Source: Thermanaerovibrio acidaminovorans DSM 6589 (GTDB lineage Bacteria; Synergistota; Synergistia; Synergistales; Synergistaceae). From it: DNA of 64,000 nt. Below are positions 1-64,000 of this stretch, piece by piece. The stretch is taken from contig NC_013522.1 of assembly GCF_000024905.1 (NCBI RefSeq), forward strand, positions 434,001 to 498,000, in the 5' to 3' direction. Each line of letters opens with the position of its first letter. The first letter of the stretch is position 1. Below the pieces are notes generated by a model, which saw nothing but the letters and a program-made list of their open reading frames with translations, had not been told where the DNA came from and made no database searches. The translations under genes were made by a program, and so were the position numbers.

Positions 1-2
1 AT

Positions 3-1355
3 CTGATAATAGCCGTCATGGGGGAGCAGGACGTGCTGGACCTGGCGGTGGCAAAGGCCAAGGAGTACCTGAGCAACCCCCCCTGGAGGCAGGGGCAGGA
101 TGGCGGGGAGTCCTACAAGCCCCGGAGCCTGGACGGGGCCCTCACGGTCATGCCGGAGGCCAACCTGGCGGTGATCTCCGTGGCGGGGCGCTACGCGGGG
201 GACGTGGCCATGGACTGCATAGCCAAGGACCTTAACGTGATGCTCTACTCGGACAACGTGCCCCTGGAGAAGGAGATAGAGGTCAAGCGGGCCGCGGCGG
301 AGAAGGGGCTCCTGGTGATGGGCCCTGACTGCGGCACGGTGGTGATCCGTGGGGTGGCCATAGGCATGGCCAACTCGTGCCCCACCGGCCCGGTGTCCAT
401 CGTGGCCGCCGCCGGCACGGGCCTTCAGGAGGTCCACGTGCAACTGGCCAGGCGGGGGGTCGGCACCCTCCACGGCATAGGCACCGGCGGCCGGGACGTC
501 AAGTCCCAGGTGGGGGGGATCATGGTGGAGATGGCCTCCCGGCTCCTCCTGGAGGACCACGAGGTCCAGGTGCTGGTGATAGTGGGCAAGCCCCCCGCAC
601 CGGAGGTGGAGGAGCGGATCCTCCATCTGGCCAGGGGTAGCTCCAAGCCGGTGGTGCTGGGCTTCGTCGGCGGCAAGGCCAAGGGGGACCAGCACCCGGT
701 CTACATCTGCCGGGAGCTGGAGGAGACCGCTGCGGTGGCCGCCGCCCTGGCCAAGGGGGAGGACGTGCCCCAGGTCCGTGCCGCCATGGATGCCCAGGTG
801 GAGGAGCTCAAGGCCCTGGCCAAGAGGATAGGCCCCAGGAAGGGGTACCTCAGGGGGCTCTACTCGGGCGGAACCCTCTGCTACGAGGCCCAGCTCATAG
901 CCCGGGACATACTGGGCCCCATCCATAGCAACACCCCCCTGGAGGAGCACCTTAAGCTTGAGGACAGCCTCAGGTCGGTGGAGCACACCATAGTGGACTT
1001 CGGCGAGGACGAGTTCACCCAGGGACGCCTGCACCCCATGATAGACGTGTCCCTCCGGGCCTCCCGTTTCCAGGAGGAGGTCAAGGACCCGGAGGTCGGG
1101 GTGGTGCTCTTCGATGTGGTGATCGGTTACGGCTGCCACCCGGATCCCGCCACCGGGCTGGTGGAGGGCATCCGGAAGGCCAAGGAGATATGCGGCGACC
1201 GGGTGGTCTTTGTGGCCTCCGTCTGCGGGACCCCCGACGACGTCCAGGACGCGGACAGGCAGAGGAGGATCCTGGAGGAGGCCGGTGTGGTGGTGATGGA
1301 CAGCAACGCCAAGGCCTCGCGGCTTGCGTCCTTCCTTCTGTCGCTGTCGGAGTAG
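3..1355 (+). CDS. fdrA: FdrA-type protein, oxamate carbamoyltransferase subunit (5' end cut by window)
   Basis: The frame is open to the left edge: codons for LIIAV precede the first in-window Met at 18, so the true start lies upstream and about 450 C-terminal residues are visible. FdrA proteins have a succinyl-CoA-synthetase-like fold. Typical segments here are GPDCGTVVIRGVAIGMAN, the glycine-rich GTGLQEVHVQLAR and GIGTGGRDVK. In E. coli FdrA works with YlbE and YlbF (AllFGH) in carbamoyl transfer from oxamate during anaerobic allantoin use. The next genes are YlbE-like, so a carbamoyl-transfer role in purine catabolism is inferred. The third partner (YlbF/DUF2877) and a carbamate kinase are not in the window and may lie upstream. 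Confidence 0.85.
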   Translation: MIIAVMGEQDVLDLAVAKAKEYLSNPPWRQGQDGGESYKPRSLDGALTVMPEANLAVISVAGRYAGDVAMDCIAKDLNVMLYSDNVPLEKEIEVKRAAAEKGLLVMGPDCGTVVIRGVAIGMANSCPTGPVSIVAAAGTGLQEVHVQLARRGVGTLHGIGTGGRDVKSQVGGIMVEMASRLLLEDHEVQVLVIVGKPPAPEVEERILHLARGSSKPVVLGFVGGKAKGDQHPVYICRELEETAAVAAALAKGEDVPQVRAAMDAQVEELKALAKRIGPRKGYLRGLYSGGTLCYEAQLIARDILGPIHSNTPLEEHLKLEDSLRSVEHTIVDFGEDEFTQGRLHPMIDVSLRASRFQEEVKDPEVGVVLFDVVIGYGCHPDPATGLVEGIRKAKEICGDRVVFVASVCGTPDDVQDADRQRRILEEAGVVVMDSNAKASRLASFLLSLSE

Positions 1356-1367
1356 GGGGTGAGGGGT

Positions 1368-1544
1368 TTGAACCAGAAGCTGAGGAGCCTTCTCAAGGAG
1401 GGGCCCCGGGCGGTGAACATTGGGGTGGAGCAGTTCGCCCAGGACCTGGCCGCCCAGGGGGTTAAGGTGGTTCAGATGGACTGGCGGCCCCCCCAGGCGG
1501 GGTCGGATCTCCTGTCCAAGCTGAGAAAGCTGAAGAGGCAGTAG
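1368..1544 (+). CDS. Small FdrA/YlbE-associated protein (detached YlbE N-terminal segment)
   Basis: A 58-residue protein with no membrane segment. TTG at 1368 is preferred because GGGGTGAGG lies just upstream; GTG at 1359 sits inside that ribosome-binding site. The segment NIGVEQFAQDLAAQGVKVVQ followed by MDWRPP resembles the N-terminal stretch (IG.E.FA..L..QGV.VV.VDWRPP) that I recall from longer single-chain YlbE/DUF1116 proteins. The following DUF1116 gene starts without it. The simplest reading is that the YlbE N-terminus is encoded as a separate subunit, 12 bases after fdrA and 48 before the DUF1116 gene. Function is inferred only from context and this resemblance. Confidence 0.65.
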   Translation: MNQKLRSLLKEGPRAVNIGVEQFAQDLAAQGVKVVQMDWRPPQAGSDLLSKLRKLKRQ

Positions 1545-1592
1545 GCGTTTGATCGAGCTGATCTAGATTAGGAAAGGGAGGGGTAGGTTGTC

Positions 1593-2849
1593 ATGGTAGA
1601 CATCGACAAGGCGAACCAGGAGGCCCTATCGAGGCTTCTGTCCGCCCAGCCGGTCCTGGTGGACATGGGGCTGGCCAAGGACGTGGTGCCCGGGATGGGG
1701 GAGAGGACCCTGCTTCACGCGGGGCCTCCCATCACGTGGGAGAGGATGTCGGGCCCCATGCGGGGGGCGGTGATGGCCGCGTGCCTCTACGAGGGGTGGG
1801 CCTCCACCCCGGAGGAGGCGGTGGAGCTGGCCGCCAGCGGTGAGATAACCTTTGATCCCTGCCACCACCACAGCGCCGTGGGGCCCATGGCGGGGGTCAC
1901 CAGCCCCAACATGCCGGTCTTCGTCATTGAGAACAAGGACCGGGGGAACCGGGCGTACTGCAGCATGAACGAGGGGCTGGGCAAGGTGATGAGGATGGGT
2001 GCCTACGATGACGAGGTGATAGAGCGCCTCAAGTGGATGAGGTACACCCTTTACCCCAACCTTCATGCGGGGGTACGTAGGGCCTACGAGGTCCAGGGGG
2101 GCATCGACATCAAGAACATCATCGCCCAGGCGCTCCACATGGGGGACGAGATGCACAACCGCAACAAGGCGGGCACCAGCCTGTTCCTCCGGGCCATCGT
2201 CCCCTTCATGATCGAGGCGGCCCCCAACTGTAGGGACCTGGCGGAGGTGGTCCGGTTCATAGACAAGAACGATCACTTCTTCCTGAACCTGGCCATGGCG
2301 GCTGCCAAGGCCAGCACCGAGGCGGCCCACGACGTGGAGGGCTCATCTCTGGTGACCATAATGGCCAGGAACGGCACCGAGATGGGCATACAGGTGTCGG
2401 GACTGGGCAGGCGGTGGTTCACCTGTGAGGCGGCGCTGCCCGACGTGCTCCTGTTCCCGGGCTTCACCAAGGACGACGTGAACCGGGACATAGGGGACAG
2501 CGCCATAATGGAGACCCTGGGCATCGGCGGCTTCGCCCTGGCGGCGGCCCCCGCCATCGTCCAGTTCATCGGCGGCACGCCGGCGGACGCGGCCAAGTAC
2601 ACCCTGGAGATGTACGAGATAACCCTGGGGGAGAACAACGTCTACTCCATCCCGTCCCTCAACTTCCGGGGTACCCCCACGGGGATCGACGTCCTAAAGG
2701 TGGCGGAGACGGGCATAACCCCCGTGCTGGACACCGGGGCGGCCCACAAGGAGCCCGGCCGGGGCCAGGTTGGGGCTGGTATAGTGCGGATGCCCTCCGA
2801 GGCCTTCATAAAGGCGGCGGAGGCCTTCGTGGAGCGCTACGCGGAGTAG
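1593..2849 (+). CDS. ylbE: DUF1116 / YlbE-like protein, oxamate carbamoyltransferase subunit
   Basis: A 418-residue cytoplasmic protein of the DUF1116 (YlbE) family. Recognisable segments are LLHAGPPITWERMSGPMRGA near residue 40, CHHHSAVGPMAGVTSPNMPV near 95 and GTPTGIDVLKVAETGITPVL near the C-terminus. The start is ATG 1593 with GGGAGGGG about 10 bases upstream. In E. coli YlbE (AllG) acts with FdrA in the oxamate carbamoyltransferase complex. Here it follows fdrA and the small detached N-terminal-like protein in one operon. The family assignment is firm; the exact substrate in this organism is inferred. Confidence 0.85.
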   Translation: MVDIDKANQEALSRLLSAQPVLVDMGLAKDVVPGMGERTLLHAGPPITWERMSGPMRGAVMAACLYEGWASTPEEAVELAASGEITFDPCHHHSAVGPMAGVTSPNMPVFVIENKDRGNRAYCSMNEGLGKVMRMGAYDDEVIERLKWMRYTLYPNLHAGVRRAYEVQGGIDIKNIIAQALHMGDEMHNRNKAGTSLFLRAIVPFMIEAAPNCRDLAEVVRFIDKNDHFFLNLAMAAAKASTEAAHDVEGSSLVTIMARNGTEMGIQVSGLGRRWFTCEAALPDVLLFPGFTKDDVNRDIGDSAIMETLGIGGFALAAAPAIVQFIGGTPADAAKYTLEMYEITLGENNVYSIPSLNFRGTPTGIDVLKVAETGITPVLDTGAAHKEPGRGQVGAGIVRMPSEAFIKAAEAFVERYAE

Positions 2850-2891
2850 CGACCGGTAGATATCTCTCTAAATAAAAGGAGGAGACGCCAT

Positions 2892-3695
2892 ATGAGCAGC
2901 AACTGGGAGCTTAAGAACTGGGGCAACATCAAGGTTTACGACCTGACCATACCCATCAGCCACCTGACCCCCGCTTGGCCCACCTACGAGCCACTTCAGG
3001 TGAAGTTCTTCAAGCGGTTGGCCCCCAACGGCGCCAACGGACAGCTTCTGACCCACTCCAACCACGTGGGCACCCACCTGGACGGGCCCCTTCACTTCTG
3101 CACCCACGGCTGCGACATCGCCAGCCTGGAGCTGAAGGACTTCCTGGTGGGCCCCGGCGTGGTGGTGGACATCAGCGACATAGCGGAGGACTACGGGATC
3201 TACACCAGCAAGGACATTGAGGAGCGGGCGGAGATCCACGACGGGGACATACTGATCATCAACACCGGCTACCACCGCTACGGCTGGGATCAGCCCGAGG
3301 CTGACGAGGTGCGCTACATGGTGATGCACCCGGGGCCCACCAACGAGTTCGCCCAGTGGTGCAAGAAGCGCAAGATAAAGTGGATCGGCGTGGACTGCGG
3401 CTCCGCGGATCATCCCATGAACACCAAGATCCGGGAGTGGATGCCCTATCACGCCAAGATGGCGGACAAGCACCTGAGGGAGAAGTACGGCAAGGGGCTG
3501 GACGACTTCTTCCCCCCCGAGGACTATCAGCTGATGCACATCGACCTGTTCCCCCACAACATCATCCACGCCGAGTGCCTTGGGGGGGACATCGACCTCC
3601 TCTCCGGGAAGAGGGTCACCATCGGCTGCTTCCCCTGGCGCTTTGAGGGCGGCGAGTCCTGCATAAGCCGCATCGTTGCCTTCGCGGAGGAGTAG
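2892..3695 (+). CDS. Cyclase-family metal-dependent hydrolase (kynurenine formamidase-like fold)
   Basis: A 267-residue protein of the putative-cyclase family (PF04199). The metal-binding signature HVGTHLDGPLHF is present near residues 57-68, with a second His/Asp-rich segment (GVDCGSADHPMN) in the middle. The start at ATG 2892 follows AAAGGAGGAGACG, one of the strongest ribosome-binding sites in the window. Family members hydrolyse formamides or amides such as N-formylkynurenine or isatin. As the last gene before a terminator in the FdrA/YlbE operon it probably opens an amide or ureide intermediate, but the substrate cannot be read from sequence. It could also be a generic amidase. Confidence 0.85.
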   Translation: MSSNWELKNWGNIKVYDLTIPISHLTPAWPTYEPLQVKFFKRLAPNGANGQLLTHSNHVGTHLDGPLHFCTHGCDIASLELKDFLVGPGVVVDISDIAEDYGIYTSKDIEERAEIHDGDILIINTGYHRYGWDQPEADEVRYMVMHPGPTNEFAQWCKKRKIKWIGVDCGSADHPMNTKIREWMPYHAKMADKHLREKYGKGLDDFFPPEDYQLMHIDLFPHNIIHAECLGGDIDLLSGKRVTIGCFPWRFEGGESCISRIVAFAEE

Positions 3696-3707
3696 GGCTG
3701 TTGACTT

Positions 3708-3740
3708 GGGGCGTTCCTTATTTGGAGCGCCCCATTTTTT
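3708..3740 (+). terminator. Rho-independent terminator after the FdrA/YlbE/cyclase operon
   Basis: A 10-bp stem (GGGGCGTTCC with GGAGCGCCCC, one G-U pair) with a 6-base loop is followed directly by TTTTTT. It lies only 21 bases before the next gene, so expression of the downstream hydroxylase genes would need read-through or a promoter hidden in the same stretch. TTGACT at 3701 has no matching -10. Confidence 0.75.
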
Positions 3741-3760
3741 GAAGATGGGGGTGTGACCTT

Positions 3761-4615
3761 ATGCTTTCCTTTGAGCTGGAGAGGCCCTCCACGCTGGCGG
3801 AGGCCATGAAGCTCCTAGAGAGGGAGGGGGCCTGGGCCAAGAACGGGGGCACGGACCTCCTGGTCTGGATGAAGAAGCACGCCATACAGCCCAAGCTGGT
3901 GGTGGACCTTAGCCTCATAGAGGAGCTCCACCGGATCCACTTCGACCCCAAGGAGGGGCTCACCGTGGGGGCCTGCGTGACCCTGAACGACCTGGCGAAC
4001 TTCAAGGAGGCCCGGGAGCTGTACCCCGCCCTGGTGGAGGCCGCCATGTCCCACTCGGACCACATCATAAGGAACAAGGCAACCTACGTGGGGAACCTTT
4101 GCTCCTCGGTCCCCTCGGGGGACATGATCCCCCCCACGGTGGTGTACCAGGGGGTGCTTCACTTGGCGTCCCACCATGGTGAGAGGGCGGTGCCCATTAT
4201 GGAGTTCATAGTGGGTCCCCGGCGCAACGTCCTCAAGCCCGGCGAGGTGGTCACCCGGGTGACCCTGCCGGTGCCCGATGGTCCCTCCGCGGGCAGGTAC
4301 ATAAAGCTTGGCCGCCGGAACGCCCTTGACCTGGCCCAGGTGGGTGTGGCCTGCGTGGTAACCGACGGTCCCTCCGGCAGGAGGTACCGCCTGTCCTACG
4401 GGGCGGTCTCCCCGGTGCCGGTGAGGGCCACCAAGGCGGAGGCGCTCTTGGAGGGGGTCAAGTCCCCCGATGGGGCCCTGCTGGAGAGGGTGGCGGAGGA
4501 GGCGAAGCTCTCGGTGAACCCCATAACGGACGTCAGGGCCAGCCGGGAGTACCGGCTCTCCATGGTGGGGGAGCTCACCAAGAGGGCCATAGCCGAGTGT
4601 CTCGAGAGGCTTTAG
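3761..4615 (+). CDS. xdhB: Molybdenum hydroxylase FAD-binding subunit (xanthine dehydrogenase type)
   Basis: A 284-residue medium subunit of the CoxM/XdhB family. Near the N-terminus KNGGTDLLVWMKK corresponds to the AGGTDL FAD-pyrophosphate loop. IRNKATYVGNLCSSVPSGD near residues 106-124 is the second FAD loop (the usual R.ATVGGN..  .... SGD pattern). It passes electrons from the [2Fe-2S] clusters to FAD and on to NAD or another acceptor. The start is ATG 3761. The [2Fe-2S] and Mo subunits follow with gaps of 13 and 15 bases, giving a complete three-chain enzyme. The substrate is most likely hypoxanthine/xanthine given the surrounding purine genes; nicotinate- or CO-dehydrogenase-like relatives share this architecture. 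Confidence 0.9.
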   Translation: MLSFELERPSTLAEAMKLLEREGAWAKNGGTDLLVWMKKHAIQPKLVVDLSLIEELHRIHFDPKEGLTVGACVTLNDLANFKEARELYPALVEAAMSHSDHIIRNKATYVGNLCSSVPSGDMIPPTVVYQGVLHLASHHGERAVPIMEFIVGPRRNVLKPGEVVTRVTLPVPDGPSAGRYIKLGRRNALDLAQVGVACVVTDGPSGRRYRLSYGAVSPVPVRATKAEALLEGVKSPDGALLERVAEEAKLSVNPITDVRASREYRLSMVGELTKRAIAECLERL

Positions 4616-4628
4616 GGGGGCTGTTTGG

Positions 4629-5108
4629 ATGTCCAAGAAGACCATAAGTTTCACCTTGAACGGTCGTCCCGTCAGCATGGACGTGGAGCCCAGGACCACT
4701 CTCCTTCGGGCCTTGAGGGATTACGGGGTGACCAGCGTCAAGAGGGGTTGCGAGGAGGGCGAGTGCGGCACCTGCACCGTCATCCTGGACGGCAAGCTTC
4801 AGAAGTCCTGCATGGTGCTGGCCCAGGAGGCGGAGGGCCGGGAGGTGCTCACCGCCGAGGGGCTGGTCTCCCGGGATGGCAAGCTGCACCCGGTCCAGCA
4901 GGCTTTCATAGAGGAGGGGGCCATCCAGTGCGGGTTCTGCACCCCCGGCATGGTCCTGGCGGTATATGACCTTCTGAAGCGCAATCCTAACCCCACCGAC
5001 GAGGAGATGAAGGTGGCCCTGTCGGGGAACCTGTGCCGCTGCACCGGCTACGAGGGGATCTTCAGGGCGGTTCGGAAGGCAGCGAAGCTTATGTCCGCTG
5101 GGGCATGA
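4629..5108 (+). CDS. xdhC: Molybdenum hydroxylase [2Fe-2S] subunit
   Basis: A 159-residue small subunit. The N-terminal plant-ferredoxin-type cluster ligands are in GCEEGECGTCTVILDG with the fourth Cys in KSCMVL. The second cluster, in the helical C-terminal domain, uses CGFCTPGM and NLCRCTGYEG. All eight Cys are present. Length is normal for the family. Start ATG 4629 lies just after the stop of the FAD subunit. It relays electrons from the molybdopterin site to FAD. Confidence 0.93.
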   Translation: MSKKTISFTLNGRPVSMDVEPRTTLLRALRDYGVTSVKRGCEEGECGTCTVILDGKLQKSCMVLAQEAEGREVLTAEGLVSRDGKLHPVQQAFIEEGAIQCGFCTPGMVLAVYDLLKRNPNPTDEEMKVALSGNLCRCTGYEGIFRAVRKAAKLMSAGA

Positions 5109-5123
5109 AGGGGGTGAGCGTCC

Positions 5124-7541
5124 ATGAAGCAGACCGTTACCAACCATGGGGTTGGAAAGTGGGTAACCAGGAAGTTCGATGAGGAGAAGGCGGCGGGCAC
5201 CTTGAGGTACGCGGATGACCTTAGGTTCGGGCCGGAGCTTCTGCACGCCCGGGCGGCCCGGTCCACCATAGCCCACGGGGAGATCGTTTCCATAGACGTC
5301 TCGGAGGCCATGAAGGTCCCCGGGGTGGTGAAGGTCATAACCGGCGACATGTTCGTTCACCACTTCGGCCTCTACCTGCAGGATCGGACGCCCCTGGCGG
5401 TGGGCAAGGTCCGCTATGTGGGGGAGCCCATCGCCCTGGTGGTGGCGGAGACCGAGGAGGCGGCGGAGGAGGGCATGCTGAAGGTGAAGGCCACCTACCG
5501 GGAGCTTCCTGCGGTGTTCGACCCGGTGAAGGCCGCCACGGACAACTCGGTCCTGGTGCATCCGGAGCTGGGCAGCTACGCCCACGTGCCCTACCTTACC
5601 CCCCAGCCGGGGACCAACATAGCCAACTGGTTCAGGATTCGCCGGGGCGACGTGGACAAGGCCTTCGCGGAGTGCGAGCACATCGTGGAGGAGGCGGTAA
5701 CCTGCCCCCAGATAGCCCATGGATTCCTTGAGCCCCACTGTTGCATATGCCAGGAGGACCCCGCCACGGGCAACCTGACCATATGGAGCTCCGCCCAGTC
5801 CGCCTTCGCGGTGCGGGAGATAATAGCCAAGGGGTTGGGCTATCCGCTTCACAAGATAAGGGTCATAGCTCCCCCCATCGGTGGCGGCTTCGGGGGCAAG
5901 GCGGGAATGACCATCGAGGCCATGTGTCTGGCCGCCGCCATGGATCCGGACATCAAGGGCCGTCCGGTGAAGCTCCACATCCCCCGGGAGGAGGTGCTCA
6001 TATCCTCCTGGGTGCGCCAGGGCTACGTGGCCAAGATAAAGCTGGGGATAGACAAGGATGGCAAGATCCAAGCCATAAAGAACACCTTCTTCTTCGATAC
6101 CGGCGTGTCGGCGGAGTACGGGGCCAACCCGGTCCGGAGCGCGGGCTACACCTCCACGGGCTGTTACTACGTCCCCAACGTGTGGACCGACAGCTACGCG
6201 GTGTACACCAACAAGCCCTTCGGTGGCGCCTATAGGGGCTTCGGCCTTCCGGAGCTGATGGGGGCCATGGAGGTGGTGATCGACATAGCGGCCAACAAGA
6301 TAGGCATGGACCCCATCGAGTTCAGGCTCAAGAACATGCTGAAGCCCGGGCTTCCCACCTGCACCGGCATGCCCATGCACAACCACGCGCTGGACAAGAT
6401 AGTGTCCAAGGTGGTGGACAAGATAAGGCTCCGGGAGAAGGAGGAGCCCAAGCGGCCCGGCTGGAAGAGGGGCAAGGGCTTCGCCCTGGCCATAAAGGCC
6501 CCCGCCATGCCGGCGGACGCGGCCAGCAGCGCCATAGTTAAGGTGCTGGGGGACGGCAACGTGGAGGTCCTGGCGGCCACCATGGACATGGGGCAGGGGG
6601 CCTACACCGCCTACGCCCAGATGGTGTGCGAGGAGCTGGGGGTCCCCATCGAGAGCGTGAAGTGTTACTTCCCGGACACCCAGAGCCACCCCTACGACTG
6701 GCAGACCGTGGCCAGCCGCTCCTGCTGGTCCATGGGGATGGCGGTCAAGCGGGCGGCGGTGGACGCCCGGGAGAAGATCCTGGCCCTGTTCTCCCGCTAC
6801 TGGCAGGTGGTGCCGGAGGAGATAACCATCGAGCACGGGGTGGTCAAGTGCCGCAAGCTGGGCAAGGCGGAGAAGCTGGACGAGAGGATCCAGAACGGCT
6901 TCCACATGCCCGACGGGGAGCACGTGGGAGGCCCCGTTATCGGCACCGGCACCTTCGTTCCCCCCGACGTGGTCTACCCGGATCCGGAGACCGGCCAGTC
7001 CCCCAAGAGCGTGGTACACTTCACCGTGGGTGCCGTTGGGATCGACATCGAGGTTGACCCCGCCACCGGCGAGGTGTGCGTCAACAACGTGGTGGCGGGC
7101 TACGACGTGGGCAAGGCCATAAGCCCCATCAACGTCCGGGGCCAGATAGAGGGGGGCACCATCCAGGGCATATCCGCCGGGCTCCTGGAGGGGATGTACT
7201 ACGACGAGCACGGCAAGCTACTGACCCCGGACTTCACGGACTACAAGATGAGCACCACCATGGACCTGCCGGATAACATGGAGATCTTCTGGGAGGAGAC
7301 CCCGGAGGAGCTGTCCCCCTACGGGAACCGGGGCATAGGGGAGCACTCCATGATATCCCCCGCCCCCGCCATAGACAACGCCCTGTACAACGCCCTGGGA
7401 GTCAGGATCCACAGCTACCCCTTCTCCAAGGAGCGGGTCTACAAGGCGGTCCAGATGGCCAAGGCGGGGGAGACGGACCTCTGGGAGTACCCCTACGTGC
7501 AGGAGCAGAACTACCGCAAGGCCATAAAGGAGTGGCTCTAG
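5124..7541 (+). CDS. xdhA: Molybdenum hydroxylase molybdopterin-binding subunit
   Basis: An 805-residue large subunit of the xanthine dehydrogenase family, starting directly with the aldehyde-oxidase/xanthine-dehydrogenase domain. Molybdopterin-binding signatures are IGGGFGGKAG (about residue 251) and GGAYRGFGLPE. MDMGQGAYT forms a cofactor loop, and GNRGIGEHSM near the C-terminus carries the catalytic Glu. No frame interruption is seen, so no selenocysteine codon is suggested. It forms the catalytic subunit with the two preceding genes. A GC hairpin follows the stop. Purine hydroxylation (hypoxanthine to xanthine or urate, or the reverse) is inferred from context. Confidence 0.92.
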   Translation: MKQTVTNHGVGKWVTRKFDEEKAAGTLRYADDLRFGPELLHARAARSTIAHGEIVSIDVSEAMKVPGVVKVITGDMFVHHFGLYLQDRTPLAVGKVRYVGEPIALVVAETEEAAEEGMLKVKATYRELPAVFDPVKAATDNSVLVHPELGSYAHVPYLTPQPGTNIANWFRIRRGDVDKAFAECEHIVEEAVTCPQIAHGFLEPHCCICQEDPATGNLTIWSSAQSAFAVREIIAKGLGYPLHKIRVIAPPIGGGFGGKAGMTIEAMCLAAAMDPDIKGRPVKLHIPREEVLISSWVRQGYVAKIKLGIDKDGKIQAIKNTFFFDTGVSAEYGANPVRSAGYTSTGCYYVPNVWTDSYAVYTNKPFGGAYRGFGLPELMGAMEVVIDIAANKIGMDPIEFRLKNMLKPGLPTCTGMPMHNHALDKIVSKVVDKIRLREKEEPKRPGWKRGKGFALAIKAPAMPADAASSAIVKVLGDGNVEVLAATMDMGQGAYTAYAQMVCEELGVPIESVKCYFPDTQSHPYDWQTVASRSCWSMGMAVKRAAVDAREKILALFSRYWQVVPEEITIEHGVVKCRKLGKAEKLDERIQNGFHMPDGEHVGGPVIGTGTFVPPDVVYPDPETGQSPKSVVHFTVGAVGIDIEVDPATGEVCVNNVVAGYDVGKAISPINVRGQIEGGTIQGISAGLLEGMYYDEHGKLLTPDFTDYKMSTTMDLPDNMEIFWEETPEELSPYGNRGIGEHSMISPAPAIDNALYNALGVRIHSYPFSKERVYKAVQMAKAGETDLWEYPYVQEQNYRKAIKEWL

Positions 7542-7557
7542 TCCAACCCGTTCGCCC

Positions 7558-7578
7558 GGGGCGGGGTCTCCCCGCCCC
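7558..7578 (+). terminator. GC-rich hairpin after the first hydroxylase operon
   Basis: Perfect 9-bp arms (GGGGCGGGG and CCCCGCCCC) with a 3-base loop lie 17 bases past the stop. The following bases are AGGTTTAGGG, so there is only a weak T-tract. It may be a weak terminator or an mRNA 3'-end stabiliser. Confidence 0.5.
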
Positions 7579-7696
7579 AGGTTTAGGGCCTATCTATTCT
7601 GAAAGTTCAGGGTGGTGATGAACCGGGGTGCGGCTTCGTTGGCTTTATGCGCTTTTGGTCGATAGTGGTAGAGGACGAGAGAGGGGGTAAAAGGTA

Positions 7697-9091
7697 ATGG
7701 CGAGGAAGAAGATAGTCTATGGACTTACGGACAAGCCGCCGCTACCCATAATGATCCTTGCGGGGGCGCAGCACGTGTTGACCCTTTTCGGAGCCACCAC
7801 GCTGGTGCCCTTGATATTCGGGCCCGCAATGGGGATGGACGCCCTTCAGATAGGGGCCTTCATCTCCTGCGTGTACTTCGCCATGGGGGTGGCCACCATA
7901 ATCCAGACAGACCCCCGGATGGGGACTGGCCTTCCCATAGTTCAGGGATCCAGCTTCAGCTTCATCCCCTCCATAATGACCATAATAGGGGCCTATAAGG
8001 CCATGGGGCCCAACGTGGTCATGCAGTATGTGGGGGGTGGGCTCATAGCCGGAGGCCTGGTGCTCTCCTTCATAGGCTACAGCCGCATAGTGGGTGTGAT
8101 CCGGAGGGTCATAACCCCGGTGGTCATAGGGCCGGTCATCATGGCCATCGGGTTCTCCCTGGCCCCAGTGGCCATCCAGTTCAACGCCGCCAACTATTGG
8201 CCCATATCCCTTCTAGTGGTGGCCCTGATAATGTTCTTCAGCCTGATCAGCAAGAACCGCTACGCCAACATCTTCGCCATCCTTGGGTCCATCATCATCG
8301 CATACCTCATATGTCTTGGAGCCTCCCTGGCGGGGATATTCGGTCCCGGGCACCCGGCCTACATCGACCTGAGCAAGGTGGCCAACGCTCCCTGGTTTAG
8401 GTTCAACGTGGTGTTCCCCTGGGGGATGCCAAAGTTCAGCCTTCTGGCCTTCGGGGCCCTTCTGGCGGGTTTCTTCGCGGTGATGATCGAGTCAATCGGG
8501 GACTACCACTCCTGCTCCTACGTGGCTGGGTTGGACGATCCCACGCCGGAAATGATAAGCCGAGGCATTGGGGCAGAGGGTCTCAACTGTGCCCTGGCGG
8601 GGGTCTTCGGCGCGGTGGGAACCACTTCCTACACGGAGAACATAGGTCTCATCGGCCTCACCGGGGTTGCCAGCCGTTACGTGGTCCGCACCGGTGCGGT
8701 GTTGCTGATCCTTCTCAGCTTCGTTGGCAAGCTGGGAGGGCTTATCGCCACCATGCCCTCGCCGGTAATAGGGGGTGCCTACATCTCCCTCTTCGGCGTC
8801 ATCGGGGCACTGGGCATCCAGACCCTCATGAGGGCCGATATGGGGAGCCAGCGGAACGTGGTCATCGTTGGTTTCGCGTTCCTGATGGCGTTGGGTCTCC
8901 CCGGCTGGATCGAGAAGAACCAGGAACTCTTCATGAATCCCGCCTACGGTCAGCTGATCTCCACCCTTGGGGGCATGATCTGGGCGATCCTGAAGACCCC
9001 CATGGCGGTGGCGGGGATCTGCGCCGCCATTTGCGACAGCATTATACCCGGCACGCCGGAGGAGCGAGGCATAGGGGTCCGGATGGAGTAA
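7697..9091 (+). CDS. NCS2-family nucleobase permease (uracil/xanthine permease type)
   Basis: A 464-residue inner-membrane transporter with about 12-14 hydrophobic segments. The start AGAQHVLTLFGATTLVPLIF is typical of UraA/PbuX-like proteins. ESIGDYHSC holds the conserved TM8 acidic residue, and ENIGLIGLTGVASR matches the NCS2 signature (N.G.......T....R) in TM10. It imports a nucleobase with protons. Position between two hydroxylase/urate-cluster blocks suggests xanthine, urate or uracil. The gene has its own 155-base leader and a terminator after it. Confidence 0.88.
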   Translation: MARKKIVYGLTDKPPLPIMILAGAQHVLTLFGATTLVPLIFGPAMGMDALQIGAFISCVYFAMGVATIIQTDPRMGTGLPIVQGSSFSFIPSIMTIIGAYKAMGPNVVMQYVGGGLIAGGLVLSFIGYSRIVGVIRRVITPVVIGPVIMAIGFSLAPVAIQFNAANYWPISLLVVALIMFFSLISKNRYANIFAILGSIIIAYLICLGASLAGIFGPGHPAYIDLSKVANAPWFRFNVVFPWGMPKFSLLAFGALLAGFFAVMIESIGDYHSCSYVAGLDDPTPEMISRGIGAEGLNCALAGVFGAVGTTSYTENIGLIGLTGVASRYVVRTGAVLLILLSFVGKLGGLIATMPSPVIGGAYISLFGVIGALGIQTLMRADMGSQRNVVIVGFAFLMALGLPGWIEKNQELFMNPAYGQLISTLGGMIWAILKTPMAVAGICAAICDSIIPGTPEERGIGVRME

Positions 9092-9108
9092 GGTATCCGG
9101 CAATGAAG

Positions 9109-9137
9109 GGGGCGGGGCTTGGTCCCCGCCCCTTTTT
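9109..9137. terminator. Bidirectional terminator between permease and CNNM/CorC gene
   Basis: Arms GGGGCGGGG and CCCCGCCCC are separated by a 6-base loop and followed by TTTTT on the + strand. The stem overlaps the stop of the convergent minus-strand gene, so it probably ends both transcripts. Confidence 0.8.
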
Positions 9138-10425
9138 AGATGTCTTTGGAGGGGTTTCGATCCTGCTGCTCGGGGGGCATCTCTATCCGGACCTTGAGGA
9201 TCCTCTGTCCCGCCACCTTGGCCACCGAGAACCGGATCCCCTCCCAGTCAACCCACGCCCCCTGCTCCGGCAGGGTCTTGAACTGCTCGTAGAGCCAGCC
9301 GCTCAGGGTGGAGGACTCGCTATCGGGCATCCGGTCCATCTCCAGGTGCGAGTAGAACAGGTCCTCAAGGTAGACGTCGCCGCTAACCAGGTAGACCCGG
9401 TCCTCCAGCTGGGTGAAGTAGTCCTTAACGTCGTCGTGTTCGTCCAGGATTTCCCCCACCAGCTCCTCCAGCAGGTCCTCCACGGTGATTATCCCCGAGG
9501 TTCCCCCGTACTCGTCCAGGACGATGGCCATGTGGGTCCTGTTGGCCCTCATGATCTTCAGGGCGTCCATGAGGCTGGCGCTGCCGGCTATGAGGACCGG
9601 CCGCTTCATTATGGCCCTCACGTCCGGGTTGTCGGTCTCGAAGGCCCTCCGCATGTAGTCCTTGAAGTGGAGGATGCCTATCACGTTGTCCAGGCTCCCC
9701 TCGTATATGGGCACCCGGGAGTACTGGTTCTTGAGCAGCATCTCCCGGATCCGGCGGGGGTCCTCGTGGACGTTCAATGCGAACAGGTCCACCCGGGGGG
9801 TCTGGATTTCCCAGACCTGGAGCTCGTTGAAGTTTACCGCGTTCTCGATCAGCTCCTTCTCCGGTTGAGGTAGAACCCGCTCATCAAGCATGGTTTCCAA
9901 GATGTGCAAAAGCTCGTCGTGGGTGACGCTGGGCTCCATTCGTCTCCCGGTGGAGCGCCACCGGTCCAAAATGGACGATATGGAGGAGATGACCCAGGCG
10001 ATGGGTTTGAGGAGCCTCACCAGGAGGGCCACCACCGGGGCGGAGGCTAGGGCGAAGGGCTCCGACACGTCCTTCACGTAGGACTTGGGGAGCACCTCCC
10101 CGAAGAGGATTATTAGCACCGTCATGAGCACCGTTGCGTAGAGGACCCCGATGGGGCCGAAGAGAAGGGCGAAGATGGTGGAGGCTATGGAGGTCATCAG
10201 GATGTCCACTATGTTGCCCCCCACCAGGATGGTGGAGATGGTGCGTTGGAAATCTTGAAGGAGATCCAGCGCACGCTTGGCCCCCGGGCGTCCCTCCTCG
10301 GCGAAGCGCTTCATCCTTATTCGGTTGACGCTGGAGAAGGCCATCTCCGCGGCGGAGAAGAAGGCGGAGAGCAGGAAGAGGAACATGAAGAGAATCAGCA
10401 GCGATACGGTGCCGGATCCAGCCAT
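9136..10425 (-). CDS. CNNM/CorC-family membrane protein with CBS domains
   Basis: A 429-residue protein with an N-terminal DUF21 (CNNM) transmembrane domain of four hydrophobic segments (about residues 5-150). A pair of CBS domains follows (about 200-330, including the [14 protein letters not shown] region). The C-terminal CorC_HlyC domain spans about 345-420. The order and length match bacterial CorB/YugS-type Mg2+ transport or efflux proteins that older databases call hemolysins. The start ATG is preceded by AAAGGAAGGTAA. It is the only minus-strand gene inside the purine island and has no obvious link to it. Confidence 0.88.
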
Positions 10426-10668
10426 CTATTTACCTTCCTTTCGTGGGGTCCCCGGCGGGGGCCCTTCTTGAGTTTGAAGTTTACCATCCAGCCCTGGTTG
10501 TCCCAAGGGGAGGCTCAGCGGATGGTTTACCGGGGTGATGGTCTTTAGAAACCATGGTCTGTGGGGTGATGGGGCGAATCAAGTTAGGATTCAGTGGGTC
10601 TTTGACTGGGTTTTCGTCCCCCTTGGCCCCCTTGGGATGGGATCCCTTCGGAGTTGGCCTTGGGGAGA

Positions 10669-10697
10669 TTGACATTCGGGGCGCAATGGGGTATAAG
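10669..10697 (+). promoter_or_regulatory. Sigma70-type promoter for the YheO regulator and urate cluster
   Basis: A perfect TTGACA -35 (10669-10674), a 17-base spacer and TATAAG as -10 (10692-10697). Transcription would start near 10704, about 50 bases before the regulator's ATG. The regulator, dpaL, ssnA, ygfK, ygeY and ygeW are closely spaced, so this promoter may drive the whole run. Confidence 0.8.
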
Positions 10698-10740
10698 GTG
10701 TACGAAAAGAAAAAAACATCACGATAAAAATTTTTCGCAC
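10698..10740. promoter_or_regulatory. Imperfect inverted repeat in the regulator leader, candidate operator
   Basis: GTG-TA-CGAAAA at 10698-10708 is mirrored by TTTTCG-CAC at 10732-10740, flanking an A-rich centre. It covers the expected transcription start and early leader, a natural place for autoregulation by the YheO-type protein. The binding factor is not known from sequence. Confidence 0.35.
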
Positions 10741-10752
10741 CGGGGTGATCCC

Positions 10753-11388
10753 ATGGGGTCCGAAGAGCTCATCAAGATGGTGAAGCCTATGGTGGACTTC
10801 CTCGCCGAGGTCCTGGGGGACCTGGCGGAGGTGGTGCTCCACGACCTGAGGGACCCGGAACACTCCATCGTGGCCATAAGGAACGGCCACATCTCGGGCC
10901 GCAACGTGGGAGACTCCCTCACCGACTACGCGCTGGAGATCCTGAGGGAGTCCAAGGATCTCCCCTACAAGGTGAACTACAAGGGCCTCCTGGACGACGG
11001 ACGACCCATCAGGCTCTCCTCCTTCTTCATCCGGGACCCCTCGGGCGAACCGGTGGCCATGCTCTCTATAAACCTGGACATATCCCGGGTCCAGGACGCC
11101 TACAAGGTCATGGGATCTTTCCTCAACATAGGCAAGAACGGGGAGGAGTCCACCCCTCCCCACCCGGTCCACTTCACGTCCATAGAGAAGCTGATGCATC
11201 AGCAGATGGACCAGGTGCTGGCCATGCGGGGCATGCCCCCCTCCAGGATGACCCCGGAGGAGAAGAAGTCGGTGGTGGAGGAGCTGGATCGAAAGGGCAT
11301 CTTCCTCCTCAAGGGGGCCGTGGCGGAGGCCGCCCGGCGCCTTGAGGTGTCGGAGCAGACCATATACAGGTATCTCAGGGGCAACTGA
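10753..11388 (+). CDS. YheO/DauR-type transcriptional regulator (PAS-like domain plus HTH)
   Basis: A 211-residue protein with the N-terminal YheO PAS-like domain (about residues 5-120; LHDLRDPEHSIVAIRNGHIS is characteristic). The C-terminal HTH_22 domain includes RLEVSEQTIYRYLRG at the end. The start is ATG 10753, preceded by GGGGTGATCCC, which matches the 16S 3' end well; upstream in-frame starts lie inside the promoter. Relatives such as DauR control amino-acid catabolism genes. It sits 19 bases before the diaminopropionate ammonia-lyase gene, so regulation of the urate/diaminopropionate cluster in response to an intermediate is inferred. Confidence 0.88.
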   Translation: MGSEELIKMVKPMVDFLAEVLGDLAEVVLHDLRDPEHSIVAIRNGHISGRNVGDSLTDYALEILRESKDLPYKVNYKGLLDDGRPIRLSSFFIRDPSGEPVAMLSINLDISRVQDAYKVMGSFLNIGKNGEESTPPHPVHFTSIEKLMHQQMDQVLAMRGMPPSRMTPEEKKSVVEELDRKGIFLLKGAVAEAARRLEVSEQTIYRYLRGN

Positions 11389-11407
11389 CCCCTTGGAGGT
11401 GTTCAAA

Positions 11408-12640
11408 TTGGAAGAGATCCGCTACGTGGTTAATGGCCCCGAGAGGGGAATGCAGGGCAGGGCCTCGGTGGAGAGCTTCTCCGAGGATGAGATGAGGAAG
11501 GTGGTCGGGTTCCACTCCACCATGCCGGGCTACAGCCCAACCCCGTTGGCTTCCCTCCCCTCCCTGGCCAAGCGGCTTGGTCTGGGCTCCATCCACGTGA
11601 AGGATGAGTCCCACCGGTTTGGGCTCAAGGCCTTCAAGGTTCTGGGGGGATGCTACGCCATCGCCATGCACCTGGCCCAGAAGCTGGGCAAGGACATATC
11701 GGAGCTCCCCTTCCAGGTGCTCACCAGCGACCAGGTTAAGCAACAACTGGGGGACGTGACCTTCGCCACCACCACGGATGGCAACCATGGCCGGGGCGTG
11801 GCCTGGACCGCCCGGATGCTCCGCCAGAAGGCGGTGGTCTACATGCCCAAGGGCTCCGCGGTGTTCCGGCTGGAGAAGATAAGGGGCGAGGGGGCCCAGG
11901 CGGAGATACTGGACATGAACTACGACGATGCGGTGCGCTACACGGACCAGCAGGCCAAGAAGCACGGCTGGGTGGTGGTCCAGGACACCGCCTGGGAGGG
12001 CTACACGGACATCCCCCTCTGGATAATGCAGGGCTACGGCACCATGGTGGTGGAGGCCCTGGAGCAGATGAAGGCCCGGGGCGAGGAGCGCCCCACCCAC
12101 GTGTTCATCCAGGCGGGGGTGGGCTCCCTGGCGGGGGCGGTCCAGGGGGTCCTGAGGGCTCGGTTCGGCCAGGACGCCCCCAAAGTGGTGGTTGTGGAGG
12201 CCAGCGCCGCCGCCTGCTACTACGAGTCCGCCGTGGCGGGGGACGGCAAGCCCCGGGCGGTGGGCGGTGACCTGTTCACCCTCATGGCGGGCCTGGCCTG
12301 CGGGGAGGTCAACATAATCGGCTACGAGATCCTTAGGGACTACGCCGCCGCCTTCGTCTCCTGCCCGGACTACGTGGCCGCCCGGGGGATGAGGGTGCTG
12401 GGCAACCCCCTGGAGGGGGACCAGAAGGTGATCTCCGGCGAGTCCGGGGCGGTCACCACCGGCCTTCTGGCCTACCTGATGGACCGGCCGGAGCTCAAGG
12501 GTCTGAGGGAGGCCCTGGATCTCAACGAGTCCTCCCGGGTCCTCCTCTTCAGCACCGAGGGGGACACGGACCCGGACCGCTACCGCTCGGTGGTGTGGGA
12601 CGGGGAGTTCCCCACCGTGGGCCACCTGTCCAGGCCCTAG
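11408..12640 (+). CDS. dpaL: 2,3-diaminopropionate ammonia-lyase
   Basis: A 410-residue PLP enzyme of the YgeX family. The PLP lysine is in KDESHRFGLKAFKVLGG. TTDGNHGRGVAW forms the cofactor-binding Asn/Gly region, and GVGSLAGA the phosphate-binding loop. It cleaves 2,3-diaminopropionate to pyruvate and two ammonia. The start is TTG 11408 with GGAGGTG 7 bases upstream; the longer frame begins inside the upstream gene. In E. coli and gut anaerobes ygeX belongs to the urate-inducible anaerobic purine-degradation cluster together with ssnA, ygfK, ygeY and ygeW, all of which follow here. Confidence 0.93.
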   Translation: MEEIRYVVNGPERGMQGRASVESFSEDEMRKVVGFHSTMPGYSPTPLASLPSLAKRLGLGSIHVKDESHRFGLKAFKVLGGCYAIAMHLAQKLGKDISELPFQVLTSDQVKQQLGDVTFATTTDGNHGRGVAWTARMLRQKAVVYMPKGSAVFRLEKIRGEGAQAEILDMNYDDAVRYTDQQAKKHGWVVVQDTAWEGYTDIPLWIMQGYGTMVVEALEQMKARGEERPTHVFIQAGVGSLAGAVQGVLRARFGQDAPKVVVVEASAAACYYESAVAGDGKPRAVGGDLFTLMAGLACGEVNIIGYEILRDYAAAFVSCPDYVAARGMRVLGNPLEGDQKVISGESGAVTTGLLAYLMDRPELKGLREALDLNESSRVLLFSTEGDTDPDRYRSVVWDGEFPTVGHLSRP

Positions 12641-12679
12641 GGCGGTCACCAAATGTCACCTAACCTGGGGGTGAGGGAG

Positions 12680-14005
12680 ATGCTTCTGGTAGGGAACGGC
12701 GCGGTGATCACCCGGGATCCGTCCAGGCCCTTCATAAGGGACGGGGCGGTGCTCTGCGACGGGGGCCTCATCCGGGAGGTGGGGACCTGGGCGGACCTCG
12801 GGGCCCGGTACCCGGAGGCCCAGTTCCTGGACGCCAAGGGGGGGCTCATCCACCCGGGGCTCATAAACGCCCACATGCACTACTATAGCGCCCTGGTCAG
12901 GGGCTTCGGCGGCAAGGGGGGTGAGCCCGCTGCGGACTTCGTCCAGGTGCTGGAGCGGCTCTGGTGGAGGCTGGACAAGGCCCTCACCCTGGAGGACGTG
13001 AAGGTGTCCGCCCAGGTGTGCCTGCTGGAGGCCATCCGTTGCGGGTGCACCTGCATGCTGGACCACCACGCCAGCCCCAACGCCATAACCGGCAGCCTCT
13101 TCGCCATCGCCGAGGCGGTGGAGGAGATGGGACTCTCCGCCTGCCTCTGTTACGAGGTCTCCGACCGGGACGGGGAGGACAAGGCCCTGGAGGGCATAAG
13201 GGAGAACCGGGACTTCATCCAGCACGCCAGCAAGGGGGACGGGCGGCGCATGGCCGGCACCTTCGGCCTCCACGCCTCCCTCACCCTGTCGGACAAGACC
13301 CTTGACATGTGCGCCTCCTCTGGGGACTACCAGGGCTTCCACGTCCACGTGGCGGAGGGGCAGACCGACGAGCCTTTGTGCCGGGAGAGGCACGGGCTCT
13401 CCATCGTGGACCGGTTCCGCCGCTTCGGCCTCCTGGGCCCCAAGTCCATGGCGATCCACTGCATCCACGTGGACCAGGAGGAGATGGAGATCCTCAAGGA
13501 CACCAGGACCGCGGTGGTCCACAACCCGGAGTCCAACATGGGCAACGCGGTGGGGGCCGCCAAGGTGCTGGAGATGAACCGGATGGGGATCCTCATGGGG
13601 CTGGGAACCGACGGCTACGTGTGCGACATGCTCAGGTCCTACGCCATGGCCAACGCCCTGGTGAAGCACTCGGCGGGACACCCCAACGTGGGCTGGGGGG
13701 AGATCCCCACCATGCTGTTCCAGCGCAACTACGAGATCGCCAACCGCTACTTCTCGGTGAACCGTGGGATGCTCAAGGAGGGTTGGGCGGCGGACCTGGT
13801 GGTGTTCGACTACGATCCCCCCACCCCCCTGAGCGACGCCAACGTGAACGGGCACCTGCTCTTCGGCCCCCTCACCGGGCACGTGGTCCATACCGTGGCG
13901 GACGGCAAGGTGCTGTACAAGGACAGGGCCTTCACCTCCGTGGACCCCAAGGCCATCATGGCCCGGGCCAGGGAGCTGGCGGTCAAGGTCTGGGAGAGGT
14001 TCTAA
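12680..14005 (+). CDS. ssnA: Putative aminohydrolase SsnA
   Basis: A 441-residue amidohydrolase-superfamily enzyme. HPGLINAHMHYYSALVRGFG carries the first metal-binding His pair, and GLHASLTLSD and HVHVAEGQTDEP carry further metal-site and catalytic residues. ATG 12680 is preferred over 12653: it follows GGGGGTGAGGGAG and gives almost exactly the E. coli SsnA length. SsnA is one of the genes needed for anaerobic urate breakdown, probably hydrolysing a ring or amidine intermediate; the precise reaction is not settled. It lies between dpaL and ygfK. Confidence 0.9.
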   Translation: MLLVGNGAVITRDPSRPFIRDGAVLCDGGLIREVGTWADLGARYPEAQFLDAKGGLIHPGLINAHMHYYSALVRGFGGKGGEPAADFVQVLERLWWRLDKALTLEDVKVSAQVCLLEAIRCGCTCMLDHHASPNAITGSLFAIAEAVEEMGLSACLCYEVSDRDGEDKALEGIRENRDFIQHASKGDGRRMAGTFGLHASLTLSDKTLDMCASSGDYQGFHVHVAEGQTDEPLCRERHGLSIVDRFRRFGLLGPKSMAIHCIHVDQEEMEILKDTRTAVVHNPESNMGNAVGAAKVLEMNRMGILMGLGTDGYVCDMLRSYAMANALVKHSAGHPNVGWGEIPTMLFQRNYEIANRYFSVNRGMLKEGWAADLVVFDYDPPTPLSDANVNGHLLFGPLTGHVVHTVADGKVLYKDRAFTSVDPKAIMARARELAVKVWERF

Positions 14006-14023
14006 ACAGGCGGGAGGTTAGCC

Positions 14024-17000
14024 ATGAGAGACTACATGAGGCCCTTGACCTTCGAGGAGCATCTGGATTGGATACTGGGGGAGTACGGGACCAGGAGGTC
14101 CATATACGGCATACCGGAGGCCATGTTCTACCGGCCCGACCCCTCCTCCCCCATGGTGAGCCGCCTCTTCGGCGACTCGTTGCACACCCCCATAGGCCCC
14201 GCGGCGGGACCCCACACCCAGCTGGTTCAGAACATCCTCTCCGCCTGGCTCTGCGGGGCTAGGTACATGGAGCTCAAGACGGTCCAGATAATGGACGAGC
14301 TGGTCATCGAGCGGCCCTGCATAGACATGGAGGACGAGGGCTACAACGTGGAGTGGTCCCAGGAGCTTAAGCTGGAGAGGTCCGCCGCAGAGTACGCCCG
14401 GGCCTGGGTGCTGGTCCACGCGATGCCCCGGCTTCTGGGCTGGGATGACGTCACCGAGGGCACCATATTCAACATGAGCGTGGGCTACAACATGGAGGGC
14501 ATCCTGACCCCCAGGATGCAGCAGTTCATGGCCTCCATGGAGGACGCATCGGATGAGATAGGCCGCTGCCTGGAGGTGCTGGCGGACCGGCTGCCGGAGA
14601 TGGAGGACCTTACGGTGCCCTCCCGGATATCCGCCGGTTGCACCCTGTCCACCATGCACGGCTGCCCCCCGGACGAGATAGAGAAGATAGCCTCCTACCT
14701 GATAAACCGGGGGCTCCACGTGTTCGTCAAGCTGAACCCCACCCTGCTGGGGGCGGAGACGGTCAGGTCCATCCTGAACGACAAGCTGGGATTCAAACGG
14801 CTTCACGTCCCCGACTCCGCCTTCGAGCACGACCTGAAGTACCCCCAGGCGGTGGAGATCCTGCGGAACCTGTCGGACCTGGCGCGCCGCAAGGGGGTCA
14901 CCTTCGGGGTGAAGCTCACCAACACCCTGGCCATGGAGAACTGGAAGGGCCGGATGCCCGGCGGCGAGATGTACATGTCGGGTCGCCCCCTCTTCCCCCT
15001 GGCGGTCAACCTCTTCAACAAGATCCGGTCCGATTTCCCGGACCTGCCGGTCTCCTTCTCCGCCGGGGCGGACCAGGAGAACGTGGCCAGGCTCTTCGCC
15101 TGCGGCGTAAAGACCGTAACTATCGCCTCGGAGCTTCTCAAGCCCGGAGGCTACGGCCGGCTTCTCTCCTGCGTCAACAGCCTTGAGCGGGCCATGAGGG
15201 AGCGGGGCTGCTCCTCCCTGGAGGAGTTCGCCAAGGACGGGGCCATGGCTCTCAAGGACCTGGCGGCGGACAGCCTCACCAACCCCAGGTACCGGTACGT
15301 GCCGGTCACACCCCCCAAGTCCCCAACGCCCCTTGGGATGTTCGACTGCGTGGAGGCCCCCTGCAGCGCCGCCTGCCCGGTGAACCAGGAGGTTCCCCTA
15401 TACGCAAGGCGCATAGCCAAGGGTGACTTCGACGGAGCCCTGGAGGCGGTCCTGCGGCGCAACCCCATGCCGGGAGTTACGGGACACGTGTGCCCCCACG
15501 GTTGCCAGGACCGGTGCACCAGGAGCCAGATAGACGAGCCGGTGGCCATACGGGCCCTCAAGAGGGCGGCGGAGCGGTACGGGTCCTTCGAGCCCACCCG
15601 GGTTGAGCCCGGGGACATCAAGGTGGCGGTGATAGGCGCCGGTCCCTCGGGGCTCGCCGCCGCCCGGGAGCTGGCCCAGGTGGGCTTCAAGGTGACCGTG
15701 ATGGAGGCCAAGGACCGCCCCGGGGGGATGATGAGCCTGGCCCCCAGCTTCCGCCTCCCGGCGGACGCCCTGGCGGGGGACGTGGAGAGGGTCCAGGCCC
15801 TGGGGGTCCAGTTCCTCTTCAACCACCCGGTGACCCAGTCGCCGGAGTCGTTGCTGGGGGAGTACGGGGCGGTCTACGTGGCCACCGGCTTCCCGGTGGA
15901 CTCCCCCCTGGGGCTCGAGGGGGAGGGCGCCAAGGGGGTCTTCGGCGCCCTGGGCTTCCTGGACTCGGTGGCCAGGGGCGAGAGGGTGGACCTGGGAGAC
16001 CGGGTGCTGGTGGTGGGGGGCGGCAACACCGCCATGGATGCCGCCAGGACCGCCATGAGGCTAGGCGCCTCGGTCAAGGTGGTCTACCGGAGGACCAGGG
16101 ACCAGATGCCCGCGGAGCCCGAGGAGGTGGAGGCCTTCCTGTCCGAGGGGGGCACAATCCTGGAGCTGGCCTCCCCGGAGGGGTTGGTGGTGTCCGACGG
16201 GACCGTTAAGGGGCTGGTGTGCCGGCGCAACCGCCTGGGAGATCCGGGCCCCGACGGTCGTCCCCGGCCGGTGCCCACCGACGAGACCTTCACCCTGGAG
16301 GCGGACTCGGTGATAGCCGCCATAGGCCAGGCCCAGGCCAACGTGATCTTCGACGCCAGCGCCCTGCGGATCGAGGGCGGAAAGGTGAGGGTCTTCGACA
16401 ACCTCAGCACCCAGGTGCCCGGGGTCTACGCGGGGGGCGACCTGGTGAGGGGACCCAAGACGGTCATAGCCGCCTGCGCGGACGGCATCTCCGCCGCCCG
16501 GTCCATAGCCCGGGCCTTCGGGGTCCAGGTGCCCTGTCAGGAGGTGCCCGAGTCCCTCACCGAGGAGGAGATAGGGCAGATAAAGCTCCGCCGCATAGCC
16601 AAGGTCCCCTCCGCTCGGGAGCCCCGGCGGACCCAGCGGGATTTCGACCTCTTCGAGCTGCCCTTGAGCCGGGAGGAGGCGGTGGAGGAGGCCAAGCGGT
16701 GCCTCTCCTGCGACGTGGTGTGCGACAAGTGCGTGGACGTGTGCCCCAACCGGGCCAACGTGTCGGTGCTGGTGACCCCTGGAGCGGGGCTGGCCCCCGC
16801 CTTCCGGTGCGACGGTGACCGGGTGGCCTGGGTCCGGTCGGTGCCGGTCCAGGTCCGGCAGGACAGGCAGATAGTCCACGTGGAGGACCTGTGCAACCGA
16901 TGCGGCAATTGCGAGACCTTCTGCGTCCACCAGGATGGCAAGCCCTTCGAGCAGAAGCCCCGGCTCTTCTTCTGCGAGGAGGGAGTGGTCCGGGAGGAGG

Positions 17001-17251
17001 AGAACGCCCTCTGGGCCGCGGAGGGGGAGGTGGTGTGGAAGCAGGGTGGCATCCGCTGCTCCCTGGTTCGAAGCGCCTACGGCTGGATCTACGAGGACCC
17101 CTTCATCCGGGTGGAGCTGACCGGCTCGTTCAGGCCTGTGACCTTTGAGGCCAAGGGCCACTTCCAGGGGGAGAGGAGCCTGGAGATGGCGTTCCAGATG
17201 AAGGTCCTGTTGGAGGGAATGGAGGAGAGCGCCCCCTTCCTCCTGGCCTAG
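14024..17251 (+). CDS. ygfK: YgfK-type iron-sulfur flavoprotein (putative selenate reductase subunit)
   Basis: A 1075-residue multidomain redox protein. The first 430 or so residues form a dihydroorotate/dihydropyrimidine-dehydrogenase-like barrel. Next comes a Cys-rich glutamate-synthase-type FeS domain (CSAACPVNQEVPLY, GHVCPHGCQDRC). FAD and NAD(P)H Rossmann motifs follow (VAVIGAGPSGLAAARELA about residue 540; VLVVGGGNTAMDAARTA about 660). C-terminal 4Fe-4S motifs are CLSCDVVCDKCVDVCPN and LCNRCGNCETFC. YgfK probably reduces a purine-derived intermediate with NAD(P)H and is required for anaerobic urate use in E. coli-type clusters. The old selenate-reductase name reflects mutant phenotype, not a proven reaction. 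Confidence 0.92.
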   Translation: MRDYMRPLTFEEHLDWILGEYGTRRSIYGIPEAMFYRPDPSSPMVSRLFGDSLHTPIGPAAGPHTQLVQNILSAWLCGARYMELKTVQIMDELVIERPCIDMEDEGYNVEWSQELKLERSAAEYARAWVLVHAMPRLLGWDDVTEGTIFNMSVGYNMEGILTPRMQQFMASMEDASDEIGRCLEVLADRLPEMEDLTVPSRISAGCTLSTMHGCPPDEIEKIASYLINRGLHVFVKLNPTLLGAETVRSILNDKLGFKRLHVPDSAFEHDLKYPQAVEILRNLSDLARRKGVTFGVKLTNTLAMENWKGRMPGGEMYMSGRPLFPLAVNLFNKIRSDFPDLPVSFSAGADQENVARLFACGVKTVTIASELLKPGGYGRLLSCVNSLERAMRERGCSSLEEFAKDGAMALKDLAADSLTNPRYRYVPVTPPKSPTPLGMFDCVEAPCSAACPVNQEVPLYARRIAKGDFDGALEAVLRRNPMPGVTGHVCPHGCQDRCTRSQIDEPVAIRALKRAAERYGSFEPTRVEPGDIKVAVIGAGPSGLAAARELAQVGFKVTVMEAKDRPGGMMSLAPSFRLPADALAGDVERVQALGVQFLFNHPVTQSPESLLGEYGAVYVATGFPVDSPLGLEGEGAKGVFGALGFLDSVARGERVDLGDRVLVVGGGNTAMDAARTAMRLGASVKVVYRRTRDQMPAEPEEVEAFLSEGGTILELASPEGLVVSDGTVKGLVCRRNRLGDPGPDGRPRPVPTDETFTLEADSVIAAIGQAQANVIFDASALRIEGGKVRVFDNLSTQVPGVYAGGDLVRGPKTVIAACADGISAARSIARAFGVQVPCQEVPESLTEEEIGQIKLRRIAKVPSAREPRRTQRDFDLFELPLSREEAVEEAKRCLSCDVVCDKCVDVCPNRANVSVLVTPGAGLAPAFRCDGDRVAWVRSVPVQVRQDRQIVHVEDLCNRCGNCETFCVHQDGKPFEQKPRLFFCEEGVVREEENALWAAEGEVVWKQGGIRCSLVRSAYGWIYEDPFIRVELTGSFRPVTFEAKGHFQGERSLEMAFQMKVLLEGMEESAPFLLA

Positions 17252-17305
17252 GGGGGACGGGGTTTCAGGAGGCCCTTGGGCCTATCAAGAAAGGAGATGT
17301 TTCGA

Positions 17306-18517
17306 GTGGAGTTGGACTACGGGAAGATAAGGGAGCTGGCCAAGAAGTATGAGCCGGACATGACCAGGTTCCTGCGGGACATGATCGCCATCCCCAGCGA
17401 GAGCTGCCAGGAGGAGAAGCTGATCCAGCGGATCAAGCAGGAGATGGAGAAGGTGGGCTTCGATGAGGTGGTCATCGACCCCATGGGCAACATCCTGGGG
17501 TACATGGGCACCGGCGAGAGGCTCATCGCCTTCGACGCCCACATAGACACCGTGGGGATCGGCAACAGGGACAACTGGACCTTCGACCCCTACGAGGGCT
17601 TCGAGGATGCGGAGAGGATCGGTGGCCGGGGGGCCAGCGACCAGGAGGGCGGCATGGCCTCCATGGTGTACGCCGCCAAGATCATGAAGGACCTGGGCCT
17701 CCTGGAGGGGCTTAGGGTGGTTATGGTGGGTACCGTCCAGGAGGAGGACTGTGACGGCCTCTGCTGGCAGTACATAGTCAAGGAGGACAAGGTTCGCCCC
17801 GAGTTCGTGGTGAGCACCGAGCCCACCGACGGGCGGATCCACCGGGGGCAGAGGGGTCGGATGGAGATCATGGTGAAGACCAAGGGGGTCAGCTGCCACG
17901 GTTCCGCCCCCGAGCGGGGGGACAACGCCATCTACAAGATGGCCCCCATCCTCCAGGAGCTCAGGGCCCTTCACGCCAACCTCAAGGATGACCCGTTCCT
18001 GGGCAAGGGCTCCCTGGCGGTGTCGGAGATCTTCTTCACCAGCCCGTCCCGGTGCGCCGTGGCGGACAGCTGTTGGATCTCCATCGACCGGCGTCTCACC
18101 GCTGGGGAAACCAAGGAGCTGGCCCTTCAGCAGATAAGGAACCTGCCCTCGGTGGCCTCCTCCGGGGCGGAGGTTTCCCTGTACACCTACGAGCGGCCCT
18201 CCTACACGGGGCTGGTGTACCCCACCGAGTGCTACTTCCCCTCCTGGGTGCTTGAGGAGGACCACCCGGTGACCAAGAGCATGGTGGACGCCTTCAAGGG
18301 GGTCCTCCAGAAGGAGCCGGTGGTGGACAAGTGGACCTTCTCCACCAACGGGGTGGCCATCATGGGCCTCCTTGGGATCCCCTGCATCGGCTTCGGCCCC
18401 GGTCACGAGGACCAGGCCCACGCCCCCGACGAGGTGACCTGGAAGTCCGAGCTGGTGAACTGCGCGGCGGTCTACGCGGCGCTACCCAGGATATACGCGG
18501 ATCGCTATGGCCGCTAG
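17306..18517 (+). CDS. ygeY: YgeY-type M20 metallohydrolase
   Basis: A 403-residue M20-family amidohydrolase. Metal and catalytic motifs are [10 protein letters not shown] (His and Asp), [13 protein letters not shown] (bridging Asp) and [10 protein letters not shown] (Glu-Glu). GTG 17306 is chosen because AAAGGAG sits 9 bases upstream, and the resulting length equals that of E. coli YgeY. In the urate cluster it probably hydrolyses a carbamoyl or ureido-amino acid to release diaminopropionate or a precursor. It follows ygfK by about 55 bases. Confidence 0.9.
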
Positions 18518-18560
18518 GCCCTAGGGATATACAAGAAGGTAAGTGAAGGAGGAGTACGTT

Positions 18561-19565
18561 ATGCAGAGCTTTTTCAGGGGCAGGCACTTCATCAACCTGG
18601 AGGACTTCAGCAGGGAAGAAGTGGAGACCATGCTGGAGGTCTCCTTCGATCTGAAGAAGAAGTTCGCCATGGGGGAGCCCACTCCCTACCTGGTGAACAA
18701 GACCATGTTCCTCATCTTCTTCGAGCAGTCCACCAGGACCAGGAACTCCATGGAGGCGGGGCTTGCCCAGCTGGGCGGTCACGCGGGCTACCTGGACTCC
18801 AGCACCATGCAGGTCTCCCACGGGGAGAGTGCCAAGGACACCGCCATCATCCTCTCCAGCTTCGGTCACGCCATCGCCTGCCGCTACTGCAACTGGGGCT
18901 ACGGTAACAAGTACCTGACCGAGATGGCCAAGTGGGCCAAGGTGCCGGTGATGAACCTGCAGTGCGACCTGTACCACCCCTTCCAAGCCCTGGCGGACCT
19001 GATGACCATGAAGGAGAAGTTCGGCAAGCTGGAGAGGCTCAAGGTCTCCATCATCTGGGCCTACGCGGAGAGCCACAAGAAGCCCATATCCGTGCCGGTC
19101 TCCCAGGTGCTCCTGTTCCCCCGGTACGGCATGGATGTGGTGCTGGCCCATCCCAAGGGCTGGGAGCTTCCCGACTGGGTCATCGCCCAGGCCAAGGCCA
19201 ACGCGGAGAAGTACGGCGGCACCGTAACCGTCACCGACGACGAGGAGTACGCCTACCGGAACGCCCACATCGTCATCCCCAAGAACTGGGGCAACTGGGT
19301 GACTGACCAGACGGGGCTCACCGCTGCCGGCGCCGTCAAGGTGGTGGACGAGAAGCTCATGGCCCACAAGTCCTGGAAGTGCACCGAGGAGAAGATGGCC
19401 CTGGCGGACAAGGACGTGGTCTACATGCACGCCCTTCCGGCGGACCGGAACAACGAGGTGGAGGACGCGGTCATCGACGGTCCCCACTCCATAGTCTACG
19501 ATGAGGCGGAGAACCGTCTCCACACCGCCAAGGCGGTCATGACCCTCCTCATGGGAGGCAGGTAG
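18561..19565 (+). CDS. ygeW: YgeW-type (knotted) carbamoyltransferase
   Basis: A 334-residue member of the aspartate/ornithine carbamoyltransferase superfamily. The carbamoyl-phosphate site STRTR is in FEQSTRTRNSMEAG. HPFQALADL is the conserved HP.Q motif and HALPADRNNEV the C-terminal HALP-type loop. ATG 18561 follows GAAGGAGGAGTACG. It is noticeably shorter than E. coli YgeW, so subgroup membership is slightly uncertain. In purine catabolism it would transfer a carbamoyl group to phosphate, feeding carbamate kinase for ATP; no carbamate kinase gene is in the window. It is the last gene before a strong terminator. Confidence 0.85.
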   Translation: MQSFFRGRHFINLEDFSREEVETMLEVSFDLKKKFAMGEPTPYLVNKTMFLIFFEQSTRTRNSMEAGLAQLGGHAGYLDSSTMQVSHGESAKDTAIILSSFGHAIACRYCNWGYGNKYLTEMAKWAKVPVMNLQCDLYHPFQALADLMTMKEKFGKLERLKVSIIWAYAESHKKPISVPVSQVLLFPRYGMDVVLAHPKGWELPDWVIAQAKANAEKYGGTVTVTDDEEYAYRNAHIVIPKNWGNWVTDQTGLTAAGAVKVVDEKLMAHKSWKCTEEKMALADKDVVYMHALPADRNNEVEDAVIDGPHSIVYDEAENRLHTAKAVMTLLMGGR

Positions 19566-19573
19566 GCCGGTCA

Positions 19574-19609
19574 GGGGAACGGAGTCATCGCTGCTCCGTT
19601 CCCCTTTTT
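19574..19609 (+). terminator. Rho-independent terminator after ygeW
   Basis: Perfect 11-bp arms (GGGGAACGGAG and CTCCGTTCCCC) with a 9-base loop, followed by TTTTTA. It closes the dpaL-ssnA-ygfK-ygeY-ygeW transcript. Confidence 0.9.
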
Positions 19610-19671
19610 AAAAGTTCCATCATGTGCCTGCGGTATCAATGTGCAGGGTTGAGAGAAAGGTAAGGTATGTC

Positions 19672-21048
19672 ATGCCTAGCAAAAAAGGAAGCGCCGTTGT
19701 CGGGGGAGGCAAGGATCTGGTCTATCAGCTTCACGGCCGCCCGTCCCTCCTGGTGGCCCTCCCCCTTGGTCTTCAGCACGTGTTGGCCATGTTCACCGGA
19801 AACCTGGCACCCATATTCGTGGTGGCGGGCATACTGTCCCTCTCCAAACCGGACATGATCGTGATGATCCAGGGGGCCATGATAGTCTCCGGCCTGACCA
19901 CCCTGGTTCAGCTCTACCCCATCGGCAAGAGGAACTGGGTCCTGCCCCGAATAGGTGGGGAGCTCCCCATAGTGATGGGAACCTCCTTCGCCTTCGTCCC
20001 CACCTCCATAACGGTTGGGCAGATGTACGGGATACAGGGAATCCTGGGTGGGGCCCTCCTGGGCAGCTTGGTGGAGTTCCTCATGGGGATCTTTATAAGG
20101 CCCTTGAAGCGGTTTTTTCCTCCGCTAGTGGTTGGCAGTGTGCTTCTTGCCTTGGGGATAAAGCTCCTGGCGGTGGGGGTCAACTACTTCGCCGGCGGGG
20201 TTGGTTCCAAGGACTACGGCTCTCCCCAGAACCTGATGTTGGGCGCCATAGTGCTCGTTACGGTGCTATTGCTCCAGCGGTTTGGTAGGGGGATGCTGAA
20301 GGTTTCCAGCCTCCTCATAGCCATCCTGGTGGGCTACGCGGCAGCGGTCGCAATGGGCCGGATAGACTTCTCCCCCGTGGCCAGCGCCGCCTGGTTCAGC
20401 GTGCCCAAGCCATTCCACTTCGGTTTCAGCTTCCACCTGGATGCGGTGCTAAGCTTCGCCGCGGTCTACATAGTCTCCGGACTGGAGACCATAGGGAACA
20501 CCTCAGGCATAACCATAGCGGCCTTCAACCGGGAGGCCACCGCGGAGGAGACATCGGGGGCCATAATGGGGGATAGCTTCGGTTCCGCTCTGGCGGCGGT
20601 CTTCAGCGCCCTTCCGAACACCGCCTTTGGCCAGAACGCCGGGTTGGTGGCCATGACCAAGGTGGTCAACAAGTGGTGCATCGCCACCGGCGCCATGGTG
20701 CTAATAGCGGCGGGCCTGTTCCCCAAGATAGGGGCGGTGATATCCGTCATGCCCAGCTCGGTCCTGGGCGGCGCGGTCATCACCGTCTTCGCCATGATCC
20801 TCATCAACGGGGTGAAGATGCTCTCCAAGAGCGGCTTCAGCGACAGGAACCTGTTAGTCCTGGGCGTAACCTTCGGCATAGGCATGGGCTTCAGCATGGT
20901 GCCCCAGCTGTTGGAGCACCTGCCCAAGGTCCTTCAGTACCTCTTCAGGGACACGGTCACGTCGGTGTGCATTGTGTCAATCGTCGCCAACATACTGTTC
21001 CCCGATGAGGATTCAAAGGACAAGAAGTTCGTGATAGAGGTGGAGTAG
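19672..21048 (+). CDS. NCS2-family xanthine/urate permease
   Basis: A 458-residue inner-membrane transporter. LPLGLQHVLAMFTGNLAPIF is the typical XanQ/PbuX/UacT start, SGLETIGNTSG gives the TM8 motif, and NTAFGQNAGLVAMTKV carries the QN.G....T signature of purine-transporting NCS2 proteins. ATG 19672 is preferred; upstream in-frame codons are not preceded by a ribosome-binding site. It differs clearly from the other NCS2 protein at 7697, which has ENIG in the signature. Placed directly after the urate cluster, import of urate or xanthine is likely. Confidence 0.9.
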   Translation: MPSKKGSAVVGGGKDLVYQLHGRPSLLVALPLGLQHVLAMFTGNLAPIFVVAGILSLSKPDMIVMIQGAMIVSGLTTLVQLYPIGKRNWVLPRIGGELPIVMGTSFAFVPTSITVGQMYGIQGILGGALLGSLVEFLMGIFIRPLKRFFPPLVVGSVLLALGIKLLAVGVNYFAGGVGSKDYGSPQNLMLGAIVLVTVLLLQRFGRGMLKVSSLLIAILVGYAAAVAMGRIDFSPVASAAWFSVPKPFHFGFSFHLDAVLSFAAVYIVSGLETIGNTSGITIAAFNREATAEETSGAIMGDSFGSALAAVFSALPNTAFGQNAGLVAMTKVVNKWCIATGAMVLIAAGLFPKIGAVISVMPSSVLGGAVITVFAMILINGVKMLSKSGFSDRNLLVLGVTFGIGMGFSMVPQLLEHLPKVLQYLFRDTVTSVCIVSIVANILFPDEDSKDKKFVIEVE

Positions 21049-21050
21049 GC

Positions 21051-21075
21051 CCCGGGGCCCCCTGTGGGCCCCGGG
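21051..21075. repeat. Perfect intercistronic inverted repeat
   Basis: CCCGGGGCCC and GGGCCCCGGG (10-bp arms, 5-base loop) lie between the permease stop and the deaminase gene. There is no T-tract on either side, so an mRNA stability or processing element is more likely than a terminator. Confidence 0.5.
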
Positions 21076-21109
21076 TGACACCATAAAGTCCATGGGGAGG
21101 ATGATACCA

Positions 21110-21670
21110 GTGAAGTTCAGGACCCCGAGCACCATCAAGCCCGAGGAGATCCACAAGATGCTGGACGTGGTGGAGGGCCGGATACTGCCTCTCACCGAAG
21201 AGTTCGTCCGCAAGGGGCACAACCTGTTCGGAGGGGCGGTTCTCGATCCTGTGACGTTGGAGCCCATCGTGGTGGGCAGCAACCGCAGGTCCGACAACCC
21301 GGTCTTCCACGGGGAGGTGGAGACCCTGCTCAGGTTCTACCAGCTCAAGGACCGCCCCAAGGCGGAGGACCTGGTGTTCCTGGCCACCCACGAGCCCTGC
21401 TGCATGTGTTTCTCCGCCCTGGCCTGGTGCGGCTTCAAGGAGGCCTGGTACCTCTTCGACTACACCGAGACCGACAAGGACTTCAACATGCCCGACGACC
21501 TCATCATGCTGAGGGAGCTCTTCGGCAGCCAGGACATCCGGCGTAATAACTCTTATCTTAATCTTTACAGTGTTAAAGAGGCTGCCAAGCTCTCCTCTGA
21601 TGCGGAGGCCCTCATGGCCCGCATCGAGGCGCTTAAGTCCAAGTACAAGGCGTTGCCGGTGGTGCTCTAG
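21110..21670 (+). CDS. CDA-fold nucleobase/nucleoside deaminase
   Basis: A 186-residue zinc deaminase of the cytidine/guanine deaminase-like fold. The zinc site is HGE (in FHGEVETLL; the usual form is HAE) and PCCMC (in THEPCCMCFSALAW). GTG 21110 is chosen because GGGGAGG lies 9 bases upstream; ATG 21092 or 21101 would extend it by 6 or 3 residues. Directly upstream of adenine deaminase and between purine permeases it probably deaminates guanine or a related base. A cytosine- or pterin-type substrate cannot be excluded. Confidence 0.85.
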   Translation: MKFRTPSTIKPEEIHKMLDVVEGRILPLTEEFVRKGHNLFGGAVLDPVTLEPIVVGSNRRSDNPVFHGEVETLLRFYQLKDRPKAEDLVFLATHEPCCMCFSALAWCGFKEAWYLFDYTETDKDFNMPDDLIMLRELFGSQDIRRNNSYLNLYSVKEAAKLSSDAEALMARIEALKSKYKALPVVL

Positions 21671-21672
21671 CC

Positions 21673-23394
21673 ATGTCCTTGAGGCACCTGCTGCCCCACG
21701 CCCTGGGGGAGCGGCCTTGCGACCTGCTCATAAGGGGCGCCCTGGTGGCCAACGTGCTGTCCATGGAGATGGAGCGGGTTGACGTGGCGGTCAAGGACGG
21801 TGTGATCGTCGGATTGGGGGACGGCTACGAGGCGGTCTCCCAGGTGGATGCCCGGGGGCTGGTGCTCATCCCCGGCATGCTGGACGGGCACGTGCACATC
21901 GAGAGCTCCTGGATGGTCCCCTCCCGGTTCGCCCAGGCGGTGGTGCCCCGGGGCACCACCGGGGTCTTCGCGGACCCCCACGAGATAGCCAACGTCCTGG
22001 GGCCCCAGGGGGTGATAGGCATGTACGAGTCTTCCCGGGGGCTGCCGCTGGACGTCTACCTGGGCTGCCCCTCCTGCGTGCCCGCCTCCCCCTTCGAGTC
22101 CTGCAAGGTGCCCATGGGGGTGGAGGAGCTGGAGGGGCTTCGGGACGGAGGTTACTGTCAGCACCTGGGGGAGATGATGAACTACCCCGGGGTTCTCTCC
22201 GGGGACCTGGAGGTGTGGGGCAAGCTGGAGGCCTTCCGGGGCATGCCCCTCACCGCCCACGCCCCGGGCCTCAGCGGCCGGGAGCTCTGTGCCTACATCC
22301 TCAGCGGGTGCGACGGGGACCACGAGGCCACCACCCTTGAGGAGGGGCTGGAGAAGCTCCGCCGGGGCATGTGGGTCATGATGAGGGAGGGATCCGCCGC
22401 GCCGGACCTGGAGGCCTTGGTCCCGTTGGTCAAGGACGTGCCCTCCCGATGCTCCCGGTGCATGGTGGTGAGCGACGACCTGGATGCCAGGACCTTGATG
22501 GAGAGGGGGCACATGGACCACAAGGTGCGCAAGCTGTGCGCCCTGGGGGTGGATCCGCTGGTGGCGGTCCGGATGGTTACCCTCTCGCCGGCGGAGTACT
22601 TCCGGATCCCCCGGCTCGGGGCCCTGGCCCCCGGCTACCGGGCGGACCTGGTGCTGGTGGACTCCATACCGGACATGAACGTGGTCATGGTGTTCAAGGA
22701 CGGGCGCCTGGTGGCCCGGGAGGGGGAGATGGTGGAGGACCTGTCAGGTCATCCGGTGAGTCCCCGGCTGGCCGAGAGGGGGCCGGACCTGGGGGAGGTG
22801 GACCTGGGTTCCCTCTCGGTGCCTGCGGAGGGGGATAGGATCCGGGTGATCGGCTTCACTCCCGGCTCCCTGCTGACCCGGGAGCTGGAGATGGCCCCTC
22901 CGGTCCTGGATGGGCAGGTGGTCCCCTCCCGGGAGCCGGATCTGGCCAAGCTGGTCTGTCGCGAGAGGCACCGGGGAACTAGTAGAATGGGCCTGGGCTT
23001 TGTCAAGGGGCTGGGCCTCAAGGAGGGGGCCTTTGGCGGCACCGTGTCCCACGACGCCCACAACGCCATCGTGGCCGGCATGGACGACCGGTCCATAAAG
23101 ACCGTCCTGGACCGGCTCAACCATCTAGGCGGCGGCGTGGTGGTGGCGAAGGGGGATCGGGTGTTGGCGGAGCTGGCGCTCCCCTTCGGGGGGCTCATGG
23201 CGGACCTGCCAGCCCGGGATCTCGCCCGGCTTCAGGAGGAGGTGGACCTTACGGTGGCTTCCCTTGGGGTATCGGGACCCCACCCCTGCATGGCCCTGTC
23301 TTTCCTGTCCCTTTCGGTCATCCCGGAGCTGAAGCTCACCGACAGGGGCTACATTAACCTAGCGAGGGGGGGTATCGTGCCTATATGGGTTTAG
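21673..23394 (+). CDS. ade: Adenine deaminase
   Basis: A 573-residue amidohydrolase converting adenine to hypoxanthine and ammonia. LIPGMLDGHVHIESSWMVP holds the first metal His pair, FADPHEIANV and MVVSDDLDART are typical Ade segments, and the C-terminal FGGTVSHDAHN is the Ade-specific domain motif. It starts 2 bases after the deaminase stop, so the two are translated together. It feeds adenine into the hypoxanthine/xanthine hydroxylases encoded on both sides. Confidence 0.95.
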   Translation: MSLRHLLPHALGERPCDLLIRGALVANVLSMEMERVDVAVKDGVIVGLGDGYEAVSQVDARGLVLIPGMLDGHVHIESSWMVPSRFAQAVVPRGTTGVFADPHEIANVLGPQGVIGMYESSRGLPLDVYLGCPSCVPASPFESCKVPMGVEELEGLRDGGYCQHLGEMMNYPGVLSGDLEVWGKLEAFRGMPLTAHAPGLSGRELCAYILSGCDGDHEATTLEEGLEKLRRGMWVMMREGSAAPDLEALVPLVKDVPSRCSRCMVVSDDLDARTLMERGHMDHKVRKLCALGVDPLVAVRMVTLSPAEYFRIPRLGALAPGYRADLVLVDSIPDMNVVMVFKDGRLVAREGEMVEDLSGHPVSPRLAERGPDLGEVDLGSLSVPAEGDRIRVIGFTPGSLLTRELEMAPPVLDGQVVPSREPDLAKLVCRERHRGTSRMGLGFVKGLGLKEGAFGGTVSHDAHNAIVAGMDDRSIKTVLDRLNHLGGGVVVAKGDRVLAELALPFGGLMADLPARDLARLQEEVDLTVASLGVSGPHPCMALSFLSLSVIPELKLTDRGYINLARGGIVPIWV

Positions 23395-23483
23395 TTAACA
23401 AAGAACATGTCAGGTGCTGACGTTTGGTTTGATGGTAGAATAGTTAGGGTACGTTGCCGCAGCCTAGAATGGGAGGTGTCTTT

Positions 23484-24791
23484 ATGGAGTGGTTAGAGAG
23501 GACCTTCAAGCTAAGGGAACGAGGCACCGATGTAAAGACCGAGATACTGGCGGGCATCACCACCTTCATGACCATGGGTTACATAATCTTCGTGAACCCC
23601 GGCATCCTATCCAAGACCGGTATGCCCTTCGGGCCCCTGCTGGTTGCCACCTGTCTGTCCGCTGCGCTGGCCACGGTGCTAATGGCCTTTCTGGCCAACT
23701 ACCCCTTTGCCCTTGCCCCGGGAATGGGTCTCAATGCCTTCTTCACCTTCTCCGTGGTGCTGGGCATGGGGATAAGCTGGAAGGTGGCCCTGGCGGCGGT
23801 TCTAGTCGAGGGCGTCATCTTCATCCTTCTCACGTTGACCCGCATTCGGGAAGCGGTGGTGAACACCATCCCGGTTACCCTCAAGATGGGCATAGCCGCC
23901 GGCATAGGCCTCTTCATCGCCTTCATAGGACTCCAGGGGGCGGGGATAATCGTCAACAACGACGCGGTGCTGGTCCAGCTGGCGGGACTCAAGGGCAATT
24001 TGCCGGCCCTTCTGGCCCTTGGGGGCCTAATCTTCATGGTGGTGATGGAGCACTACCACGTCAAGGGCGGGGTTCTCTGGGGCATAATAGCGGTCACCGT
24101 AGCCGCCATACCCCTAGGGGTGGCCAAGATGCCCGATGGCATAGTCTCCATGCCGCCTTCCCTATCCCCGATATTCATGCAGATGGACTTCTCCCAGATA
24201 ACCAGCTCCACCTTCTGGGTGATCATGTTCACCTTCTTCTTCGTGGACTTTTTCGACACGGTGGGCACCCTGGTGGGTGTTGCCAGCCGGGGCGGCATGC
24301 TCGACTCGGAGGGCCGTTTGCCTAAGGCCAGAGAGGCTCTTCTCGCGGATGCAATAGGTACCACCGCAGGGGCCATCCTGGGAACCAGCACGGTTACCAC
24401 CTACGTGGAGAGTGCGAGCGGTGTGGAGCAGGGGGGGCGCACGGGGTTAACCGCCCTTGTGGTGGCGGTGCTCTTCCTGTTGGCCACCTTCTTTAGCCCC
24501 CTGGTCTCCATAGTCCCCGCCTGCGCCACCGCGCCGGCGCTGATCCTGGTGGGCATCTACATGATGATGGGACTCAAGGAGCTCAAGACCGACGACTGGA
24601 CCGAGTTTGCACCTGCAATGCTGGCCTTCTTCATGATGCCCCTTTCCTACAGCATCTCGGTGGGCATCGAGGCGGGCATCGTCTCCTACGTGGTGCTCAA
24701 GCTGATCACCGGCAAGGCCAAGGACGTTAACCCGGTGATGATAGGCCTGGCGCTGCTCTTCGTGGTTGCCCGGGTCTTCGGAATTCACTAG
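23484..24791 (+). CDS. AzgA-type purine permease (adenine/guanine/hypoxanthine)
   Basis: A 435-residue NCS2-family protein of the AzgA/PbuG/PurP branch. The N-terminus (ERTFKLRERGTDVKTEILAG) and FMTMGYIIFVNPGIL are diagnostic. The second half includes FFFVDFFDTVGTLVGVASR, the substrate/proton region. ATG 23484 follows GGGAGGTG. The branch transports adenine, guanine and hypoxanthine, which matches its position after adenine deaminase. It is the third purine carrier in 17 kb. Confidence 0.92.
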   Translation: MEWLERTFKLRERGTDVKTEILAGITTFMTMGYIIFVNPGILSKTGMPFGPLLVATCLSAALATVLMAFLANYPFALAPGMGLNAFFTFSVVLGMGISWKVALAAVLVEGVIFILLTLTRIREAVVNTIPVTLKMGIAAGIGLFIAFIGLQGAGIIVNNDAVLVQLAGLKGNLPALLALGGLIFMVVMEHYHVKGGVLWGIIAVTVAAIPLGVAKMPDGIVSMPPSLSPIFMQMDFSQITSSTFWVIMFTFFFVDFFDTVGTLVGVASRGGMLDSEGRLPKAREALLADAIGTTAGAILGTSTVTTYVESASGVEQGGRTGLTALVVAVLFLLATFFSPLVSIVPACATAPALILVGIYMMMGLKELKTDDWTEFAPAMLAFFMMPLSYSISVGIEAGIVSYVVLKLITGKAKDVNPVMIGLALLFVVARVFGIH

Positions 24792-24810
24792 TCCAGATCT
24801 CTTTTCTGCC

Positions 24811-24833
24811 GGCGGGGCCCTAGTGGCCCCGCC
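24811..24833. repeat. Intercistronic hairpin between AzgA permease and hydantoinase
   Basis: Perfect 9-bp arms GGCGGGGCC and GGCCCCGCC with a 5-base loop end a few bases before the hyuA ribosome-binding site. There is no T-tract. It resembles the intercistronic hairpins at 21051 and 28810. Confidence 0.5.
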
Positions 24834-24851
24834 CCGGGAGGTATGAAAGCG

Positions 24852-26237
24852 ATGGGAACCGTCTTCAAGGGGGGCGTCATAGCCCTGCCCGATGGGCCTG
24901 TGAGGGCCGACCTAAGGATAGAGGGGGAGCTGGTCCACTCCATAGGGGAGGACCTGGAAAGGGACGGGGATATGGTCGTCCCTTGTCAGGACCGGATCCT
25001 CCTGCCCGGTGGGGTGGATCCCCATACCCACTTTGACCTCCCCGCCGGGGAGTTCAGGACCGCCGACGACTTCGCCACCGGCACCGCCGCGGCCCTGGCG
25101 GGGGGCACCACCACCATAGTGGACTACGCCACCCAGTTCAGGGGCCAGAGCTTGAGGCAGGGGGTGGAGGAGTGGCATAGGCTCTCCATTGGCAAGTGCC
25201 ACTGCGACTACGCTTTCCACCTGGCGGTGACCGACTGGAACGACGGGATAGAGGCGGAGGTCCCCCAGATCGTGGCGGAGGGCATCCCCTCGTTCAAGAT
25301 GTACATGGCCTACAAGGGGCTGTTGCAGCTGGACGACGGCTCCATAATGCGGATGATGGAGATCCTGCGGGACCTGGGGGGGCTCCTGTGCCTGCACTGC
25401 GAGAATGGGGATCTGGTTCACTGGCTCAGTCAGCAGCTGGCCCAGGAAGGCAAGCTCTCCGCCCGGTACCACCCGGCTAGCCGCCCCGGCTTCGTGGAGT
25501 CCGAGGCGGTCTTCCGGGCCCTCACCATGGCCAGGGCGGTCCAGGCCCCGCTCTACCTGGTCCACTTGAGCGCCGGAGAGTCCATGGACCACGTGAACCT
25601 CTTCCGGCAAAGGGGCTCCACGGTCTTCGCGGAGACCTGCATACAGTATCTGTTGCTCAACGAGGGACGCTACTCCCTGCCCCAGGGGGACGCAATGGCC
25701 TACGTTTGTTCTCCCCCCCTGAGGTCCCAGGCGGATTCGGATCGCCTCTGGGAGGAGCTCCGCAGGGGCAACGTGGACGTGGTGGCCACGGATCACTGCT
25801 CGTTCAATCTAATGGGGCACAAGGACAGGGGCATGAACGATTTCAGAAGGATCCCCAACGGGCTTCCGGGGGTGGAGAACCGGCTGCCGTTGCTCTACTC
25901 CGAGGGGGTCGCCAAGGGGCGCATATCCCTTGAGACGTTCGTGAAGGTCACGGCTTGCAACCCCGCCAAGATTTTCGGCCTCTACCCCATGAAGGGTACA
26001 CTGGTTCCCGGCAGCCACGGGGACGTGGTGGTGTTCAACCCCCGGTACCGTTGGACCGTGAGGGCCGCAAGGCAGCTTCAGAACGTGGACTACAACCCCT
26101 ACGAGGGTTGGGAGGTGACCGGATCGGTGGAGTCGGTTTTCCTTAGGGGAGCTGAGGTCTTCCGGGATGGTCGGATCTTGGGTCAGGAACCCGCGGGCCG
26201 TTACCTCAGGCGCCGCGGGCGGAAGGAGGAAGCGTAG
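24852..26237 (+). CDS. hyuA: D-hydantoinase / dihydropyrimidinase-family amidohydrolase
   Basis: A 461-residue binuclear-zinc amidohydrolase. LLPGGVDPHTHFDLPAGEF carries the HTH metal pair, IPSFKMYMAYKGL the carbamylated Lys, and VATDHCSFN the later Asp/His site. ATG 24852 is chosen over 24843 because GGGAGGT ends immediately before 24843 and is correctly spaced from 24852; the length then equals that of E. coli HyuA. HyuA is part of the anaerobic urate cluster and opens a hydantoin- or dihydropyrimidine-like ring. The stop is directly followed by the next start. Confidence 0.92.
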   Translation: MGTVFKGGVIALPDGPVRADLRIEGELVHSIGEDLERDGDMVVPCQDRILLPGGVDPHTHFDLPAGEFRTADDFATGTAAALAGGTTTIVDYATQFRGQSLRQGVEEWHRLSIGKCHCDYAFHLAVTDWNDGIEAEVPQIVAEGIPSFKMYMAYKGLLQLDDGSIMRMMEILRDLGGLLCLHCENGDLVHWLSQQLAQEGKLSARYHPASRPGFVESEAVFRALTMARAVQAPLYLVHLSAGESMDHVNLFRQRGSTVFAETCIQYLLLNEGRYSLPQGDAMAYVCSPPLRSQADSDRLWEELRRGNVDVVATDHCSFNLMGHKDRGMNDFRRIPNGLPGVENRLPLLYSEGVAKGRISLETFVKVTACNPAKIFGLYPMKGTLVPGSHGDVVVFNPRYRWTVRAARQLQNVDYNPYEGWEVTGSVESVFLRGAEVFRDGRILGQEPAGRYLRRRGRKEEA

Positions 26238-28805
26238 ATGTACGTGTTCAAGGTCAACGGAGTGGAGCATCAGGAGGAGCGGGACAGGAACCTCTTGGAG
26301 TATCTGAGGAAGGAGCTTCAGATAACCTCCGCCAAGGAGGGCTGCGGCGAGGGGGCCTGCGGAACCTGCATGGTGTTGGTGGACGGGAAGAAGCACCGGG
26401 CGTGCCTCCTCAAGCTCTCCCAGCTGGACGGCAAGGAGGTAATCACCGTGGAGGGCCTGTCCGAGCGGGAGAAGCAGGTCTATACCTGGGCCTTCGCCAG
26501 CACCGGGGCGGTCCAGTGCGGCTTCTGCATCCCCGGCATGGTGATAAGCGCCAAGGCCCTGCTGGATCAGAACCTGAACCCCACCAGGAAGGATATCAAG
26601 GAGGCCATAAGGGGCAACATATGCCGCTGCACCGGCTACGTTAAGATCGAGGACGCCATCGAGAAGGCCGCCTGGGCCTTCCGGGAGAACTACGTGCCGG
26701 TGGAGGAGGACAGGGCCTGGAAGGTTGGTGAGGCCATGCCCCGGGTTGACGCCAAGGACAAGGTGCTGGGGGTGGCCAAGTTCGTGGACGACCTGTCCCT
26801 GCCGGGCATGCTCTACGGGGCGGTGCTCCGCTCTCCGGTCCCCCGGGGGCTGGTGAAGAAGATCGACGTCTCCGAGGCCAAGGCCATGGAAGGGGTCGAG
26901 GCGGTCATAACCTGGAGAGACATCCCGGGCAAGAGGATCGTGGGACACCTGGTACAGGACTGGCCGGTCCTGGTGGCGGAGGGGGAGGAGACCCGCTATG
27001 TGGGGGATGCCCTGGCGCTGGTGGCCGCCCGGGACGTGCACATCGCCCGGGAGGCGGTGAAGCGCATAAAGGTGGATATAGAGGAGCTCAAGCCCCTGCT
27101 TACCCCCGAGGAGGCCCTGGCCCCTGATGCGCCTAAGATCCATCCCTGGGGCAACAAGGTGGAGGTCAAGACCCACGTGAAGCGGGGCGACGTGGACGAG
27201 GCGCTGGCCAAGTCCGCCCACGTGGTGACCCGGGTCTACAAGACCCAGCGGGTGGACCACGCCTTCATGGAGCCCGAGTCCGCCCTGGCGGAGGTGGTGG
27301 ACGACGGGATAGTGGTATACACCGGCGGCCAGGGGGTCTACGACGAGAACCGGCAGATAAGCGCCATGCTGGGCATCCCCGCTGAAAAGGTGCGCTGCAT
27401 CACCGCCATGGTAGGTGGCGGTTTCGGCGGCAAGGAGGACATGTCGGTGCAGCATCATGCGGCCCTGATGGCGTGGATCACCAAGAAGCCCGTTAAGCTC
27501 ACCTGGACCAGGGAGGAGAGCCTCAGGGTCCATCCCAAGCGGCACCCCATGACCATCGAGATAACCTCCGGCTGCGACGAGGAGGGACGCCTAACCGCCC
27601 ACAGGATCCGCATAACTTCCGATACCGGGGCCTACTCGTCCCTGGGCGGTCCGGTCCTTCAGAGGGCTTGCACCCACGCGGGCGGTCCCTACAAGGTGCC
27701 CAACATAGACATAGAGGGAGTTGGGGTTTACACCAACAACCCCCCCTGCGGCGCCTTCCGGGGCTTCGGGGTGACCCAGTCCGCCTTCGCGGTGGAGGGC
27801 AACCTCAACCTTCTGGCGGAGAAGGTGGGCATTTCTTACTGGGAGATTCGCTGGCGGAACGCCATAGAGCCCGGGGACGTGATGAGCAATGGCCAGATCG
27901 CTGGTCCCGATGTGCGTTTGAAAGAGACGCTGATGGCCGCCAAGGAGGCCTTCGAGTCAAGCCCCTACGCGGGGATAGCCTGCGGCATGAAGAACAGCGG
28001 CCTGGGCGTGGGGGTTCCCGACGTGTCCCGGGTTAGGCTGGAGGTCCGCAACGGGGTGGTCCACATCTACACCAGCGCGGCCTGCATGGGGCAGGGCATA
28101 GCCACCATGACCACCCAGATAGTTAGCCACGTGACCGGGCTTCCGGTCTCGAAGATCAAGCACATGCCGGCGGACACCAAGCTGACCCCCGACGCGGGGA
28201 CCAGCACCGCATCCCGTCAGACGGTCTTCACCGGTGAGGCCACCAGGAGGTGCGCGGAGCTCCTGAGGCAGGATCTATTGGATGCGGGTTCCCTGGAGGC
28301 CCTGGAGGGGAAGGACTATTACCAGGAGTTCGATTTCAAGAGTGATCCCATGGGGTCCGACAAGCCCAATCCGGTGAGCCACATAGCCTATGGCTACGCC
28401 ACCCACGTGGTGATCCTTAACCAGGAGGGCAAGCTGGAGAGGTACGTGGCCTGTCACGATTCGGGGCAGCCTATAAACATCAAGTCCATGGAGGGCCAGA
28501 TCGAGGGCGGCGTAGTGATGGGAATGGGATACGCCCTCACCGAGGAGTTCCCCACCCCCGGAGGCTACCCGGTGAAGAAGTACGGCACCCTGGGGCTCTG
28601 GAGGGCCACCGACGTGCCCCCCATAGAGGTGAAGCTGTGCTATGCCAAGGGCGGGGATGTGGTTTTCGGCGCTAAGGGTGTCGGGGAGATCTCCCTGGTC
28701 CCTCCCGCTCCGGCCATAGCCCTGGCCTACAAGCGGTTCGACGGGGTTGAGAGGACCGAGCTGCCCCTGGTTGGAACTCCCTACGATAAGAGGAAGCAGG
28801 CTTAA
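26238..28805 (+). CDS. xdhD: XdhD-type molybdenum hydroxylase: fused [2Fe-2S] and molybdopterin domains
   Basis: An 855-residue fusion. Residues 1-150 are the double [2Fe-2S] domain (CGEGACGTCMVLVDG, CGFCIPGM, NICRCTGYV). The rest is the Mo-binding large subunit, with VGGGFGGKEDMS, CGAFRGFGVTQ and GAKGVGEISLVPPAP (catalytic Glu). The same order of domains is found in E. coli XdhD, a member of the urate gene cluster. It needs a separate FAD partner, possibly the protein at 31140 or the subunit at 3761. Reductive dehydroxylation of urate to xanthine or the reverse is a reasonable inference. Confidence 0.9.
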   Translation: MYVFKVNGVEHQEERDRNLLEYLRKELQITSAKEGCGEGACGTCMVLVDGKKHRACLLKLSQLDGKEVITVEGLSEREKQVYTWAFASTGAVQCGFCIPGMVISAKALLDQNLNPTRKDIKEAIRGNICRCTGYVKIEDAIEKAAWAFRENYVPVEEDRAWKVGEAMPRVDAKDKVLGVAKFVDDLSLPGMLYGAVLRSPVPRGLVKKIDVSEAKAMEGVEAVITWRDIPGKRIVGHLVQDWPVLVAEGEETRYVGDALALVAARDVHIAREAVKRIKVDIEELKPLLTPEEALAPDAPKIHPWGNKVEVKTHVKRGDVDEALAKSAHVVTRVYKTQRVDHAFMEPESALAEVVDDGIVVYTGGQGVYDENRQISAMLGIPAEKVRCITAMVGGGFGGKEDMSVQHHAALMAWITKKPVKLTWTREESLRVHPKRHPMTIEITSGCDEEGRLTAHRIRITSDTGAYSSLGGPVLQRACTHAGGPYKVPNIDIEGVGVYTNNPPCGAFRGFGVTQSAFAVEGNLNLLAEKVGISYWEIRWRNAIEPGDVMSNGQIAGPDVRLKETLMAAKEAFESSPYAGIACGMKNSGLGVGVPDVSRVRLEVRNGVVHIYTSAACMGQGIATMTTQIVSHVTGLPVSKIKHMPADTKLTPDAGTSTASRQTVFTGEATRRCAELLRQDLLDAGSLEALEGKDYYQEFDFKSDPMGSDKPNPVSHIAYGYATHVVILNQEGKLERYVACHDSGQPINIKSMEGQIEGGVVMGMGYALTEEFPTPGGYPVKKYGTLGLWRATDVPPIEVKLCYAKGGDVVFGAKGVGEISLVPPAPAIALAYKRFDGVERTELPLVGTPYDKRKQA

Positions 28806-28809
28806 GGAG

Positions 28810-28835
28810 GGGGCCCGGGGAACCTCCCGGGCCCC
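28810..28835. repeat. Perfect intercistronic hairpin between hydroxylase genes
   Basis: GGGGCCCGGG and CCCGGGCCCC (10-bp arms, 6-base loop) begin 5 bases after the xdhD stop. There is no T-tract, so a role in mRNA processing or differential stability between the two Mo-subunit genes is more likely than termination. Confidence 0.55.
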
Positions 28836-28865
28836 ATATGAGCACCTTCGGGAGGGGATCTTGAG

Positions 28866-31127
28866 ATGAAGTGCAAGGTTGTTGGGACCTCGGTACCGCG
28901 GAAGGATGGCATCGAGAAGGCCACCGGGAAGGCTCCGTTCGTGGCGGACATGCGGGTGCCCGGCTGCTGGGAGGGGGCGGTGATAGGCTCCCCGGTGCCT
29001 CACGGGATACTCAAGGGCTTTGAGAAGGACCCGTCATTCGACTGGTCGAAGGTGGTGTTCCTCACCGCCAAGGACCTGAAGGGGAAGAATTTCGTCCACA
29101 TGATCCGGGACGACTTCCCCATCCTGGCCGAGGAGCGGATCACCTACGCCACCCAGGGGCTGGCTTTGGTGGCCGCCCCGGACGAGGAGACCCTGAAGGG
29201 GGCCCTCAAGGCGGTGAAGCCCATAATAGAGCCCCTCACCCCGGTGCTCTCCATCGAGGACTCCCTGACCAAGGTGGCGGTCATCTGGGGGGAGGACAAC
29301 ATCCTGGACGAGTACCGGATCGACCGGGGGGACCTGGAGAAGGGCTTCGCCGAGGCGGACCTGATCGTGGAGGGCACCTATCGGACCGGTCTCCACGAGC
29401 ACGTTTACCTGGAGACCCAGGGCATGATGGCCATTCCCAAGGAGGACGGCACCCTGGAGGTGGTGGGCTCCATGCAGTGCCCCTACTACGTGCACGGTGC
29501 CCTGGTCCAGTCCCTGGGCTGGGAGCCCGAGAGGGTAAGGGTGCGCCAGGCTGCCACCGGCGGTGGCTTTGGCGGCAAGGAGGACTTCCCCTCCGCCATA
29601 GCCCTGTGGGTGGCCAACCTGTCCCTGGCCAGTGGCAAGCCGGTGAGGCTCATCTACGACAGGTCCGATGACCTGAAGGGCACCCCCAAGCGGCACCCCT
29701 CCAGGACCAGGATCAAGGCGGGGGTCAAGAAGGACGGGACCCTGACGGCCCTTCAGATAGAGTTCATCCTGGACGGCGGGGCCTTCACCACCATGAGCCG
29801 GGTGGTTCTCCAGCGGGGAACCCTGCACGCTCACGGGTGTTATCGGGTGCCCAACGTGTCCATCCACTCCATGGCGGTGGCCACCAACATGGTCCCCAGC
29901 GGGGCCTATCGAGGTTTCGGTGCTCCCCAGTCCCTGTTTGCAATCGAGAGGCACATGGACAAGATAGCGGACTTGTTGGGCATGGACCCCCTTGATGTGA
30001 GGCTCAAGAACGTGCTCAAGGCCGGGGACTACATGCCCTGCGGCCAGGAGCTCAAGTTGCCGGTCTTCGCCGAGGATGTGCTCCTCAAGGCAGCGGAGCT
30101 GTCGGACTACCGGCGCAAGAGGGCGGAGTACGCCAAGGGGACCGGTCGGGTGCGCAGGGGAATTGGGATCAGCTTGGCCATGCACGGCGGGGGCTTCACC
30201 GGGGCTGGGGAGACCAACATGGGCACGATGGTCAAGATCGACTTCGACGGGGAGCGGTTCAACGTCCACGCCAGCAGCACCGACATGGGTCAGGGCATAG
30301 CCACCGTTCACCCCATGATCGCCGCCGAGGCCCTGCACGTGCCCTACGATGTGGTGTTCAGCCCCAGGCCGGACACCAGCGTTACCCCCAACAGCGGCCC
30401 CACCGTGGCGTCCAGGAGCACCATGTACGTTGGTCGGGTGGTCCAGGAGGCGGCAAAGAACGTCATCGCCGAGCTGGGGGATTTCCTGAAGGCCAAACAC
30501 GGCCAGGCCACCTTCTCCGATGGCTTCTTTGAGACCCCCAACGGAAGGTTCTCCGTCCTGGAGGCCGCCAAGGCCTGCTTCGGCGAGAGGGGAGAGTTCA
30601 AGGTGCTGGGCACCCTGCCGCCGGGCTGCACCGGCGAGTGGGATCAGGATGCCTTCCGGGGAGAGGCCTACAAGGACTACTCCTGGATCGCCCAGGCCAT
30701 AGAGGTGGAGGTGGACACGGACACCTTCGAGGTCCAGCCGGTTAAGGCTACCGTGGTGGCGGAGATAGGCAAGGCGGTGCACCCGGTCCTGGTGGAGGGG
30801 CAGGTTCATGGCGGGCTCCTTCAGGCCATAGGCTGGAGCCACATAGAGGACATGACCCTCACTTCCGAGGGGCACATATCGGCGGAGCACCTGAACGCCT
30901 ATCTGATCCCCACCACCATCGACACCCCAGAGTGGAACGTCGAGATTTTGGAGCCCGCCACCTGTCAAGTGGGTCCCCATGGTGCCAAGGGCCTTGGGGA
31001 GTTGCCCATGGATGGAGGGGCTCCTGCCTTCGTGGCGGCGGTCCAAAGCGCGGTTGGGGTGTTCGGTACCGAGGTGCCGCTGACCGGGGAGAAGCTTTTC
31101 AAGCTCCTTGAGGAGAAGGGCTGCTAG
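28866..31127 (+). CDS. Molybdenum hydroxylase molybdopterin-binding subunit, second set
   Basis: A 753-residue large subunit without a [2Fe-2S] domain. Signatures are TGGGFGGKEDFPSA, SGAYRGFGAPQSL, TDMGQGIATVHP and the catalytic Glu in GAKGLGELPMDGG. ATG 28866 follows GGGAGGGGATC. The next gene supplies both [2Fe-2S] and FAD domains, so these two can form a complete heterodimeric enzyme like the XdhA/XdhB organisation of Rhodobacter. The substrate is a purine or related N-heterocycle by context. Confidence 0.9.
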   Translation: MKCKVVGTSVPRKDGIEKATGKAPFVADMRVPGCWEGAVIGSPVPHGILKGFEKDPSFDWSKVVFLTAKDLKGKNFVHMIRDDFPILAEERITYATQGLALVAAPDEETLKGALKAVKPIIEPLTPVLSIEDSLTKVAVIWGEDNILDEYRIDRGDLEKGFAEADLIVEGTYRTGLHEHVYLETQGMMAIPKEDGTLEVVGSMQCPYYVHGALVQSLGWEPERVRVRQAATGGGFGGKEDFPSAIALWVANLSLASGKPVRLIYDRSDDLKGTPKRHPSRTRIKAGVKKDGTLTALQIEFILDGGAFTTMSRVVLQRGTLHAHGCYRVPNVSIHSMAVATNMVPSGAYRGFGAPQSLFAIERHMDKIADLLGMDPLDVRLKNVLKAGDYMPCGQELKLPVFAEDVLLKAAELSDYRRKRAEYAKGTGRVRRGIGISLAMHGGGFTGAGETNMGTMVKIDFDGERFNVHASSTDMGQGIATVHPMIAAEALHVPYDVVFSPRPDTSVTPNSGPTVASRSTMYVGRVVQEAAKNVIAELGDFLKAKHGQATFSDGFFETPNGRFSVLEAAKACFGERGEFKVLGTLPPGCTGEWDQDAFRGEAYKDYSWIAQAIEVEVDTDTFEVQPVKATVVAEIGKAVHPVLVEGQVHGGLLQAIGWSHIEDMTLTSEGHISAEHLNAYLIPTTIDTPEWNVEILEPATCQVGPHGAKGLGELPMDGGAPAFVAAVQSAVGVFGTEVPLTGEKLFKLLEEKGC

Positions 31128-31139
31128 GAGGTTAAGGCC

Positions 31140-32492
31140 ATGAGGATACAGATGACCGTAAACGGCAAGGTGATGGAGGCGGATGTTCACCCCCTGCGAC
31201 CCCTGCTTCGGGTCCTCCGGGAGGACCTGGGGCTCACGGGCACCAAGGAGGGGTGCGGCGAGGGTGAGTGTGGTGCCTGCTCCATAATGATGGACGGGCT
31301 GCTGGTGAACGCCTGTTGTGTCCCCGCCATCCAGGCGGCGGGCAGCGAGATATTCACCATAGAGGGTCTTGGGGACGACGCCAACCCGGACCAGCTCCAG
31401 GTGTCCTTTGTGGACGAGGGGGCGGTCCACTGCGGCTTCTGTACCCCGGGGATGATCATGGCCTCCCGGGCCCTGCTGGAGGAGGTGCCGGAGCCCACCC
31501 TGGACCAGGTCCGGGTGGCCCTGTCGGGGAACCTGTGCCGCTGCACCGGCTACGAGAAGATCTACCGGGCGGTGGACAAGGCGGTCAAGCTGGGCTACAC
31601 CAAGACCTTCAAGCCCAGGACCAACCGGTGCGACAAGCGGGAGCCCCAGTTCTCCAAAGAGGAGGAGGGCAGGTACTTCTCCCCCAGGAGCCTCAGCGAG
31701 GCCCTGAATGTGCTGGCGGAGCACCCGGATTGCAGGTTGCTGGCGGGGGGCACAGACATACTGCCGGACATCAAGAACGGCAAGGGGGAGCCCCGCAAGG
31801 TGCTGAACCTATTCGGCGTGCCGGAGCTCCACGGGGTGGAGCTGGAGGGGGACGTGATCCGCATCAAGGCCTGCACCACCAACGGGGAGATAATACGCAG
31901 CTCCCTCTGCAGGGAGCACCTGCCGGCCCTGGTGGAGGCCTCCGCCAGGAGCGGCGCCCCGGCCATCCAGAACCGGGCCACCGTGGGAGGCAACTTGGCC
32001 AACGCCTCCGGGGCGGCGGACCTGCCGGTGATCCTCCTGGCCCTGGATGCCCGGGTGCGCCTCGCCTCCGCCAAGGGAACCAGGACCATGACCCTTAAGG
32101 AGTTCATGCCCAGCTACAGGAAGAACGCCTGTGAGGCGGGGGAGATCCTGGAGTCCATCGAGATCCCCGTGCCCGCCAGGGGGTCCAGGCAGCGCTACTT
32201 CAAGAGGGGGTCCCGCAAGGCCCTGACCCTCTCTCGGGTGAGCCTGGCCATGTACCTGGAGGAGGAGGACGGGGTGGTGAAGACCTTCCGTATGGCGGCG
32301 GGGAGCATGTCCCCCCTGCCCATGAGGCTTCACAAGACCGAGGAGGCGGTGATCGGAAAGCCCCTTTCCCAGGTGGTGGAGCTGGCCTCCAAGGCGGCCT
32401 ACGACGAGGTGAATCCCAGGAAGAGCCCCTCCTACCGGAAGAGGATAACCTCCAACCTGGTGCGCCGGTTCTTCGAGGAGCTTCAGGCCTAG
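31140..32492 (+). CDS. Fused [2Fe-2S]-FAD subunit of molybdenum hydroxylase
   Basis: A 450-residue fusion. Residues 1-155 hold both [2Fe-2S] clusters (CGEGECGACSIMMDG, CGFCTPGM, NLCRCTGYEK). Residues 175-450 are the FAD-binding domain, with LLAGGTDILPDIKNG and QNRATVGGNLANASGAAD. It begins 12 bases after the Mo subunit, so the pair forms one enzyme. The fusion differs from the separate FAD and FeS chains of the first set (3761-5108) and from the FeS-Mo fusion at 26238, showing three subunit designs within one island. Confidence 0.92.
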   Translation: MRIQMTVNGKVMEADVHPLRPLLRVLREDLGLTGTKEGCGEGECGACSIMMDGLLVNACCVPAIQAAGSEIFTIEGLGDDANPDQLQVSFVDEGAVHCGFCTPGMIMASRALLEEVPEPTLDQVRVALSGNLCRCTGYEKIYRAVDKAVKLGYTKTFKPRTNRCDKREPQFSKEEEGRYFSPRSLSEALNVLAEHPDCRLLAGGTDILPDIKNGKGEPRKVLNLFGVPELHGVELEGDVIRIKACTTNGEIIRSSLCREHLPALVEASARSGAPAIQNRATVGGNLANASGAADLPVILLALDARVRLASAKGTRTMTLKEFMPSYRKNACEAGEILESIEIPVPARGSRQRYFKRGSRKALTLSRVSLAMYLEEEDGVVKTFRMAAGSMSPLPMRLHKTEEAVIGKPLSQVVELASKAAYDEVNPRKSPSYRKRITSNLVRRFFEELQA

Positions 32493-32513
32493 GTAGGGTT
32501 GTATGGCACCGTG

Positions 32514-32540
32514 GGGCCGGGGCGGATGCCCCGGCCCTTT
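32514..32540. terminator. Terminator hairpin ending the purine island
   Basis: Perfect 10-bp arms GGGCCGGGGC and GCCCCGGCCC with a 4-base loop are followed by TTT. It lies between convergent genes (hydroxylase and acyltransferase). Confidence 0.65.
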
Positions 32541-32546
32541 GGCGTC

Positions 32547-33155
32547 TCAGCGCCCCTTGAGGGCCTCCGTCAGGCGGCGGAGAAGCATCTCCCTGGCCAC
32601 CTTCTGGTCCTGCCCCTCGAAGGCCTGGGGCCATATGGGGGGCAGGAACGTGACCCTGATCCGGTGGGGCTTAGGGAAGGATCCGGAGGGGGGCAGGGCC
32701 TCGAAGGCCCCCTCTATCCGGACCGGCACCACGGGCTTGCCGGTCTTGAGGGATAGTAGCGCCACCCCCCCCTCCAGGGGTAGCAGCTCCCCAGTGAGGC
32801 TCCGCCGTCCCTCGGGGAAGATGAGGAGGTCCTTGCCGGACTTAAGCAGCTCAACCGAGAGCTTTAGGACCGATGCGGCGCCGACCGCGTCCGACTGGGA
32901 GACCTTTATGGCCCCCAGGGCGGTTATGAGGAGGGCGAAGGGCTTGGATCTGAACAGCCCCTCCCAGGCGATGGCGGTTATCCTGCGGGGGAAGGCTACC
33001 CCCACCACCGGTGGGTCCAGGTAGCTGCAGTGGTTCGGGGCCAGGATCACGTTTGAGGCGGGCACGTTATCCAGCCCCTGGACCCGGAGGCGGTGGTAGG
33101 CGTGAAAGTAGATCCAGAGGAACGCTTTTGTCAGGTAGTATACCATGGTGCGCAA
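32547..33155 (-). CDS. plsC: 1-acyl-sn-glycerol-3-phosphate acyltransferase (PlsC family)
   Basis: A protein of about 202 residues with the acyltransferase motifs NHCSYLD (H....D catalytic pair) and FPEGRRS (glycerophosphate binding), plus a short N-terminal hydrophobic stretch. TTG 33155 is chosen because GGAGGTG lies 6 bases before it; the alternative GTG at 33164 is inside that site. It makes phosphatidic acid at the inner membrane. The gene is single and divergent from the DUF502 gene. Confidence 0.88.
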   Translation of the reverse strand: MRTMVYYLTKAFLWIYFHAYHRLRVQGLDNVPASNVILAPNHCSYLDPPVVGVAFPRRITAIAWEGLFRSKPFALLITALGAIKVSQSDAVGAASVLKLSVELLKSGKDLLIFPEGRRSLTGELLPLEGGVALLSLKTGKPVVPVRIEGAFEALPPSGSFPKPHRIRVTFLPPIWPQAFEGQDQKVAREMLLRRLTEALKGR

Positions 33156-33242
33156 GGGCAACACCTCCAGGGCCTTTTTAGGTGTAATATATGGGTGTGG
33201 ATAGGATTATAAAGCCTTAGTTTAGGCACGGGGGGATCCAAA

Positions 33243-33860
33243 TTGGATGGGGCGAACGGTTCTTCCAGGTCCTTTAGGCGTCTGCTGCTGAGGGTGAGGC
33301 TGGCCCTTTCTTCGCTGGTGAAGACCTTCGGGACCGGCCTTATGGTGTTCTTCCCGTTGATAGTCACCATCCTGGTCCTCAATTTCGTCTTCGCGTCGGT
33401 GGAGGCCATCCTGGTGTGGCTGTTTGGCCTGACCAACTCGGTGGAGGCCACCGCGGGGATAATGTTGGTCACCCTGGCGATCATATTCTACGGGGGCTAC
33501 AAGATAAGGCGCCAGGAGAAGTGGTTCATGTCCCGGGTGGACCGGTTCCTGGCGGCGCTTCCCGTGGTGGGATCCTGGTATAAGGTAATGCGGGACCTGG
33601 TGGACCGGCTCGCCGGCAAGGACCAGAAGGACATGTACCTTGGGGTGGTGGAGGTGCCGGTGGGAGAGGGGCACGTGCTGGCCTTCGTGACCCGGAGGGA
33701 CGTGATGCCTGACGGAACCGCCATGTTGACCCTATTCATGCCCACCAGCCCAAACCCCACGTCGGGGATAGTCATGTTCTTCCCGGAGGACAAGGTCAGG
33801 AAGTCCCACCTGTCGTCCGACGCGGCGTTCGCCAAGATAATATCCCTTGGGCTGAAGTGA
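33243..33860 (+). CDS. DUF502 membrane protein
   Basis: A 205-residue protein with two N-terminal hydrophobic segments (about residues 27-50, with FGTGLMVFFPLIVTILVLNF, and 62-85). A soluble C-terminal domain follows, with a late STSPNPTSG-like loop (MPTSPNPTSGIVMFFP) typical of DUF502 proteins. Function is unknown. The start is TTG 33243, preceded by GGGGGGATCC. The stop is followed by an AT-rich stretch leading to the Crp/Fnr regulator. Confidence 0.85.
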   Translation: MDGANGSSRSFRRLLLRVRLALSSLVKTFGTGLMVFFPLIVTILVLNFVFASVEAILVWLFGLTNSVEATAGIMLVTLAIIFYGGYKIRRQEKWFMSRVDRFLAALPVVGSWYKVMRDLVDRLAGKDQKDMYLGVVEVPVGEGHVLAFVTRRDVMPDGTAMLTLFMPTSPNPTSGIVMFFPEDKVRKSHLSSDAAFAKIISLGLK

Positions 33861-33955
33861 ACCGCCTCAGCTTGTGGTTTGAAGGGATCATATTTGGTTT
33901 CTGAACTTTAATTTCCATAGGGGTCGTCGGATTTTTAAGGAGATTGGCGCTCTTT

Positions 33956-33971
33956 TGTATCTGGTGATACA
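33956..33971. promoter_or_regulatory. Perfect palindrome TGTAT-N6-ATACA, candidate Crp/Fnr-type operator
   Basis: TGTATC TGGT GATACA has the 5-6-5 spacing of Crp/Fnr-family sites and lies 67 bases before the start of a Crp/Fnr-family regulator. Autoregulation is inferred from architecture and position only. Confidence 0.5.
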
Positions 33972-33978
33972 GATGATG

Positions 33979-34015
33979 GGCCCCGGGTTGTGTATATTTC
34001 TCACAACCCGGGGCC
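33979..34015. repeat. Long perfect hairpin upstream of the Crp/Fnr gene
   Basis: Arms of 14 bp (GGCCCCGGGTTGTG and its complement) with a 9-base loop are followed by TTGTTC. It ends 22 bases before the regulator's start codon. It could terminate upstream transcription or attenuate the regulator's own mRNA. Confidence 0.6.
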
Positions 34016-34037
34016 TTGTTCTACAGGAGGGGATCCT

Positions 34038-34727
34038 ATGGGGCGGTTTGACCTTTACGGTGATCTTTTCGATCCCGCCAGTCAGGGCAGGATGAGGGCC
34101 TTCTTCCTCAACGATGTGGCCCCCCTGGGGGTGATCCGGGACTATGCCCGGGGAACCTCGATAGATCACCTCTCCATGAGGGCATCCATGGGGGTGGTGG
34201 TGAGGGGCTGCGTGGCCAAGTCGCTGGTCAGCTACGGGGGAAGGGAGAAGCTCCTCTACTTTCTAAGGCCCGGGGAGGTCTTCGGCGAGATGGATCTCTT
34301 AGACGGGGGCTCTTTCCCCTTCGTGCTGCAGGCCCGTGAGAGGAGCTCCGTGTCCTTCGTGTCCAAGCGGGACGTGGAGGCCCTTCTGGACCGAAGGCCG
34401 GATCGATACGGGCTGTTCGTCCACAGCATGACCAGGAAGTTCAGGATAGTGTCCCTGCAGCTGGCCAACAGCGTTTTCAACGGATCGTTGGGACAGGTGG
34501 CGGAGGCGCTGCTCCGGCTGGCCTCCTGTTCGGACCCCTCTGGGGACGGTCCGGTTGTCCTTCGGCTCACCCAGCAGGAACTGGCATCGAACATAGGCTG
34601 TTCCAGGGTTGCGGTGGCCCGGGCCCTGAGGGAGCTTATTGAGATGGGGGTGATAGAGAGGCGGGGCAGGGAGATGGTCCTAAGGGACCTGGGAAGGCTC
34701 AGCGGGCTGAGGGATGGTGTGCGTTGA
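34038..34727 (+). CDS. Crp/Fnr-family transcriptional regulator
   Basis: A 229-residue protein. The N-terminal cyclic-nucleotide-binding-like beta-roll spans about residues 20-130, including GRLRPGEVFGEM-like LRPGEVFGEMDLLDGG. A dimer helix follows, then a winged HTH with RLTQQELASNIGCSRVAVAR. No N-terminal Cys cluster of the Fnr type is visible, so oxygen sensing through FeS is unlikely. ATG 34038 follows AGGAGGGGATCC. It directly precedes the DUF969-DUF979-pcp operon and may control it. Confidence 0.88.
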   Translation: MGRFDLYGDLFDPASQGRMRAFFLNDVAPLGVIRDYARGTSIDHLSMRASMGVVVRGCVAKSLVSYGGREKLLYFLRPGEVFGEMDLLDGGSFPFVLQARERSSVSFVSKRDVEALLDRRPDRYGLFVHSMTRKFRIVSLQLANSVFNGSLGQVAEALLRLASCSDPSGDGPVVLRLTQQELASNIGCSRVAVARALRELIEMGVIERRGREMVLRDLGRLSGLRDGVR

Positions 34728-34752
34728 ACCGTCAGATTGGAGGTGTTTGGCT

Positions 34753-35424
34753 TTGATAAAGCTGGTGGGCGTGGTTATCGTGGTGGTGGGGCTTCTACTC
34801 CGGTTCAACCCCCTTCTGGTGGTTCTGGTGGCGGGTTTCGCCACCGGTCTGGTGGGGGGCATGGGGCCCATGGAGGTCTTGGAGGCCCTGGGGAACGCCT
34901 TCGTTACGAACCGTTACATGTCCCTCTTCGTGCTCACCCTGCCGGTCATAGGCGTCCTGGAGAGGCACGGCCTCAAGGAGCAGGCGGAGAGGTTCGTGTC
35001 GTCCCTCAAGGGGGCTACTGCCGGCAGGGTGATGATGCTGTACATGCTGTTCAGGCAGCTGACCTGCGCGGTGGGCCTTCAGTTGGGTGGCCATCCCACC
35101 TTCGTTAGGCCCATAGTGGCCCCCATGGCGGAGGGGGCCCTGTCCAAGGGGGGGGAGCTGGATCCGGACCTTTCGGACCGGGTGAGGGCCATGGCGGCGT
35201 CGGCGGAGAACTACGGCAACTTCTTCGGGCAGCTGATCTTCATAGCCTCCGGCGGGCTTCTCCTCATAAAGGGCGTCATGGATCAGGCGGGTCACCCGGT
35301 GGACCTCATGAGGATGGGCATGTACGCGGTCCCAACCGCGGTCTGCGCCTTCGCCATGGCGGCCCTCAGGTTCCACCTTTTCGACTTGTCCGCCAAGAGG
35401 GATCTCGAGAGAGGAGGTAACTAG
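34753..35424 (+). CDS. DUF969 membrane protein (probable transporter half)
   Basis: A 223-residue integral membrane protein with about six hydrophobic segments. The conserved region around LFRQLTCAVGLQLGGHPTFV and ASAENYGNFFGQ is typical of DUF969. TTG 34753 is used because GGAGGTG lies just upstream. DUF969 and DUF979 genes occur side by side, often with pyroglutamyl peptidase as here, so they are thought to form a two-part carrier, possibly for 5-oxoproline or related compounds. Direct proof of the substrate is not known to me. Confidence 0.85.
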   Translation: MIKLVGVVIVVVGLLLRFNPLLVVLVAGFATGLVGGMGPMEVLEALGNAFVTNRYMSLFVLTLPVIGVLERHGLKEQAERFVSSLKGATAGRVMMLYMLFRQLTCAVGLQLGGHPTFVRPIVAPMAEGALSKGGELDPDLSDRVRAMAASAENYGNFFGQLIFIASGGLLLIKGVMDQAGHPVDLMRMGMYAVPTAVCAFAMAALRFHLFDLSAKRDLERGGN

Positions 35425-35426
35425 AT

Positions 35427-36338
35427 TTGAAGCTCACGGTGGATCACATGTACCTTCTGACCGGCCTGGTTCTGCTTGCCTTCTCAGCCCGGTCCTTCCT
35501 GGATGGGGGCAACCGGAAGAGGCTGGGGAACGGCCTCTTCTGGGGCGTCTACGGCCTCACGTTCCTTCTGGGTGGCCTGGTGCCGAACCGGGTGATCGGG
35601 TTCATGGTGGTGCTACTGGCGGCGCTGGGTAGCTTCGACATGATGGGGCGGGGCTCTTACGGCGAGACCACCCGGGAGGAGAGGATGGCCCGGGCGGCGG
35701 CGATGGGTAACCGGATCTTCCTGCCAGCGCTGATCATTCCCCTGGTCACCTTCGGGGTGGCCAAGTTCACCTCCCTTGGGGCCCTGGTCGGCCTCGGGTT
35801 AGGCACCGTGGTGGGTTTCGTGGCCGCCGCCCTCATGCTTCGGGAGGGGCCCCTGGTGTCGGTGGAGGAGGGTAGGAGGCTCATAGACGCCATCAGCTGG
35901 TCCGCCATACTGTCCCAGTTCCTAGCCGCCCTAGGCTTCCTGTTCGATAAGGCGGGGGTGGGGGCGGTGGTGGCTGGCATGGTCTCCTCGGTGGTGCCCC
36001 ATGGGAGCCGGTTGGCCGCGGTGGTGGCCTATTGCGTTGGCATGGCCCTGTTCACCATGGTGATGGGCAACGCCTTTGCCGCCTTCGCGGTCATAACCAC
36101 CGGCATAGGGATACCCATGGTGGTGATGCAGGGGGCGGATCCGTCGGTGGCGGGGGTCATAGGCATGCTTTCCGGCTACTGCGGGACCCTGATGACCCCC
36201 ATGGCGGCCAACTTCAACGTGGTTCCCGCGGCCCTGTTGGAGATCCGGGACAAGAACCGGGTCATCGTGGCCCAGGTGCCTGTGGCCCTGGCCATGCTGG
36301 TGGCCAACGTGGTTCTCATGTACACCCTGGCGTTCTGA
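35427..36338 (+). CDS. DUF979 membrane protein (probable transporter half)
   Basis: A 303-residue integral membrane protein with about nine to ten hydrophobic segments. GNAFAAFAVITTGIGIPMVV and SGYCGTLMTPMAANFNVVPA are the best-conserved DUF979 stretches. It begins 2 bases after the DUF969 stop and precedes pcp by about 25 bases. Inferred to form a carrier with the DUF969 protein; the cargo may be pyroglutamate or pyroglutamyl peptides given the next gene. Confidence 0.85.
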   Translation: MKLTVDHMYLLTGLVLLAFSARSFLDGGNRKRLGNGLFWGVYGLTFLLGGLVPNRVIGFMVVLLAALGSFDMMGRGSYGETTREERMARAAAMGNRIFLPALIIPLVTFGVAKFTSLGALVGLGLGTVVGFVAAALMLREGPLVSVEEGRRLIDAISWSAILSQFLAALGFLFDKAGVGAVVAGMVSSVVPHGSRLAAVVAYCVGMALFTMVMGNAFAAFAVITTGIGIPMVVMQGADPSVAGVIGMLSGYCGTLMTPMAANFNVVPAALLEIRDKNRVIVAQVPVALAMLVANVVLMYTLAF

Positions 36339-36363
36339 TCGAGATTGACTGGAGGTGTGGCGG

Positions 36364-37011
36364 ATGAGACACGTGTTGCTGACCGGATTCGACCCCTTCG
36401 GTGGGGAGAGGGTGAACCCCGCCCTTGAGGCGGTGAGGTGTCTGGACGGCAGGGTCATCGCCGGTGCCGTGGTGAGGGCGGTGGAGGTGCCCACCGTCAG
36501 GTTCAAGTGCGTTGAGAGGGTCAGATCCGCCATAGCGGAGCTGGACCCTTTGCTGGTGATATCCGTGGGCCAGGCGGGGGGGAGGGCGGAGATAACCCCC
36601 GAGAGGGTGGCCATAAACGTGGACGATTTCAGGATAAAGGACAACGAGGGGAACCAGCCGGTGGATGAGGTGGTGGATCCAAAGGGCCCCGCCGCATACT
36701 TCTCCACCCTGCCGATAAAGGCCATGGTGGATGCCATGAGAAGGGCCCACATCCCCGCATCGGTGTCCAACACCGCGGGCACATTCGTGTGCAACCACCT
36801 GTTCTACGGCCTCATGAGGCACCTCCACCTGGAGGGCAACGTGAGGCGCGGCGGCTTCGTCCACATCCCGTACCTTCCGGAGCAGGCCGCAAGGCTGTCG
36901 GGTCAGCCCAGCATGGGGCTGGATTGCGTCCTAACGGGCCTTGAGGCGGGGATCGCCGCCGCCCTGGAGTGCGGGGAGGACAAGCCCATAACTGGCGGAA
37001 CCGAGTGCTGA
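36364..37011 (+). CDS. pcp: Pyroglutamyl-peptidase I (C15 family)
   Basis: A 215-residue cysteine peptidase removing N-terminal 5-oxoproline. The N-terminus LLTGFDPFGGERVNPALEAV is diagnostic. The catalytic Glu is in the ITPERVAINVDDFRI region, the nucleophile Cys in SNTAGTFVCNHLFYG and the catalytic His in GFVHIPYLPEQA. ATG 36364 follows GGAGGTG. It closes the DUF969-DUF979-pcp operon and is followed by a GC hairpin. Confidence 0.94.
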   Translation: MRHVLLTGFDPFGGERVNPALEAVRCLDGRVIAGAVVRAVEVPTVRFKCVERVRSAIAELDPLLVISVGQAGGRAEITPERVAINVDDFRIKDNEGNQPVDEVVDPKGPAAYFSTLPIKAMVDAMRRAHIPASVSNTAGTFVCNHLFYGLMRHLHLEGNVRRGGFVHIPYLPEQAARLSGQPSMGLDCVLTGLEAGIAAALECGEDKPITGGTEC

Positions 37012-37016
37012 ACGAG

Positions 37017-37042
37017 GCCGGGGGCCTAATGGGGCCCCCGGC
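37017..37042 (+). terminator. Hairpin after pcp
   Basis: Perfect 10-bp arms GCCGGGGGCC and GGCCCCCGGC with a 6-base loop are followed by TGGTCTTT. It probably ends the pcp operon. Confidence 0.65.
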
Positions 37043-37066
37043 TGGTCTTTCGGTGAGAGGGACAGT

Positions 37067-37860
37067 TCAGAGCCGGAAGGAGACCATCAGGGCCTTCAGC
37101 TCCCCCGCATGGGAGGCGAGCCGCTCCGCCTGCTGGGCCACGTTCTCGGTGCCCTGGACGGTCTCTCGGATGGTGCGGTAGATGTGATCCACCGACTGGG
37201 ATATGTGGACCGTGGAGGAGGCTATGTGCTCCACCGCCCCCTCCATCTCGGACGCCAGGGCGGACTGCTCCTCCGACACTGCCGCCAGGTCCGAGAGGAC
37301 TCTATGACCCTCTTGACCGCCTGGGTGGCCCTCTCCAACCTATCCATGGCCCCCTCGGAGGTCCTGGCGGTGTCCGACAGGACCCTGCCGGCGGACTCTA
37401 TGGATCCCACCGCCTGGTCCACCTTGTCCCTGAGGGATCCTATAAGGTTCCCTATGGACCTGGAGGCCTGGTTTGACTCCTCCGCCAGCTTCCGGACCTC
37501 CTCGGCCACCACCGCGAAGCCCTTGCCCGCCTCCCCCGCCCGAGCCGCCTCGATGGCGGCGTTCAGCGCCAGAAGGTTGGTTTGGTCCGCTATGCGGGAG
37601 ATGGTGTCCACGAAGGAGGTTATCTCCTCCTCCTTGGATATCTTCCCTTGCTCCACCTGGGAGTTCCAGTGCTCCAGTACGCCGGTTGTGAAGTCCACTA
37701 TGCCCTTCACCCCCTTGATCCTGTCCTGGTAGACGTCCTCGTAGGTCCTCTTGTAGGAGACCCCTATCAGGGCCGCAGGCGACAGAAAAATTATACGGCT
37801 CAAGCTTACCCAGTATAAATATCTAAATATTTTAACCGATCCCCGGTGCTCAAAAGACAT
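37067..37860 (-). pseudogene. Methyl-accepting chemotaxis protein remnant (internal deletion plus frameshift)
   Basis: The minus-strand frame from 37860 encodes a hydrophobic N-terminal segment and a Cache-like first helix ([19 protein letters not shown]). It then jumps straight into the chemoreceptor signalling tip ([36 protein letters not shown]). HAMP, most of the sensor domain and one arm of the coiled coil are missing. Near 37294-37301 the frame shifts: VKRVIES continues in another frame as [19 protein letters not shown] and runs to 37067. Restoring one base gives a continuous 264-residue product. The N-terminal part is AT-richer than its surroundings. It is probably a dead remnant; a sequencing error could explain the frameshift but not the missing sensor. 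Confidence 0.85.
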
Positions 37861-37908
37861 ATTTAATGTTAAACTTCGAATAGATCATTGTGAGTGGGGG
37901 GATCTGCA

Positions 37909-39471
37909 TTGAGGAGAAGGTTTCTGCGGCCCGTATGGGGTGTGGCGGTTCTTCTGTTGCTGTTGCTTGGAGTTATGGCGGAGGCGTCCCAGCTGACCAT
38001 ACTGCACGTCAACGATACCCATGGTCATGCGTGGCCCTTCGATGTCAGCGACGGTCCGTCGGTGGGGGGATTCGCCCCGCTGAGCACCCTGGTGGACCGG
38101 ATACGGCGGGAGGTGGAGTCCAAGGGGGGGCACGTGATCTTGCTTCACGCCGGGGACTTCAACACCGGGGTGCCCGAGTCGGATCAGAGCGACGCCATGC
38201 CGGACATAGTGGCCATGAACATGATCCGCTTCGACGCGGCTACCCTGGGTAACCACGAGTTTGACAAGCCAAGGGAGGTGTTGAAACGCCAGCTGGACTT
38301 TGCCCGGTTCCCGGTGGTCAACGCGAACCTGGTGGATTCCATGGGGTTCAACCCCTTGAAGCCCTACGTTGTGAAGGACTTTGGGGACGTGTCGGTGGCC
38401 ATATACGGTCTTCTGACCCCTGAGACCGCCCAGCTGGAGCCGGTGCACCTCAAGGGGTGGACCCTGGAGGACCCGGTGGGGGTGTCCCGCCGGCTGGTGC
38501 CCAGGCTCAAGAACCGGGCCCGGGTGGTGATCGCCCTGACGCACCTGGGCTGGTCCGACGATCCGTCCCTTCCCGGCACCTCCCGGGCCCTGGCGGAGGC
38601 CCGGATACCGGGCCTGGACGTGATCGTGGACGGCCATTCCCACACCCTCTTCAAGGAGGCCCCCACCATAGGGCACACCACGGTGGTCCAGGCGGGGGAC
38701 TGGGGCAGGTACCTGGGACGGCTGGACCTAACCATCGAGGATGGGAGGATAACCCGCAGGTCCTGGCGGGCCATCCCGGTGAACCTCAAGAGGGCGGTGG
38801 GACCAGGGGGCGGCAAGCGGGTCTTCGAGTTTCTGGAGGGGGAGATACCGTCGGATCCCAAGGTGGAGGCCGCCCTGGACTACTTCAAGCGGGTGGGCCG
38901 GGAGAGGCTGGATGCGGTGGTTGGAAGGACCAGGGTGCTACTCGATGGGGAGCGGGAGCGGGTGAGGTCCATGGACACCAACCTGACCAACCTGGTGGCG
39001 GACGCCATGAGGTGGAAGGTGGGGGCGGACGTGGCGCTCCTGAACGGAGGGGCGGTGAGGGCCTCCATATCCCCCGGGGACGTGACCTACCGGGACGTGC
39101 TCACCGTGCTCCCCTTCGGCAGCACCCTCTACGTGGTGGAGCTCACCGGGGAGCAGCTCAAGCGGGTGCTGGACTTCGCGGTGACGGTCCCCGCCGGCAA
39201 GGGGGGCTGGCCTCACTTCTCCAACCTCACGCTTCGCAGGGGAGCCTCGGGGGCCCAGGACGTGAGGGTGGGGGGCAAGCCCCTGGACATGGGGGCCAGG
39301 TATCGGCTGGTGACGTTCAACTACCTGGCCCTGGGTGGGGACGGCTACCAGGTCCTCAAGGAGCTGAAGGGTTACGACACCGGGTTCGTGGACGCGGCGG
39401 TGCTGGCGGAGTTCATGGGTACCCAGGGGGAGATATCCGGCTGGGACGGGTCTCAGCGGTACGTGCCCTGA
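37909..39471 (+). CDS. Secreted 5'-nucleotidase / 2',3'-cyclic phosphodiesterase (UshA family)
   Basis: A 520-residue exported metallophosphatase. The signal peptide is RRRFLRP then a Leu-rich core ending near AEA-SQ. The calcineurin-type domain has the metal motifs LHVNDTHGH, LHAGDFNTG, TLGNHEFD and VDGHSHTLF. The C-terminal 5'-nucleotidase domain includes TNLVADAMRWK and NGGAVRASISPGDVTY. TTG 37909 follows GGGGGGATC. In the periplasm it would dephosphorylate nucleotides to nucleosides, supplying purines to the catabolic island. Confidence 0.92.
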   Translation: MRRRFLRPVWGVAVLLLLLLGVMAEASQLTILHVNDTHGHAWPFDVSDGPSVGGFAPLSTLVDRIRREVESKGGHVILLHAGDFNTGVPESDQSDAMPDIVAMNMIRFDAATLGNHEFDKPREVLKRQLDFARFPVVNANLVDSMGFNPLKPYVVKDFGDVSVAIYGLLTPETAQLEPVHLKGWTLEDPVGVSRRLVPRLKNRARVVIALTHLGWSDDPSLPGTSRALAEARIPGLDVIVDGHSHTLFKEAPTIGHTTVVQAGDWGRYLGRLDLTIEDGRITRRSWRAIPVNLKRAVGPGGGKRVFEFLEGEIPSDPKVEAALDYFKRVGRERLDAVVGRTRVLLDGERERVRSMDTNLTNLVADAMRWKVGADVALLNGGAVRASISPGDVTYRDVLTVLPFGSTLYVVELTGEQLKRVLDFAVTVPAGKGGWPHFSNLTLRRGASGAQDVRVGGKPLDMGARYRLVTFNYLALGGDGYQVLKELKGYDTGFVDAAVLAEFMGTQGEISGWDGSQRYVP

Positions 39472-39526
39472 GGGGTCCCGCGGGCTCGCCTTGTCCCTCA
39501 TGTTATGTGTTCGGGAGGTGTTCGCC

Positions 39527-40681
39527 TTGAAGGCCATTGTGAACGGACGGATATGGACCATGAGCGCCGGGGAGATACCCGGTGGAACCATCCTGTTGGA
39601 CCGGGGCAGGATCGTGGCGGTGGGGTCCTCGGTGGAGGTGCCCCCCGGGGCGGAGGTGATAGACGTCTCCGGTGCGGTGGTGACCCCGGGCTTCATCGAC
39701 GCCCACACCCACGCGGGCATATGCGAGGAGGGGGTCCCGGAGGATCCGGATCCGGTCAACGACGCCACCGATCCCATCACCATGGGCCTTCGGGCCCTGG
39801 ACGCCATAAACCCCTCCGACGAGGCGTTCCGCAACGCCCTATCGTCCGGGGTGACCTGCGTCAACGTGGTGCCCGGGAGCGCCAACGTGGTGGGGGGTAC
39901 CGGGGCGGTGGTGAAGACCTGGGGCTCCACCATGGAGGACATGCTGGTCCTGTCCCACTCGGGGATGAAGGCCGCCCTGGGGGAGAACCCCATGCGGGTT
40001 CACGGCAGGAAGGACCGGCTCCCGTCCACCCGGATGGGAAACGCTTATTGTCTCAGGAAGGCCCTGCAGGATGCGGTGGACTACCGGGAGCGCAAGAGGT
40101 CCGCGGCGGAGAAGGGGGAGCACTTTTCCCTGGACCTTGGGTTCGAGAACATGCTTCCCGTGTTGGAGGGGAGGGTTCCCTTGAGGGTCCACTGTCACCG
40201 GGCGGACGACATATGCACCGCCGTCCGGGTGTGTGAGGAGTTCAAGGTGCCCTTTACGTTGGAGCACGGCACCGAGGGGCACCTGGTGGTGGAGCTGCTG
40301 GCCTCCAAGGGGGTCAGCGTGGCGGTGGGGCCCACCCAGTCGTCCAAGAGCAAGATAGAGCTGAGGAACAAGGGGTGGGAGACCCTAGTGGCCTTCAGCC
40401 GGGCTGGGGTCCGGTTCTGCATGATAACCGACCACCCGGTGATCCCCATAGAGACGCTGCAGGTGGCGGTCTCCCTGGCGGTGAGGCACGGCCTTGAGCC
40501 CCTGGAGGCCCTTAGGGCGGTTACGATCCGGGCGGCGGAGCACCTGGGTCTTGCCCACCGGATGGGGTCCATCCAGGAGGGCAAGGACGGGGACCTGGTG
40601 GTTTGGGACGGGGACCCCACGGACGTGAGGGTGGCCCCCCGGATGGTCTTCGTGGAGGGTCGGTTGGTTTACGAAGCGTAA
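39527..40681 (+). CDS. Amidohydrolase (imidazolonepropionase-like)
   Basis: A 384-residue amidohydrolase-superfamily enzyme. TPGFIDAHTHAGI holds the first metal pair, EHGTEGHLV and ITDHPVIP later metal or catalytic positions, and GSIQEGKDGDLVVWDGDP is the usual C-terminal signature. TTG 39527 follows GGGAGGTG. The group is related to imidazolonepropionase and prolidase-like hydrolases; the substrate is unknown. It is monocistronic, after the nucleotidase and before the T-box leader. Confidence 0.85.
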   Translation: MKAIVNGRIWTMSAGEIPGGTILLDRGRIVAVGSSVEVPPGAEVIDVSGAVVTPGFIDAHTHAGICEEGVPEDPDPVNDATDPITMGLRALDAINPSDEAFRNALSSGVTCVNVVPGSANVVGGTGAVVKTWGSTMEDMLVLSHSGMKAALGENPMRVHGRKDRLPSTRMGNAYCLRKALQDAVDYRERKRSAAEKGEHFSLDLGFENMLPVLEGRVPLRVHCHRADDICTAVRVCEEFKVPFTLEHGTEGHLVVELLASKGVSVAVGPTQSSKSKIELRNKGWETLVAFSRAGVRFCMITDHPVIPIETLQVAVSLAVRHGLEPLEALRAVTIRAAEHLGLAHRMGSIQEGKDGDLVVWDGDPTDVRVAPRMVFVEGRLVYEA

Positions 40682-40744
40682 TTCAATGCGATAAGCAATA
40701 AACTAGAGTTTGTTTTGATCAACGGGCTTATGTAAACTGAAGTG

Positions 40745-40771
40745 AAAATGCAACCCGGTTAAGTGCATTTT
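40745..40771. promoter_or_regulatory. Inverted repeat AAAATGCA-N11-TGCATTTT upstream of the T-box promoter
   Basis: Perfect 8-bp arms with an 11-base spacer end 5 bases before the -35 box at 40777. It may be a protein-binding site or the transcription end of the upstream amidohydrolase gene. Confidence 0.4.
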
Positions 40772-40776
40772 GGGTG

Positions 40777-40805
40777 TTGACAGGACGGCCCCTCCGGTGT
40801 ATTCT
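40777..40805 (+). promoter_or_regulatory. Sigma70-type promoter for the lysine operon
   Basis: A perfect TTGACA -35, a 17-base spacer and TATTCT as -10. The start would be near 40812, about 45 bases before the T-box Stem I. Confidence 0.85.
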
Positions 40806-40854
40806 GCTTCTCAACAAGGGCTTCAGTGAACCTTGAGGGGTTTAGAAGCGGAAA

Positions 40855-41127
40855 GGCCATGATGCGGATGGCCGAGCGGGCAACCGAACCTTACAGAGAG
40901 TGACCTCCACCGGCTGAGAGGGGTCTGGGTTCGCCGCAAGGCCCAAGGTCCGCGGAGCCGGAGCGGAAAGGCCCGCCCCCTGATGGGCGGCGGGGCCGGA
41001 GTACGACTCCCGGGTGGGTCCCGTCACAGGCCCAGGAGAGGAACGGCTCCTGGTGAGCCGTTCAAGTTGGGTGGTACCGCGAGCTGTGGAGGCTCGTCCC
41101 TTCGGGGACGGGCCTCCTTTTTTTATC
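40855..41127 (+). ncRNA. T-box riboswitch leader of the lysW operon
   Basis: The T-box core GGGTGGTACCGCG (41069-41081) with its UGGU bulge for the tRNA 3' end is followed by an intrinsic terminator. Upstream, Stem I shows the AG bulge AGAGAG (40895-40900) and distal-loop GGCTGAGAGG. The lower helix pairs GCGGAT with GTCCGC. AAG triplets at 40938-40940 and 40945-40947 fall in the probable specifier region, matching tRNA-Lys and the lysine genes downstream. CGC nearby leaves an Arg reading possible. Uncharged tRNA would promote the antiterminator and operon expression. Confidence 0.88.
41088..41124 (+). terminator. T-box-controlled intrinsic terminator
   Basis: GGAGGCTCGTCCC pairs with GGGACGGGCCTCC (one internal mismatch) around a TTCG loop, then TTTTTTT. 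It overlaps the 3' side of the T-box antiterminator region, as expected for tRNA-dependent attenuation. Confidence 0.9.
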
Positions 41128-41149
41128 AAAAATGAGGAGGTCGATCGGT

Positions 41150-41317
41150 ATGAGCGGGGTGTGCGTGGTCTGTGAGGGTTCCGTGTCGGTGCCGGAGGGT
41201 TGCTGCGTGGGGGAGATCCTGGTCTGTCCCGACTGTGGGGTGGAGCTGGAGGTCCTCTCCCTGGAGCCTCTGGAGCTGGGGGAGGCTCCGGAGGTCCAGG
41301 AGGACTGGGGAGAGTAG
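41150..41317 (+). CDS. lysW: Amino-group carrier protein LysW
   Basis: A 55-residue acidic carrier protein. Four zinc-binding Cys occur as CVVC and CPDC, and the chain ends in EDWGE, whose C-terminal Glu gamma-carboxyl is ligated to the alpha-amino group of the substrate. Length and C-terminus match LysW of Thermus. ATG 41150 follows GAGGAGG; the 41132 start is too close to the terminator. First gene after the T-box, 2 bases before lysX. Confidence 0.95.
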   Translation: MSGVCVVCEGSVSVPEGCCVGEILVCPDCGVELEVLSLEPLELGEAPEVQEDWGE

Positions 41318-41319
41318 CG

Positions 41320-42150
41320 GTGGAGCTCCTGGTGATCTACACCCGGCTCAGGGTGGAGGAGAAGCTGCTCCACCAGCGGGCCCAGGAGCTGGGCGTACCC
41401 TCCCGGCTGGTGGACGCCACCCACTGGGTGCTGGGCGGGGACCTGGACGTGCCTTCCGGGGGGGTGGCCCTCTGCAGGGCCATATCCCACGGGCAGAACG
41501 AGACCATCGCCCGGTGCCTGGAGTCCCGGGGGATAAGGGTGTCGAACCCGCCAGAGGTGATGGCCCGGTGCGGGAACAAGATGCTTACCGCCCTGGCGCT
41601 GGACGCGGAGGGGATCCCCCAGCCTAGGTGGCGGGTGGCCCTCTCCCCCGAGGGGGCCATGGAGGCGGTGGGGGACCTGGGGTTCCCGGCGGTCCTCAAA
41701 CCCCTCTGCGGAAGCTGGGGAAGGCTTCTGGCCAAGGTGAACGACCGGGATGCGCTGGAGGCGGTGGTGGAGCACAAGCACCAGCTGGGGGTGAACCACC
41801 AGACCTACTTCATCCAGGAGTACGTGGAGAAGGGGGGCTTCGACGTTCGGGCCTTCGTGGTGGGTGGACGTCCCGTGGCGGCCATAAGGCGCAGTAGCCC
41901 CCACTGGATAACCAACACCGCCCGGGGAGGAGAGGCCTCCAACGTGCCGGTGGACGTGGAGATGTATCGTCTCCTGGAGGGGGTCCAGCGGGCCATCGGG
42001 GGGGACTTCCTGGCGGTGGACCTGTTCCGATCCGATCGCGGGTGGCTGGTCAATGAGGTCAACGACGGAGGGGAGTTCAAGAACTCCATAGGCCCCACCG
42101 GTGTGGACATACCGGGCCTCATAGTGAGGCACCTCTTGGATCTGAAATAG
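41320..42150 (+). CDS. lysX: LysW-aminoadipate (or glutamate) ligase LysX
   Basis: A 276-residue ATP-grasp ligase of the RimK/LysX family. ATP-grasp elements are GFPAVLKPLCGSWGRL, YFIQEYVEKGGFDVRAFVVG and GWLVNEVNDGGEFKNS. GTG 41320 starts 2 bases after the lysW stop, preceded by GGGGAGAG. It joins the alpha-amino group of alpha-aminoadipate (lysine route) or glutamate (ornithine route) to the C-terminal Glu of LysW. Substrate choice is not decided by sequence alone; the T-box triplets favour lysine. Confidence 0.93.
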   Translation: MELLVIYTRLRVEEKLLHQRAQELGVPSRLVDATHWVLGGDLDVPSGGVALCRAISHGQNETIARCLESRGIRVSNPPEVMARCGNKMLTALALDAEGIPQPRWRVALSPEGAMEAVGDLGFPAVLKPLCGSWGRLLAKVNDRDALEAVVEHKHQLGVNHQTYFIQEYVEKGGFDVRAFVVGGRPVAAIRRSSPHWITNTARGGEASNVPVDVEMYRLLEGVQRAIGGDFLAVDLFRSDRGWLVNEVNDGGEFKNSIGPTGVDIPGLIVRHLLDLK

Positions 42151-42162
42151 GAGGTAGTGACC

Positions 42163-42285
42163 ATGGATCTGGATAGGCTCAAGCGAAAGCCCTTCGGGGC
42201 GGATGGTTCTTTGGAGGCTAACGGGACGTTCGATATCGATTTCCAGATGGGCGGGGCTATGCGCCGGCCAGGGGGGTCCTCATGA
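42163..42285 (+). CDS. Small hypothetical ORF after lysX (40 aa)
   Basis: ATG 42163 follows AGGAGGTAGTGACC, a strong ribosome-binding site, 12 bases after lysX. It encodes a 40-residue polar peptide beginning MDLDRLKRKPFGADGSLEAN and ending MRRPGGSS. I do not recognise it. It lies directly before an internal terminator, so it may be a leader-type ORF whose translation affects terminator folding, or a small accessory protein. Confidence 0.5.
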   Translation: MDLDRLKRKPFGADGSLEANGTFDIDFQMGGAMRRPGGSS

Positions 42286-42314
42286 CCTTGAGGGCACCAT
42301 GGTTCCTTGCGCAG

Positions 42315-42340
42315 GCCCGCCCCGGAGGGGCGGGTTTTTT
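42315..42340 (+). terminator. Internal intrinsic terminator within the lysine operon
   Basis: CCCGCCCC pairs with GGGGCGGG around a 3-base loop (GGA), followed by TTTTTT. It separates lysW-lysX from the rest of the operon. An upstream GGGCGGG at 42249-42255 could pair with CCCGCCC of the 5' arm and prevent hairpin formation, which would make it a conditional attenuator. Confidence 0.8.
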
Positions 42341-42357
42341 CATTGGAGGTGTTTCGG

Positions 42358-42513
42358 TTGGTTATAGAGCTTTACGAGCGAGGGCGGCTGATCATTACCT
42401 TGGAGCTGACGGCTGATTTGGAGGACCCCCGGGAGGGAGTGGGCCGGGTCATTGAGGACGCCCCCACATTGGATGATCCGGGGCACCTGGGGAGGGATGG
42501 GGAATGGTGGTAG
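42358..42513 (+). CDS. Small hypothetical protein upstream of the citrate-synthase-like gene (51 aa)
   Basis: TTG 42358 follows GGAGGTG with correct spacing. The 51-residue product begins VIELYERGRLIITLELTADL-like and is acidic; no family is recognised. Its stop overlaps the start of the citrate-synthase-like gene by 10 bases, suggesting translational coupling. It may be a small partner of that enzyme or simply a coupling ORF. Confidence 0.5.
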   Translation: MVIELYERGRLIITLELTADLEDPREGVGRVIEDAPTLDDPGHLGRDGEWW

Positions 42514-43226
42514 CCTTGGCAACCCGGGTAGCTCCTGACCGCATAGAGATAGACGGGGAACCCATAGGGGAGTTCATCCGGCGGGGGGATCCGGCGGAGA
42601 TGTGGTTCAGGATGATCCAGGGCAGGACCCCCTCCCAGGAGGAGTCGGCGGTCTTTGGGGCCATCCTCTGTTCCATGGCGGACCACGGGGACACCCCGCC
42701 CAGCACCCAGGCGGCCCGGCTGGTGGCCTCGTCTGGGTCCCCCATGCAGTGTTCCCTGGCGGCGGCCCTCCTTGCCTTCGGGGATCATCACGCGGGGGCC
42801 ATCGAGAGGGCCATGGAGCTCTTCTCATCCTGCGTGAGGGACCGGGAGATCCCTTCGGTGGTGGCGGACCGTTTCATCTCCCGGGGACGTCGGGTGCCCG
42901 GGTTCGGGCACCGGGTTCACCGGGAGGACCCCAGGGTTCGCCCCCTGGTGGAGGTGGGATCCGCCCTGACGCACCGGCCACATCTGAGCTTCTTCCTGGG
43001 AGTGCAGGATCATCTCAGGTCCGCCAAGGGCATAGTGGGCAACGTGGACGGGGTTTGCGGGGCGCTGCTCCTTGACCTGGGCTTCCCCCCCTCGGCGGGC
43101 CGGGCGGTCTTCTTCTGCGGCCGTATACCGGGGCTCGTCTCCTGGATACTCCGGGAGGGGGAGCTGGGCCCCTTCAGGCCCTATAGGCTTGTCCCCTCCG
43201 AGGAGGTGGCGCCATGTATCGCGTAG
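42504..43226 (+). CDS. Compact citrate-synthase-fold enzyme (citryl-CoA lyase-like)
   Basis: A 240-residue protein, far shorter than citrate synthase (about 370-430) and close to citryl-CoA lyase-type domains. The three catalytic positions of the fold are visible: His in MADHGDTPPSTQAA, His in PGFGHRVHREDPR and Asp in GNVDGVCGALLLDLGFP. ATG 42504 follows GGGGAGGGATGGGG; the stop overlaps the lysY start. Placed inside the LysW operon it may condense acetyl-CoA with 2-oxoglutarate (homocitrate, lysine route) or oxaloacetate (citrate, glutamate supply), or cleave citryl-CoA. The usual homocitrate synthase is an unrelated HMGL-type enzyme, so this role is only a hypothesis. Confidence 0.8.
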   Translation: MVVALATRVAPDRIEIDGEPIGEFIRRGDPAEMWFRMIQGRTPSQEESAVFGAILCSMADHGDTPPSTQAARLVASSGSPMQCSLAAALLAFGDHHAGAIERAMELFSSCVRDREIPSVVADRFISRGRRVPGFGHRVHREDPRVRPLVEVGSALTHRPHLSFFLGVQDHLRSAKGIVGNVDGVCGALLLDLGFPPSAGRAVFFCGRIPGLVSWILREGELGPFRPYRLVPSEEVAPCIA

Positions 43227-44269
43227 CCATCATGGGGGCCTCCGGCCTGGCCGGGGGAGAGATACTAAGGATCCTGGCCAACCATGGGGGCTTCCGGGTC
43301 TCCCTGGTCACCTCCGCCTCGTCGACGGGCAGGCCGGTCAGGCAGGCCCATCCTCACCTGGCCTACGCCTACCGGGACCTCACCTTCTCCCCCGAGGAGG
43401 CGGTGTTGGAGGGTGAATGGGACCTGATCTTCCTTGCCCTTCCCCATCGCAAGAGCGCTCCCTGGATCCGGCGCCTGATGCCCCTCCTGGAGGGGGGGCG
43501 CAGGCTGGTGGATCTATCGGGGGACTTCCGGCTTAGGGACACCGAGGCCCACCGCCGCTGGTACGGGGAGGACCCGGCGGAGGACCTCCGGGGGGCCTTC
43601 GTCTACGGCCTGCCGGAGCTTCATCGGGAGGAGATTCGGTTCGCCTCCCTGGTGAGCGGCGTGGGGTGCAACGCCACCGCCGCCACCCTGGCGGCCCTCC
43701 CCCTGGTCCGATCGGGCCTCTCGGAGGCGGTCCTGCAGTGGTGGTTCGAGTGTAGGGTCGGATCCTCTGAGGGGGGGAGCGTCCCCAACGAGGGGGGGAT
43801 GCACGTTTTCCGGAGCCGGACCATGCGGGTGGTCTCCTGCTTCTCCCACCGGCACCTGGGGGAGGTGAGCCAGGAGCTCCGGATCCCCGAGGAAGCCATG
43901 TCCCTCACGGTCACCTCGGTGGAGATGGTCCGGGGGGTCCAGTGCCTTCTTAGCGCCCCCTTGAGGGAGCCCCTGACGGAGGGGGACCTCTGGCGGGCCC
44001 TGAGGTCCGCCTACGGGACGGAGCCCTTCGTGGACCTGTGCCCTCCCCGCCCGGGGCACATGAGGCTACCGGATCCCCGGCTGGTGCTGGGGAGCAACCG
44101 GGCCCTGGTGGGGTTCTCACTGAGCGACGACCGGCGGCGGCTCCTGGTGGGTTGCGCCATCGACAACCTGATGAAGGGGGCGGCGGGCACCGCGGTCCAG
44201 TGCGCCAACCTGATGTTCCGCCTGCCGGAGGAGCAGGGGCTCATAATGCCCCCCGCTTATCCCGCCTAG
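43214..44269 (+). CDS. lysY: LysW-aminoadipyl-phosphate (glutamyl-phosphate) reductase LysY
   Basis: A 351-residue ArgC/LysY-family dehydrogenase. The N-terminal Rossmann motif is GASGLAGGEILRIL. The catalytic Cys is in VSGVGCNATAATLAAL, and GCAIDNLMKGAAGTAVQCAN is the C-terminal family signature. It reduces the LysW-bound acyl phosphate to the semialdehyde with NADPH. ATG 43214 overlaps the end of the citrate-synthase-like gene by 13 bases. Confidence 0.93.
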   Translation: MYRVAIMGASGLAGGEILRILANHGGFRVSLVTSASSTGRPVRQAHPHLAYAYRDLTFSPEEAVLEGEWDLIFLALPHRKSAPWIRRLMPLLEGGRRLVDLSGDFRLRDTEAHRRWYGEDPAEDLRGAFVYGLPELHREEIRFASLVSGVGCNATAATLAALPLVRSGLSEAVLQWWFECRVGSSEGGSVPNEGGMHVFRSRTMRVVSCFSHRHLGEVSQELRIPEEAMSLTVTSVEMVRGVQCLLSAPLREPLTEGDLWRALRSAYGTEPFVDLCPPRPGHMRLPDPRLVLGSNRALVGFSLSDDRRRLLVGCAIDNLMKGAAGTAVQCANLMFRLPEEQGLIMPPAYPA

Positions 44270-44295
44270 GCGGATCCAATGGAGGTGTGAATCGG

Positions 44296-45114
44296 ATGCT
44301 TGGAGTGGTGAAGATAGGAGGGGCCCGGGGTAACCGGTATGACCACCTGGTACGGGAGCTTTCCGCCCGGGTCCTCAGGGGGGAGCGGTGGATCCTGGTG
44401 CACGGCGCCAGCGGAAGGATGGAGGAGCTCTGTGCCTCGAGGGGGGTGGAGGTCCGGATCGTGTGCAGCCCGTCGGGCTACACCAGCCGGTACGTGGGCC
44501 CGGTGGAGAGGGAGATCTTCGAGGAGGCGGCGTTCCACATGTCCCACCTGGTCTCCTCCATGCTGAGGTCAAGCGGGGTGGAGCCCGCCATAGTGACTCC
44601 CGCCGAGGGGGAGCGGAAGGATTGCCTCCGCTCCGTAGAGGGGGGGCGGGTCCGGATCCTCCGGGACAACTACAGCGGCCGGGTGACCCGGGTGGACCCC
44701 CAGCCCATTCGAAGGCTACTCGAGTTGTCCAAGGTGCCGGTGATACCCCCCCTGGCCATGTGTCAGGGGCTCTTCATAAACGTGGACGGGGACCGGCTGG
44801 CCGCCCAGGTGGCCGCCGCGGTGGGGGCCCAGGGGCTGGTGATCCTCTCCAACGTGCCGGGTCTCATGAGGGACCTGGAGGATCCTAACAGCGTCCTTCC
44901 CATGGCCAGCCTGGAGGAGTGGGACCTGGTGGAGTCCCTGGCGGCGGGGAACATGAAGCGCAAGGTCCTGGCGGCCCGGGAGGCCCTGGGGGCGGGGGTA
45001 CAGAGGGTGATCCTGGCGGATGGCCGCCTGGAGGAGCCCCTTGCGGGGGCGTTGGAGGGAAGGGGGACGGTGCTTTGCTCAGCTCCATGTACGGTAGCCG
45101 CGGCGTCCAGCTAG
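44296..45114 (+). CDS. lysZ: LysW-aminoadipate (glutamate) kinase LysZ
   Basis: A 272-residue amino-acid kinase of the NAGK/LysZ family. VVKIGGARGN is the phosphate-binding KIGG loop, ILVHGASGRMEEL the second glycine loop, and VILSNVPGLM and GNMKRKVLAAREAL the ATP-side motifs. ATG 44296 follows GGAGGTG; the long upstream extension of the frame lies in lysY and is not coding. It phosphorylates the side-chain carboxyl of the LysW-linked substrate. Confidence 0.93.
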   Translation: MLGVVKIGGARGNRYDHLVRELSARVLRGERWILVHGASGRMEELCASRGVEVRIVCSPSGYTSRYVGPVEREIFEEAAFHMSHLVSSMLRSSGVEPAIVTPAEGERKDCLRSVEGGRVRILRDNYSGRVTRVDPQPIRRLLELSKVPVIPPLAMCQGLFINVDGDRLAAQVAAAVGAQGLVILSNVPGLMRDLEDPNSVLPMASLEEWDLVESLAAGNMKRKVLAAREALGAGVQRVILADGRLEEPLAGALEGRGTVLCSAPCTVAAASS

Positions 45115-46190
45115 TCTCCGGAAGGCTCGGCCGGGTGGTGGACCGGGAGGGGCGGGAGTACGTGGACTGGTTCACCGCCCACGGGGCCGCCCTCTTCGGC
45201 CACCAGGACCCCCAGCTGGTCCAGGCCCTCAAGGGGGCGGCGGAGGGGCTTTGGACCGTGGGGGCCGGCTTCGATCATCCGAGCCGGAGGGCCCTGGAGG
45301 AGGAGGTGGAGAGGTGCCTGCCCGGGAGGCGGTTCTTCGTCTGCAACAGTGGGACCGAGGCGGTGGAGTGCGCCCTGAAGCTATGTATCGCCCTAAGGCC
45401 CGGCAGGACCCGATTGATAGCCGCCAGGAGGGCCTTCCACGGGAGGACCCTGGGGGCCCTCTCCCTCACCTTCAACCCAAAGTACAGGTCCAAGTTCGAC
45501 CCCTTCCTGTGTAGGGTGGAGCACCTTCCCCCGGAGCGGATACCGGAGGCCATAGATGACCGGGTGGCGGCGGTCTTCCTGGAGCCCGTCCAGGGGGAGG
45601 GGGGAGTTCACCCCCTGGACGCGGAGCTGGGCAGGCGGATCACCCGGGCCGCGGCGGAGCACCAAGCCATCCTGGTGGCCGACGAGGTCCAGACCGGCAT
45701 GGGACGCTGTGGTCGGATGATGGCCAGCCACCTGGTGGGACTTGAGCCCCAGGTGGTGTGCCTGGCCAAGGGGCTTGCGGGGGGCTTCCCATGCGGCATG
45801 GTCCTCTGGGACCGGGATCTGGGGGACTTCTCCCCGGGGCTACACGGCTCCACCTACGGGGGCAATCCCCTTGCCTGTTCGCTGGCTGCCCTGTCCATGG
45901 GGCGGATCCGCTCCGGGGAGCACCTGGAAGCGTGTCGGATCATGGAGGCCTTCCGGCGGGAGCTGGCGGGGGCTGGGTTGGACGTCCAGGTGAGGGGCCT
46001 TGGGACCATGACCGGTGTGGAGGTCCCGGTGGACTCCTCCGGGATCGTGAAGTCCCTCCAGTCCGCGGGGCTCCTGGCCCTCCAGGCGGGGCCCCGGGTG
46101 GTCCGGTTCCTCCCCTCCATAAAAGTCACCGGGGAGGACGCGGAGATGGCCCTGGACCTGTTCATCCGGTCCTTGAGGGGGGCGTCCTGA
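45075..46190 (+). CDS. lysJ: LysW-aminoadipate semialdehyde aminotransferase LysJ
   Basis: A 371-residue class-III PLP aminotransferase. CNSGTEAVECALKL binds the cofactor phosphate, LVADEVQTGMGRCG carries the PLP-pyridine Asp, and VCLAKGLAGGFPCG the Schiff-base Lys. TTG 45075 is preferred (AGGGGGACGG 8 bases upstream) and overlaps lysZ; ATG 45087 is the alternative. It converts the LysW-bound semialdehyde to the amine with glutamate as donor. Confidence 0.93.
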   Translation: MLSSMYGSRGVQLVSGRLGRVVDREGREYVDWFTAHGAALFGHQDPQLVQALKGAAEGLWTVGAGFDHPSRRALEEEVERCLPGRRFFVCNSGTEAVECALKLCIALRPGRTRLIAARRAFHGRTLGALSLTFNPKYRSKFDPFLCRVEHLPPERIPEAIDDRVAAVFLEPVQGEGGVHPLDAELGRRITRAAAEHQAILVADEVQTGMGRCGRMMASHLVGLEPQVVCLAKGLAGGFPCGMVLWDRDLGDFSPGLHGSTYGGNPLACSLAALSMGRIRSGEHLEACRIMEAFRRELAGAGLDVQVRGLGTMTGVEVPVDSSGIVKSLQSAGLLALQAGPRVVRFLPSIKVTGEDAEMALDLFIRSLRGAS

Positions 46191-47230
46191 TGGATCCCGT
46201 GTCCTTCCTCTCCGATCTGATCCGGGTTCCGAGCCCAAGCGGTGACGAGGGCCCGGCGGCGGAGGTCCTGGCGGAGGCGCTTCTGGGGCTGGGTTGGGAG
46301 AGGAGCTGGATCGATCCGGCGGGCAACGTGTTAGCCTCCCGGGGGGATGGGCTCAGCCGGGTGGCCCTCTTCGGGCACCTGGACACGGTGCCCGGCGGGC
46401 CGGAGCCGATGATCCGGGGTGACCAGGTCTGGGGCCGGGGCTCGGTGGACGCCAAGGGCCCCTTATGCGCCATGGCGGTGGCGGGATCCCGGGTGGAACT
46501 GCCCCCCGGGGTTGGGCTAGTCCTGGTGGCGGCGGTGGGGGAAGAGGTGGACTCCCGGGGGGCCCGTCACGCCCTGGCGTCCGGCCAACTGGAGGGGGTA
46601 AGGGGGGTGGTTGTGGGGGAGCCCACCGGGACCGACGGGGTTGCCCTCTCCTACCGGGGAAGGGTGCTCCTCAGGCTCAGCGACTCCGATGGGGGGGCCC
46701 ACAGGTCCTGCGACTCTGGGCCCCTCACCCGGGTGCTGATGGGGGCCTCCCGGGTGGTCTCCCACGTGTCCCATCTGGAGGGCTTCTCGTCCGCGGTGGT
46801 CCACATGGAGGGGGAGGAGTCCGGGGGCAGGTCCGCCCGGGTCACTTTGGACCTTAGGGTGCCGGTGGGGGCCTCCGCCCTCGCCCTGGCGGAGGAGCTG
46901 GTCCCCATGGCCTCCGGGGTTCGGGTGGAGCTCCTGGAGGTGGTGGAGCCCCACTCGGTGGGGGCCGGTGACCCGGTGGTCAGCTGCCTCAGGGGCTCCA
47001 TCCGGGGGGTGGGGCGCAACCCCCGGCTACTGGCCAAGCTGGGCACCTGCGACTTCAACGTGCTGGCCCCCCTTGGGGTCCCCATGGGGGTCTACGGCCC
47101 CGGGGACCCCAGGCTGGACCACTCGGACCAGGAGAGGCTGGACGTGGGGGATTACCTTAGGTCCATAGAGGTCCTGTCGGACGCCATCCCCCGGATCGTG
47201 TCTAGGGTCTGCAACCCCCAAGGAAGGTGA
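46190..47230 (+). CDS. lysK: LysW-lysine (ornithine) hydrolase LysK
   Basis: A 346-residue M20-family metallocarboxypeptidase that releases the finished amino acid from LysW. Metal and catalytic motifs are ALFGHLDTVPG, GRGSVDAKGPLCAM and VGEEVDSRGARH. The start ATG overlaps the lysJ stop by one base. It is the last gene of the operon; the 3' end overlaps the convergent ECF gene by 29 bases. Confidence 0.93.
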   Translation: MDPVSFLSDLIRVPSPSGDEGPAAEVLAEALLGLGWERSWIDPAGNVLASRGDGLSRVALFGHLDTVPGGPEPMIRGDQVWGRGSVDAKGPLCAMAVAGSRVELPPGVGLVLVAAVGEEVDSRGARHALASGQLEGVRGVVVGEPTGTDGVALSYRGRVLLRLSDSDGGAHRSCDSGPLTRVLMGASRVVSHVSHLEGFSSAVVHMEGEESGGRSARVTLDLRVPVGASALALAEELVPMASGVRVELLEVVEPHSVGAGDPVVSCLRGSIRGVGRNPRLLAKLGTCDFNVLAPLGVPMGVYGPGDPRLDHSDQERLDVGDYLRSIEVLSDAIPRIVSRVCNPQGR

Positions 47231-47756
47231 CCGTGGCCCCGCTAAGCCTTGCGATGAGCATCCGGCAGACCAGGGTGTAGGCGGGGATGGTGAAAGCGGC
47301 GGCGATGAACCGGGGGGGCATGGTGACCCCTATGGGCAGGGAGAACAGGTGCTGGATCAGCAAGGGCACAGTGACGCAGGATATGGCCAGGTGCGGCAGG
47401 GCGATGGAGATCCCCATGGTCCATAGTCCCCGCCGGTTCGATGGTATCAGGTGGTAGATGAGCCCCGGGAGAAGCCCCGACAGGGTGGAGGTGACGGTGA
47501 AGTGGGGCATGTAGGGCCCCATCGGGTTGACCCAGTAGCCCACCAGGTCCCCCAGGCCTCCGATCACCGCCCCCGCCAGGGGGCCCAGGTACAGGGAGCC
47601 GAAGACCACCGGCAACTGGCCGAAGCCTATCCGTATGCCCTCCACGGATCCTATGGCTATCCTAAGACTGGCCACCCGGGTCAGGACTATGTTCATGCCG
47701 ATGAGCAACCCCATGATGGCCACGTCCCGGGTGGAGAACCTCCTGGCTTCCTTCAA
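47202..47756 (-). CDS. ECF transporter substrate-binding (S) component, FolT-like
   Basis: A 184-residue protein with about six hydrophobic segments. RIGFGQLPVVFGSLYLGPLA followed by GAVIGGLGDLVGYWV and NPMGPYMPHFTVTS strongly resembles FolT-type folate S components. TTG 47756 follows GAGGAGGGATC. S components bind the vitamin and use shared EcfA-EcfT energising units encoded elsewhere; none is in the window. The vitamin is probably folate or a similar compound, with moderate certainty. Confidence 0.85.
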   Translation of the reverse strand: MKEARRFSTRDVAIMGLLIGMNIVLTRVASLRIAIGSVEGIRIGFGQLPVVFGSLYLGPLAGAVIGGLGDLVGYWVNPMGPYMPHFTVTSTLSGLLPGLIYHLIPSNRRGLWTMGISIALPHLAISCVTVPLLIQHLFSLPIGVTMPPRFIAAAFTIPAYTLVCRMLIARLSGATVTFLGGCRP

Positions 47757-47884
47757 TGTGGATCCCTCCTCGCGCTTTAGTACGTGAGAATTTACCACAG
47801 GGGACCGATCCGGTGAAGCCCCGCCTTTTTGTGCTATGATGTGTATTTTTTAGATTTCTATTGTATTTTTGGGATTTTCAAGGT

Positions 47885-47900
47885 TGCATCATGATATGCA
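47885..47900. promoter_or_regulatory. Palindrome TGCAT-N6-ATGCA upstream of phosphotransbutyrylase
   Basis: TGCAT CATGAT ATGCA has the same 5-6-5 spacing as the palindrome at 33956 near the Crp/Fnr gene. It sits in a 240-base AT-rich divergent region 100 bases before ptb. A TATAAT at 47938-47943 may be the -10 of the ptb promoter, though no good -35 lies at the right distance. Confidence 0.4.
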
Positions 47901-48000
47901 TTGACTGGGCTCCTGTGTTCCCCGGGTTGCGGGGGAGTATAATAGAAACCAGCCCTAGGGGCTAGAGTTTTAATCCCACGTCATAGGAGGTCCGGTTCTG

Positions 48001-48921
48001 ATGAAGCAGTTGCGTTCCCTCACGGAGCTCTTGGATTACGCCAAGGAGGTAGGCCCCCTCAAGGTGAGCGTGGCCTGCGCGGAGGACGCGGAGGTCCTGG
48101 AGGCGGTGGAGGAGGCCCGCAAGGCGGGCATAGCGGAGGCCATCCTGGTGGGCAATGGGGAGGCCATCGCCTCCGTGGCGTCCAAGCTGGGGATAGACCT
48201 CTCCAACTATGAGGTGGTGGACGAGCGGGGCGGCGAGGCGGCGGCTGCGCTGGTGGCGGTGGAGCAGGTCTCCTCCGGCAGGGCCCACATCCTCATGAAG
48301 GGGATGGTGAAGACCGCAAACTTCCTCAAGGCGGTGCTCAACAAGGAGAAGGGGCTCCGGACCGGCTCCCTGCTGTCCCACGTTTACATCCACGACGTGG
48401 AGGGTTACGACCGCATATTCTTCATCACCGACCCGGCCTTCAACATGTACCCGGACCTGCCCGCCAAGGTCTCCATCGTGGAGAACGTGGTGAAGGTGGC
48501 CCACTCGTTCGGCATATCCTGTCCCAAGGTGGCGGCCCTGGCGGCGGTTGAGGTGGTGAACCCCGACATGCCCCCCACCCTGGACGCGGCGGCCTTGGTC
48601 CAGATGAACCGCCGGGGTCAGATAAAGGGTTGCGTGATCGACGGTCCCCTGGCGCTGGACAATGCGGTCAGCGAGGAGGCGGCCCGCCACAAGGGCATAG
48701 TCTCCGACGTGGCGGGGCACGCGGATATCCTCATGGTGCCCGACATCGAGGCGGGGAACATGATGGCCAAGGCCATAATCTACTTCGCCAAGGGCAAGAC
48801 CGCGGGCCTGGTGGTGGGCGCCAAGGCCCCCATAGTGCTCACCAGCCGGTCCGACTCGGCGGAGACCAAGCTCCTGTCCATCGCCTCCGCGGTGGCCATG
48901 GCGGCCTTCGGGAAGAAGTAG
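48001..48921 (+). CDS. ptb: Phosphate butyryltransferase (phosphotransbutyrylase)
   Basis: A 306-residue enzyme of the Ptb/Pta family, converting butyryl-CoA (or a branched acyl-CoA) and phosphate to the acyl phosphate. Typical segments are LMKGMVKTANFLKAVLNKE and the family C-terminus ADILMVPDIEAGNMMAKAI followed by KAPIVLTSRSDS. Length is normal. The ATG lies 13 bases after CATAGGAGG-like sequence. It is paired with a butyrate-kinase homologue downstream, as in fermentative ptb-buk operons, but that kinase has altered active-site motifs. Confidence 0.93.
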   Translation: MKQLRSLTELLDYAKEVGPLKVSVACAEDAEVLEAVEEARKAGIAEAILVGNGEAIASVASKLGIDLSNYEVVDERGGEAAAALVAVEQVSSGRAHILMKGMVKTANFLKAVLNKEKGLRTGSLLSHVYIHDVEGYDRIFFITDPAFNMYPDLPAKVSIVENVVKVAHSFGISCPKVAALAAVEVVNPDMPPTLDAAALVQMNRRGQIKGCVIDGPLALDNAVSEEAARHKGIVSDVAGHADILMVPDIEAGNMMAKAIIYFAKGKTAGLVVGAKAPIVLTSRSDSAETKLLSIASAVAMAAFGKK

Positions 48922-48982
48922 CCCCAAACGCCCCCTCCGCCCCCCGGCGGAGGGGGAACTCCACCGGGGAGGGGTGTTGCCC

Positions 48983-50062
48983 TTGTCGTATCCCCTGATT
49001 CTCTCCGTCTATCCCAGGCATTTGAGCACCGACGTGGCCCTGTTCAGGGGGCCCGTTCGGGTCTTCGTCTCCTCCCGTTCCCACCGCCGGGAGGAGCTGG
49101 TCAGGTTCGTCCGGGTCCGGGATCAGCTACCCATCAGGATCCGGGCGGTGGAGGACGTGGCGGTGGAGCACTCCTTGGACCTGTCCTCGGTGGAGGCCTT
49201 CGTGGCCTGCGGGGGCCTGGTGGGCCCCGTTAGGGGTGGATTCTACCGGGTGGACCGGGCCATGGAGGAGGTCCTTGGCGATGGGACCTTCGGGGAGCAC
49301 GTCTACAACCTGGGGGGCCTCATGGTCCACCGGCTCTCCCGATCCTACGGGGGCGTGCCCCTGGTGGGGGACCCGGTGAGCACCTTCGAGCTATGTCCCG
49401 AGGCCAGGCTTTCCGGCATGGTTGGATGCCATCGGGAGCCGGTCTTCCACGCCCTGTCCCAGCGGAGCGCCGCCAGGTTCGCCGCCGGGCGGCTGGGCAG
49501 GGCCTACCGGGACTGCAGGCTGGTGGTGGCTCACCTGGGCTACGGGATAAGCGTTGGGGCCCACCTGGATGGGCTGGTGGTGGAGGTGAACGATGCCCTG
49601 CATGGGGAGGGGCCCTTCTCGCTGGAGAGGGCTGGATCCCTGCCCACCTTGGGTCTCTTGGAGCTGGCCTACAGCGGCAGGCACGACATGGAGGACCTCA
49701 GGGGCATGATCACCCGGGATGGTGGTCTAGCAAGACACCTGGGATGCCGGGACTTCATGGGGGTGGAGGCCCTCGTGAGGCGTGGGGACCAGAGGGCCTT
49801 GGAGGTGTTCGACGCCTTCGTCTCCGGCATATCCAAGGAGATCGCCGCCAGGGCCACGGTCCTCCGGGGGGAGGTGGATGCGGTGGTGCTCACCGGTCCC
49901 ATGGTCGCATGGGATCGGCTGGTGTCCCAGCTGGAGGATCGCTGTGGCTGGATTGCCCCCGTTATCACCGTGAAGGGGCAGGACGAGCTGGCGGACCTGG
50001 CCATGGGGGCTCTGGAGGTCCTGTCCGGCCGGGTGGAGCCCCTCGTCCTAGGAGATCGTTAG
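48983..50062 (+). CDS. Butyrate kinase homologue with degenerate nucleotide/phosphate motifs
   Basis: A protein of about 359 residues clearly related to Buk. NLGGLMVHRLSRSYGGVPLV, VAHLGYGISVGAHLDG, VNDALHGEGPFSLERAG and GISKEIAARATVLRGEVDAV all align by eye. The N-terminal phosphate-1 loop, normally NPGSTSTK, is replaced by SVYPRHLSTD. The VAHLGGG and LTGG motifs read VAHLGYG and LTGP. TTG 48983 is chosen from GGGGAGGGG spacing; GTG 48974 is inside that site. Kinase activity is doubtful, or the substrate or donor may have changed. Confidence 0.8.
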   Translation: MSYPLILSVYPRHLSTDVALFRGPVRVFVSSRSHRREELVRFVRVRDQLPIRIRAVEDVAVEHSLDLSSVEAFVACGGLVGPVRGGFYRVDRAMEEVLGDGTFGEHVYNLGGLMVHRLSRSYGGVPLVGDPVSTFELCPEARLSGMVGCHREPVFHALSQRSAARFAAGRLGRAYRDCRLVVAHLGYGISVGAHLDGLVVEVNDALHGEGPFSLERAGSLPTLGLLELAYSGRHDMEDLRGMITRDGGLARHLGCRDFMGVEALVRRGDQRALEVFDAFVSGISKEIAARATVLRGEVDAVVLTGPMVAWDRLVSQLEDRCGWIAPVITVKGQDELADLAMGALEVLSGRVEPLVLGDR

Positions 50063-50074
50063 GGGGTGTTCCGG

Positions 50075-50881
50075 ATGAATGTGGTTGACCGTCTTCGTAC
50101 CGTTTATCTTGATGGTAGCTTTGGGGATCGCAAGGTTCACCTGCACCTATTCACCCCAGACCAGCCGTTCCGGGATCTGGTGGTGGTGTTTCACGGTGTT
50201 CACGGCAACGCCACTCCCGAGGAGGGGAACAAGTATGGGGACCTGGGGCGGATGATAGCCCAGCGGGGGGCCGCCGCGGCGGTGGTGGAGACCAGCCGTC
50301 TGCGGCGGGACCGGCAGGCCTTCGAGGGTGACAAGAACCGGTGGGCGGTGGAGGCCTTCTCCGGCAAGACCTTCGCCCAGGAGATCCAGGACCTGGCCTG
50401 GGCGGTCAGGGGGGCCACGGAGGAGGTTGAGGCCCCACGTCTTTGGCTCTGGGGCTTCTCCCTTGGGGGCATAGGGGCCATGCTAATAGCCTCCGGGCTC
50501 TGCTCCTCCCTGGGGGTCGATTCCCCCGCCTCGGAGGTGGAGGGGGTGGTGGTCTCCGGCACCGGCGACGTGCTTAGGGACACGGCGGACCTGGGGATGC
50601 TGAAGCTGCCCATCCTCAACAACCTGCCCGACAGGTCCCTTCTGCAGGATGCGGCCAGGAACCTGAAGGCCTCCTTCTTCGCCTCCTTCAGGGGGACCGA
50701 GGACGACCTCTTCGGGGTGGCCTCTTGCCGCCGGCTGGTGGACCTGGTGCCCCTGCCGGAGGAGGACAAGTTCATGCAGGAGCTTCCCGGGGTCGATCAC
50801 TCTTTCCGGATGATGAACGGTCAGCCCTCCAGGGAGCCCTTAAGGCTCATGGTTGACCGGGTGAGGCTCCGCTGGGGGTGA
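50075..50881 (+). CDS. Alpha/beta-hydrolase-fold protein
   Basis: A 268-residue cytoplasmic protein. VVFHGVHGNATPEEG provides the oxyanion loop, WGFSLGGIGAML the nucleophile elbow G.S.GG and GVDHSFRMMNG a candidate catalytic His. No signal peptide is visible. ATG 50075 follows TAGGGGGTGTTC. The family substrate is unknown; esterase or thioesterase activity is plausible. It follows the ptb/buk-like pair by 12 bases and overlaps the next gene by 4. Confidence 0.75.
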   Translation: MNVVDRLRTVYLDGSFGDRKVHLHLFTPDQPFRDLVVVFHGVHGNATPEEGNKYGDLGRMIAQRGAAAAVVETSRLRRDRQAFEGDKNRWAVEAFSGKTFAQEIQDLAWAVRGATEEVEAPRLWLWGFSLGGIGAMLIASGLCSSLGVDSPASEVEGVVVSGTGDVLRDTADLGMLKLPILNNLPDRSLLQDAARNLKASFFASFRGTEDDLFGVASCRRLVDLVPLPEEDKFMQELPGVDHSFRMMNGQPSREPLRLMVDRVRLRWG

Positions 50882-51567
50882 AGCTGTTCGGAAGGTCCCA
50901 GGAGACTGGGGGCTTCGATCGACGGGACCGGGAACTGCTCATGGGGATGTTGGTCTCCATGGGGGCCCTGGTGAGGGACAACCTGAGCGCGGTCCTGGGG
51001 CGCCTCTCGGGCCCCCTGGATGACTGGGGCATGCCCCCCGATGAGCCGGTGGACTCCATGGAGGTCCGGGTGGAGCAGGAGTGCCTTAGGCTCATGGCCT
51101 TAAGGCAGCCCCTGAGGGAGGACCTCAGGTTCTGCTTCGCGGTGCTCCGGATAGCCAAGGACCTGGAGCGCATGGGGGATGAGGCCCAGAACGTGTACGA
51201 GGAGCTGTCTAACCTCAAGGGCCCGGTGGACCTGGCGGAGTGGGGGGAGCTCCCCCTGATGGGGTCCAGGTGCCTTGAGATGATGGATGACGCCATGGAC
51301 AGCATGGTACGGCTCGACGGCCAGCTGGCGGTGGAGGTCTTCCGTCGGGATGACCAGGTGGACCAGCTGTGGGGAAGCCTGCGCCTTAGGGCCGCGGAGG
51401 CCATCGGGGATCGGTGCGGATCGGGAAGGGACTGGGCCATGGGGCTGCTATCCCTGCTGGCGGTGGGACGCCACCTGGAGAGGGTTGCGGACCACTGTGC
51501 AAACGTGGCCGAGCTGGCTTACTTCGTCATAACCGGGCGGAGGCTCCGGGGGGAGGAGATCCCCTGA
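50878..51567 (+). CDS. PhoU-domain protein
   Basis: A 229-residue, mostly helical protein with two PhoU repeats. ERMGDEAQNVYEEL (first repeat) and GRHLERVADHCANVAELAYF (second repeat) carry the conserved R-D/N metal-cluster motif. GTG 50878 overlaps the preceding stop (GTGA). PhoU proteins modulate phosphate uptake and signalling, but no pst, Na/Pi transporter or phoR gene is nearby. Its link to the hydrolase and ptb genes is unclear. Confidence 0.85.
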   Translation: MKLFGRSQETGGFDRRDRELLMGMLVSMGALVRDNLSAVLGRLSGPLDDWGMPPDEPVDSMEVRVEQECLRLMALRQPLREDLRFCFAVLRIAKDLERMGDEAQNVYEELSNLKGPVDLAEWGELPLMGSRCLEMMDDAMDSMVRLDGQLAVEVFRRDDQVDQLWGSLRLRAAEAIGDRCGSGRDWAMGLLSLLAVGRHLERVADHCANVAELAYFVITGRRLRGEEIP

Positions 51568-51591
51568 GCCTCCGCCCGGGCCCATCCGGGG

Positions 51592-52056
51592 CTAGAGGAT
51601 CGGCGAATGGGAGGGCTCCCAGGGGAAGATTATCCAGGTGTTCTGGCTCACCTCGGTGACGAACTTGTCCACCAGGGGGCGTCCCTCCGGTTTGGCGTAT
51701 ACGGTGGCGAAGTAGGCCTGGGGGAACATCTCCCTAACCACCTGGGCGGTCTTGCCGGTGTCCACCAGGTCGTCGATTATGAGGCAGTTCTCGTCCACCC
51801 CCTCCAGATCGGGCCTCTTGAGCACCGTCAGGTCCCCCTGGGACTTTAGGGTGTAGCTGGATATGCAGACCGTGTCCACCAGCTTTATCTGCAGCTCTTG
51901 GGCCATAAGGGCGGCGGGGACAAGCCCGCCTCGGGCCACCGCGATGAGCCTGTTCCACCGCCGAAGCCTGGACAGCTCCGCCGCCAGCTGGCGGCACTCC
52001 CGCTGAAGCTGATCCCAGCTAACGGAGTATGTCTTTACGTACCTTTCGTCGGACAT
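51592..52056 (-). CDS. gpt: Xanthine (guanine) phosphoribosyltransferase
   Basis: A 154-residue enzyme very similar to E. coli Gpt. AVARGGLVPAALMAQEL, LVDTVCISSYTLKSQ, the PRPP motif LIIDDLVDTGKTAQVV and AKPEGRPLVD are present. It converts xanthine or guanine plus PRPP to XMP or GMP, the salvage counterpart of the catabolic island. ATG 52056 follows GAGGAGGAAGG. The transcript has a leader of about 150 nt from the promoter at 52211. Confidence 0.95.
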   Translation of the reverse strand: MSDERYVKTYSVSWDQLQRECRQLAAELSRLRRWNRLIAVARGGLVPAALMAQELQIKLVDTVCISSYTLKSQGDLTVLKRPDLEGVDENCLIIDDLVDTGKTAQVVREMFPQAYFATVYAKPEGRPLVDKFVTEVSQNTWIIFPWEPSHSPIL

Positions 52057-52210
52057 TAACCTTCCTCCTCAAGTGGTGTGTATTTCCGTAGATTACGACC
52101 ACATAGGCACCTAGAGCAAGGGCCCCCTTGGCTTTTCCCCCCAAACGGGTTGATATATGATAGTGTCCGCTCCTCGGGGGACCTAATGGGTGCAAGTCAT
52201 TGGTCCGAAT

Positions 52211-52239
52211 AGTATAAGGGATCCTAACCGGACCCACAA
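52211..52239 (-). promoter_or_regulatory. Promoter for gpt (minus strand)
   Basis: Read on the minus strand: TTGTGG (52239-52234), 17-base spacer, TATACT (52216-52211). It leaves a leader of about 150 nt before gpt with several GC-rich inverted segments. I could not match the leader to a known riboswitch class. Confidence 0.5.
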
Positions 52240-52268
52240 ATCACGAGTCATCTTGGGGGATCTGCGCG

Positions 52269-53189
52269 TTGAGAAAGCCTCTTCGAATAGCCTTGGCGGT
52301 TCTTGCCCTGGCCCTGCTCTGGGGGAGCTCCTGCCTCGCCCAGGTGGTTGGGGCCGATGACCGGTACATGAAGATAAGGATAGCCTCGCCGATACACAAC
52401 CTGACCTCCGTCCGGGTGTGGAGGTCCCGGTACGACCCCTCCGACGGGCTACCGGACAGGATGACCCAGTACTTCCACAACCTGCTCAAGTCTGCCCCAA
52501 TGGTGGAGGCCACGCTACTGGACAAGGAAATCGGGGCCGGATGGCCCGTCAGGGGCTTCGGCCCCAACGACGTGGTGGTGAAGCTTAACTTGGAGGACCT
52601 TAGGATCGAAAAGAAGGACCTGGTTGGGTCCCGGATGAGGGCCTACGCGTCGGTCAGGATGACCGTGTACGGCGCCACCTCCAAGGACCCGATCTACACC
52701 TGGGTGGCCAACTCGGAGCTGGAGCGTTGGACCCCCGAGTATCGGGACCTCAAGGAGCCCTACTTCTGGCGGGACTTCGAGGGGACCGTCTGCTGGTCCG
52801 CCGTGCGGGACGCGCTGGACCGGTGCGCTGAGGAGCTCATGTCGGTCCGCCGGGGCTACCGGGTCCTGGGGCGCATCGTGGCGGTGGCCCGGCCGGCAGA
52901 GGGGCTCAAGTGGGATAGGGACGTCAAGCGGTTCCACGTGAACCTGGGCAAGGACGAGACGCTTCAGGAGGGGGATCTGCTGGCGGTGGTTAGGTCCACC
53001 GTCACCAGGACCGTGGACGGGGAGGAGCCGGTGATGATCTACCCCCAGAAGGTGGCCACCGTCAAGGTGGTCTACCTGTCCGACCGGGACGGGGTGGTCC
53101 AGGTGGTGAGCGAGCCCAAGGACTACCCGGTACAGGTGGGGGACGTGGTCCTGATGCCCCTCACCACCCCCAGGAAGGGCAGGTTCTGA
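52269..53189 (+). CDS. Secreted protein of unknown function
   Basis: A 306-residue exported protein. The signal peptide has RKPLR, a hydrophobic core and SSCLAQ, a likely signal-peptidase or weak lipobox site. The mature part has alternating short strands (VVVKLNLEDLRIEKKDLVGS) and a C-terminal region with VNLGKDETLQEGDLL and YPVQVGDVVLMP that resembles flagellar-type or FlgT-like beta domains only faintly. TTG 52269 follows GGGGGATC. It is followed by another small secreted protein. I do not recognise the family. Confidence 0.75.
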   Translation: MRKPLRIALAVLALALLWGSSCLAQVVGADDRYMKIRIASPIHNLTSVRVWRSRYDPSDGLPDRMTQYFHNLLKSAPMVEATLLDKEIGAGWPVRGFGPNDVVVKLNLEDLRIEKKDLVGSRMRAYASVRMTVYGATSKDPIYTWVANSELERWTPEYRDLKEPYFWRDFEGTVCWSAVRDALDRCAEELMSVRRGYRVLGRIVAVARPAEGLKWDRDVKRFHVNLGKDETLQEGDLLAVVRSTVTRTVDGEEPVMIYPQKVATVKVVYLSDRDGVVQVVSEPKDYPVQVGDVVLMPLTTPRKGRF

Positions 53190-53217
53190 CCTTTGGAACC
53201 CTCGGGAGGGATCGATT

Positions 53218-53631
53218 TTGAACTTTGCTAAGATGCTGTGTCTTGGTCTAGCTGCGGTGACATTTGGCGTGGCCCCCTGGCAACCCCAGGCGGAGGCCAA
53301 GGTCAAGGTCCGGGCGGTGAAGTCCCCGGTGGCCACCCGGGCCCGGGATCCCCTGATGGCGGAGGCCTGGCGGGGGGGACAGCAGCTGGTCATGGAGGGG
53401 AAGCTGAACTCGGCGGTCCGCTACCTGCGCCGCTACGTGACCGTGATGCCCCGATCCGCCGACGGGTGGTTCTGGCTGGGCAGGGCCTACCTGGCCATGG
53501 GGGATCACCAGAGGGCCAGGAACGCCTTCAACCGGGCCCTGGCGGTGGATCCCTACTACCCGTCCCTTCAGCCGGATCGGCTGGACCAGTCGGGCATGCC
53601 CCTGTGGCCGGAGATAACGTCCCCCATGTAG
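53218..53631 (+). CDS. Small secreted TPR-like protein
   Basis: A 137-residue exported protein. After a signal peptide ending near QAEA, residues 55-120 contain two TPR-like helical pairs (LNSAVRYLRRYVTVMPRSAD, FWLGRAYLAMGDHQRARNAF then NRALAVDP). TTG 53218 follows GGAGGGATC. It probably acts in the periplasm as a protein-interaction module with the preceding secreted protein; a strong hairpin follows. Confidence 0.75.
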   Translation: MNFAKMLCLGLAAVTFGVAPWQPQAEAKVKVRAVKSPVATRARDPLMAEAWRGGQQLVMEGKLNSAVRYLRRYVTVMPRSADGWFWLGRAYLAMGDHQRARNAFNRALAVDPYYPSLQPDRLDQSGMPLWPEITSPM

Positions 53632-53647
53632 CAGATTAGAAACCCCA

Positions 53648-53677
53648 GCAAGCCCCCTGGCACTCCAGGGGGCTTGC
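53648..53677. terminator. Strong hairpin after the secreted-protein pair
   Basis: Perfect 13-bp arms GCAAGCCCCCTGG and CCAGGGGGCTTGC with a 4-base loop, followed by GCTTATC. The T-tract is weak, but position after the last gene suggests termination. Confidence 0.65.
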
Positions 53678-53742
53678 GCTTATCATAGTGGATGGATCGT
53701 GTCCGAGTTTGAACAGGTCCTTATCTAGTGGGGGTGATCCGA

Positions 53743-54753
53743 TTGAGGCTTCGTCGAATGGTCAGCGTGGTTGACACCCACACCGGTGGGGAGCCCACCA
53801 GGATAATCCTCTCCGGGGGGCCCATCCTGAAGGGGAGGACCATGTTGGACCGGTGGGAGGAGTTCGCCTCCGCCCACGACGCCTTCCGGGAGTTCGTCAT
53901 GCGGGAGCCCCGGGGTCACGGGGACATGTTCGGCGTCATGATAACCCCCCCGTGCTCCGATGAGGCCCACTGTGGGGTCATCTTCATGGACACCGGCGGG
54001 TGCCTCACCATGTGCGGACACGGTTCCATCGGCCTGGCCAGGACCCTGCTGGAGCTGGGGATGGTGACCGGCGAGAGTCCCTGCGCCGATGTGGTTTTGG
54101 ACACCCCCGCGGGGATCGTTAGGGTCACCGTGGACATCAGGGAGGACGGTCGGATTGGGGAGGCCACCCTCATGAACGTACCGTCCTTCCTCTATGCGGA
54201 AGACCTGAAGGTAAGGCTGTCGGATGGCACGGACGTCACCCTCCAGGTGGCCTTCGGGGGCAACTTCTTTGCCATAGTCCCCGCCCAGCAGCTGGGGCTC
54301 TCCATCGTTTCCGATGAGGCCCGGCGGATCCAGGCCCTTGGGCTCGAGATAAGGGACCTGGTGAACCGAAAGCTCGAGGCATCTCACCCGGAGGATCCCC
54401 GGATCTGCGGGGTGGAGCTGGTGGAGTTCTCCCTGAAGACCGGGGAAAGGTCCGCCAGGAACTGCGTGGTCTTCGGGCAGGGGTCCCTGGACCGCTCCCC
54501 CTGCGGGACCGGAACCTCCGCCAAGATGGCGGTCCTGGCGGCGTTGGGGGAGCTCAAGCCCGGGGAGGAGTTCGTCCACCAGGGCATAGTGGGGAGCACC
54601 TTCCGGGCCTTCTACAGGCCCGGACCCGTGATCGGCGGCTTCGACTCCATCATCCCCTACATCAAGGGGACCTCCAGCGTCACCGGCTTCAACCTGCTGC
54701 TGGAGCAGGACGGGGACATGTTTCCCCGGGGCTTCCTCCTGGGGAGGGCTTAG
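53743..54753 (+). CDS. Proline racemase-family enzyme
   Basis: A 336-residue enzyme of the proline racemase/hydroxyproline epimerase family. Both catalytic Cys are present: TMCGHGSIGLAR (first) and RSPCGTGTSAKMA (second). Two Cys argue for racemase or epimerase rather than trans-3-hydroxyproline dehydratase, which has Thr at the second site. TTG 53743 follows GGGGGTGATCC. Suitable for an amino-acid fermenter using proline or hydroxyproline; the exact substrate is not decided. Confidence 0.92.
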   Translation: MRLRRMVSVVDTHTGGEPTRIILSGGPILKGRTMLDRWEEFASAHDAFREFVMREPRGHGDMFGVMITPPCSDEAHCGVIFMDTGGCLTMCGHGSIGLARTLLELGMVTGESPCADVVLDTPAGIVRVTVDIREDGRIGEATLMNVPSFLYAEDLKVRLSDGTDVTLQVAFGGNFFAIVPAQQLGLSIVSDEARRIQALGLEIRDLVNRKLEASHPEDPRICGVELVEFSLKTGERSARNCVVFGQGSLDRSPCGTGTSAKMAVLAALGELKPGEEFVHQGIVGSTFRAFYRPGPVIGGFDSIIPYIKGTSSVTGFNLLLEQDGDMFPRGFLLGRA

Positions 54754-54800
54754 ATGGGGCATCCCCCAAGGGTTCCCAGTTCAAGCGACGGAGGTGTTTC

Positions 54801-56924
54801 ATGACCGTGTTGAGGCGAAGCACGTTGGCTTTGTTCGTGGGGATCTCGCTTCTGATCCATCTGGCCACCCCATCGGCCATCATGGGGTCCCAGGGGGATG
54901 GGGTGGTGTTGGTACTCTCCGGGGGGGGCACCAAGGGGCTGGCCCACATAGGGGTCCTCAAGGTCCTGGAGGAGGCGGGGGTCAGGATAGACGGCATAGT
55001 GGGCACCAGCATGGGGGCCATAATAGGGGGCCTCTACGCCTGCGGGTACAGCGCCCATGATCTGGAGCGGCTGGTGATGGAGAACAGCATCCTGGACCTG
55101 CTGTACGACCGGACCCCCCAGGACATCCCGGACGCGTCGCTGAACCGGCTTCCCAAGGGCCGCTCCGGCCTGTTCGACTTCCACTTCGATAAGGACCACA
55201 ACCGGGTAGGTCCCATGGGGGGCATGTCCGCCACCCGGCTGGTGTCCTTCTTGAGCCGGGTGACCGGGGAGCGGTTTCAGGGGGGGGACTTCGATCGGCT
55301 GAGGATCCCCTTCGCGGCGGTGGCCACCGACCTGGAGACGGGGGAGACGGTGGTGCTGAGGCGGGGTAACCTGGCGTACGCCATGAGGGCCTCCATGGCC
55401 ATACCGGGCATCTTCGACCCCTGGATGGTGGATGGCCGGCTCCTGGTGGATGGGGGACTGGTGGCCAACCTGCCGGTCTCCATAGCCCGGGAGCTCTTCC
55501 CGGGCAGGAAGGTCCTGGCGGTGAACCTGTCGGACATGGGGGTCAAGAACCGGCGGGAGATAAGGACCCTGTACGACGTGGTGGCCCAGTCCCTCAACAT
55601 AATAACCGCCCCGTCGATCCGGTCCGAGGCCTCCAAGGCGGACCTGCTGGTAGAGCCCGACGTGGGGCGGTTTGGCCTGTTGGACCCCGGGGGCTACGAC
55701 AGGATAATAGCCGCCGGGGTTGAGGCCGCCCGGGGGCTTGGGGATCGGATCGCCGCTCTGAGCCCTCGGGACGGGGCCCCGCCGGCATCGCCCGCTCTCC
55801 TGGCCAAGGAGCCGCCGGTGGTGATGAGCGTCCAAGTGGAGGGCCTGCCCCCGGAGATGGCGAGGGACGTGGAGGAGCACCTGCGGCCCTGGGTCGGCAA
55901 GGGGCTGGACATGGAGGCGGTGCTGAGGGAGGCGGACCGGCTGTCCCGCCGGGAAGACTTCGTGTCGGTTAACGGGTACGCCAGGCCTCGGGACGACCGG
56001 GGGGTGGACGTGGTCATGTCCTTCCAGAGGCGCCCGCCCATAGAGGTCTCCGTGGGGGGCTACGCCACCAACCTTCACTCCCAGCGGTGGATGTCCCTCT
56101 CCGGAGTGAAGAGGGACTTGATCTCCCAGGGGGACGTGATGGAGGGACAGTTCAGGCTGGGGGACCACTGGGGCTGGGTCCTTCGGTACTTCTCCCCCTA
56201 CGATGACGACTCCCAGTGGGGGATGGCCTTGACCGCCCGGGAGGATGAGATATCCCCCAGCGGGATGTCCCAGGAGCGGTGGAAGAGATACGGTCTCAGG
56301 GCCCTTCGCTACTCGGACAACGGCAGGACCCGGTTCGGCTGGGGGGTCCTGGTGGAGAACGTGGACTTGAAGGACTCCAGGACGCTGACGGGCCCATACC
56401 TCTACCTGTACCACGACGGCACGGACTCCAAACAGCACCCCACCAGGGGGTACGCCCTGGAGGTCAACGTTTGGTCCCCCAACCTTGACAGGGTCATCTC
56501 CAGGACGGTGTTCAACCGCTACGTTCCCTGGGGTGACCGGTACCGGGTGGTCATAAGCGGGGGGCTCGAGACCGGGGACCGGGAGGATCCCCCTCACCGG
56601 GCCTACCTGGGGGATCAGGAGGAACTCTACAGCCTGGGGGACAGCCCCCTGGCGGGGGATCAGGCCGCGTGGCTGAGGGTAGGGATATCCGGCACGGTGA
56701 TGCAGACCTGGTGGGGCAGGCTGGACGCGGAGCTCTTCGGCACCGCCGGGATGGTGATGAACCGGTGGACCAGGACCAACGATTCCTGGGAGGTGGGGCT
56801 GGCCCTGTCGATCCCGGGGCAGTTCTTCAACGGCCGACTGATGACCGTGTACGACAAGGGGGGCAACCTGACCTTCGGCTTCTCGGTGGGGGATCCCATC
56901 TGGTGGAACAGCCCCCTGCCCTAG
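54801..56924 (+). CDS. Patatin-like phospholipase with POTRA and outer-membrane beta-barrel (PlpD/type Vd-like)
   Basis: A 707-residue exported protein. A signal peptide occupies about residues 1-30. The patatin domain has GGGTKG at 41-46, GTSMG with nucleophile Ser70, and DGG at 217-219 (catalytic Asp). A POTRA-like segment lies about 345-415. The rest is beta-strand-rich, consistent with a 16-strand barrel of the BamA/FhaC type. The order matches PlpD of Pseudomonas, placing the lipase at the outer membrane and confirming a diderm envelope. ATG 54801 follows GGAGGTG. Confidence 0.9.
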   Translation: MTVLRRSTLALFVGISLLIHLATPSAIMGSQGDGVVLVLSGGGTKGLAHIGVLKVLEEAGVRIDGIVGTSMGAIIGGLYACGYSAHDLERLVMENSILDLLYDRTPQDIPDASLNRLPKGRSGLFDFHFDKDHNRVGPMGGMSATRLVSFLSRVTGERFQGGDFDRLRIPFAAVATDLETGETVVLRRGNLAYAMRASMAIPGIFDPWMVDGRLLVDGGLVANLPVSIARELFPGRKVLAVNLSDMGVKNRREIRTLYDVVAQSLNIITAPSIRSEASKADLLVEPDVGRFGLLDPGGYDRIIAAGVEAARGLGDRIAALSPRDGAPPASPALLAKEPPVVMSVQVEGLPPEMARDVEEHLRPWVGKGLDMEAVLREADRLSRREDFVSVNGYARPRDDRGVDVVMSFQRRPPIEVSVGGYATNLHSQRWMSLSGVKRDLISQGDVMEGQFRLGDHWGWVLRYFSPYDDDSQWGMALTAREDEISPSGMSQERWKRYGLRALRYSDNGRTRFGWGVLVENVDLKDSRTLTGPYLYLYHDGTDSKQHPTRGYALEVNVWSPNLDRVISRTVFNRYVPWGDRYRVVISGGLETGDREDPPHRAYLGDQEELYSLGDSPLAGDQAAWLRVGISGTVMQTWWGRLDAELFGTAGMVMNRWTRTNDSWEVGLALSIPGQFFNGRLMTVYDKGGNLTFGFSVGDPIWWNSPLP

Positions 56925-56933
56925 CGGGGCCGC

Positions 56934-57845
56934 TCACCCTTTGGGAATCGAAAGGTCCTCCAGAGCCCTGACGAGCTCGCCCAGGGCGGCGGAGACCGGG
57001 GCACTGAGGCCCCCGTCCCGGCAGATCTCCGCCACCTTGAGGGACAGGGATCCTATCTCGGTGGGGCGCCGGGCCTCCACGTCCTGAAGCATGGAGGACC
57101 TGTTGCCCCCCGTGGCCTCCATGACCGACTCCACCGTCCGGCGCACCTCCTCCGGGTCCAGCGCCACCCCCTGAAGCCCCGCGGCCTGGACGGTCTCCTG
57201 GATCACGGAGCGGATGATCTCCATGGCCCAGGGGGAGGATCGGAGCTCCCCGTTCCTCACCCGCAGCAGGGCGGTCAAAGGGTTTATGCAGCAGTTTACG
57301 GCCGCCTTGGTCCAGATGTCCCTTCGGATGTCATGGGACTCATGGGCGTCGAAGCCCCCCGCCTTAAGGACCTCTATGGGGATCGACACGGAGGCTCCCC
57401 AGGGGGAGCCGATCCTTATCTGCCCGTCGCCCCCCCAGAATATCCGGTCCCCCTCCCGGTGGGCTCCGTAGGTGCAGACCCCCGCTGCCGTCCTATGCTC
57501 CCCCAGGACGGATGCCAGGGTCTCCAGGTTACCCAGGCCGTTCTGCAGCGTAACCGCCAAAGCCTCCCCGGGCAGCGCCTGGGACAGCGCCTCGGCGGCC
57601 TCCCAGGTCTTGTAAGCCTTGACGGTGACGAAGGCCACCAGGGGGGCGAAGTCCCGGGCGGCGCAAGGGGATGAGGTGGACCGGATGTTTGCCCGGATCT
57701 CGATCCCGTCCCTCCCAACGTATGTCAAGGACCTCGTCCCTTGCGTGGATCTCTCCAGGGCCATCACTGGGACCCCGGCGGCGGAGAGCTGACAGGCGAT
57801 CCTCCCCCCCAGGGCCCCCAGTCCAACCACCAGGACCCGGGTCAA
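56934..57845 (-). CDS. panE: 2-dehydropantoate 2-reductase (ketopantoate reductase)
   Basis: A 303-residue NADPH enzyme. VLVVGLGALGGRIACQLSAA is the Rossmann motif, VTVKAYKT carries the conserved Lys region, and WTKAAVNCCINPLTALL has the Lys and Asn of the PanE active site. TTG 57845 directly follows the panB stop. Last gene of the panD-panC-panB-panE operon; it reduces ketopantoate to pantoate. Confidence 0.93.
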   Translation of the reverse strand: MTRVLVVGLGALGGRIACQLSAAGVPVMALERSTQGTRSLTYVGRDGIEIRANIRSTSSPCAARDFAPLVAFVTVKAYKTWEAAEALSQALPGEALAVTLQNGLGNLETLASVLGEHRTAAGVCTYGAHREGDRIFWGGDGQIRIGSPWGASVSIPIEVLKAGGFDAHESHDIRRDIWTKAAVNCCINPLTALLRVRNGELRSSPWAMEIIRSVIQETVQAAGLQGVALDPEEVRRTVESVMEATGGNRSSMLQDVEARRPTEIGSLSLKVAEICRDGGLSAPVSAALGELVRALEDLSIPKG

Positions 57846-58679
57846 CTAGAGCCCCTCCAGCTGGTCCTCGTCCATGGAGAAGCCGTGCTCCTCCCCGGGG
57901 AAGGCGGCGGATCGGACCTCCTGGGTGTACTCCCGGAGGGCCTGGATCATAGCATCCCGGCAGTTCATGTATCGCTTCACGAACTTGGGCTTGAAGGCGT
58001 CAAAGATGCCCAGCACGTCGTGGAACACCAGCACCTGCCCGTCGCAGTGGGGTCCCGCCCCTATGCCCACGGTGGGGATGGAGAGCCTCTCGGTGATCAC
58101 CTTGGCCAGCGGGGTAGGTACGCACTCCAGCACCACCATGCAAGCCCCCGCCTCCTGGACCGCCATGGCGTCCTCAAGGACCTGCCTGGCCCGCTCCCGG
58201 TCCTTGCCCTGGACCTTGAAGCCCCCCAGCTGGGTGGCGCTCTGGGGGGTGAGCCCCACGTGTCCCACCACCGGTATCCCCGCCCTTACGATGGCCTCTA
58301 TGGTCTGGGCCCGGGAGGTGCCACCCTCCAGCTTAACCGCGTCCACCCCGCCCTCCTTCACCAGGCGCCCCGCGTTTCGGACCGCCTCCTGAATGGAGAC
58401 CTCGTAGGACATGAAGGGCATGTCCCCGATGATGAAGGGTGACCTGGAGCCCCTGACCACCGCGGCGCAGTGGAGGAGCATCATCTCCATGGTGACCGGC
58501 ACGGTGGAGGTGAAGCCGTGCTCCACCATCCCCGCCGAGTCCCCCACCAGTATGGTGTCCGCCCCCGCCAGCTCCGCCATCTGGGCCTGCCAGTGGTTGT
58601 AGGCGGTGTGCATCACTATCTTCTCTCCCCGGGCCTTCATCTCCCGAAGGGCGGGGATGGTGACCTTTGGCCTGTCCAT
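57846..58679 (-). CDS. panB: 3-methyl-2-oxobutanoate hydroxymethyltransferase
   Basis: A 277-residue TIM-barrel enzyme. VGDSAGMVEHGFTSTVPVT, DMPFMSYEVS, GIPVVGHVGLTPQS and VGIGAGPHCDGQVLVFHD are all diagnostic of PanB. It makes ketopantoate from 2-oxoisovalerate and methylene-tetrahydrofolate. The start overlaps or abuts the panC stop. Confidence 0.96.
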   Translation of the reverse strand: MDRPKVTIPALREMKARGEKIVMHTAYNHWQAQMAELAGADTILVGDSAGMVEHGFTSTVPVTMEMMLLHCAAVVRGSRSPFIIGDMPFMSYEVSIQEAVRNAGRLVKEGGVDAVKLEGGTSRAQTIEAIVRAGIPVVGHVGLTPQSATQLGGFKVQGKDRERARQVLEDAMAVQEAGACMVVLECVPTPLAKVITERLSIPTVGIGAGPHCDGQVLVFHDVLGIFDAFKPKFVKRYMNCRDAMIQALREYTQEVRSAAFPGEEHGFSMDEDQLEGL

Positions 58680-59525
58680 CTAGACACCCCCGTTCGGCTT
58701 TACCATGCCGTTGTCTATGAGCCGGGTGGATCCAACCCGGACCGCCAGCAGGATGCGTCCCGCGGACTTCAACGTTTCCAGCTCCTCCAGGGTATCGCAG
58801 TCCACCAACTTAATGTAGTCCACCGTAATGGAGGGGTGGTCCGGTATCTCCGAGAGGGCCGCCTCGACTATTGAAGCCGGGTCTGAGACGCCCCGGGATG
58901 CTTCCGCCTGGGCCCGGTTCACCGCCCGGGATAGGCAAAGGGCCAGGGACCTCTCCTCCGGGGAGAGGTAGACGTTCCGACTGCTCATGGCGAGCCCGTC
59001 CTCCTCCCGGGCTATGGGGCAGCCCACCACCTGCACGTCCAGGTTCAGGTCCCTCACCATCCGCTGGATCACCTTCAGCTGCTGGTAGTCCTTCTCGCCG
59101 AAGTAGGCCCTGTTTGGCTTCACTATGTTGAAAAGCTTCAGGACCACGGTGCAGACCCCCCGGAAGTGTCCCGGACGGCTGGCGCCGCATAGCCCCCTGG
59201 CGAGGTTCACCTCCTCCACCCAGGTGGAGTGGTCCCGGTGGTACATGGCCTCCGGCTCCGGGGTGAAGACCAGGTCAACCCCCAGGGGTTCCAGGAGCTC
59301 CAGGTCCCGCTTAAGGTCCCGGGGGTAGCGGGACAGGTCCTCGTGGGGGCCGAACTGGGTTGGGTTCACGAATATGGATACCGCGGTGGTCTGGTTCTCC
59401 GCCACGGAGCGCCTCACCAGGGACAGGTGCCCGTCGTGCAGGTACCCCATGGTGGGCACCAGCCCCACGGTGCCGGTCCCCTTGAGGGCGTCCCGTACCT
59501 CCTCTGGGGTCTTGGCGATGATCAT
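58680..59525 (-). CDS. panC: Pantoate-beta-alanine ligase
   Basis: A 281-residue synthetase. VPTMGYLHDGHLSLVR is the HIGH-type ATP motif, VNPTQFGPHEDLSRYPRD and YFGEKDYQQLKVIQRMVRDL are conserved, and MSSRNVYLSPEER carries the KMSKS-like loop. It joins pantoate and beta-alanine to pantothenate. ATG 59525 follows GGGAGGCG. Confidence 0.96.
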   Translation of the reverse strand: MIIAKTPEEVRDALKGTGTVGLVPTMGYLHDGHLSLVRRSVAENQTTAVSIFVNPTQFGPHEDLSRYPRDLKRDLELLEPLGVDLVFTPEPEAMYHRDHSTWVEEVNLARGLCGASRPGHFRGVCTVVLKLFNIVKPNRAYFGEKDYQQLKVIQRMVRDLNLDVQVVGCPIAREEDGLAMSSRNVYLSPEERSLALCLSRAVNRAQAEASRGVSDPASIVEAALSEIPDHPSITVDYIKLVDCDTLEELETLKSAGRILLAVRVGSTRLIDNGMVKPNGGV

Positions 59526-59541
59526 GGTTGTCGCCTCCCGG

Positions 59542-59919
59542 TCAGAATATGGTGCCGTGATCCTCCCGATCGGTCACCTCCGTGGGCCGATTGTCCTGGT
59601 CCACCAGGACCACCTTGAGCCTGTGGTCCCGTGCCTCCTCGGGGGTCATCCAGCAGAAGGCCATTATTATAACCTTGTCCCCCGGCTGAACCAGTCGGGC
59701 GGCGGCCCCGTTCAGACATATGGTGCCCTCGGGTCCCTGGATGACGTAGGTCTCCAGCCGGTTGCCGTTGTCTATGTCCACCACTTGGACCGCCTCGCCG
59801 GGCAGGATCCCCGACAGCTCCAAGAGGTCCTTCCCTATGGTTATGCTCCCCACGTAGTGGAGGTTGGCCTCCGTGACCGTGGCTCGGTGGATCTTGCTTC
59901 TGCACATCTTAAGGAACAC
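59542..59919 (-). CDS. panD: Aspartate 1-decarboxylase precursor
   Basis: A 125-residue self-processing pyruvoyl enzyme giving beta-alanine. KSKIHRATV-like [19 protein letters not shown] includes the Gly24-Ser25 cleavage site when translation begins at GTG 59919; that numbering and GGAGG 8 bases upstream favour GTG over ATG 59925. First gene of the pantothenate operon, with a TATAAT box at 59982-59987 on the minus strand. Confidence 0.95.
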
Positions 59920-59981
59920 TGGCATCTCCTCCGATTTTTACCCCTTGGGTCCCCGATGGTTTAGGGGTTTTTACCTAGCCA

Positions 59982-59987
59982 ATTATA
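59982..59987 (-). promoter_or_regulatory. Likely -10 box of the pan operon promoter
   Basis: TATAAT on the minus strand, 63 bases before the panD start. The -35 region is poor (GTCCGT at 16 bases), so only the -10 is called. Confidence 0.45.
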
Positions 59988-60063
59988 AGGGAAATCCCCG
60001 TAAACGGACCCTCCCATGGGGGGTATATTGTGCCCAGATCCTGATCGAAAGGGGAGTTGATCC

Positions 60064-60444
60064 ATGAAGAGGACGGGAGCGTGGATTTTGGCCGCCATGC
60101 TGGCGGTGTTGGTGGCGGGCAGCGCCTTCGCGGGCCCAAGGGTGGGCTACGGCGGGGGCTGGGGCTGGGATGGCCAATGTGGCCCTGGGGGCCGTAGGGG
60201 GCACCAAATGATGATGGGTCCCTACGGTTTCATGGGCCCTGTGGACCCCAAGGACGTCCCCAAGGAGGTCCAGGACTTGATGAGGGAGGCGGAGAGGCTT
60301 CACCTTCAGATGAGGATGGCCTTCACGGAGGAGAAGGTGGACCGGGCCAAGGTACTTGGTCTGCACGACAAGCTTCATGATCTCCATGGCAAGATAGCCC
60401 GCTGGAGGCTGGAGGAGGCCATCAAGAGGGCCAACGCCAAGTAG
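60064..60444 (+). CDS. Small secreted Gly/Met-rich helical protein (Spy/CpxP-like)
   Basis: A 126-residue exported protein with a signal peptide ending SAFA. A Gly/Met/His-rich linker follows (GHQMMMGPYGFMGP), then a C-terminal helical part with a Lys/Glu/Leu heptad-like pattern (VQDLMREAERLHLQMRMAFT). The layout resembles Spy/CpxP-type periplasmic chaperones or metal-binding stress proteins. The LTxxQ motifs are not clear, so family membership is tentative. ATG 60064 follows AAAGGGGAGTTGATCC; a strong terminator follows. Confidence 0.7.
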   Translation: MKRTGAWILAAMLAVLVAGSAFAGPRVGYGGGWGWDGQCGPGGRRGHQMMMGPYGFMGPVDPKDVPKEVQDLMREAERLHLQMRMAFTEEKVDRAKVLGLHDKLHDLHGKIARWRLEEAIKRANAK

Positions 60445-60460
60445 GCTAGGCGTTGGGTTT

Positions 60461-60493
60461 GAGTGGCCCGGTCCGGTGAGGACCGGGCCACTC
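60461..60493. terminator. Hairpin between the Spy-like gene and the serine hydrolase
   Basis: Perfect 14-bp arms GAGTGGCCCGGTCC and its complement with a 5-base loop lie between two convergent genes. There is no long T-tract (GCATTTG follows). Confidence 0.7.
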
Positions 60494-60506
60494 GCATTTG
60501 GGCCCA

Positions 60507-62420
60507 TCAGAACCGGAAGCCCAGAAGGTTCCAGTGGTTGAGGAACCAGAGGCCCCCAAGGGCCCCCGCCAGGGAGAGCAGGAAGGCCAGGGTGTCCAGC
60601 GGGATCCCCCTGCCCTGGGGCCTGGCCAGGTGGTAGAGGGAGATGCCCAGAGGCACCAGGCCCGCGAAGGGCAGGGCGAAGAGGGCCTTCACCTGCCAGG
60701 GGATCCCTATCCTCAGCTGGTAGCCCATGAGGCGGTCCGCCAGATACAGCCCAGCCAGGAAGGCCCAGGTGGTCAGCCAGTGGAGGGAGATGAAGCCCCA
60801 CTTGGTTGGCCATTCGGAGGGTTCATCGTACCGGGGCTTGAGGCGTCCTAAGGCCCCCGCCGCCCATATTAGGGCGGAGGCGGTCCCCAGGACCCCGAAG
60901 GACCAGAGGAAGGCCCGGGAGGCGGTGGGGCCGTCCAGGGGGTGCATGGGTTCGTAGGTCTCGTAGGGCTCCCGGATGAACAGGAACTTGACCTTGCCGT
61001 CCGGCCCCCTGCGCAGGGCCATCCGCTCGGTGCCATCCAGGCTTATCAGCAGGTCCTGGGATAGGGGGATCCAGGTGGACGTGGGCCGGTCCCAGTCCTC
61101 CGGGTAGGAGACCGACACGGTCCCGTCCTGGTTGGCGTACACCTCTATGGGCTGGTCGAACATGAGGTATGCGGCGTCCACGGTGGTCCTGGGGCGGCGA
61201 ATGTGTCGGTACCTCCCCTCCAGGTGAGCCGGAACCGGGGAGCTGGGCTCCCCCTGGGGCTTGATGGCCGGGGGCGCCAGGTAGCGTTCCACCAGCGCCT
61301 CCTTGAGGCGATCCCTTATCTGGGGCACGTCCCCGTTCATGGCCAGGAAGAAGCCGAAGGACCGCTGGGGGACCAGCACCAGCAGGCTGGTGAATCCGTC
61401 CAGGTCCCCCCCGTGCTCCAGCACCGTGAGCCCCCTCACCGAGGTCTGGTACATGCCCAGCGTGGCCCCCGGAAGGGACGGGTGGTTGTGGAAGGCGGGG
61501 GTGAGCAGCTCCCGGACCGCCTTGGGGTGTAGCGCCTGCCGGCCGTCCAGGATGCCGTCCTTGAGCAGGGCCCGGATAAGCTTGGCCATGTCCCTCCCGC
61601 AGGAGTTGAAGGATATGGCGGGGGCCTCCAGGAAGTATGCGTACTGGGCGGGGTATGGGTCCGGTGCGGAGTAGTAGCCCGCCGCGGAGTCCCTGTCCAT
61701 GGCCTGGTCGCTCACGAAGCCGCTCTTGGTCATCTTGAGGGGGTCCAGGACGTTCTTCTTCACCGTGGAGTGGAAGCTGCGCCTTGTGGCCCCCTCGATG
61801 GCGGAGCCCACCAGGGCCAGGCCGAAGTTGGAGTAGGAGTAGACCTCCCCGGGGGGGAGGATCCGTCGGGGGGCCATCTTCTTCAGGGCCCGGGAGAAGG
61901 ATAGCTCCTCCAGCGCGTCCTGGGCCTCGGTGCCGATCCATCGGTCCTCGAAGCCCCCGGAGTGGGTGAGCAGGTCCCGGATGGTGATGGGCCTCCAGCC
62001 CTGGACGGGGGGGATCTGGATGTGTTTGAGGTATCGGTTCACGTCCTGGTCCAGGGAGAGCCTTCCCCGTTGCTCAAGGGAGAGGGCGGTGAGGGCGGTT
62101 ATGACCTTGGATATGGAGGCGGTTCGGACCACCGTCTCCTCCGTCATGGGCCGTTTGGACTCCAGGTCCGCCATTCCCACCCCGAAGCTGGCGATGACCC
62201 GGTCGTCCGCCACCGCCACGAACACCGCGCCGGGCACGTGGCAGGTCCTCATGGCCCCCTCCAGGAAGCCCCTTACGAAGGAGTTGAACTCCCTGGGGTC
62301 CAGGCCGCCGGCGTTGGGGGATCGCTTCTCAGCGCAGGGGGATGGGGAGGGGACGAACGCCAGGAGCAGCCCCAGGAGGAGGATCCATGGGCGGATTGGC
62401 AAGGCGGATCTGGGTCTCAA
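60507..62420 (-). CDS. Membrane-anchored class-C beta-lactamase-family serine hydrolase
   Basis: A 637-residue protein with an N-terminal signal segment. The beta-lactamase/EstB/PBP4*-type domain has nucleophile Ser102 in the S-x-x-K motif (SISK), the YSN motif in VYSYSNFGLALVG, and HGG in LEHGGDLDGF. After a beta-rich middle region the C-terminus carries three to four hydrophobic segments (about 515-535, 555-575, 585-605 and 610-630). Likely roles are D-amino-acid peptide or ester hydrolysis at the envelope. TTG 62420 follows GGGGTGATGAC. Confidence 0.87.
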   Translation of the reverse strand: MRPRSALPIRPWILLLGLLLAFVPSPSPCAEKRSPNAGGLDPREFNSFVRGFLEGAMRTCHVPGAVFVAVADDRVIASFGVGMADLESKRPMTEETVVRTASISKVITALTALSLEQRGRLSLDQDVNRYLKHIQIPPVQGWRPITIRDLLTHSGGFEDRWIGTEAQDALEELSFSRALKKMAPRRILPPGEVYSYSNFGLALVGSAIEGATRRSFHSTVKKNVLDPLKMTKSGFVSDQAMDRDSAAGYYSAPDPYPAQYAYFLEAPAISFNSCGRDMAKLIRALLKDGILDGRQALHPKAVRELLTPAFHNHPSLPGATLGMYQTSVRGLTVLEHGGDLDGFTSLLVLVPQRSFGFFLAMNGDVPQIRDRLKEALVERYLAPPAIKPQGEPSSPVPAHLEGRYRHIRRPRTTVDAAYLMFDQPIEVYANQDGTVSVSYPEDWDRPTSTWIPLSQDLLISLDGTERMALRRGPDGKVKFLFIREPYETYEPMHPLDGPTASRAFLWSFGVLGTASALIWAAGALGRLKPRYDEPSEWPTKWGFISLHWLTTWAFLAGLYLADRLMGYQLRIGIPWQVKALFALPFAGLVPLGISLYHLARPQGRGIPLDTLAFLLSLAGALGGLWFLNHWNLLGFRF

Positions 62421-62952
62421 GTCATCACCCCGCGGGAAGGTAATTGGGTTAAGTTTTCCAGAATTATATCATGGGGGTCCGGGGGGCGGAAAATGATCGG
62501 GGAGGACCTCATCTGGGTCCTCCCCTGGCGGTTCGGCGGAACCGCTTCCCGGACTGGCTACCGGCGTTGTGGCTACCCTATTCGGTTGTGAGGCTTCGTT
62601 TCGCATGCTACTCCGCCGTTCCCCCCCTTCGGCTGTGGTCTTCACCGGGTCGGCTCAAAGTGAAACTGAACCGGGTCTCCAGCCCACTTACCGCTCTGCT
62701 GTCGGTCCAGCGGTGCGGCGATCTGCTTCGGTTGACCTGCGGACGCCCCCGTGGTGCCCCTTCAGCGCTGGGACCCAACCGCCACCGGAACCCTCGTACG
62801 TGCCCTCCGTTGCAAAAGTCTGCGTCGAGATGACCCGTTTACCCGAAGGTTCCCCCGACCCTCTCTTTAATCGCCCCTCCTCCTAGCTCTTCGCCTAGAT
62901 GATACAAGGAAGTGGCGGTGAATTTCAAGTTCGACCTAGGTTTTTTGTAGCT
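62421..62952 (-). ncRNA. About 0.5 kb non-coding, probably structured RNA region (class unknown; HEARO/omega-RNA-like is one possibility)
   Basis: No convincing gene: the 105-codon + strand frame has an atypical Pro/Ser-rich composition. Two adjacent perfect hairpins lie at 62499-62525 (10-bp arms) and 62528-62545 (GCGGTTC-GGCG-GAACCGC). An 8-base direct repeat ACCGGGTC occurs near 62644 and 62669. On the minus strand AACGAAGCCTCACAACCGA resembles, from memory, a stretch of IscB-associated omega RNAs. No iscB/tnpB-like gene is nearby. A minus-strand TATAAT (62468-62463) lies just before the serine hydrolase gene. Strand is assigned tentatively. Confidence 0.4.
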
Positions 62953-62998
62953 AAAAAAACCGGCGAAAATGGGCAATATCTCCCATTTTCGCCGGTTT
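62953..62998 (-). terminator. Very strong terminator after the phosphohexomutase gene
   Basis: Perfect 17-bp arms (AAACCGGCGAAAATGGG and its complement) with an 8-base loop. Read on the minus strand, the stem ends in TTTTTTT. It separates the mutase transcript from the structured non-coding region. Confidence 0.9.
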
Positions 62999-63039
62999 GC
63001 GTGGTTTCAGGTCATATCCTGCCTGAGGCTAGAGGGGCA

Positions 63040-64000
63040 TCAGAACTCCCACTCGAACTCCCCCAGCCCTGCCTCCAGCAGCCGGGCTTTCATGTCCTTG
63101 CAGATGGTGTCCAGGTCCTCCTGGGTCCTGCCCTCGCAGCGGGTCACCAGCACCGGCTGGGTGTTGGAGGCCCTGACTAGGCCCCAGCCGTTGGGGTAGA
63201 TTATCCTTACCCCGTCCACGGTGATGGTCTGAAGCTTCTCCTTGAGGGCCCGCTCCACCACCCGCTCCACCACCTGGAACTTCACCTGGTCGTTGGGGCA
63301 GTCCACCCGGGTCTCGGCGGTGCTCGGGTACTTGGGTATCCGGGACATGATCTGGGACAGCTTCTCGTCCGTGTTGGAGAGGATCCTCATGAGGCGACCT
63401 GCCGCGTAGAAGGCGTCGTCGAAACCGTAGAACTCGTCGGCGAAGAACATGTGTCCCGAGACCTCCCCGGCGAAGAGGGCGCTTATCTCCTTCATCTTCG
63501 CCTTTATGAGGGAGTGCCCGGACTTCCACCAGAGGGGGCGTCCCCCCATTCGCTGGGCCTCCTCTGGGAGCGCCATGGAGCTCTTGACCTCCACGATCAC
63601 CTCCGCCCCGGGGTGCTTGGGCAGAATCTCGGACCAGTAGAGGATCATTAGCCTGTCCCCCCAGATGACCTCCCCCTGGTCGTCCACAACCCCGATCCGG
63701 TCCGAGTCACCGTCGAAGCCCACCCCCGCGTCGGCCCCGTGGGCCCTGACGGTCTCGATGAGCTTGGGCAGGTTCTCCCTCTTGGTGGGGTCCGGATGGT
63801 GGTTGGGGAAGGTGCCGTCCGGCTCGCTGAATAGCTCGATCACTTCACAGCCTATCCGACGGAGCATCTCCGGCGCGAAGAGCCCGCCGGTGCCGTTGCC
63901 GGAGTCCACCACCACCTTCAGCTTCCTGGACCCCAGGGTTATCTTGGAGGCCAGCATGGATATGTAGGCCTCCTTGATGTCCTCCCGGCGAACCGAGGCG
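63040..64000 (-). CDS. Phosphomannomutase/phosphoglucomutase (N-terminal part beyond window)
   Basis: The frame is open through the right edge (codons for ASVRREDIKEAYIS precede the first in-window Met at 63957), so about 319 C-terminal residues are visible. Domain 2 has VVVDSGNGTGG. The metal loop GFDGDSDRIG is complete. The sugar-binding GEVSGHMFF loop and the C-terminal phosphate-binding RASNTQPVLVTRCEG motif are present. The catalytic phosphoserine of domain 1 lies outside. It interconverts hexose 1- and 6-phosphates for envelope glycans. Confidence 0.92.
   Translation of the reverse strand, partial: ASVRREDIKEAYISMLASKITLGSRKLKVVVDSGNGTGGLFAPEMLRRIGCEVIELFSEPDGTFPNHHPDPTKRENLPKLIETVRAHGADAGVGFDGDSDRIGVVDDQGEVIWGDRLMILYWSEILPKHPGAEVIVEVKSSMALPEEAQRMGGRPLWWKSGHSLIKAKMKEISALFAGEVSGHMFFADEFYGFDDAFYAAGRLMRILSNTDEKLSQIMSRIPKYPSTAETRVDCPNDQVKFQVVERVVERALKEKLQTITVDGVRIIYPNGWGLVRASNTQPVLVTRCEGRTQEDLDTICKDMKARLLEAGLGEFEWEF

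Follow-up and report, generated by a model that had tools for sequence, protein, structure and literature searches.

Three described systems and one group of pathways are closest to the locus analyzed here. In aerobes, the oxidative pyrimidine pathway consists of uracil dehydrogenase, barbiturase and ureidomalonase (Soong and co-workers, as cited in PMC3758960), and this barbiturate route is held to be rare, with few bacteria known to use it (PMC3758960). Escherichia coli AllFGH is the oxamic transcarbamylase of anaerobic allantoin use, for which phosphorolysis of oxalurate is established (PMC11326118). For purines, the reductive urate pathway has been characterized biochemically (PMC12507026). 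The same work also lists further pyrimidine pathways, namely Rut, URC and the reductive (Pyd) one (PMC12507026).

The window, a 64-kb stretch of the Thermanaerovibrio acidaminovorans genome (1,848,474 bp, one contig), had been described in a sequence-only reading as carrying a purine island with a complete import-to-ammonia route. This island is two adjoining gene sets, here called modules A and B. Module A begins some 3 kb to the left of the window and ends at position 9091, module B spans 10654 to 32492, and they are parted by a gene for a CNNM/hemolysin-type membrane protein (9136–10425, reverse strand) that is unrelated to either. Module A probably encodes an anaerobic, energy-conserving oxidative pyrimidine pathway, with module B encoding the reductive urate pathway and adenine salvage; two routes would thus lie side by side in place of the single one claimed.

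Gene content of the two modules

The gene inventory drawn up previously was confirmed: the genes are co-directional, and their profile scores are far above chance. Three PF00860 (NCS2-superfamily) permeases correspond to the three NCS2 carriers reported, and the CDA-fold deaminase (one PF00383 protein), FdrA (AllF) and YlbE (AllG) are present.

The assignment of module B as the published reductive urate cluster with adenine salvage is supported by its predicted products. Its genes lie on the forward strand, beginning with a YheO-like PAS/HTH regulator (10654–11388; PF08348, PF13309). As in the pathway of PMC12507026, DpaL diaminopropionate ammonia-lyase (11342–12640; TIGR03528, 619 bits, cut-off 532), SsnA (12653–14005; NF005540, 646 bits, cut-off 444), YgfK (14024–17251; TIGR03315, 887 bits, cut-off 835), YgeY (17276–18517; TIGR03526, 680 bits, cut-off 321), HyuA of the D-hydantoinase family (24843–26237; TIGR02033, 546 bits, cut-off 393) and xanthine-dehydrogenase-type enzymes are encoded. 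Unlike in that pathway, the protein at the YgeW position (18543–19565; PF02729/PF00185), previously called YgeW, is a carbamoyltransferase that falls under the YgeW (183 against 500 bits) and OTC equivalog cut-offs. Published urate-cluster variants likewise define the YgeW role by PF00185 or UacY (PMC12507026). Between this gene and hyuA are an NCS2 xanthine/urate-type permease (19624–21048; pbuX, 416 bits, over cut-off) with Gln in its TM10 motif FGQNAGLVAMT, the CDA-fold deaminase (21092–21670; PF00383, 34 bits), adenine deaminase (21673–23394; TIGR01178, 487 bits, cut-off 472) and an AzgA-like NCS2-superfamily permease (23454–24791; PF00860, 147 bits). The Fe-S and Mo fusion at 26238–28805 had been read as XdhD-type. 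Unlike E. coli-type XdhD, it matches Se-dependent xanthine dehydrogenase (TIGR03311, 1317 bits, cut-off 830), and the TIGR03313 Mo/Fe-S model gives 263 bits where 1102 are required. A second xanthine-dehydrogenase-type enzyme (28866–32492) comprises a Mo subunit (28866–31127) and an Fe-S and FAD subunit (31140–32492), with scores of 430 bits for pucD and 308 bits for xanthine_xdhA, both under cut-off. These two enzymes, one of them in TIGR03311, are candidates for the XdhD role (reduction of urate to yanthine). Carbamate kinase, which belongs to the urate pathway and was previously noted as missing from the visible part, is encoded elsewhere in the genome, 144 kb upstream (290375–291310; 421 bits, cut-off 358). 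The urate cluster recognized earlier in this amino-acid fermenter thus stands for 10654–32492, which fits the pathway of PMC12507026, but not for 1–9091, which is an independent operon. Synergistota are not among the phyla listed in the SsnA network of PMC12507026.

Module A begins left of the window, where positions are negative. A divergent PucR-family regulator (−4805 to −3159, reverse strand; PF07905, 104 bits) is followed on the forward strand by a CN-hydrolase (−2967 to −2080; CN_hydrolase, 148 bits), a CaiB-type CoA-transferase (−2074 to −884; CoA_transf_3, 456 bits) and AllH (−887 to −204; PF11392, 88 bits), which is the ylbF/DUF2877 gene suspected to lie there. AllF (FdrA) had been placed in the window; its gene is present but starts outside, running from −204 to 1355, and its NF004760 score of 384 bits (cut-off 433) is that of the window part (1–1355) only. 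AllG (YlbE; 1593–2849; PF06545, 335 bits) shows 47% identity with E. coli AllG across 415 aa. The three putative subunits of an AllFGH-type transcarbamoylase are encoded together, with PF06545 and PF11392 over cut-off. A small ORF of about 58 aa (1368–1544) between AllF and AllG is homologous to a stretch that in other phyla extends AllG at its N terminus; its homologues are ORFs of 63–79 aa or AllG extensions (L036, L041, L043, L100, L111).

Downstream lies a cyclase-family metallohydrolase (2892–3695, forward strand; PF04199, 120 bits), the proposed barbiturate ring opener. Its motif HVGTHLDGPLH fits the metal motif HxG[T/A]HxDxPxH of the PF04199 family, which is the isatin hydrolase motif (PMC6117287). 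An AlphaFold model of medium confidence (pLDDT 70, nine sequences), which supports the fold class only and not substrate specificity, has metal-dependent hydrolases, KynB and isatin hydrolases as its best Foldseek matches. A terminator-like hairpin followed by TTTTTT (3707–3734, forward strand) separates this gene from the next; promoter and terminator counts in the region are at chance, and hairpin-type sites are not above shuffles. The same strand then encodes a Mo-hydroxylase with FAD (3761–4615; XdhB-type, 194 bits), [2Fe-2S] (4629–5108; XdhC-type, 196 bits) and molybdopterin (5124–7541; XdhA, 463 bits) subunits. The last, the proposed uracil (thymine) hydroxylase, is under every equivalog cut-off, and its nearest solved relatives are 4-hydroxybenzoyl-CoA reductase and nicotine- and quinoline-type hydroxylases. 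The last gene encodes an NCS2 permease, NCS2_A (7697–9091, forward strand), the proposed uracil importer.

In NCS2_A, TM10 (SYTENIGLIGLTG) was aligned to that of UraA (TYGENIGVMAITR), as was the TM8 Glu (alignment with 5xls), and Glu is found at the positions of both UraA E241 and E290. All operon NCS2 proteins readable at TM10 have Glu at the E290 position. For the divergent operon permeases of other phyla, the uracil permease model gives the best or nearly the best score (312–382 bits against 205–233 for xanthine), under the cut-off of 477. Counting against the pyrimidine reading, the window's NCS2_A reaches 257 bits with the xanthine permease model and 129 bits with the uracil permease model, both under cut-off, and among solved structures it is overall closest to an SLC23A1 transporter.

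Separation of the modules across bacteria

As a unit, module A is present in 19 of the 188 Synergistota genomes, and it recurs in no fewer than ten further phyla. AllF, AllG, the cyclase and the Mo-hydroxylase occur together in 14 of the 17 Synergistota AllG loci and in 46 of 76 non-Synergistota loci. Urate genes were not found near module A in any other Synergistota genus examined or in any of the 76 loci outside the phylum, where SsnA and YgfK are absent throughout. Conversely, none of 20 urate (SsnA) control loci contains AllF, AllG, the cyclase or CaiB. Direct adjacency was seen in this genus only, in which the modules adjoin in the same direction in all three genomes; elsewhere they are about 70 kb apart (G124), about 440 kb apart (G015) or on different contigs (G166).

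These data bear on the possibility that all 32 kb serve one purine or urate pathway, in which the substrates of AllFGH would be ureido intermediates from urate breakdown and that of the extra Mo-hydroxylase a purine. Such a pathway would agree with the adjacency of the modules in this genus, the PucR-type regulator beside module A and the higher xanthine score of NCS2_A. It is nevertheless unlikely, because the two modules are separable and because the reductive urate route has its own carbamoyltransferase and needs neither AllFGH, CaiB nor malonate enzymes (PMC12507026).

Genes that accompany module A elsewhere point to pyrimidines. Cytosine permease (493–494 bits, cut-off 326) and cytosine deaminase (511 and 515 bits, cut-off 483) are encoded inside the operon in two Synergistota genera, in the orders Mo-CodB-CodA-NCS2_A (G124) and Mo-NCS2_A-CodB-CodA (G143). 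Over-cut-off CodA is found in 8 of 19 genomes with module A against 6 of 169 without it (Fisher P = 5e-6, relatedness ignored). The T. acidaminovorans genome has no strong CodA, which counts against the pyrimidine reading. Several loci also have a second Mo-hydroxylase and CodA-like pair adjoining module A.

Other neighbors encode malonate decarboxylase or a predicted Na+-pumping decarboxylase. In L087, malonate decarboxylase MdcA (890 bits, cut-off 789), with beta and gamma subunits over cut-off, lies 3' of AllF-AllG-cyclase; homologues occur in L088 and L089, and the three loci are close relatives. MmdA and MmdB sit between the Mo-hydroxylase and AllF in L127 and adjoin AllH-CodA-AllF-AllG in L120. 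MmdB or MdcA was found in just 7 of the 76 wide loci against 0 of 20 urate control loci, a difference that alone is not significant. In T. acidaminovorans itself, MmdA (864 bits) is encoded at 313–317 kb, no more than 2 kb from MmdB (over cut-off). Its MmdA is under the curated cut-off and in the methylmalonyl-CoA decarboxylase family, for which propionate formation is the expected role in this organism; this too counts against the pyrimidine reading. Carbamate kinase is encoded inside the operon in L100 and L111. A CN-hydrolase or amidase accompanies CaiB in 15 of 17 loci (P = 4e-11, relatedness ignored), which suggests that these unrelated hydrolases fill one shared role beside CaiB. Because the operon occurs without urate genes in other taxa and is tied to cytosine and malonate-decarboxylating genes, 1–9091 is not regarded as a purine locus.

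A proposed route from uracil to acetyl-CoA

From gene content, conservation, operon composition, co-occurrence and the permease and metal motifs, we infer the following reactions, their order and their substrates. Uracil would be imported by the NCS2 permease, as suggested by the TM10 Glu and the uracil-permease scores of operon NCS2 proteins; pyrimidine entry is also suggested by CodB and CodA within the operon and by the CodA enrichment. The Mo-hydroxylase would oxidize uracil at C6 to barbiturate (thymine to 5-methylbarbiturate), and the metal-dependent cyclase-family hydrolase would open the barbiturate ring to ureidomalonate. Ureidomalonate (HOOC-CH2-CO-NH-CO-NH2) is the oxalurate homologue longer by one carbon. 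Its phosphorolysis by AllFGH would yield malonamate and carbamoyl phosphate, in the way that the E. coli enzyme cleaves oxalurate, and carbamate kinase would recover ATP; this step draws on the established phosphorolysis in E. coli and on arcC in the L100 and L111 operons and in the genome itself. Malonamate would be hydrolyzed to malonate and NH3 by the CN-hydrolase (amidase in other phyla), malonate activated to malonyl-CoA by the CaiB-type transferase, and malonyl-CoA decarboxylated to acetyl-CoA by a Na+-pumping MmdAB-type enzyme. The malonate exit is suggested by the malonate decarboxylase or MmdAB genes found with the operon in other phyla. The balance would be uracil + 4 H2O → acetate + 2 CO2 + 2 NH3 + H2. 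Reported lack of growth of T. acidaminovorans on malonate or oxalate (PMC3035242) counts against the pyrimidine reading; uptake alone may account for it.

Context argues for ureidomalonate over oxalurate as the AllFGH substrate here. In an oxalurate route, the Mo-hydroxylase and cyclase would yield oxalurate, for example from hydantoin by way of parabanate. AllFGH would then form oxamate, the CN-hydrolase would produce oxalate from it, and CaiB would make oxalyl-CoA. E. coli AllFGH acts on oxalurate, CaiB scores 369 bits as CoA:oxalate CoA-transferase (under cut-off), and the ring opened by isatin hydrolase, a PF04199 relative, has five members (PMC6117287). However, parabanate has no obvious natural source, cytosine genes lie within the operon, and malonate-specific genes accompany it elsewhere. 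A search of 18 genomes gave no oxalyl-CoA decarboxylase over the cut-off of 739 bits (best score, 231), and the route is disfavored as very improbable.

The same chemistry might serve mainly another pyrimidine, such as thymine (via methylmalonate to propionyl-CoA), cytosine directly or a modified base. The family of the organism's own MmdA and the second Mo-hydroxylase and CodA-like pair near module A would suit this option, whereas malonate decarboxylase neighbors and uracil-type permeases favor uracil; it is considered improbable.

Comparison with known systems

The module A operon is widespread and apparently undescribed. In the open-access literature only the classical pathway was found; most subscription papers and preprints lay outside this search, and an earlier description is possible. 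It appears reasonably likely that module A represents an undescribed anaerobic fermentation of pyrimidine bases, a "malonurate transcarbamoylase pathway", in at least ten phyla, in which a PF04199 enzyme replaces barbiturase, AllFGH makes carbamoyl phosphate, and each uracil yields one ATP and a Na+ gradient. If so, a non-homologous, ATP-yielding barbiturate route is spread over many anaerobic phyla and accounts for the recycling of nucleic-acid pyrimidines by anaerobic communities. Substrates would also be provided for "orphan" PF04199 cyclases, AllFGH outside enterics, CaiB transferases and unassigned xanthine-dehydrogenase-like enzymes readily mis-annotated as purine enzymes. A tempting mis-annotation is corrected as well, since AllFGH adjoining urate genes does not signify urate catabolism.

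Like the aerobes' oxidative pathway, the proposed route runs from uracil through barbiturate and ureidomalonate to malonate. Unlike in that pathway, ring opening would fall to a PF04199 metallohydrolase; the AtzD/barbiturase family (PF09663) has no match in 17 module A genomes, a weak negative, since control genomes are equally without one. Ureidomalonate would be phosphorolyzed to carbamoyl phosphate, keeping ATP, and not hydrolyzed to urea. The hosts are strict anaerobes, in which malonate would be tied to CoA transfer and Na+-pumping decarboxylation. The proposed function of module A, pyrimidine base catabolism, is also that of the Rut, URC and Pyd pathways, none of whose enzymes was seen among its genes. 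With E. coli AllFGH (PMC11326118), module A shares homologous AllF, AllG and AllH and, in the proposed route, the cleavage of an N-carbamoyl amide acid by phosphate with carbamate kinase downstream. The E. coli genes lie beside allantoin genes, whereas those of module A lie beside a Mo-hydroxylase, cyclase, CaiB, CN-hydrolase and nucleobase permease.

Gene content and separation of the two modules

Module A, the proposed pyrimidine operon, runs from about -2967 (negative coordinates lie left of the window, and adding 434000 to any coordinate gives the genome position) to 9091. It encodes a CN-hydrolase, a CaiB-type CoA-transferase, AllH, AllF, a small ORF, AllG, a PF04199 cyclase-family hydrolase, a three-subunit Mo-hydroxylase and an NCS2 permease, with a PucR-family regulator gene divergent upstream. 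The AllH stop overlaps the AllF (FdrA) start. A hairpin followed by six T at 3707-3734, between the cyclase and Mo-hydroxylase genes, is a possible attenuator within the module.

Module B (10654-32492) encodes DpaL, SsnA, YgfK, YgeY, a carbamoyltransferase, HyuA and XDH-type enzymes, together with adenine deaminase, an AzgA-like permease, a CDA-fold deaminase and a xanthine-type NCS2 permease. Every gene named in the sequence-only reading was recovered by profile matches, with two labels revised. With 1317 bits, the "XdhD-type" fused hydroxylase at 26238-28805 is a Se-dependent xanthine dehydrogenase; the enzyme in the YgeW position is a carbamoyltransferase falling under the YgeW equivalog cut-off. 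At 26238-32492 the selenium-dependent enzyme stands beside a second XDH-type enzyme of two subunits, and either may be the one that reduces urate to yanthine. Two genes listed as missing from the visible part are present in this single-contig genome (1,848,474 bp, of which the window is bases 434001-498000): DUF2877/YlbF, now Pfam AllH, at -887..-204, and carbamate kinase, above its cut-off, at genome 290375-291310.

The same reading took 1-32492 for one purine-catabolism island. That stands for 10654-32492, which matches the urate pathway set, but not for module A, which is separable from the urate genes in other genomes. None of AllF, AllG, cyclase, CaiB, CN-hydrolase, amidase or CodA occurs in the 20 Synergistota urate (SsnA) loci, and none of SsnA, YgfK, DpaL or Ade in the 76 non-Synergistota module A loci. 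The modules lie ~70 kb apart in one relative (G124), ~440 kb apart in another (G015) and on different contigs in a third (G166). They are separate units, and of the genomes compared here, only those of this genus have them side by side. A role for module A in purine catabolism is disfavoured because of this separation.

AllG is present in 20/188 Synergistota genomes, and 19 of these carry the module A operon type, as far as contigs show, with the same gene set in neighbourhoods of 7-20 kb. In the remaining genome (G164) AllG is 44% identical and has another context: a divergent AllG-AllF pair (38-44% identical) is accompanied there by a CN-hydrolase and what looks like a transporter, but by neither cyclase nor Mo-hydroxylase, and probably represents another transcarbamoylase use. 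In a genome of the window's genus (G175, locus L046), AllG at 8506-9764 is broken into two frames, one with residues 1-138 and one with 167-418, through either a frameshift or an error in sequencing. A wider scan, with one genome per species, gave 80 loci, mostly outside the Synergistota (Thermotogota, Caldisericota, Bacteroidota, Cloacimonadota, Ignavibacteria, Elusimicrobia, Kiritimatiellae, Bdellovibrionales, Bacillota, Chloroflexota, Spirochaetota and more). AllF, AllG, cyclase and Mo-hydroxylase occur together in 46/76 non-Synergistota loci.

A proposed route from uracil to acetyl-CoA

In E. coli, AllFGH uses phosphate to cleave oxalurate, which gives oxamate and carbamoyl phosphate (PMC11326118). 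The proposed module A substrate, ureidomalonate, is the one-carbon-longer homologue of oxalurate and would arise from barbiturate ring opening; the enzyme chain would therefore have no gaps. From gene content, conservation and linkage we infer every catalytic assignment. The Mo-hydroxylase would convert uracil to barbiturate and the cyclase-family hydrolase barbiturate to ureidomalonate, which AllFGH would split into malonamate and carbamoyl phosphate. The CN-hydrolase would yield malonate, CaiB malonyl-CoA and MmdAB (genome 313-317 kb) acetyl-CoA, with ArcC providing ATP from carbamoyl phosphate. Methylmalonyl-CoA decarboxylase accepts malonyl-CoA too. Thymine as an additional substrate, feeding this decarboxylase, is compatible with the uracil route. 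By arithmetic, the net balance for uracil would be uracil + 4 H2O -> acetate + 2 CO2 + 2 NH3 + H2.

HVGTHLDGPLH in the cyclase corresponds to the metal site found in isatin hydrolase, which is a cyclic amidohydrolase (PMC6117287); the predicted fold also matches that class. T. acidaminovorans Su883T, a moderately thermophilic member of the Synergistota that ferments amino acids and co-cultures with methanogens, is reported not to use malonate as a growth substrate (PMC3035242), which is a weakness of the proposed route.

Evidence for pyrimidine substrates and a malonate product

Five lines of evidence from gene neighbourhoods and protein sequences point to degradation of pyrimidines by module A, with malonate. 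In the G124 operon the Mo-subunit is followed by cytosine permease (494 bits against a cut-off of 326), cytosine deaminase (511 against 483) and NCS2 permease; in a further relative (G143) the order is Mo-subunit, NCS2, cytosine permease and cytosine deaminase. Module A permeases have Glu at the UraA E290 position (window motif SYTENIGLIGLTG; TYSENTG in other phyla); the module B permease has Gln there (FGQNAGL). For the divergent NCS2 proteins that this operon encodes in other phyla, uracil permease is the best or nearly the best match, under the curated cut-off. The window's own module A permease scores higher as xanthine than as uracil permease, a weakness of the pyrimidine reading.

Malonate decarboxylase subunits, above cut-offs, lie downstream of AllF-AllG-cyclase in one locus (L087), with homologues in two others (L088, L089), and in L127 and L120 the operon is interspersed with genes for MmdA and MmdB, subunits of a Na+-pumping decarboxylase. 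Oxalurate chemistry for module A is disfavoured because oxalyl-CoA decarboxylase was above cut-off in 0/18 genomes and the operon is accompanied by malonate and cytosine genes. Consistent with the pyrimidine route, CaiB and an amide hydrolase are co-present in 15/17 loci (P = 4e-11, relatedness ignored), the hydrolase being from either of two unrelated families, CN-hydrolase or amidase-signature. Carbamate kinase lies within the operon in L100 and L111, the latter holding AllH, AllF, AllG, CaiB, cyclase, ArcC, CN-hydrolase, Mo-hydroxylase and NCS2 permease in one stretch.

Several loci depart from this arrangement. A second Mo-hydroxylase and a cytosine-deaminase-like amidohydrolase (under cut-off) adjoin module A in L033, L036, L043, L070, L072, L073 and L113, which suggests a parallel entry for another pyrimidine. 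One cluster (L068 in G142, 5568-17593) combines Mo-hydroxylase, CodA-like, MdcA-like, MmdA-like and MmdB-like proteins and an amidase without AllFGH, possibly a variant splitting ureidomalonate without carbamoyl phosphate. Thiolase-like, DUF35-like and GNAT-like proteins accompany AllG-cyclase operons in 13 loci (L092, L093, L094, L106, L108, L112, L114, L116, L128, L132, L133, L144, L145), never beside CaiB (0/13 vs 17/47, P=0.012), and may replace the CaiB/amidase exit by some other reaction. In three loci of one genus, g29 (L034, L035, L037), the protein 3' of the module A Mo-hydroxylase genes has an N-terminus resembling, by eye, an aldehyde:ferredoxin-oxidoreductase-type enzyme.

Comparison with known pathways

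Judged by gene content, module B is the reductive urate pathway set, a kind already known: the pathway, established by biochemistry in E. coli and C. difficile, leads from urate through yanthine, UMH/5UDU, diureidopropionate, albizziin and diaminopropionate to pyruvate (PMC12507026). SsnA is above cut-off in 47/188 Synergistota genomes, a phylum absent by name from the published SsnA network (PMC12507026). For the proposed module A variant, we found no description in the open-access literature searched, whose coverage is incomplete, so that it may be described elsewhere. The classical oxidative pyrimidine route, regarded as rare, employs an AtzD-family barbiturase and ureidomalonase (PMC3758960), whereas the proposed module A route would employ a PF04199 hydrolase and AllFGH.

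Follow-up and report, generated by a model that had tools for sequence, protein, structure and literature searches.

The LysW-mediated aminoadipate pathway of Thermus and Sulfolobus is encoded by lysWXYZJK, with a carrier protein ending in EDWGE and a LysX carrying the FKNS motif. To our knowledge, every characterised homocitrate synthase is of the HMGL type (LysS, NifV and AksA; TIGR02146), which folds as a TIM barrel. The FKNS-type motif of LysX is specific for aminoadipate while FKGF marks the glutamate-specific ArgX (PMC10433800). The conversion of homocitrate to homoisocitrate requires two aconitase-family enzymes in fungi, and the homoaconitase of Thermus performs only the second half of it (PMC3556520).

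Thermanaerovibrio acidaminovorans Su883T is a thermophilic amino-acid fermenter of the Synergistota that ferments lysine, arginine and citrate and for which activities of citrate lyase, 2-oxoglutarate dehydrogenase and glutamate dehydrogenase were reported (PMC3035242). Its genome is a single contig of 1,848,474 bp. The stretch analysed here (the window, 64,000 nucleotides, bases 434001-498000) harbors an operon with the complete lysWXYZJK set and the EDWGE carrier tail, and this operon thus belongs to the LysW-mediated lysine pathway; lysZ scores above its equivalog cut-off and several other operon genes score below theirs. Unlike the operons of Thermus and Sulfolobus, it contains an extra citrate-synthase-fold gene preceded by a small gene (the two together are called the cassette below) and is headed by a T-box, and the putative homoaconitase genes are not linked to it. 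A preliminary description had pointed out the compact citrate-synthase-fold reading frame with its His-His-Asp set, its overlap with lysY and its position among the LysW genes, and all of these observations hold. The 51-aa overlapping gene, the T-box leader and the attenuator-like stretch are additions to that inventory (Table 1).

Table 1. Features of the LysW operon of T. acidaminovorans, in window coordinates.
Feature	Position	Strand	Remarks
Sigma-70-like promoter, TTGACA-17-TATTCT	40777..40805	+	Sole promoter-like site within 40600-47900
T-box leader	~40811..41121	+	5′ end placed from the promoter position; stem I with AAG (Lys) specifier, AG bulge/GNTG apical loop, antiterminator GGGUGGUACCGCG, terminator 41088-41117 followed by T7
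lysW, amino-group carrier protein	41150..41317	+	C-terminus EDWGE; frame open from 41132, start placed from the ribosome-binding site
lysX, LysW-aminoadipate ligase	41314..42150	+	Aminoadipate-type motif EFKNS
Candidate K/R-rich leader peptide, MDLDRLKRKPFG...	42163..42285	+	Similar K/R-rich frames lie in the lysX-lysY gaps of most relatives
Terminator-like hairpin followed by a T run	42313..42337	+	Attenuator-like, between lysX and the cassette
51-aa small gene	42358..42513	+	TTG start, Shine-Dalgarno GGAGGTG, C-terminus HLGRDGEWW; 10-bp overlap with next gene
Compact citrate-synthase-fold enzyme, 240 aa	42504..43226	+	Candidate homocitrate synthase
lysY, argC-like LysW-aminoadipyl phosphate reductase	43214..44269	+	13-bp overlap with citrate-synthase-fold gene
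lysZ, [LysW]-aminoadipate kinase	44296..45114	+	NF010659 above cut-off
lysJ, aminotransferase	45087..46190	+	
lysK, carrier hydrolase	46190..47230	+	

The leader of the operon has the architecture of a T-box, including stem I with a codon and an adjacent purine, the AG bulge, the GNTG loop, the antiterminator and the terminator. The Rfam model RF00230 gives it 33.5 bits (E 7e-6), under the gathering score of 93, and gives 79.2 bits over the full model for the Thermovirga counterpart and 65.1 bits for the argG leader. In an alignment of ten leaders, in which the specifiers were read by eye, six LysW leaders have the codon AAG and that of Thermovirga has AAA; a purine and then the right-hand strand of lower stem I come next. 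The control leaders carry arginine codons, CGT upstream of argG in the same genome (L099 7240-7470, genome ~785.4 kb) and CGG in two carAB leaders. Lower stem I covaries among the ten leaders (GCGGA:UCCGC, GCGGG:CCCGC, ACAGG:CCUGU and GUGGG:CCCAU). Furthermore, the antiterminator base U of this LysW leader matches A73 of all three tRNA-Lys, and the corresponding C of the argG leader matches G73 of all five tRNA-Arg; an exception is the LysW leader of G174, which carries C at this base. The LysX motif EFKNS is that of T. thermophilus LysX, whereas StArgX of Sulfolobus has EFKGF. The specifier codon, the match to A73 and the motif of LysX agree on lysine; the reading as an arginine operon was therefore rejected, and from these sequence features the operon is taken to be lysine-controlled. 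A search with Rfam found no lysine riboswitch. The T-box does not mark the cassette, being present also in operons of other genera that have no cassette.

Synergistota operons with the NS-type LysX have long lysX-lysY gaps and mostly occur without a strong DapA, whereas those with the SS/GS-type have DapA and, except for G122, short gaps. Short K/R-rich reading frames (e.g., KRGKCKRIKR, RKRGLKRS and LKRKPFG) are also found in the lysX-lysY gaps of ten other loci, mostly preceding a T run or a terminator, and are candidates for leader-peptide attenuators within LysW operons. In G009 (L252), two LysX-type genes with the motifs HGS and NSS are found in one T-box-led LysW operon, possibly a split of the glutamate and aminoadipate ligases.

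DapA was not found in the T. acidaminovorans genome. Nor was an HMGL-type homocitrate synthase, so that its absence, noticed in the preliminary description, holds genome-wide: the only HMGL proteins are one of the carboxylase type and LeuA, whose gene belongs to a leuACDB-ilv operon. Among 188 Synergistota genomes, no member of TIGR02146 scores above the cut-off. Because a lysine T-box and an aminoadipate-type LysX coincide with the lack of DapA and of an HMGL-type synthase, and with a HacAB cluster elsewhere in the genome (see below), the gene of the 240-aa protein is the strongest candidate for the homocitrate synthase that the genome otherwise lacks, an activity suggested by its operon and by the missing step. 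Most likely, the enzyme would form homocitrate by condensing 2-oxoglutarate with acetyl-CoA, standing in for the absent HMGL-type enzyme. It would be produced on lysine starvation through the T-box heading the operon, and its product would feed the aminoadipate-LysW pathway. We give just short of an even chance to the proposal that lysine-starved cells obtain the homocitrate for lysine synthesis from this enzyme, with the substrate assigned from context. The sequences show the operon membership, the lysine T-box, the aminoadipate-type LysX, the absence of DapA and of the HMGL-type synthase, the conservation of the active-site residues and the invariant coupling to the small gene.

The 240-aa protein matches Pfam Citrate_synt (PF00285) at 6.5e-34, with 118 bits against a gathering score of 27, and is thereby a member of the citrate synthase superfamily. 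Orthologues from Synergistales share 51-68% identity with it. His96, His136, Asp182, Arg144 and Arg207 are invariant in an alignment of 10 divergent sequences, and we take them by motif to be the counterparts of the residues with which citrate synthase binds oxaloacetate and performs catalysis. The His/His/Asp and arginine residues are shared with the Si-type citrate and 2-methylcitrate synthases of PF00285, but the 240-aa enzyme is ~120 residues shorter at its N-terminus and these synthases are more distant in the tree and in the fold search. It would catalyze the same reaction at the same place in the pathway as the HMGL-type homocitrate synthases, but its citrate-synthase fold is unrelated to theirs. 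The preliminary description called it independently evolved, which is apt in the sense that the folds differ and in no further sense.

The best NCBIfam families for the 240-aa protein are the PRK06224 citryl-CoA lyase subfamilies, all under cut-off (at best 195.4 against 245 bits), and the best PDB relative by phmmer is the citryl-CoA lyase of Hydrogenobacter thermophilus (6hxp, 2e-33). With the AlphaFold model (pLDDT 83) as a Foldseek query, 6hxp again comes first (TM 0.86), followed by ATP-citrate lyase modules and then by citrate synthases. The compact fold and all catalytic motifs are common to the 240-aa enzyme and 6hxp, but the former is only ~30% identical to the latter, is shorter, is encoded in a lysine operon and falls in a separate clade. 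The best-supported account is a condensing enzyme of the citrate synthase superfamily with the architecture of citryl-CoA lyase. Since citryl-CoA lyase has the identical catalytic set, the triad alone cannot tell which reaction is catalyzed, and this tempers the novel homocitrate synthase put forward in the preliminary description, for which the conserved neighborhood, the missing synthase and the lysine control speak. Specificity for 2-oxoglutarate is not readable from the sequence, and both the substrate (2-oxoglutarate as opposed to oxaloacetate) and the direction of the reaction are our inference. That the closest characterised relative uses citryl-CoA instead of 2-oxoglutarate counts against the homocitrate reading.

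The enzyme could be a lyase of citryl-CoA or another CoA-activated tricarboxylate recruited to the operon, as its best sequence and fold matches would have it. We consider this improbable, given the scores under every PRK06224 subfamily cut-off and the lack of a place for a lyase in a lysine-starvation operon. Citryl-CoA usually comes from relatives of SucC/SucD, and E. coli SucC and SucD gave no tblastn match in the genome at E 1e-3, i.e., no synthetase partner like that of citryl-CoA lyase was found with these queries; the genome encodes the citrate lyase CitEF in three copies. Two nearly identical citDEF copies are located at 26393-29138, beside the aconitase and isocitrate dehydrogenase genes, and at 363231-365976, beside a tricarboxylate transporter gene, and this pair is a recent duplication.

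The main rival is a citrate synthase, which would condense acetyl-CoA with oxaloacetate and supply 2-oxoglutarate and glutamate as the starter and the amino donor of the pathway. The oxaloacetate-binding residues are retained, E. coli GltA as query found the 240-aa protein as the only citrate-synthase homologue in the genome, and aconitase and an NADP-type isocitrate dehydrogenase are encoded. The genes for these two enzymes, however, form one cluster with citDEF at 22.9-29.1 kb, a layout suited to 2-oxoglutarate breakdown through citrate, and activities of citrate lyase and 2-oxoglutarate dehydrogenase have been measured (PMC3035242). Lysine-specific control also better suits a committed step of lysine synthesis, and we regard the citrate synthase as rather unlikely.

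The gene upstream overlaps the enzyme gene. An equivalent reading frame ends in H(L/I)GRDGEWW-stop at all eight Synergistales loci, the remainder varying in both length and sequence. A degenerate DNA pattern for this tail was matched at exactly these eight loci, once each, in 188 Synergistota genomes, with no control match; the tail precedes only this enzyme, and thus the small gene is not a general component of LysW operons. Six bases of the tail vary, five of them at third codon positions, and Leu/Ile is the sole amino-acid change, although the numbers are small. In G183, a silent change in the tail turns the ATG start of the enzyme into GTG. The Shine-Dalgarno core GGGAGG may account for part of the conservation, not for all, and the idea that the tail is kept solely as the ribosome-binding and start region of the enzyme was rejected on account of the third-position variation and the G183 start. 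The predicted structure of the small protein, of low confidence (pLDDT 71, pTM 0.31), begins with a beta-hairpin, which a disordered linker joins to the tail.

Most simply, the 51-aa protein would be a partner of the citrate-synthase-fold enzyme. In the most likely arrangement it would be obligatory for the enzyme and would dock on it through its invariant C-terminus, and the HLGRDGEWW tail may serve in docking or as a carrier, much as EDWGE does in LysW. The same tight, invariant coupling would also suit an enzyme whose catalysis has been lost or altered and which, paired with the small protein, acts as a metabolite sensor or as a regulator of the LysW enzymes. We judge this very improbable, as the catalytic and substrate residues are invariant over the 10 divergent sequences.

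At E 1e-5, 12 of the 188 Synergistota genomes have a match to the citrate-synthase-fold gene, and LysW scores above cut-off in 76. The preliminary description had suggested examining whether the neighborhood is conserved, and the placement between lysX and lysY is indeed kept in five genomes of three genera (G000, G174, G175, G124 and G019, the last counted as linked across a contig break separating lysX from the cassette), including three Thermanaerovibrio species and a second genus of the same family. A classical synthase set elsewhere together with no such conservation, which it had named as speaking against its reading, was thus not encountered. In three genomes (G024, G182 and G183) the cassette lies outside LysW operons, and LysW was not found in G183. 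The tree places linked and unlinked copies, interleaved, in a single clade with 85/92 support that excludes citryl-CoA lyase. A strong DapA is absent from all eight cassette genomes and present in 107 of 188 (P ~0.001 naive, ~0.015 by genus), and LysW occurs in seven of the eight (P 0.008), where the naive DapA value and the LysW value ignore kinship among genomes. Related proteins of Synergistota family f11 and of Methanobrevibacter are encoded in other gene clusters, which counts against the homocitrate reading. The Methanobrevibacter proteins, the nearest outside the phylum, are ~40% identical and encoded beside PrpD-like and fumarase-like genes; at three Methanobrevibacter loci these form a conserved cluster that also includes a gene for a TIM-barrel-like protein. 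In G023 (C8:536566-536802, L011), only a 78-residue piece of the gene was matched, possibly a product of decay. No viral relatives were found.

Most of the aminoadipate-type LysW operons examined in the phylum have no citrate-synthase-fold gene, and several of the cassette-less genomes also have no short HMGL enzyme, so that in those genomes the gap in the pathway is not closed by this gene. As both this gene and an obvious homocitrate synthase are missing in many such cases, another route to homocitrate or aminoadipate exists in Synergistota. This is the strongest objection to the homocitrate reading, beside the cassette standing alone in three genomes. For the same reasons, the preliminary description went too far in calling the enzyme dedicated to carrier-protein amino-acid synthesis.

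The middle of the pathway may be encoded at genome 1409663-1418660 (L130/L131). Candidates for homoaconitase and homoisocitrate dehydrogenase, which the preliminary description had advised looking for, are present there: the cluster comprises genes for a GntR regulator and an HD-domain protein, two LeuCD/HacAB-type pairs, an AksF-like dehydrogenase gene and citEF, and citD is added in most relatives' versions. Since two aconitase-family enzymes are needed, a cluster with two HacAB pairs could provide the central steps of the aminoadipate pathway, and HacAB/AksF could act as homoaconitase and homoisocitrate dehydrogenase. The arrangement of GntR, HD, HacAB1, HacAB2 and AksF-like genes is conserved in relatives, mostly with citDEF (L189-L198, L200 and L202). 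Or the cluster may instead be catabolic, in view of the GntR regulator, the citrate-lyase genes and its occurrence in genomes without LysW. It could run the aminoadipate route backwards, in lysine fermentation via homocitrate cleavage, or forwards.

The full proposal, that the 240-aa enzyme and the 51-aa HLGRDGEWW protein together form a homocitrate synthase of the citrate-synthase fold that takes over from the HMGL-type enzyme in lysine biosynthesis, is in our view doubtful. If a citrate-synthase-fold enzyme does perform this step, a non-orthologous substitute would stand at the entry to lysine synthesis, and one branch of the citryl-CoA-lyase-like family, which is poorly characterised, would gain a function. 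The 51-aa protein would represent a previously unrecognised small protein family, and the lysine T-box makes the homocitrate synthase idea directly testable.
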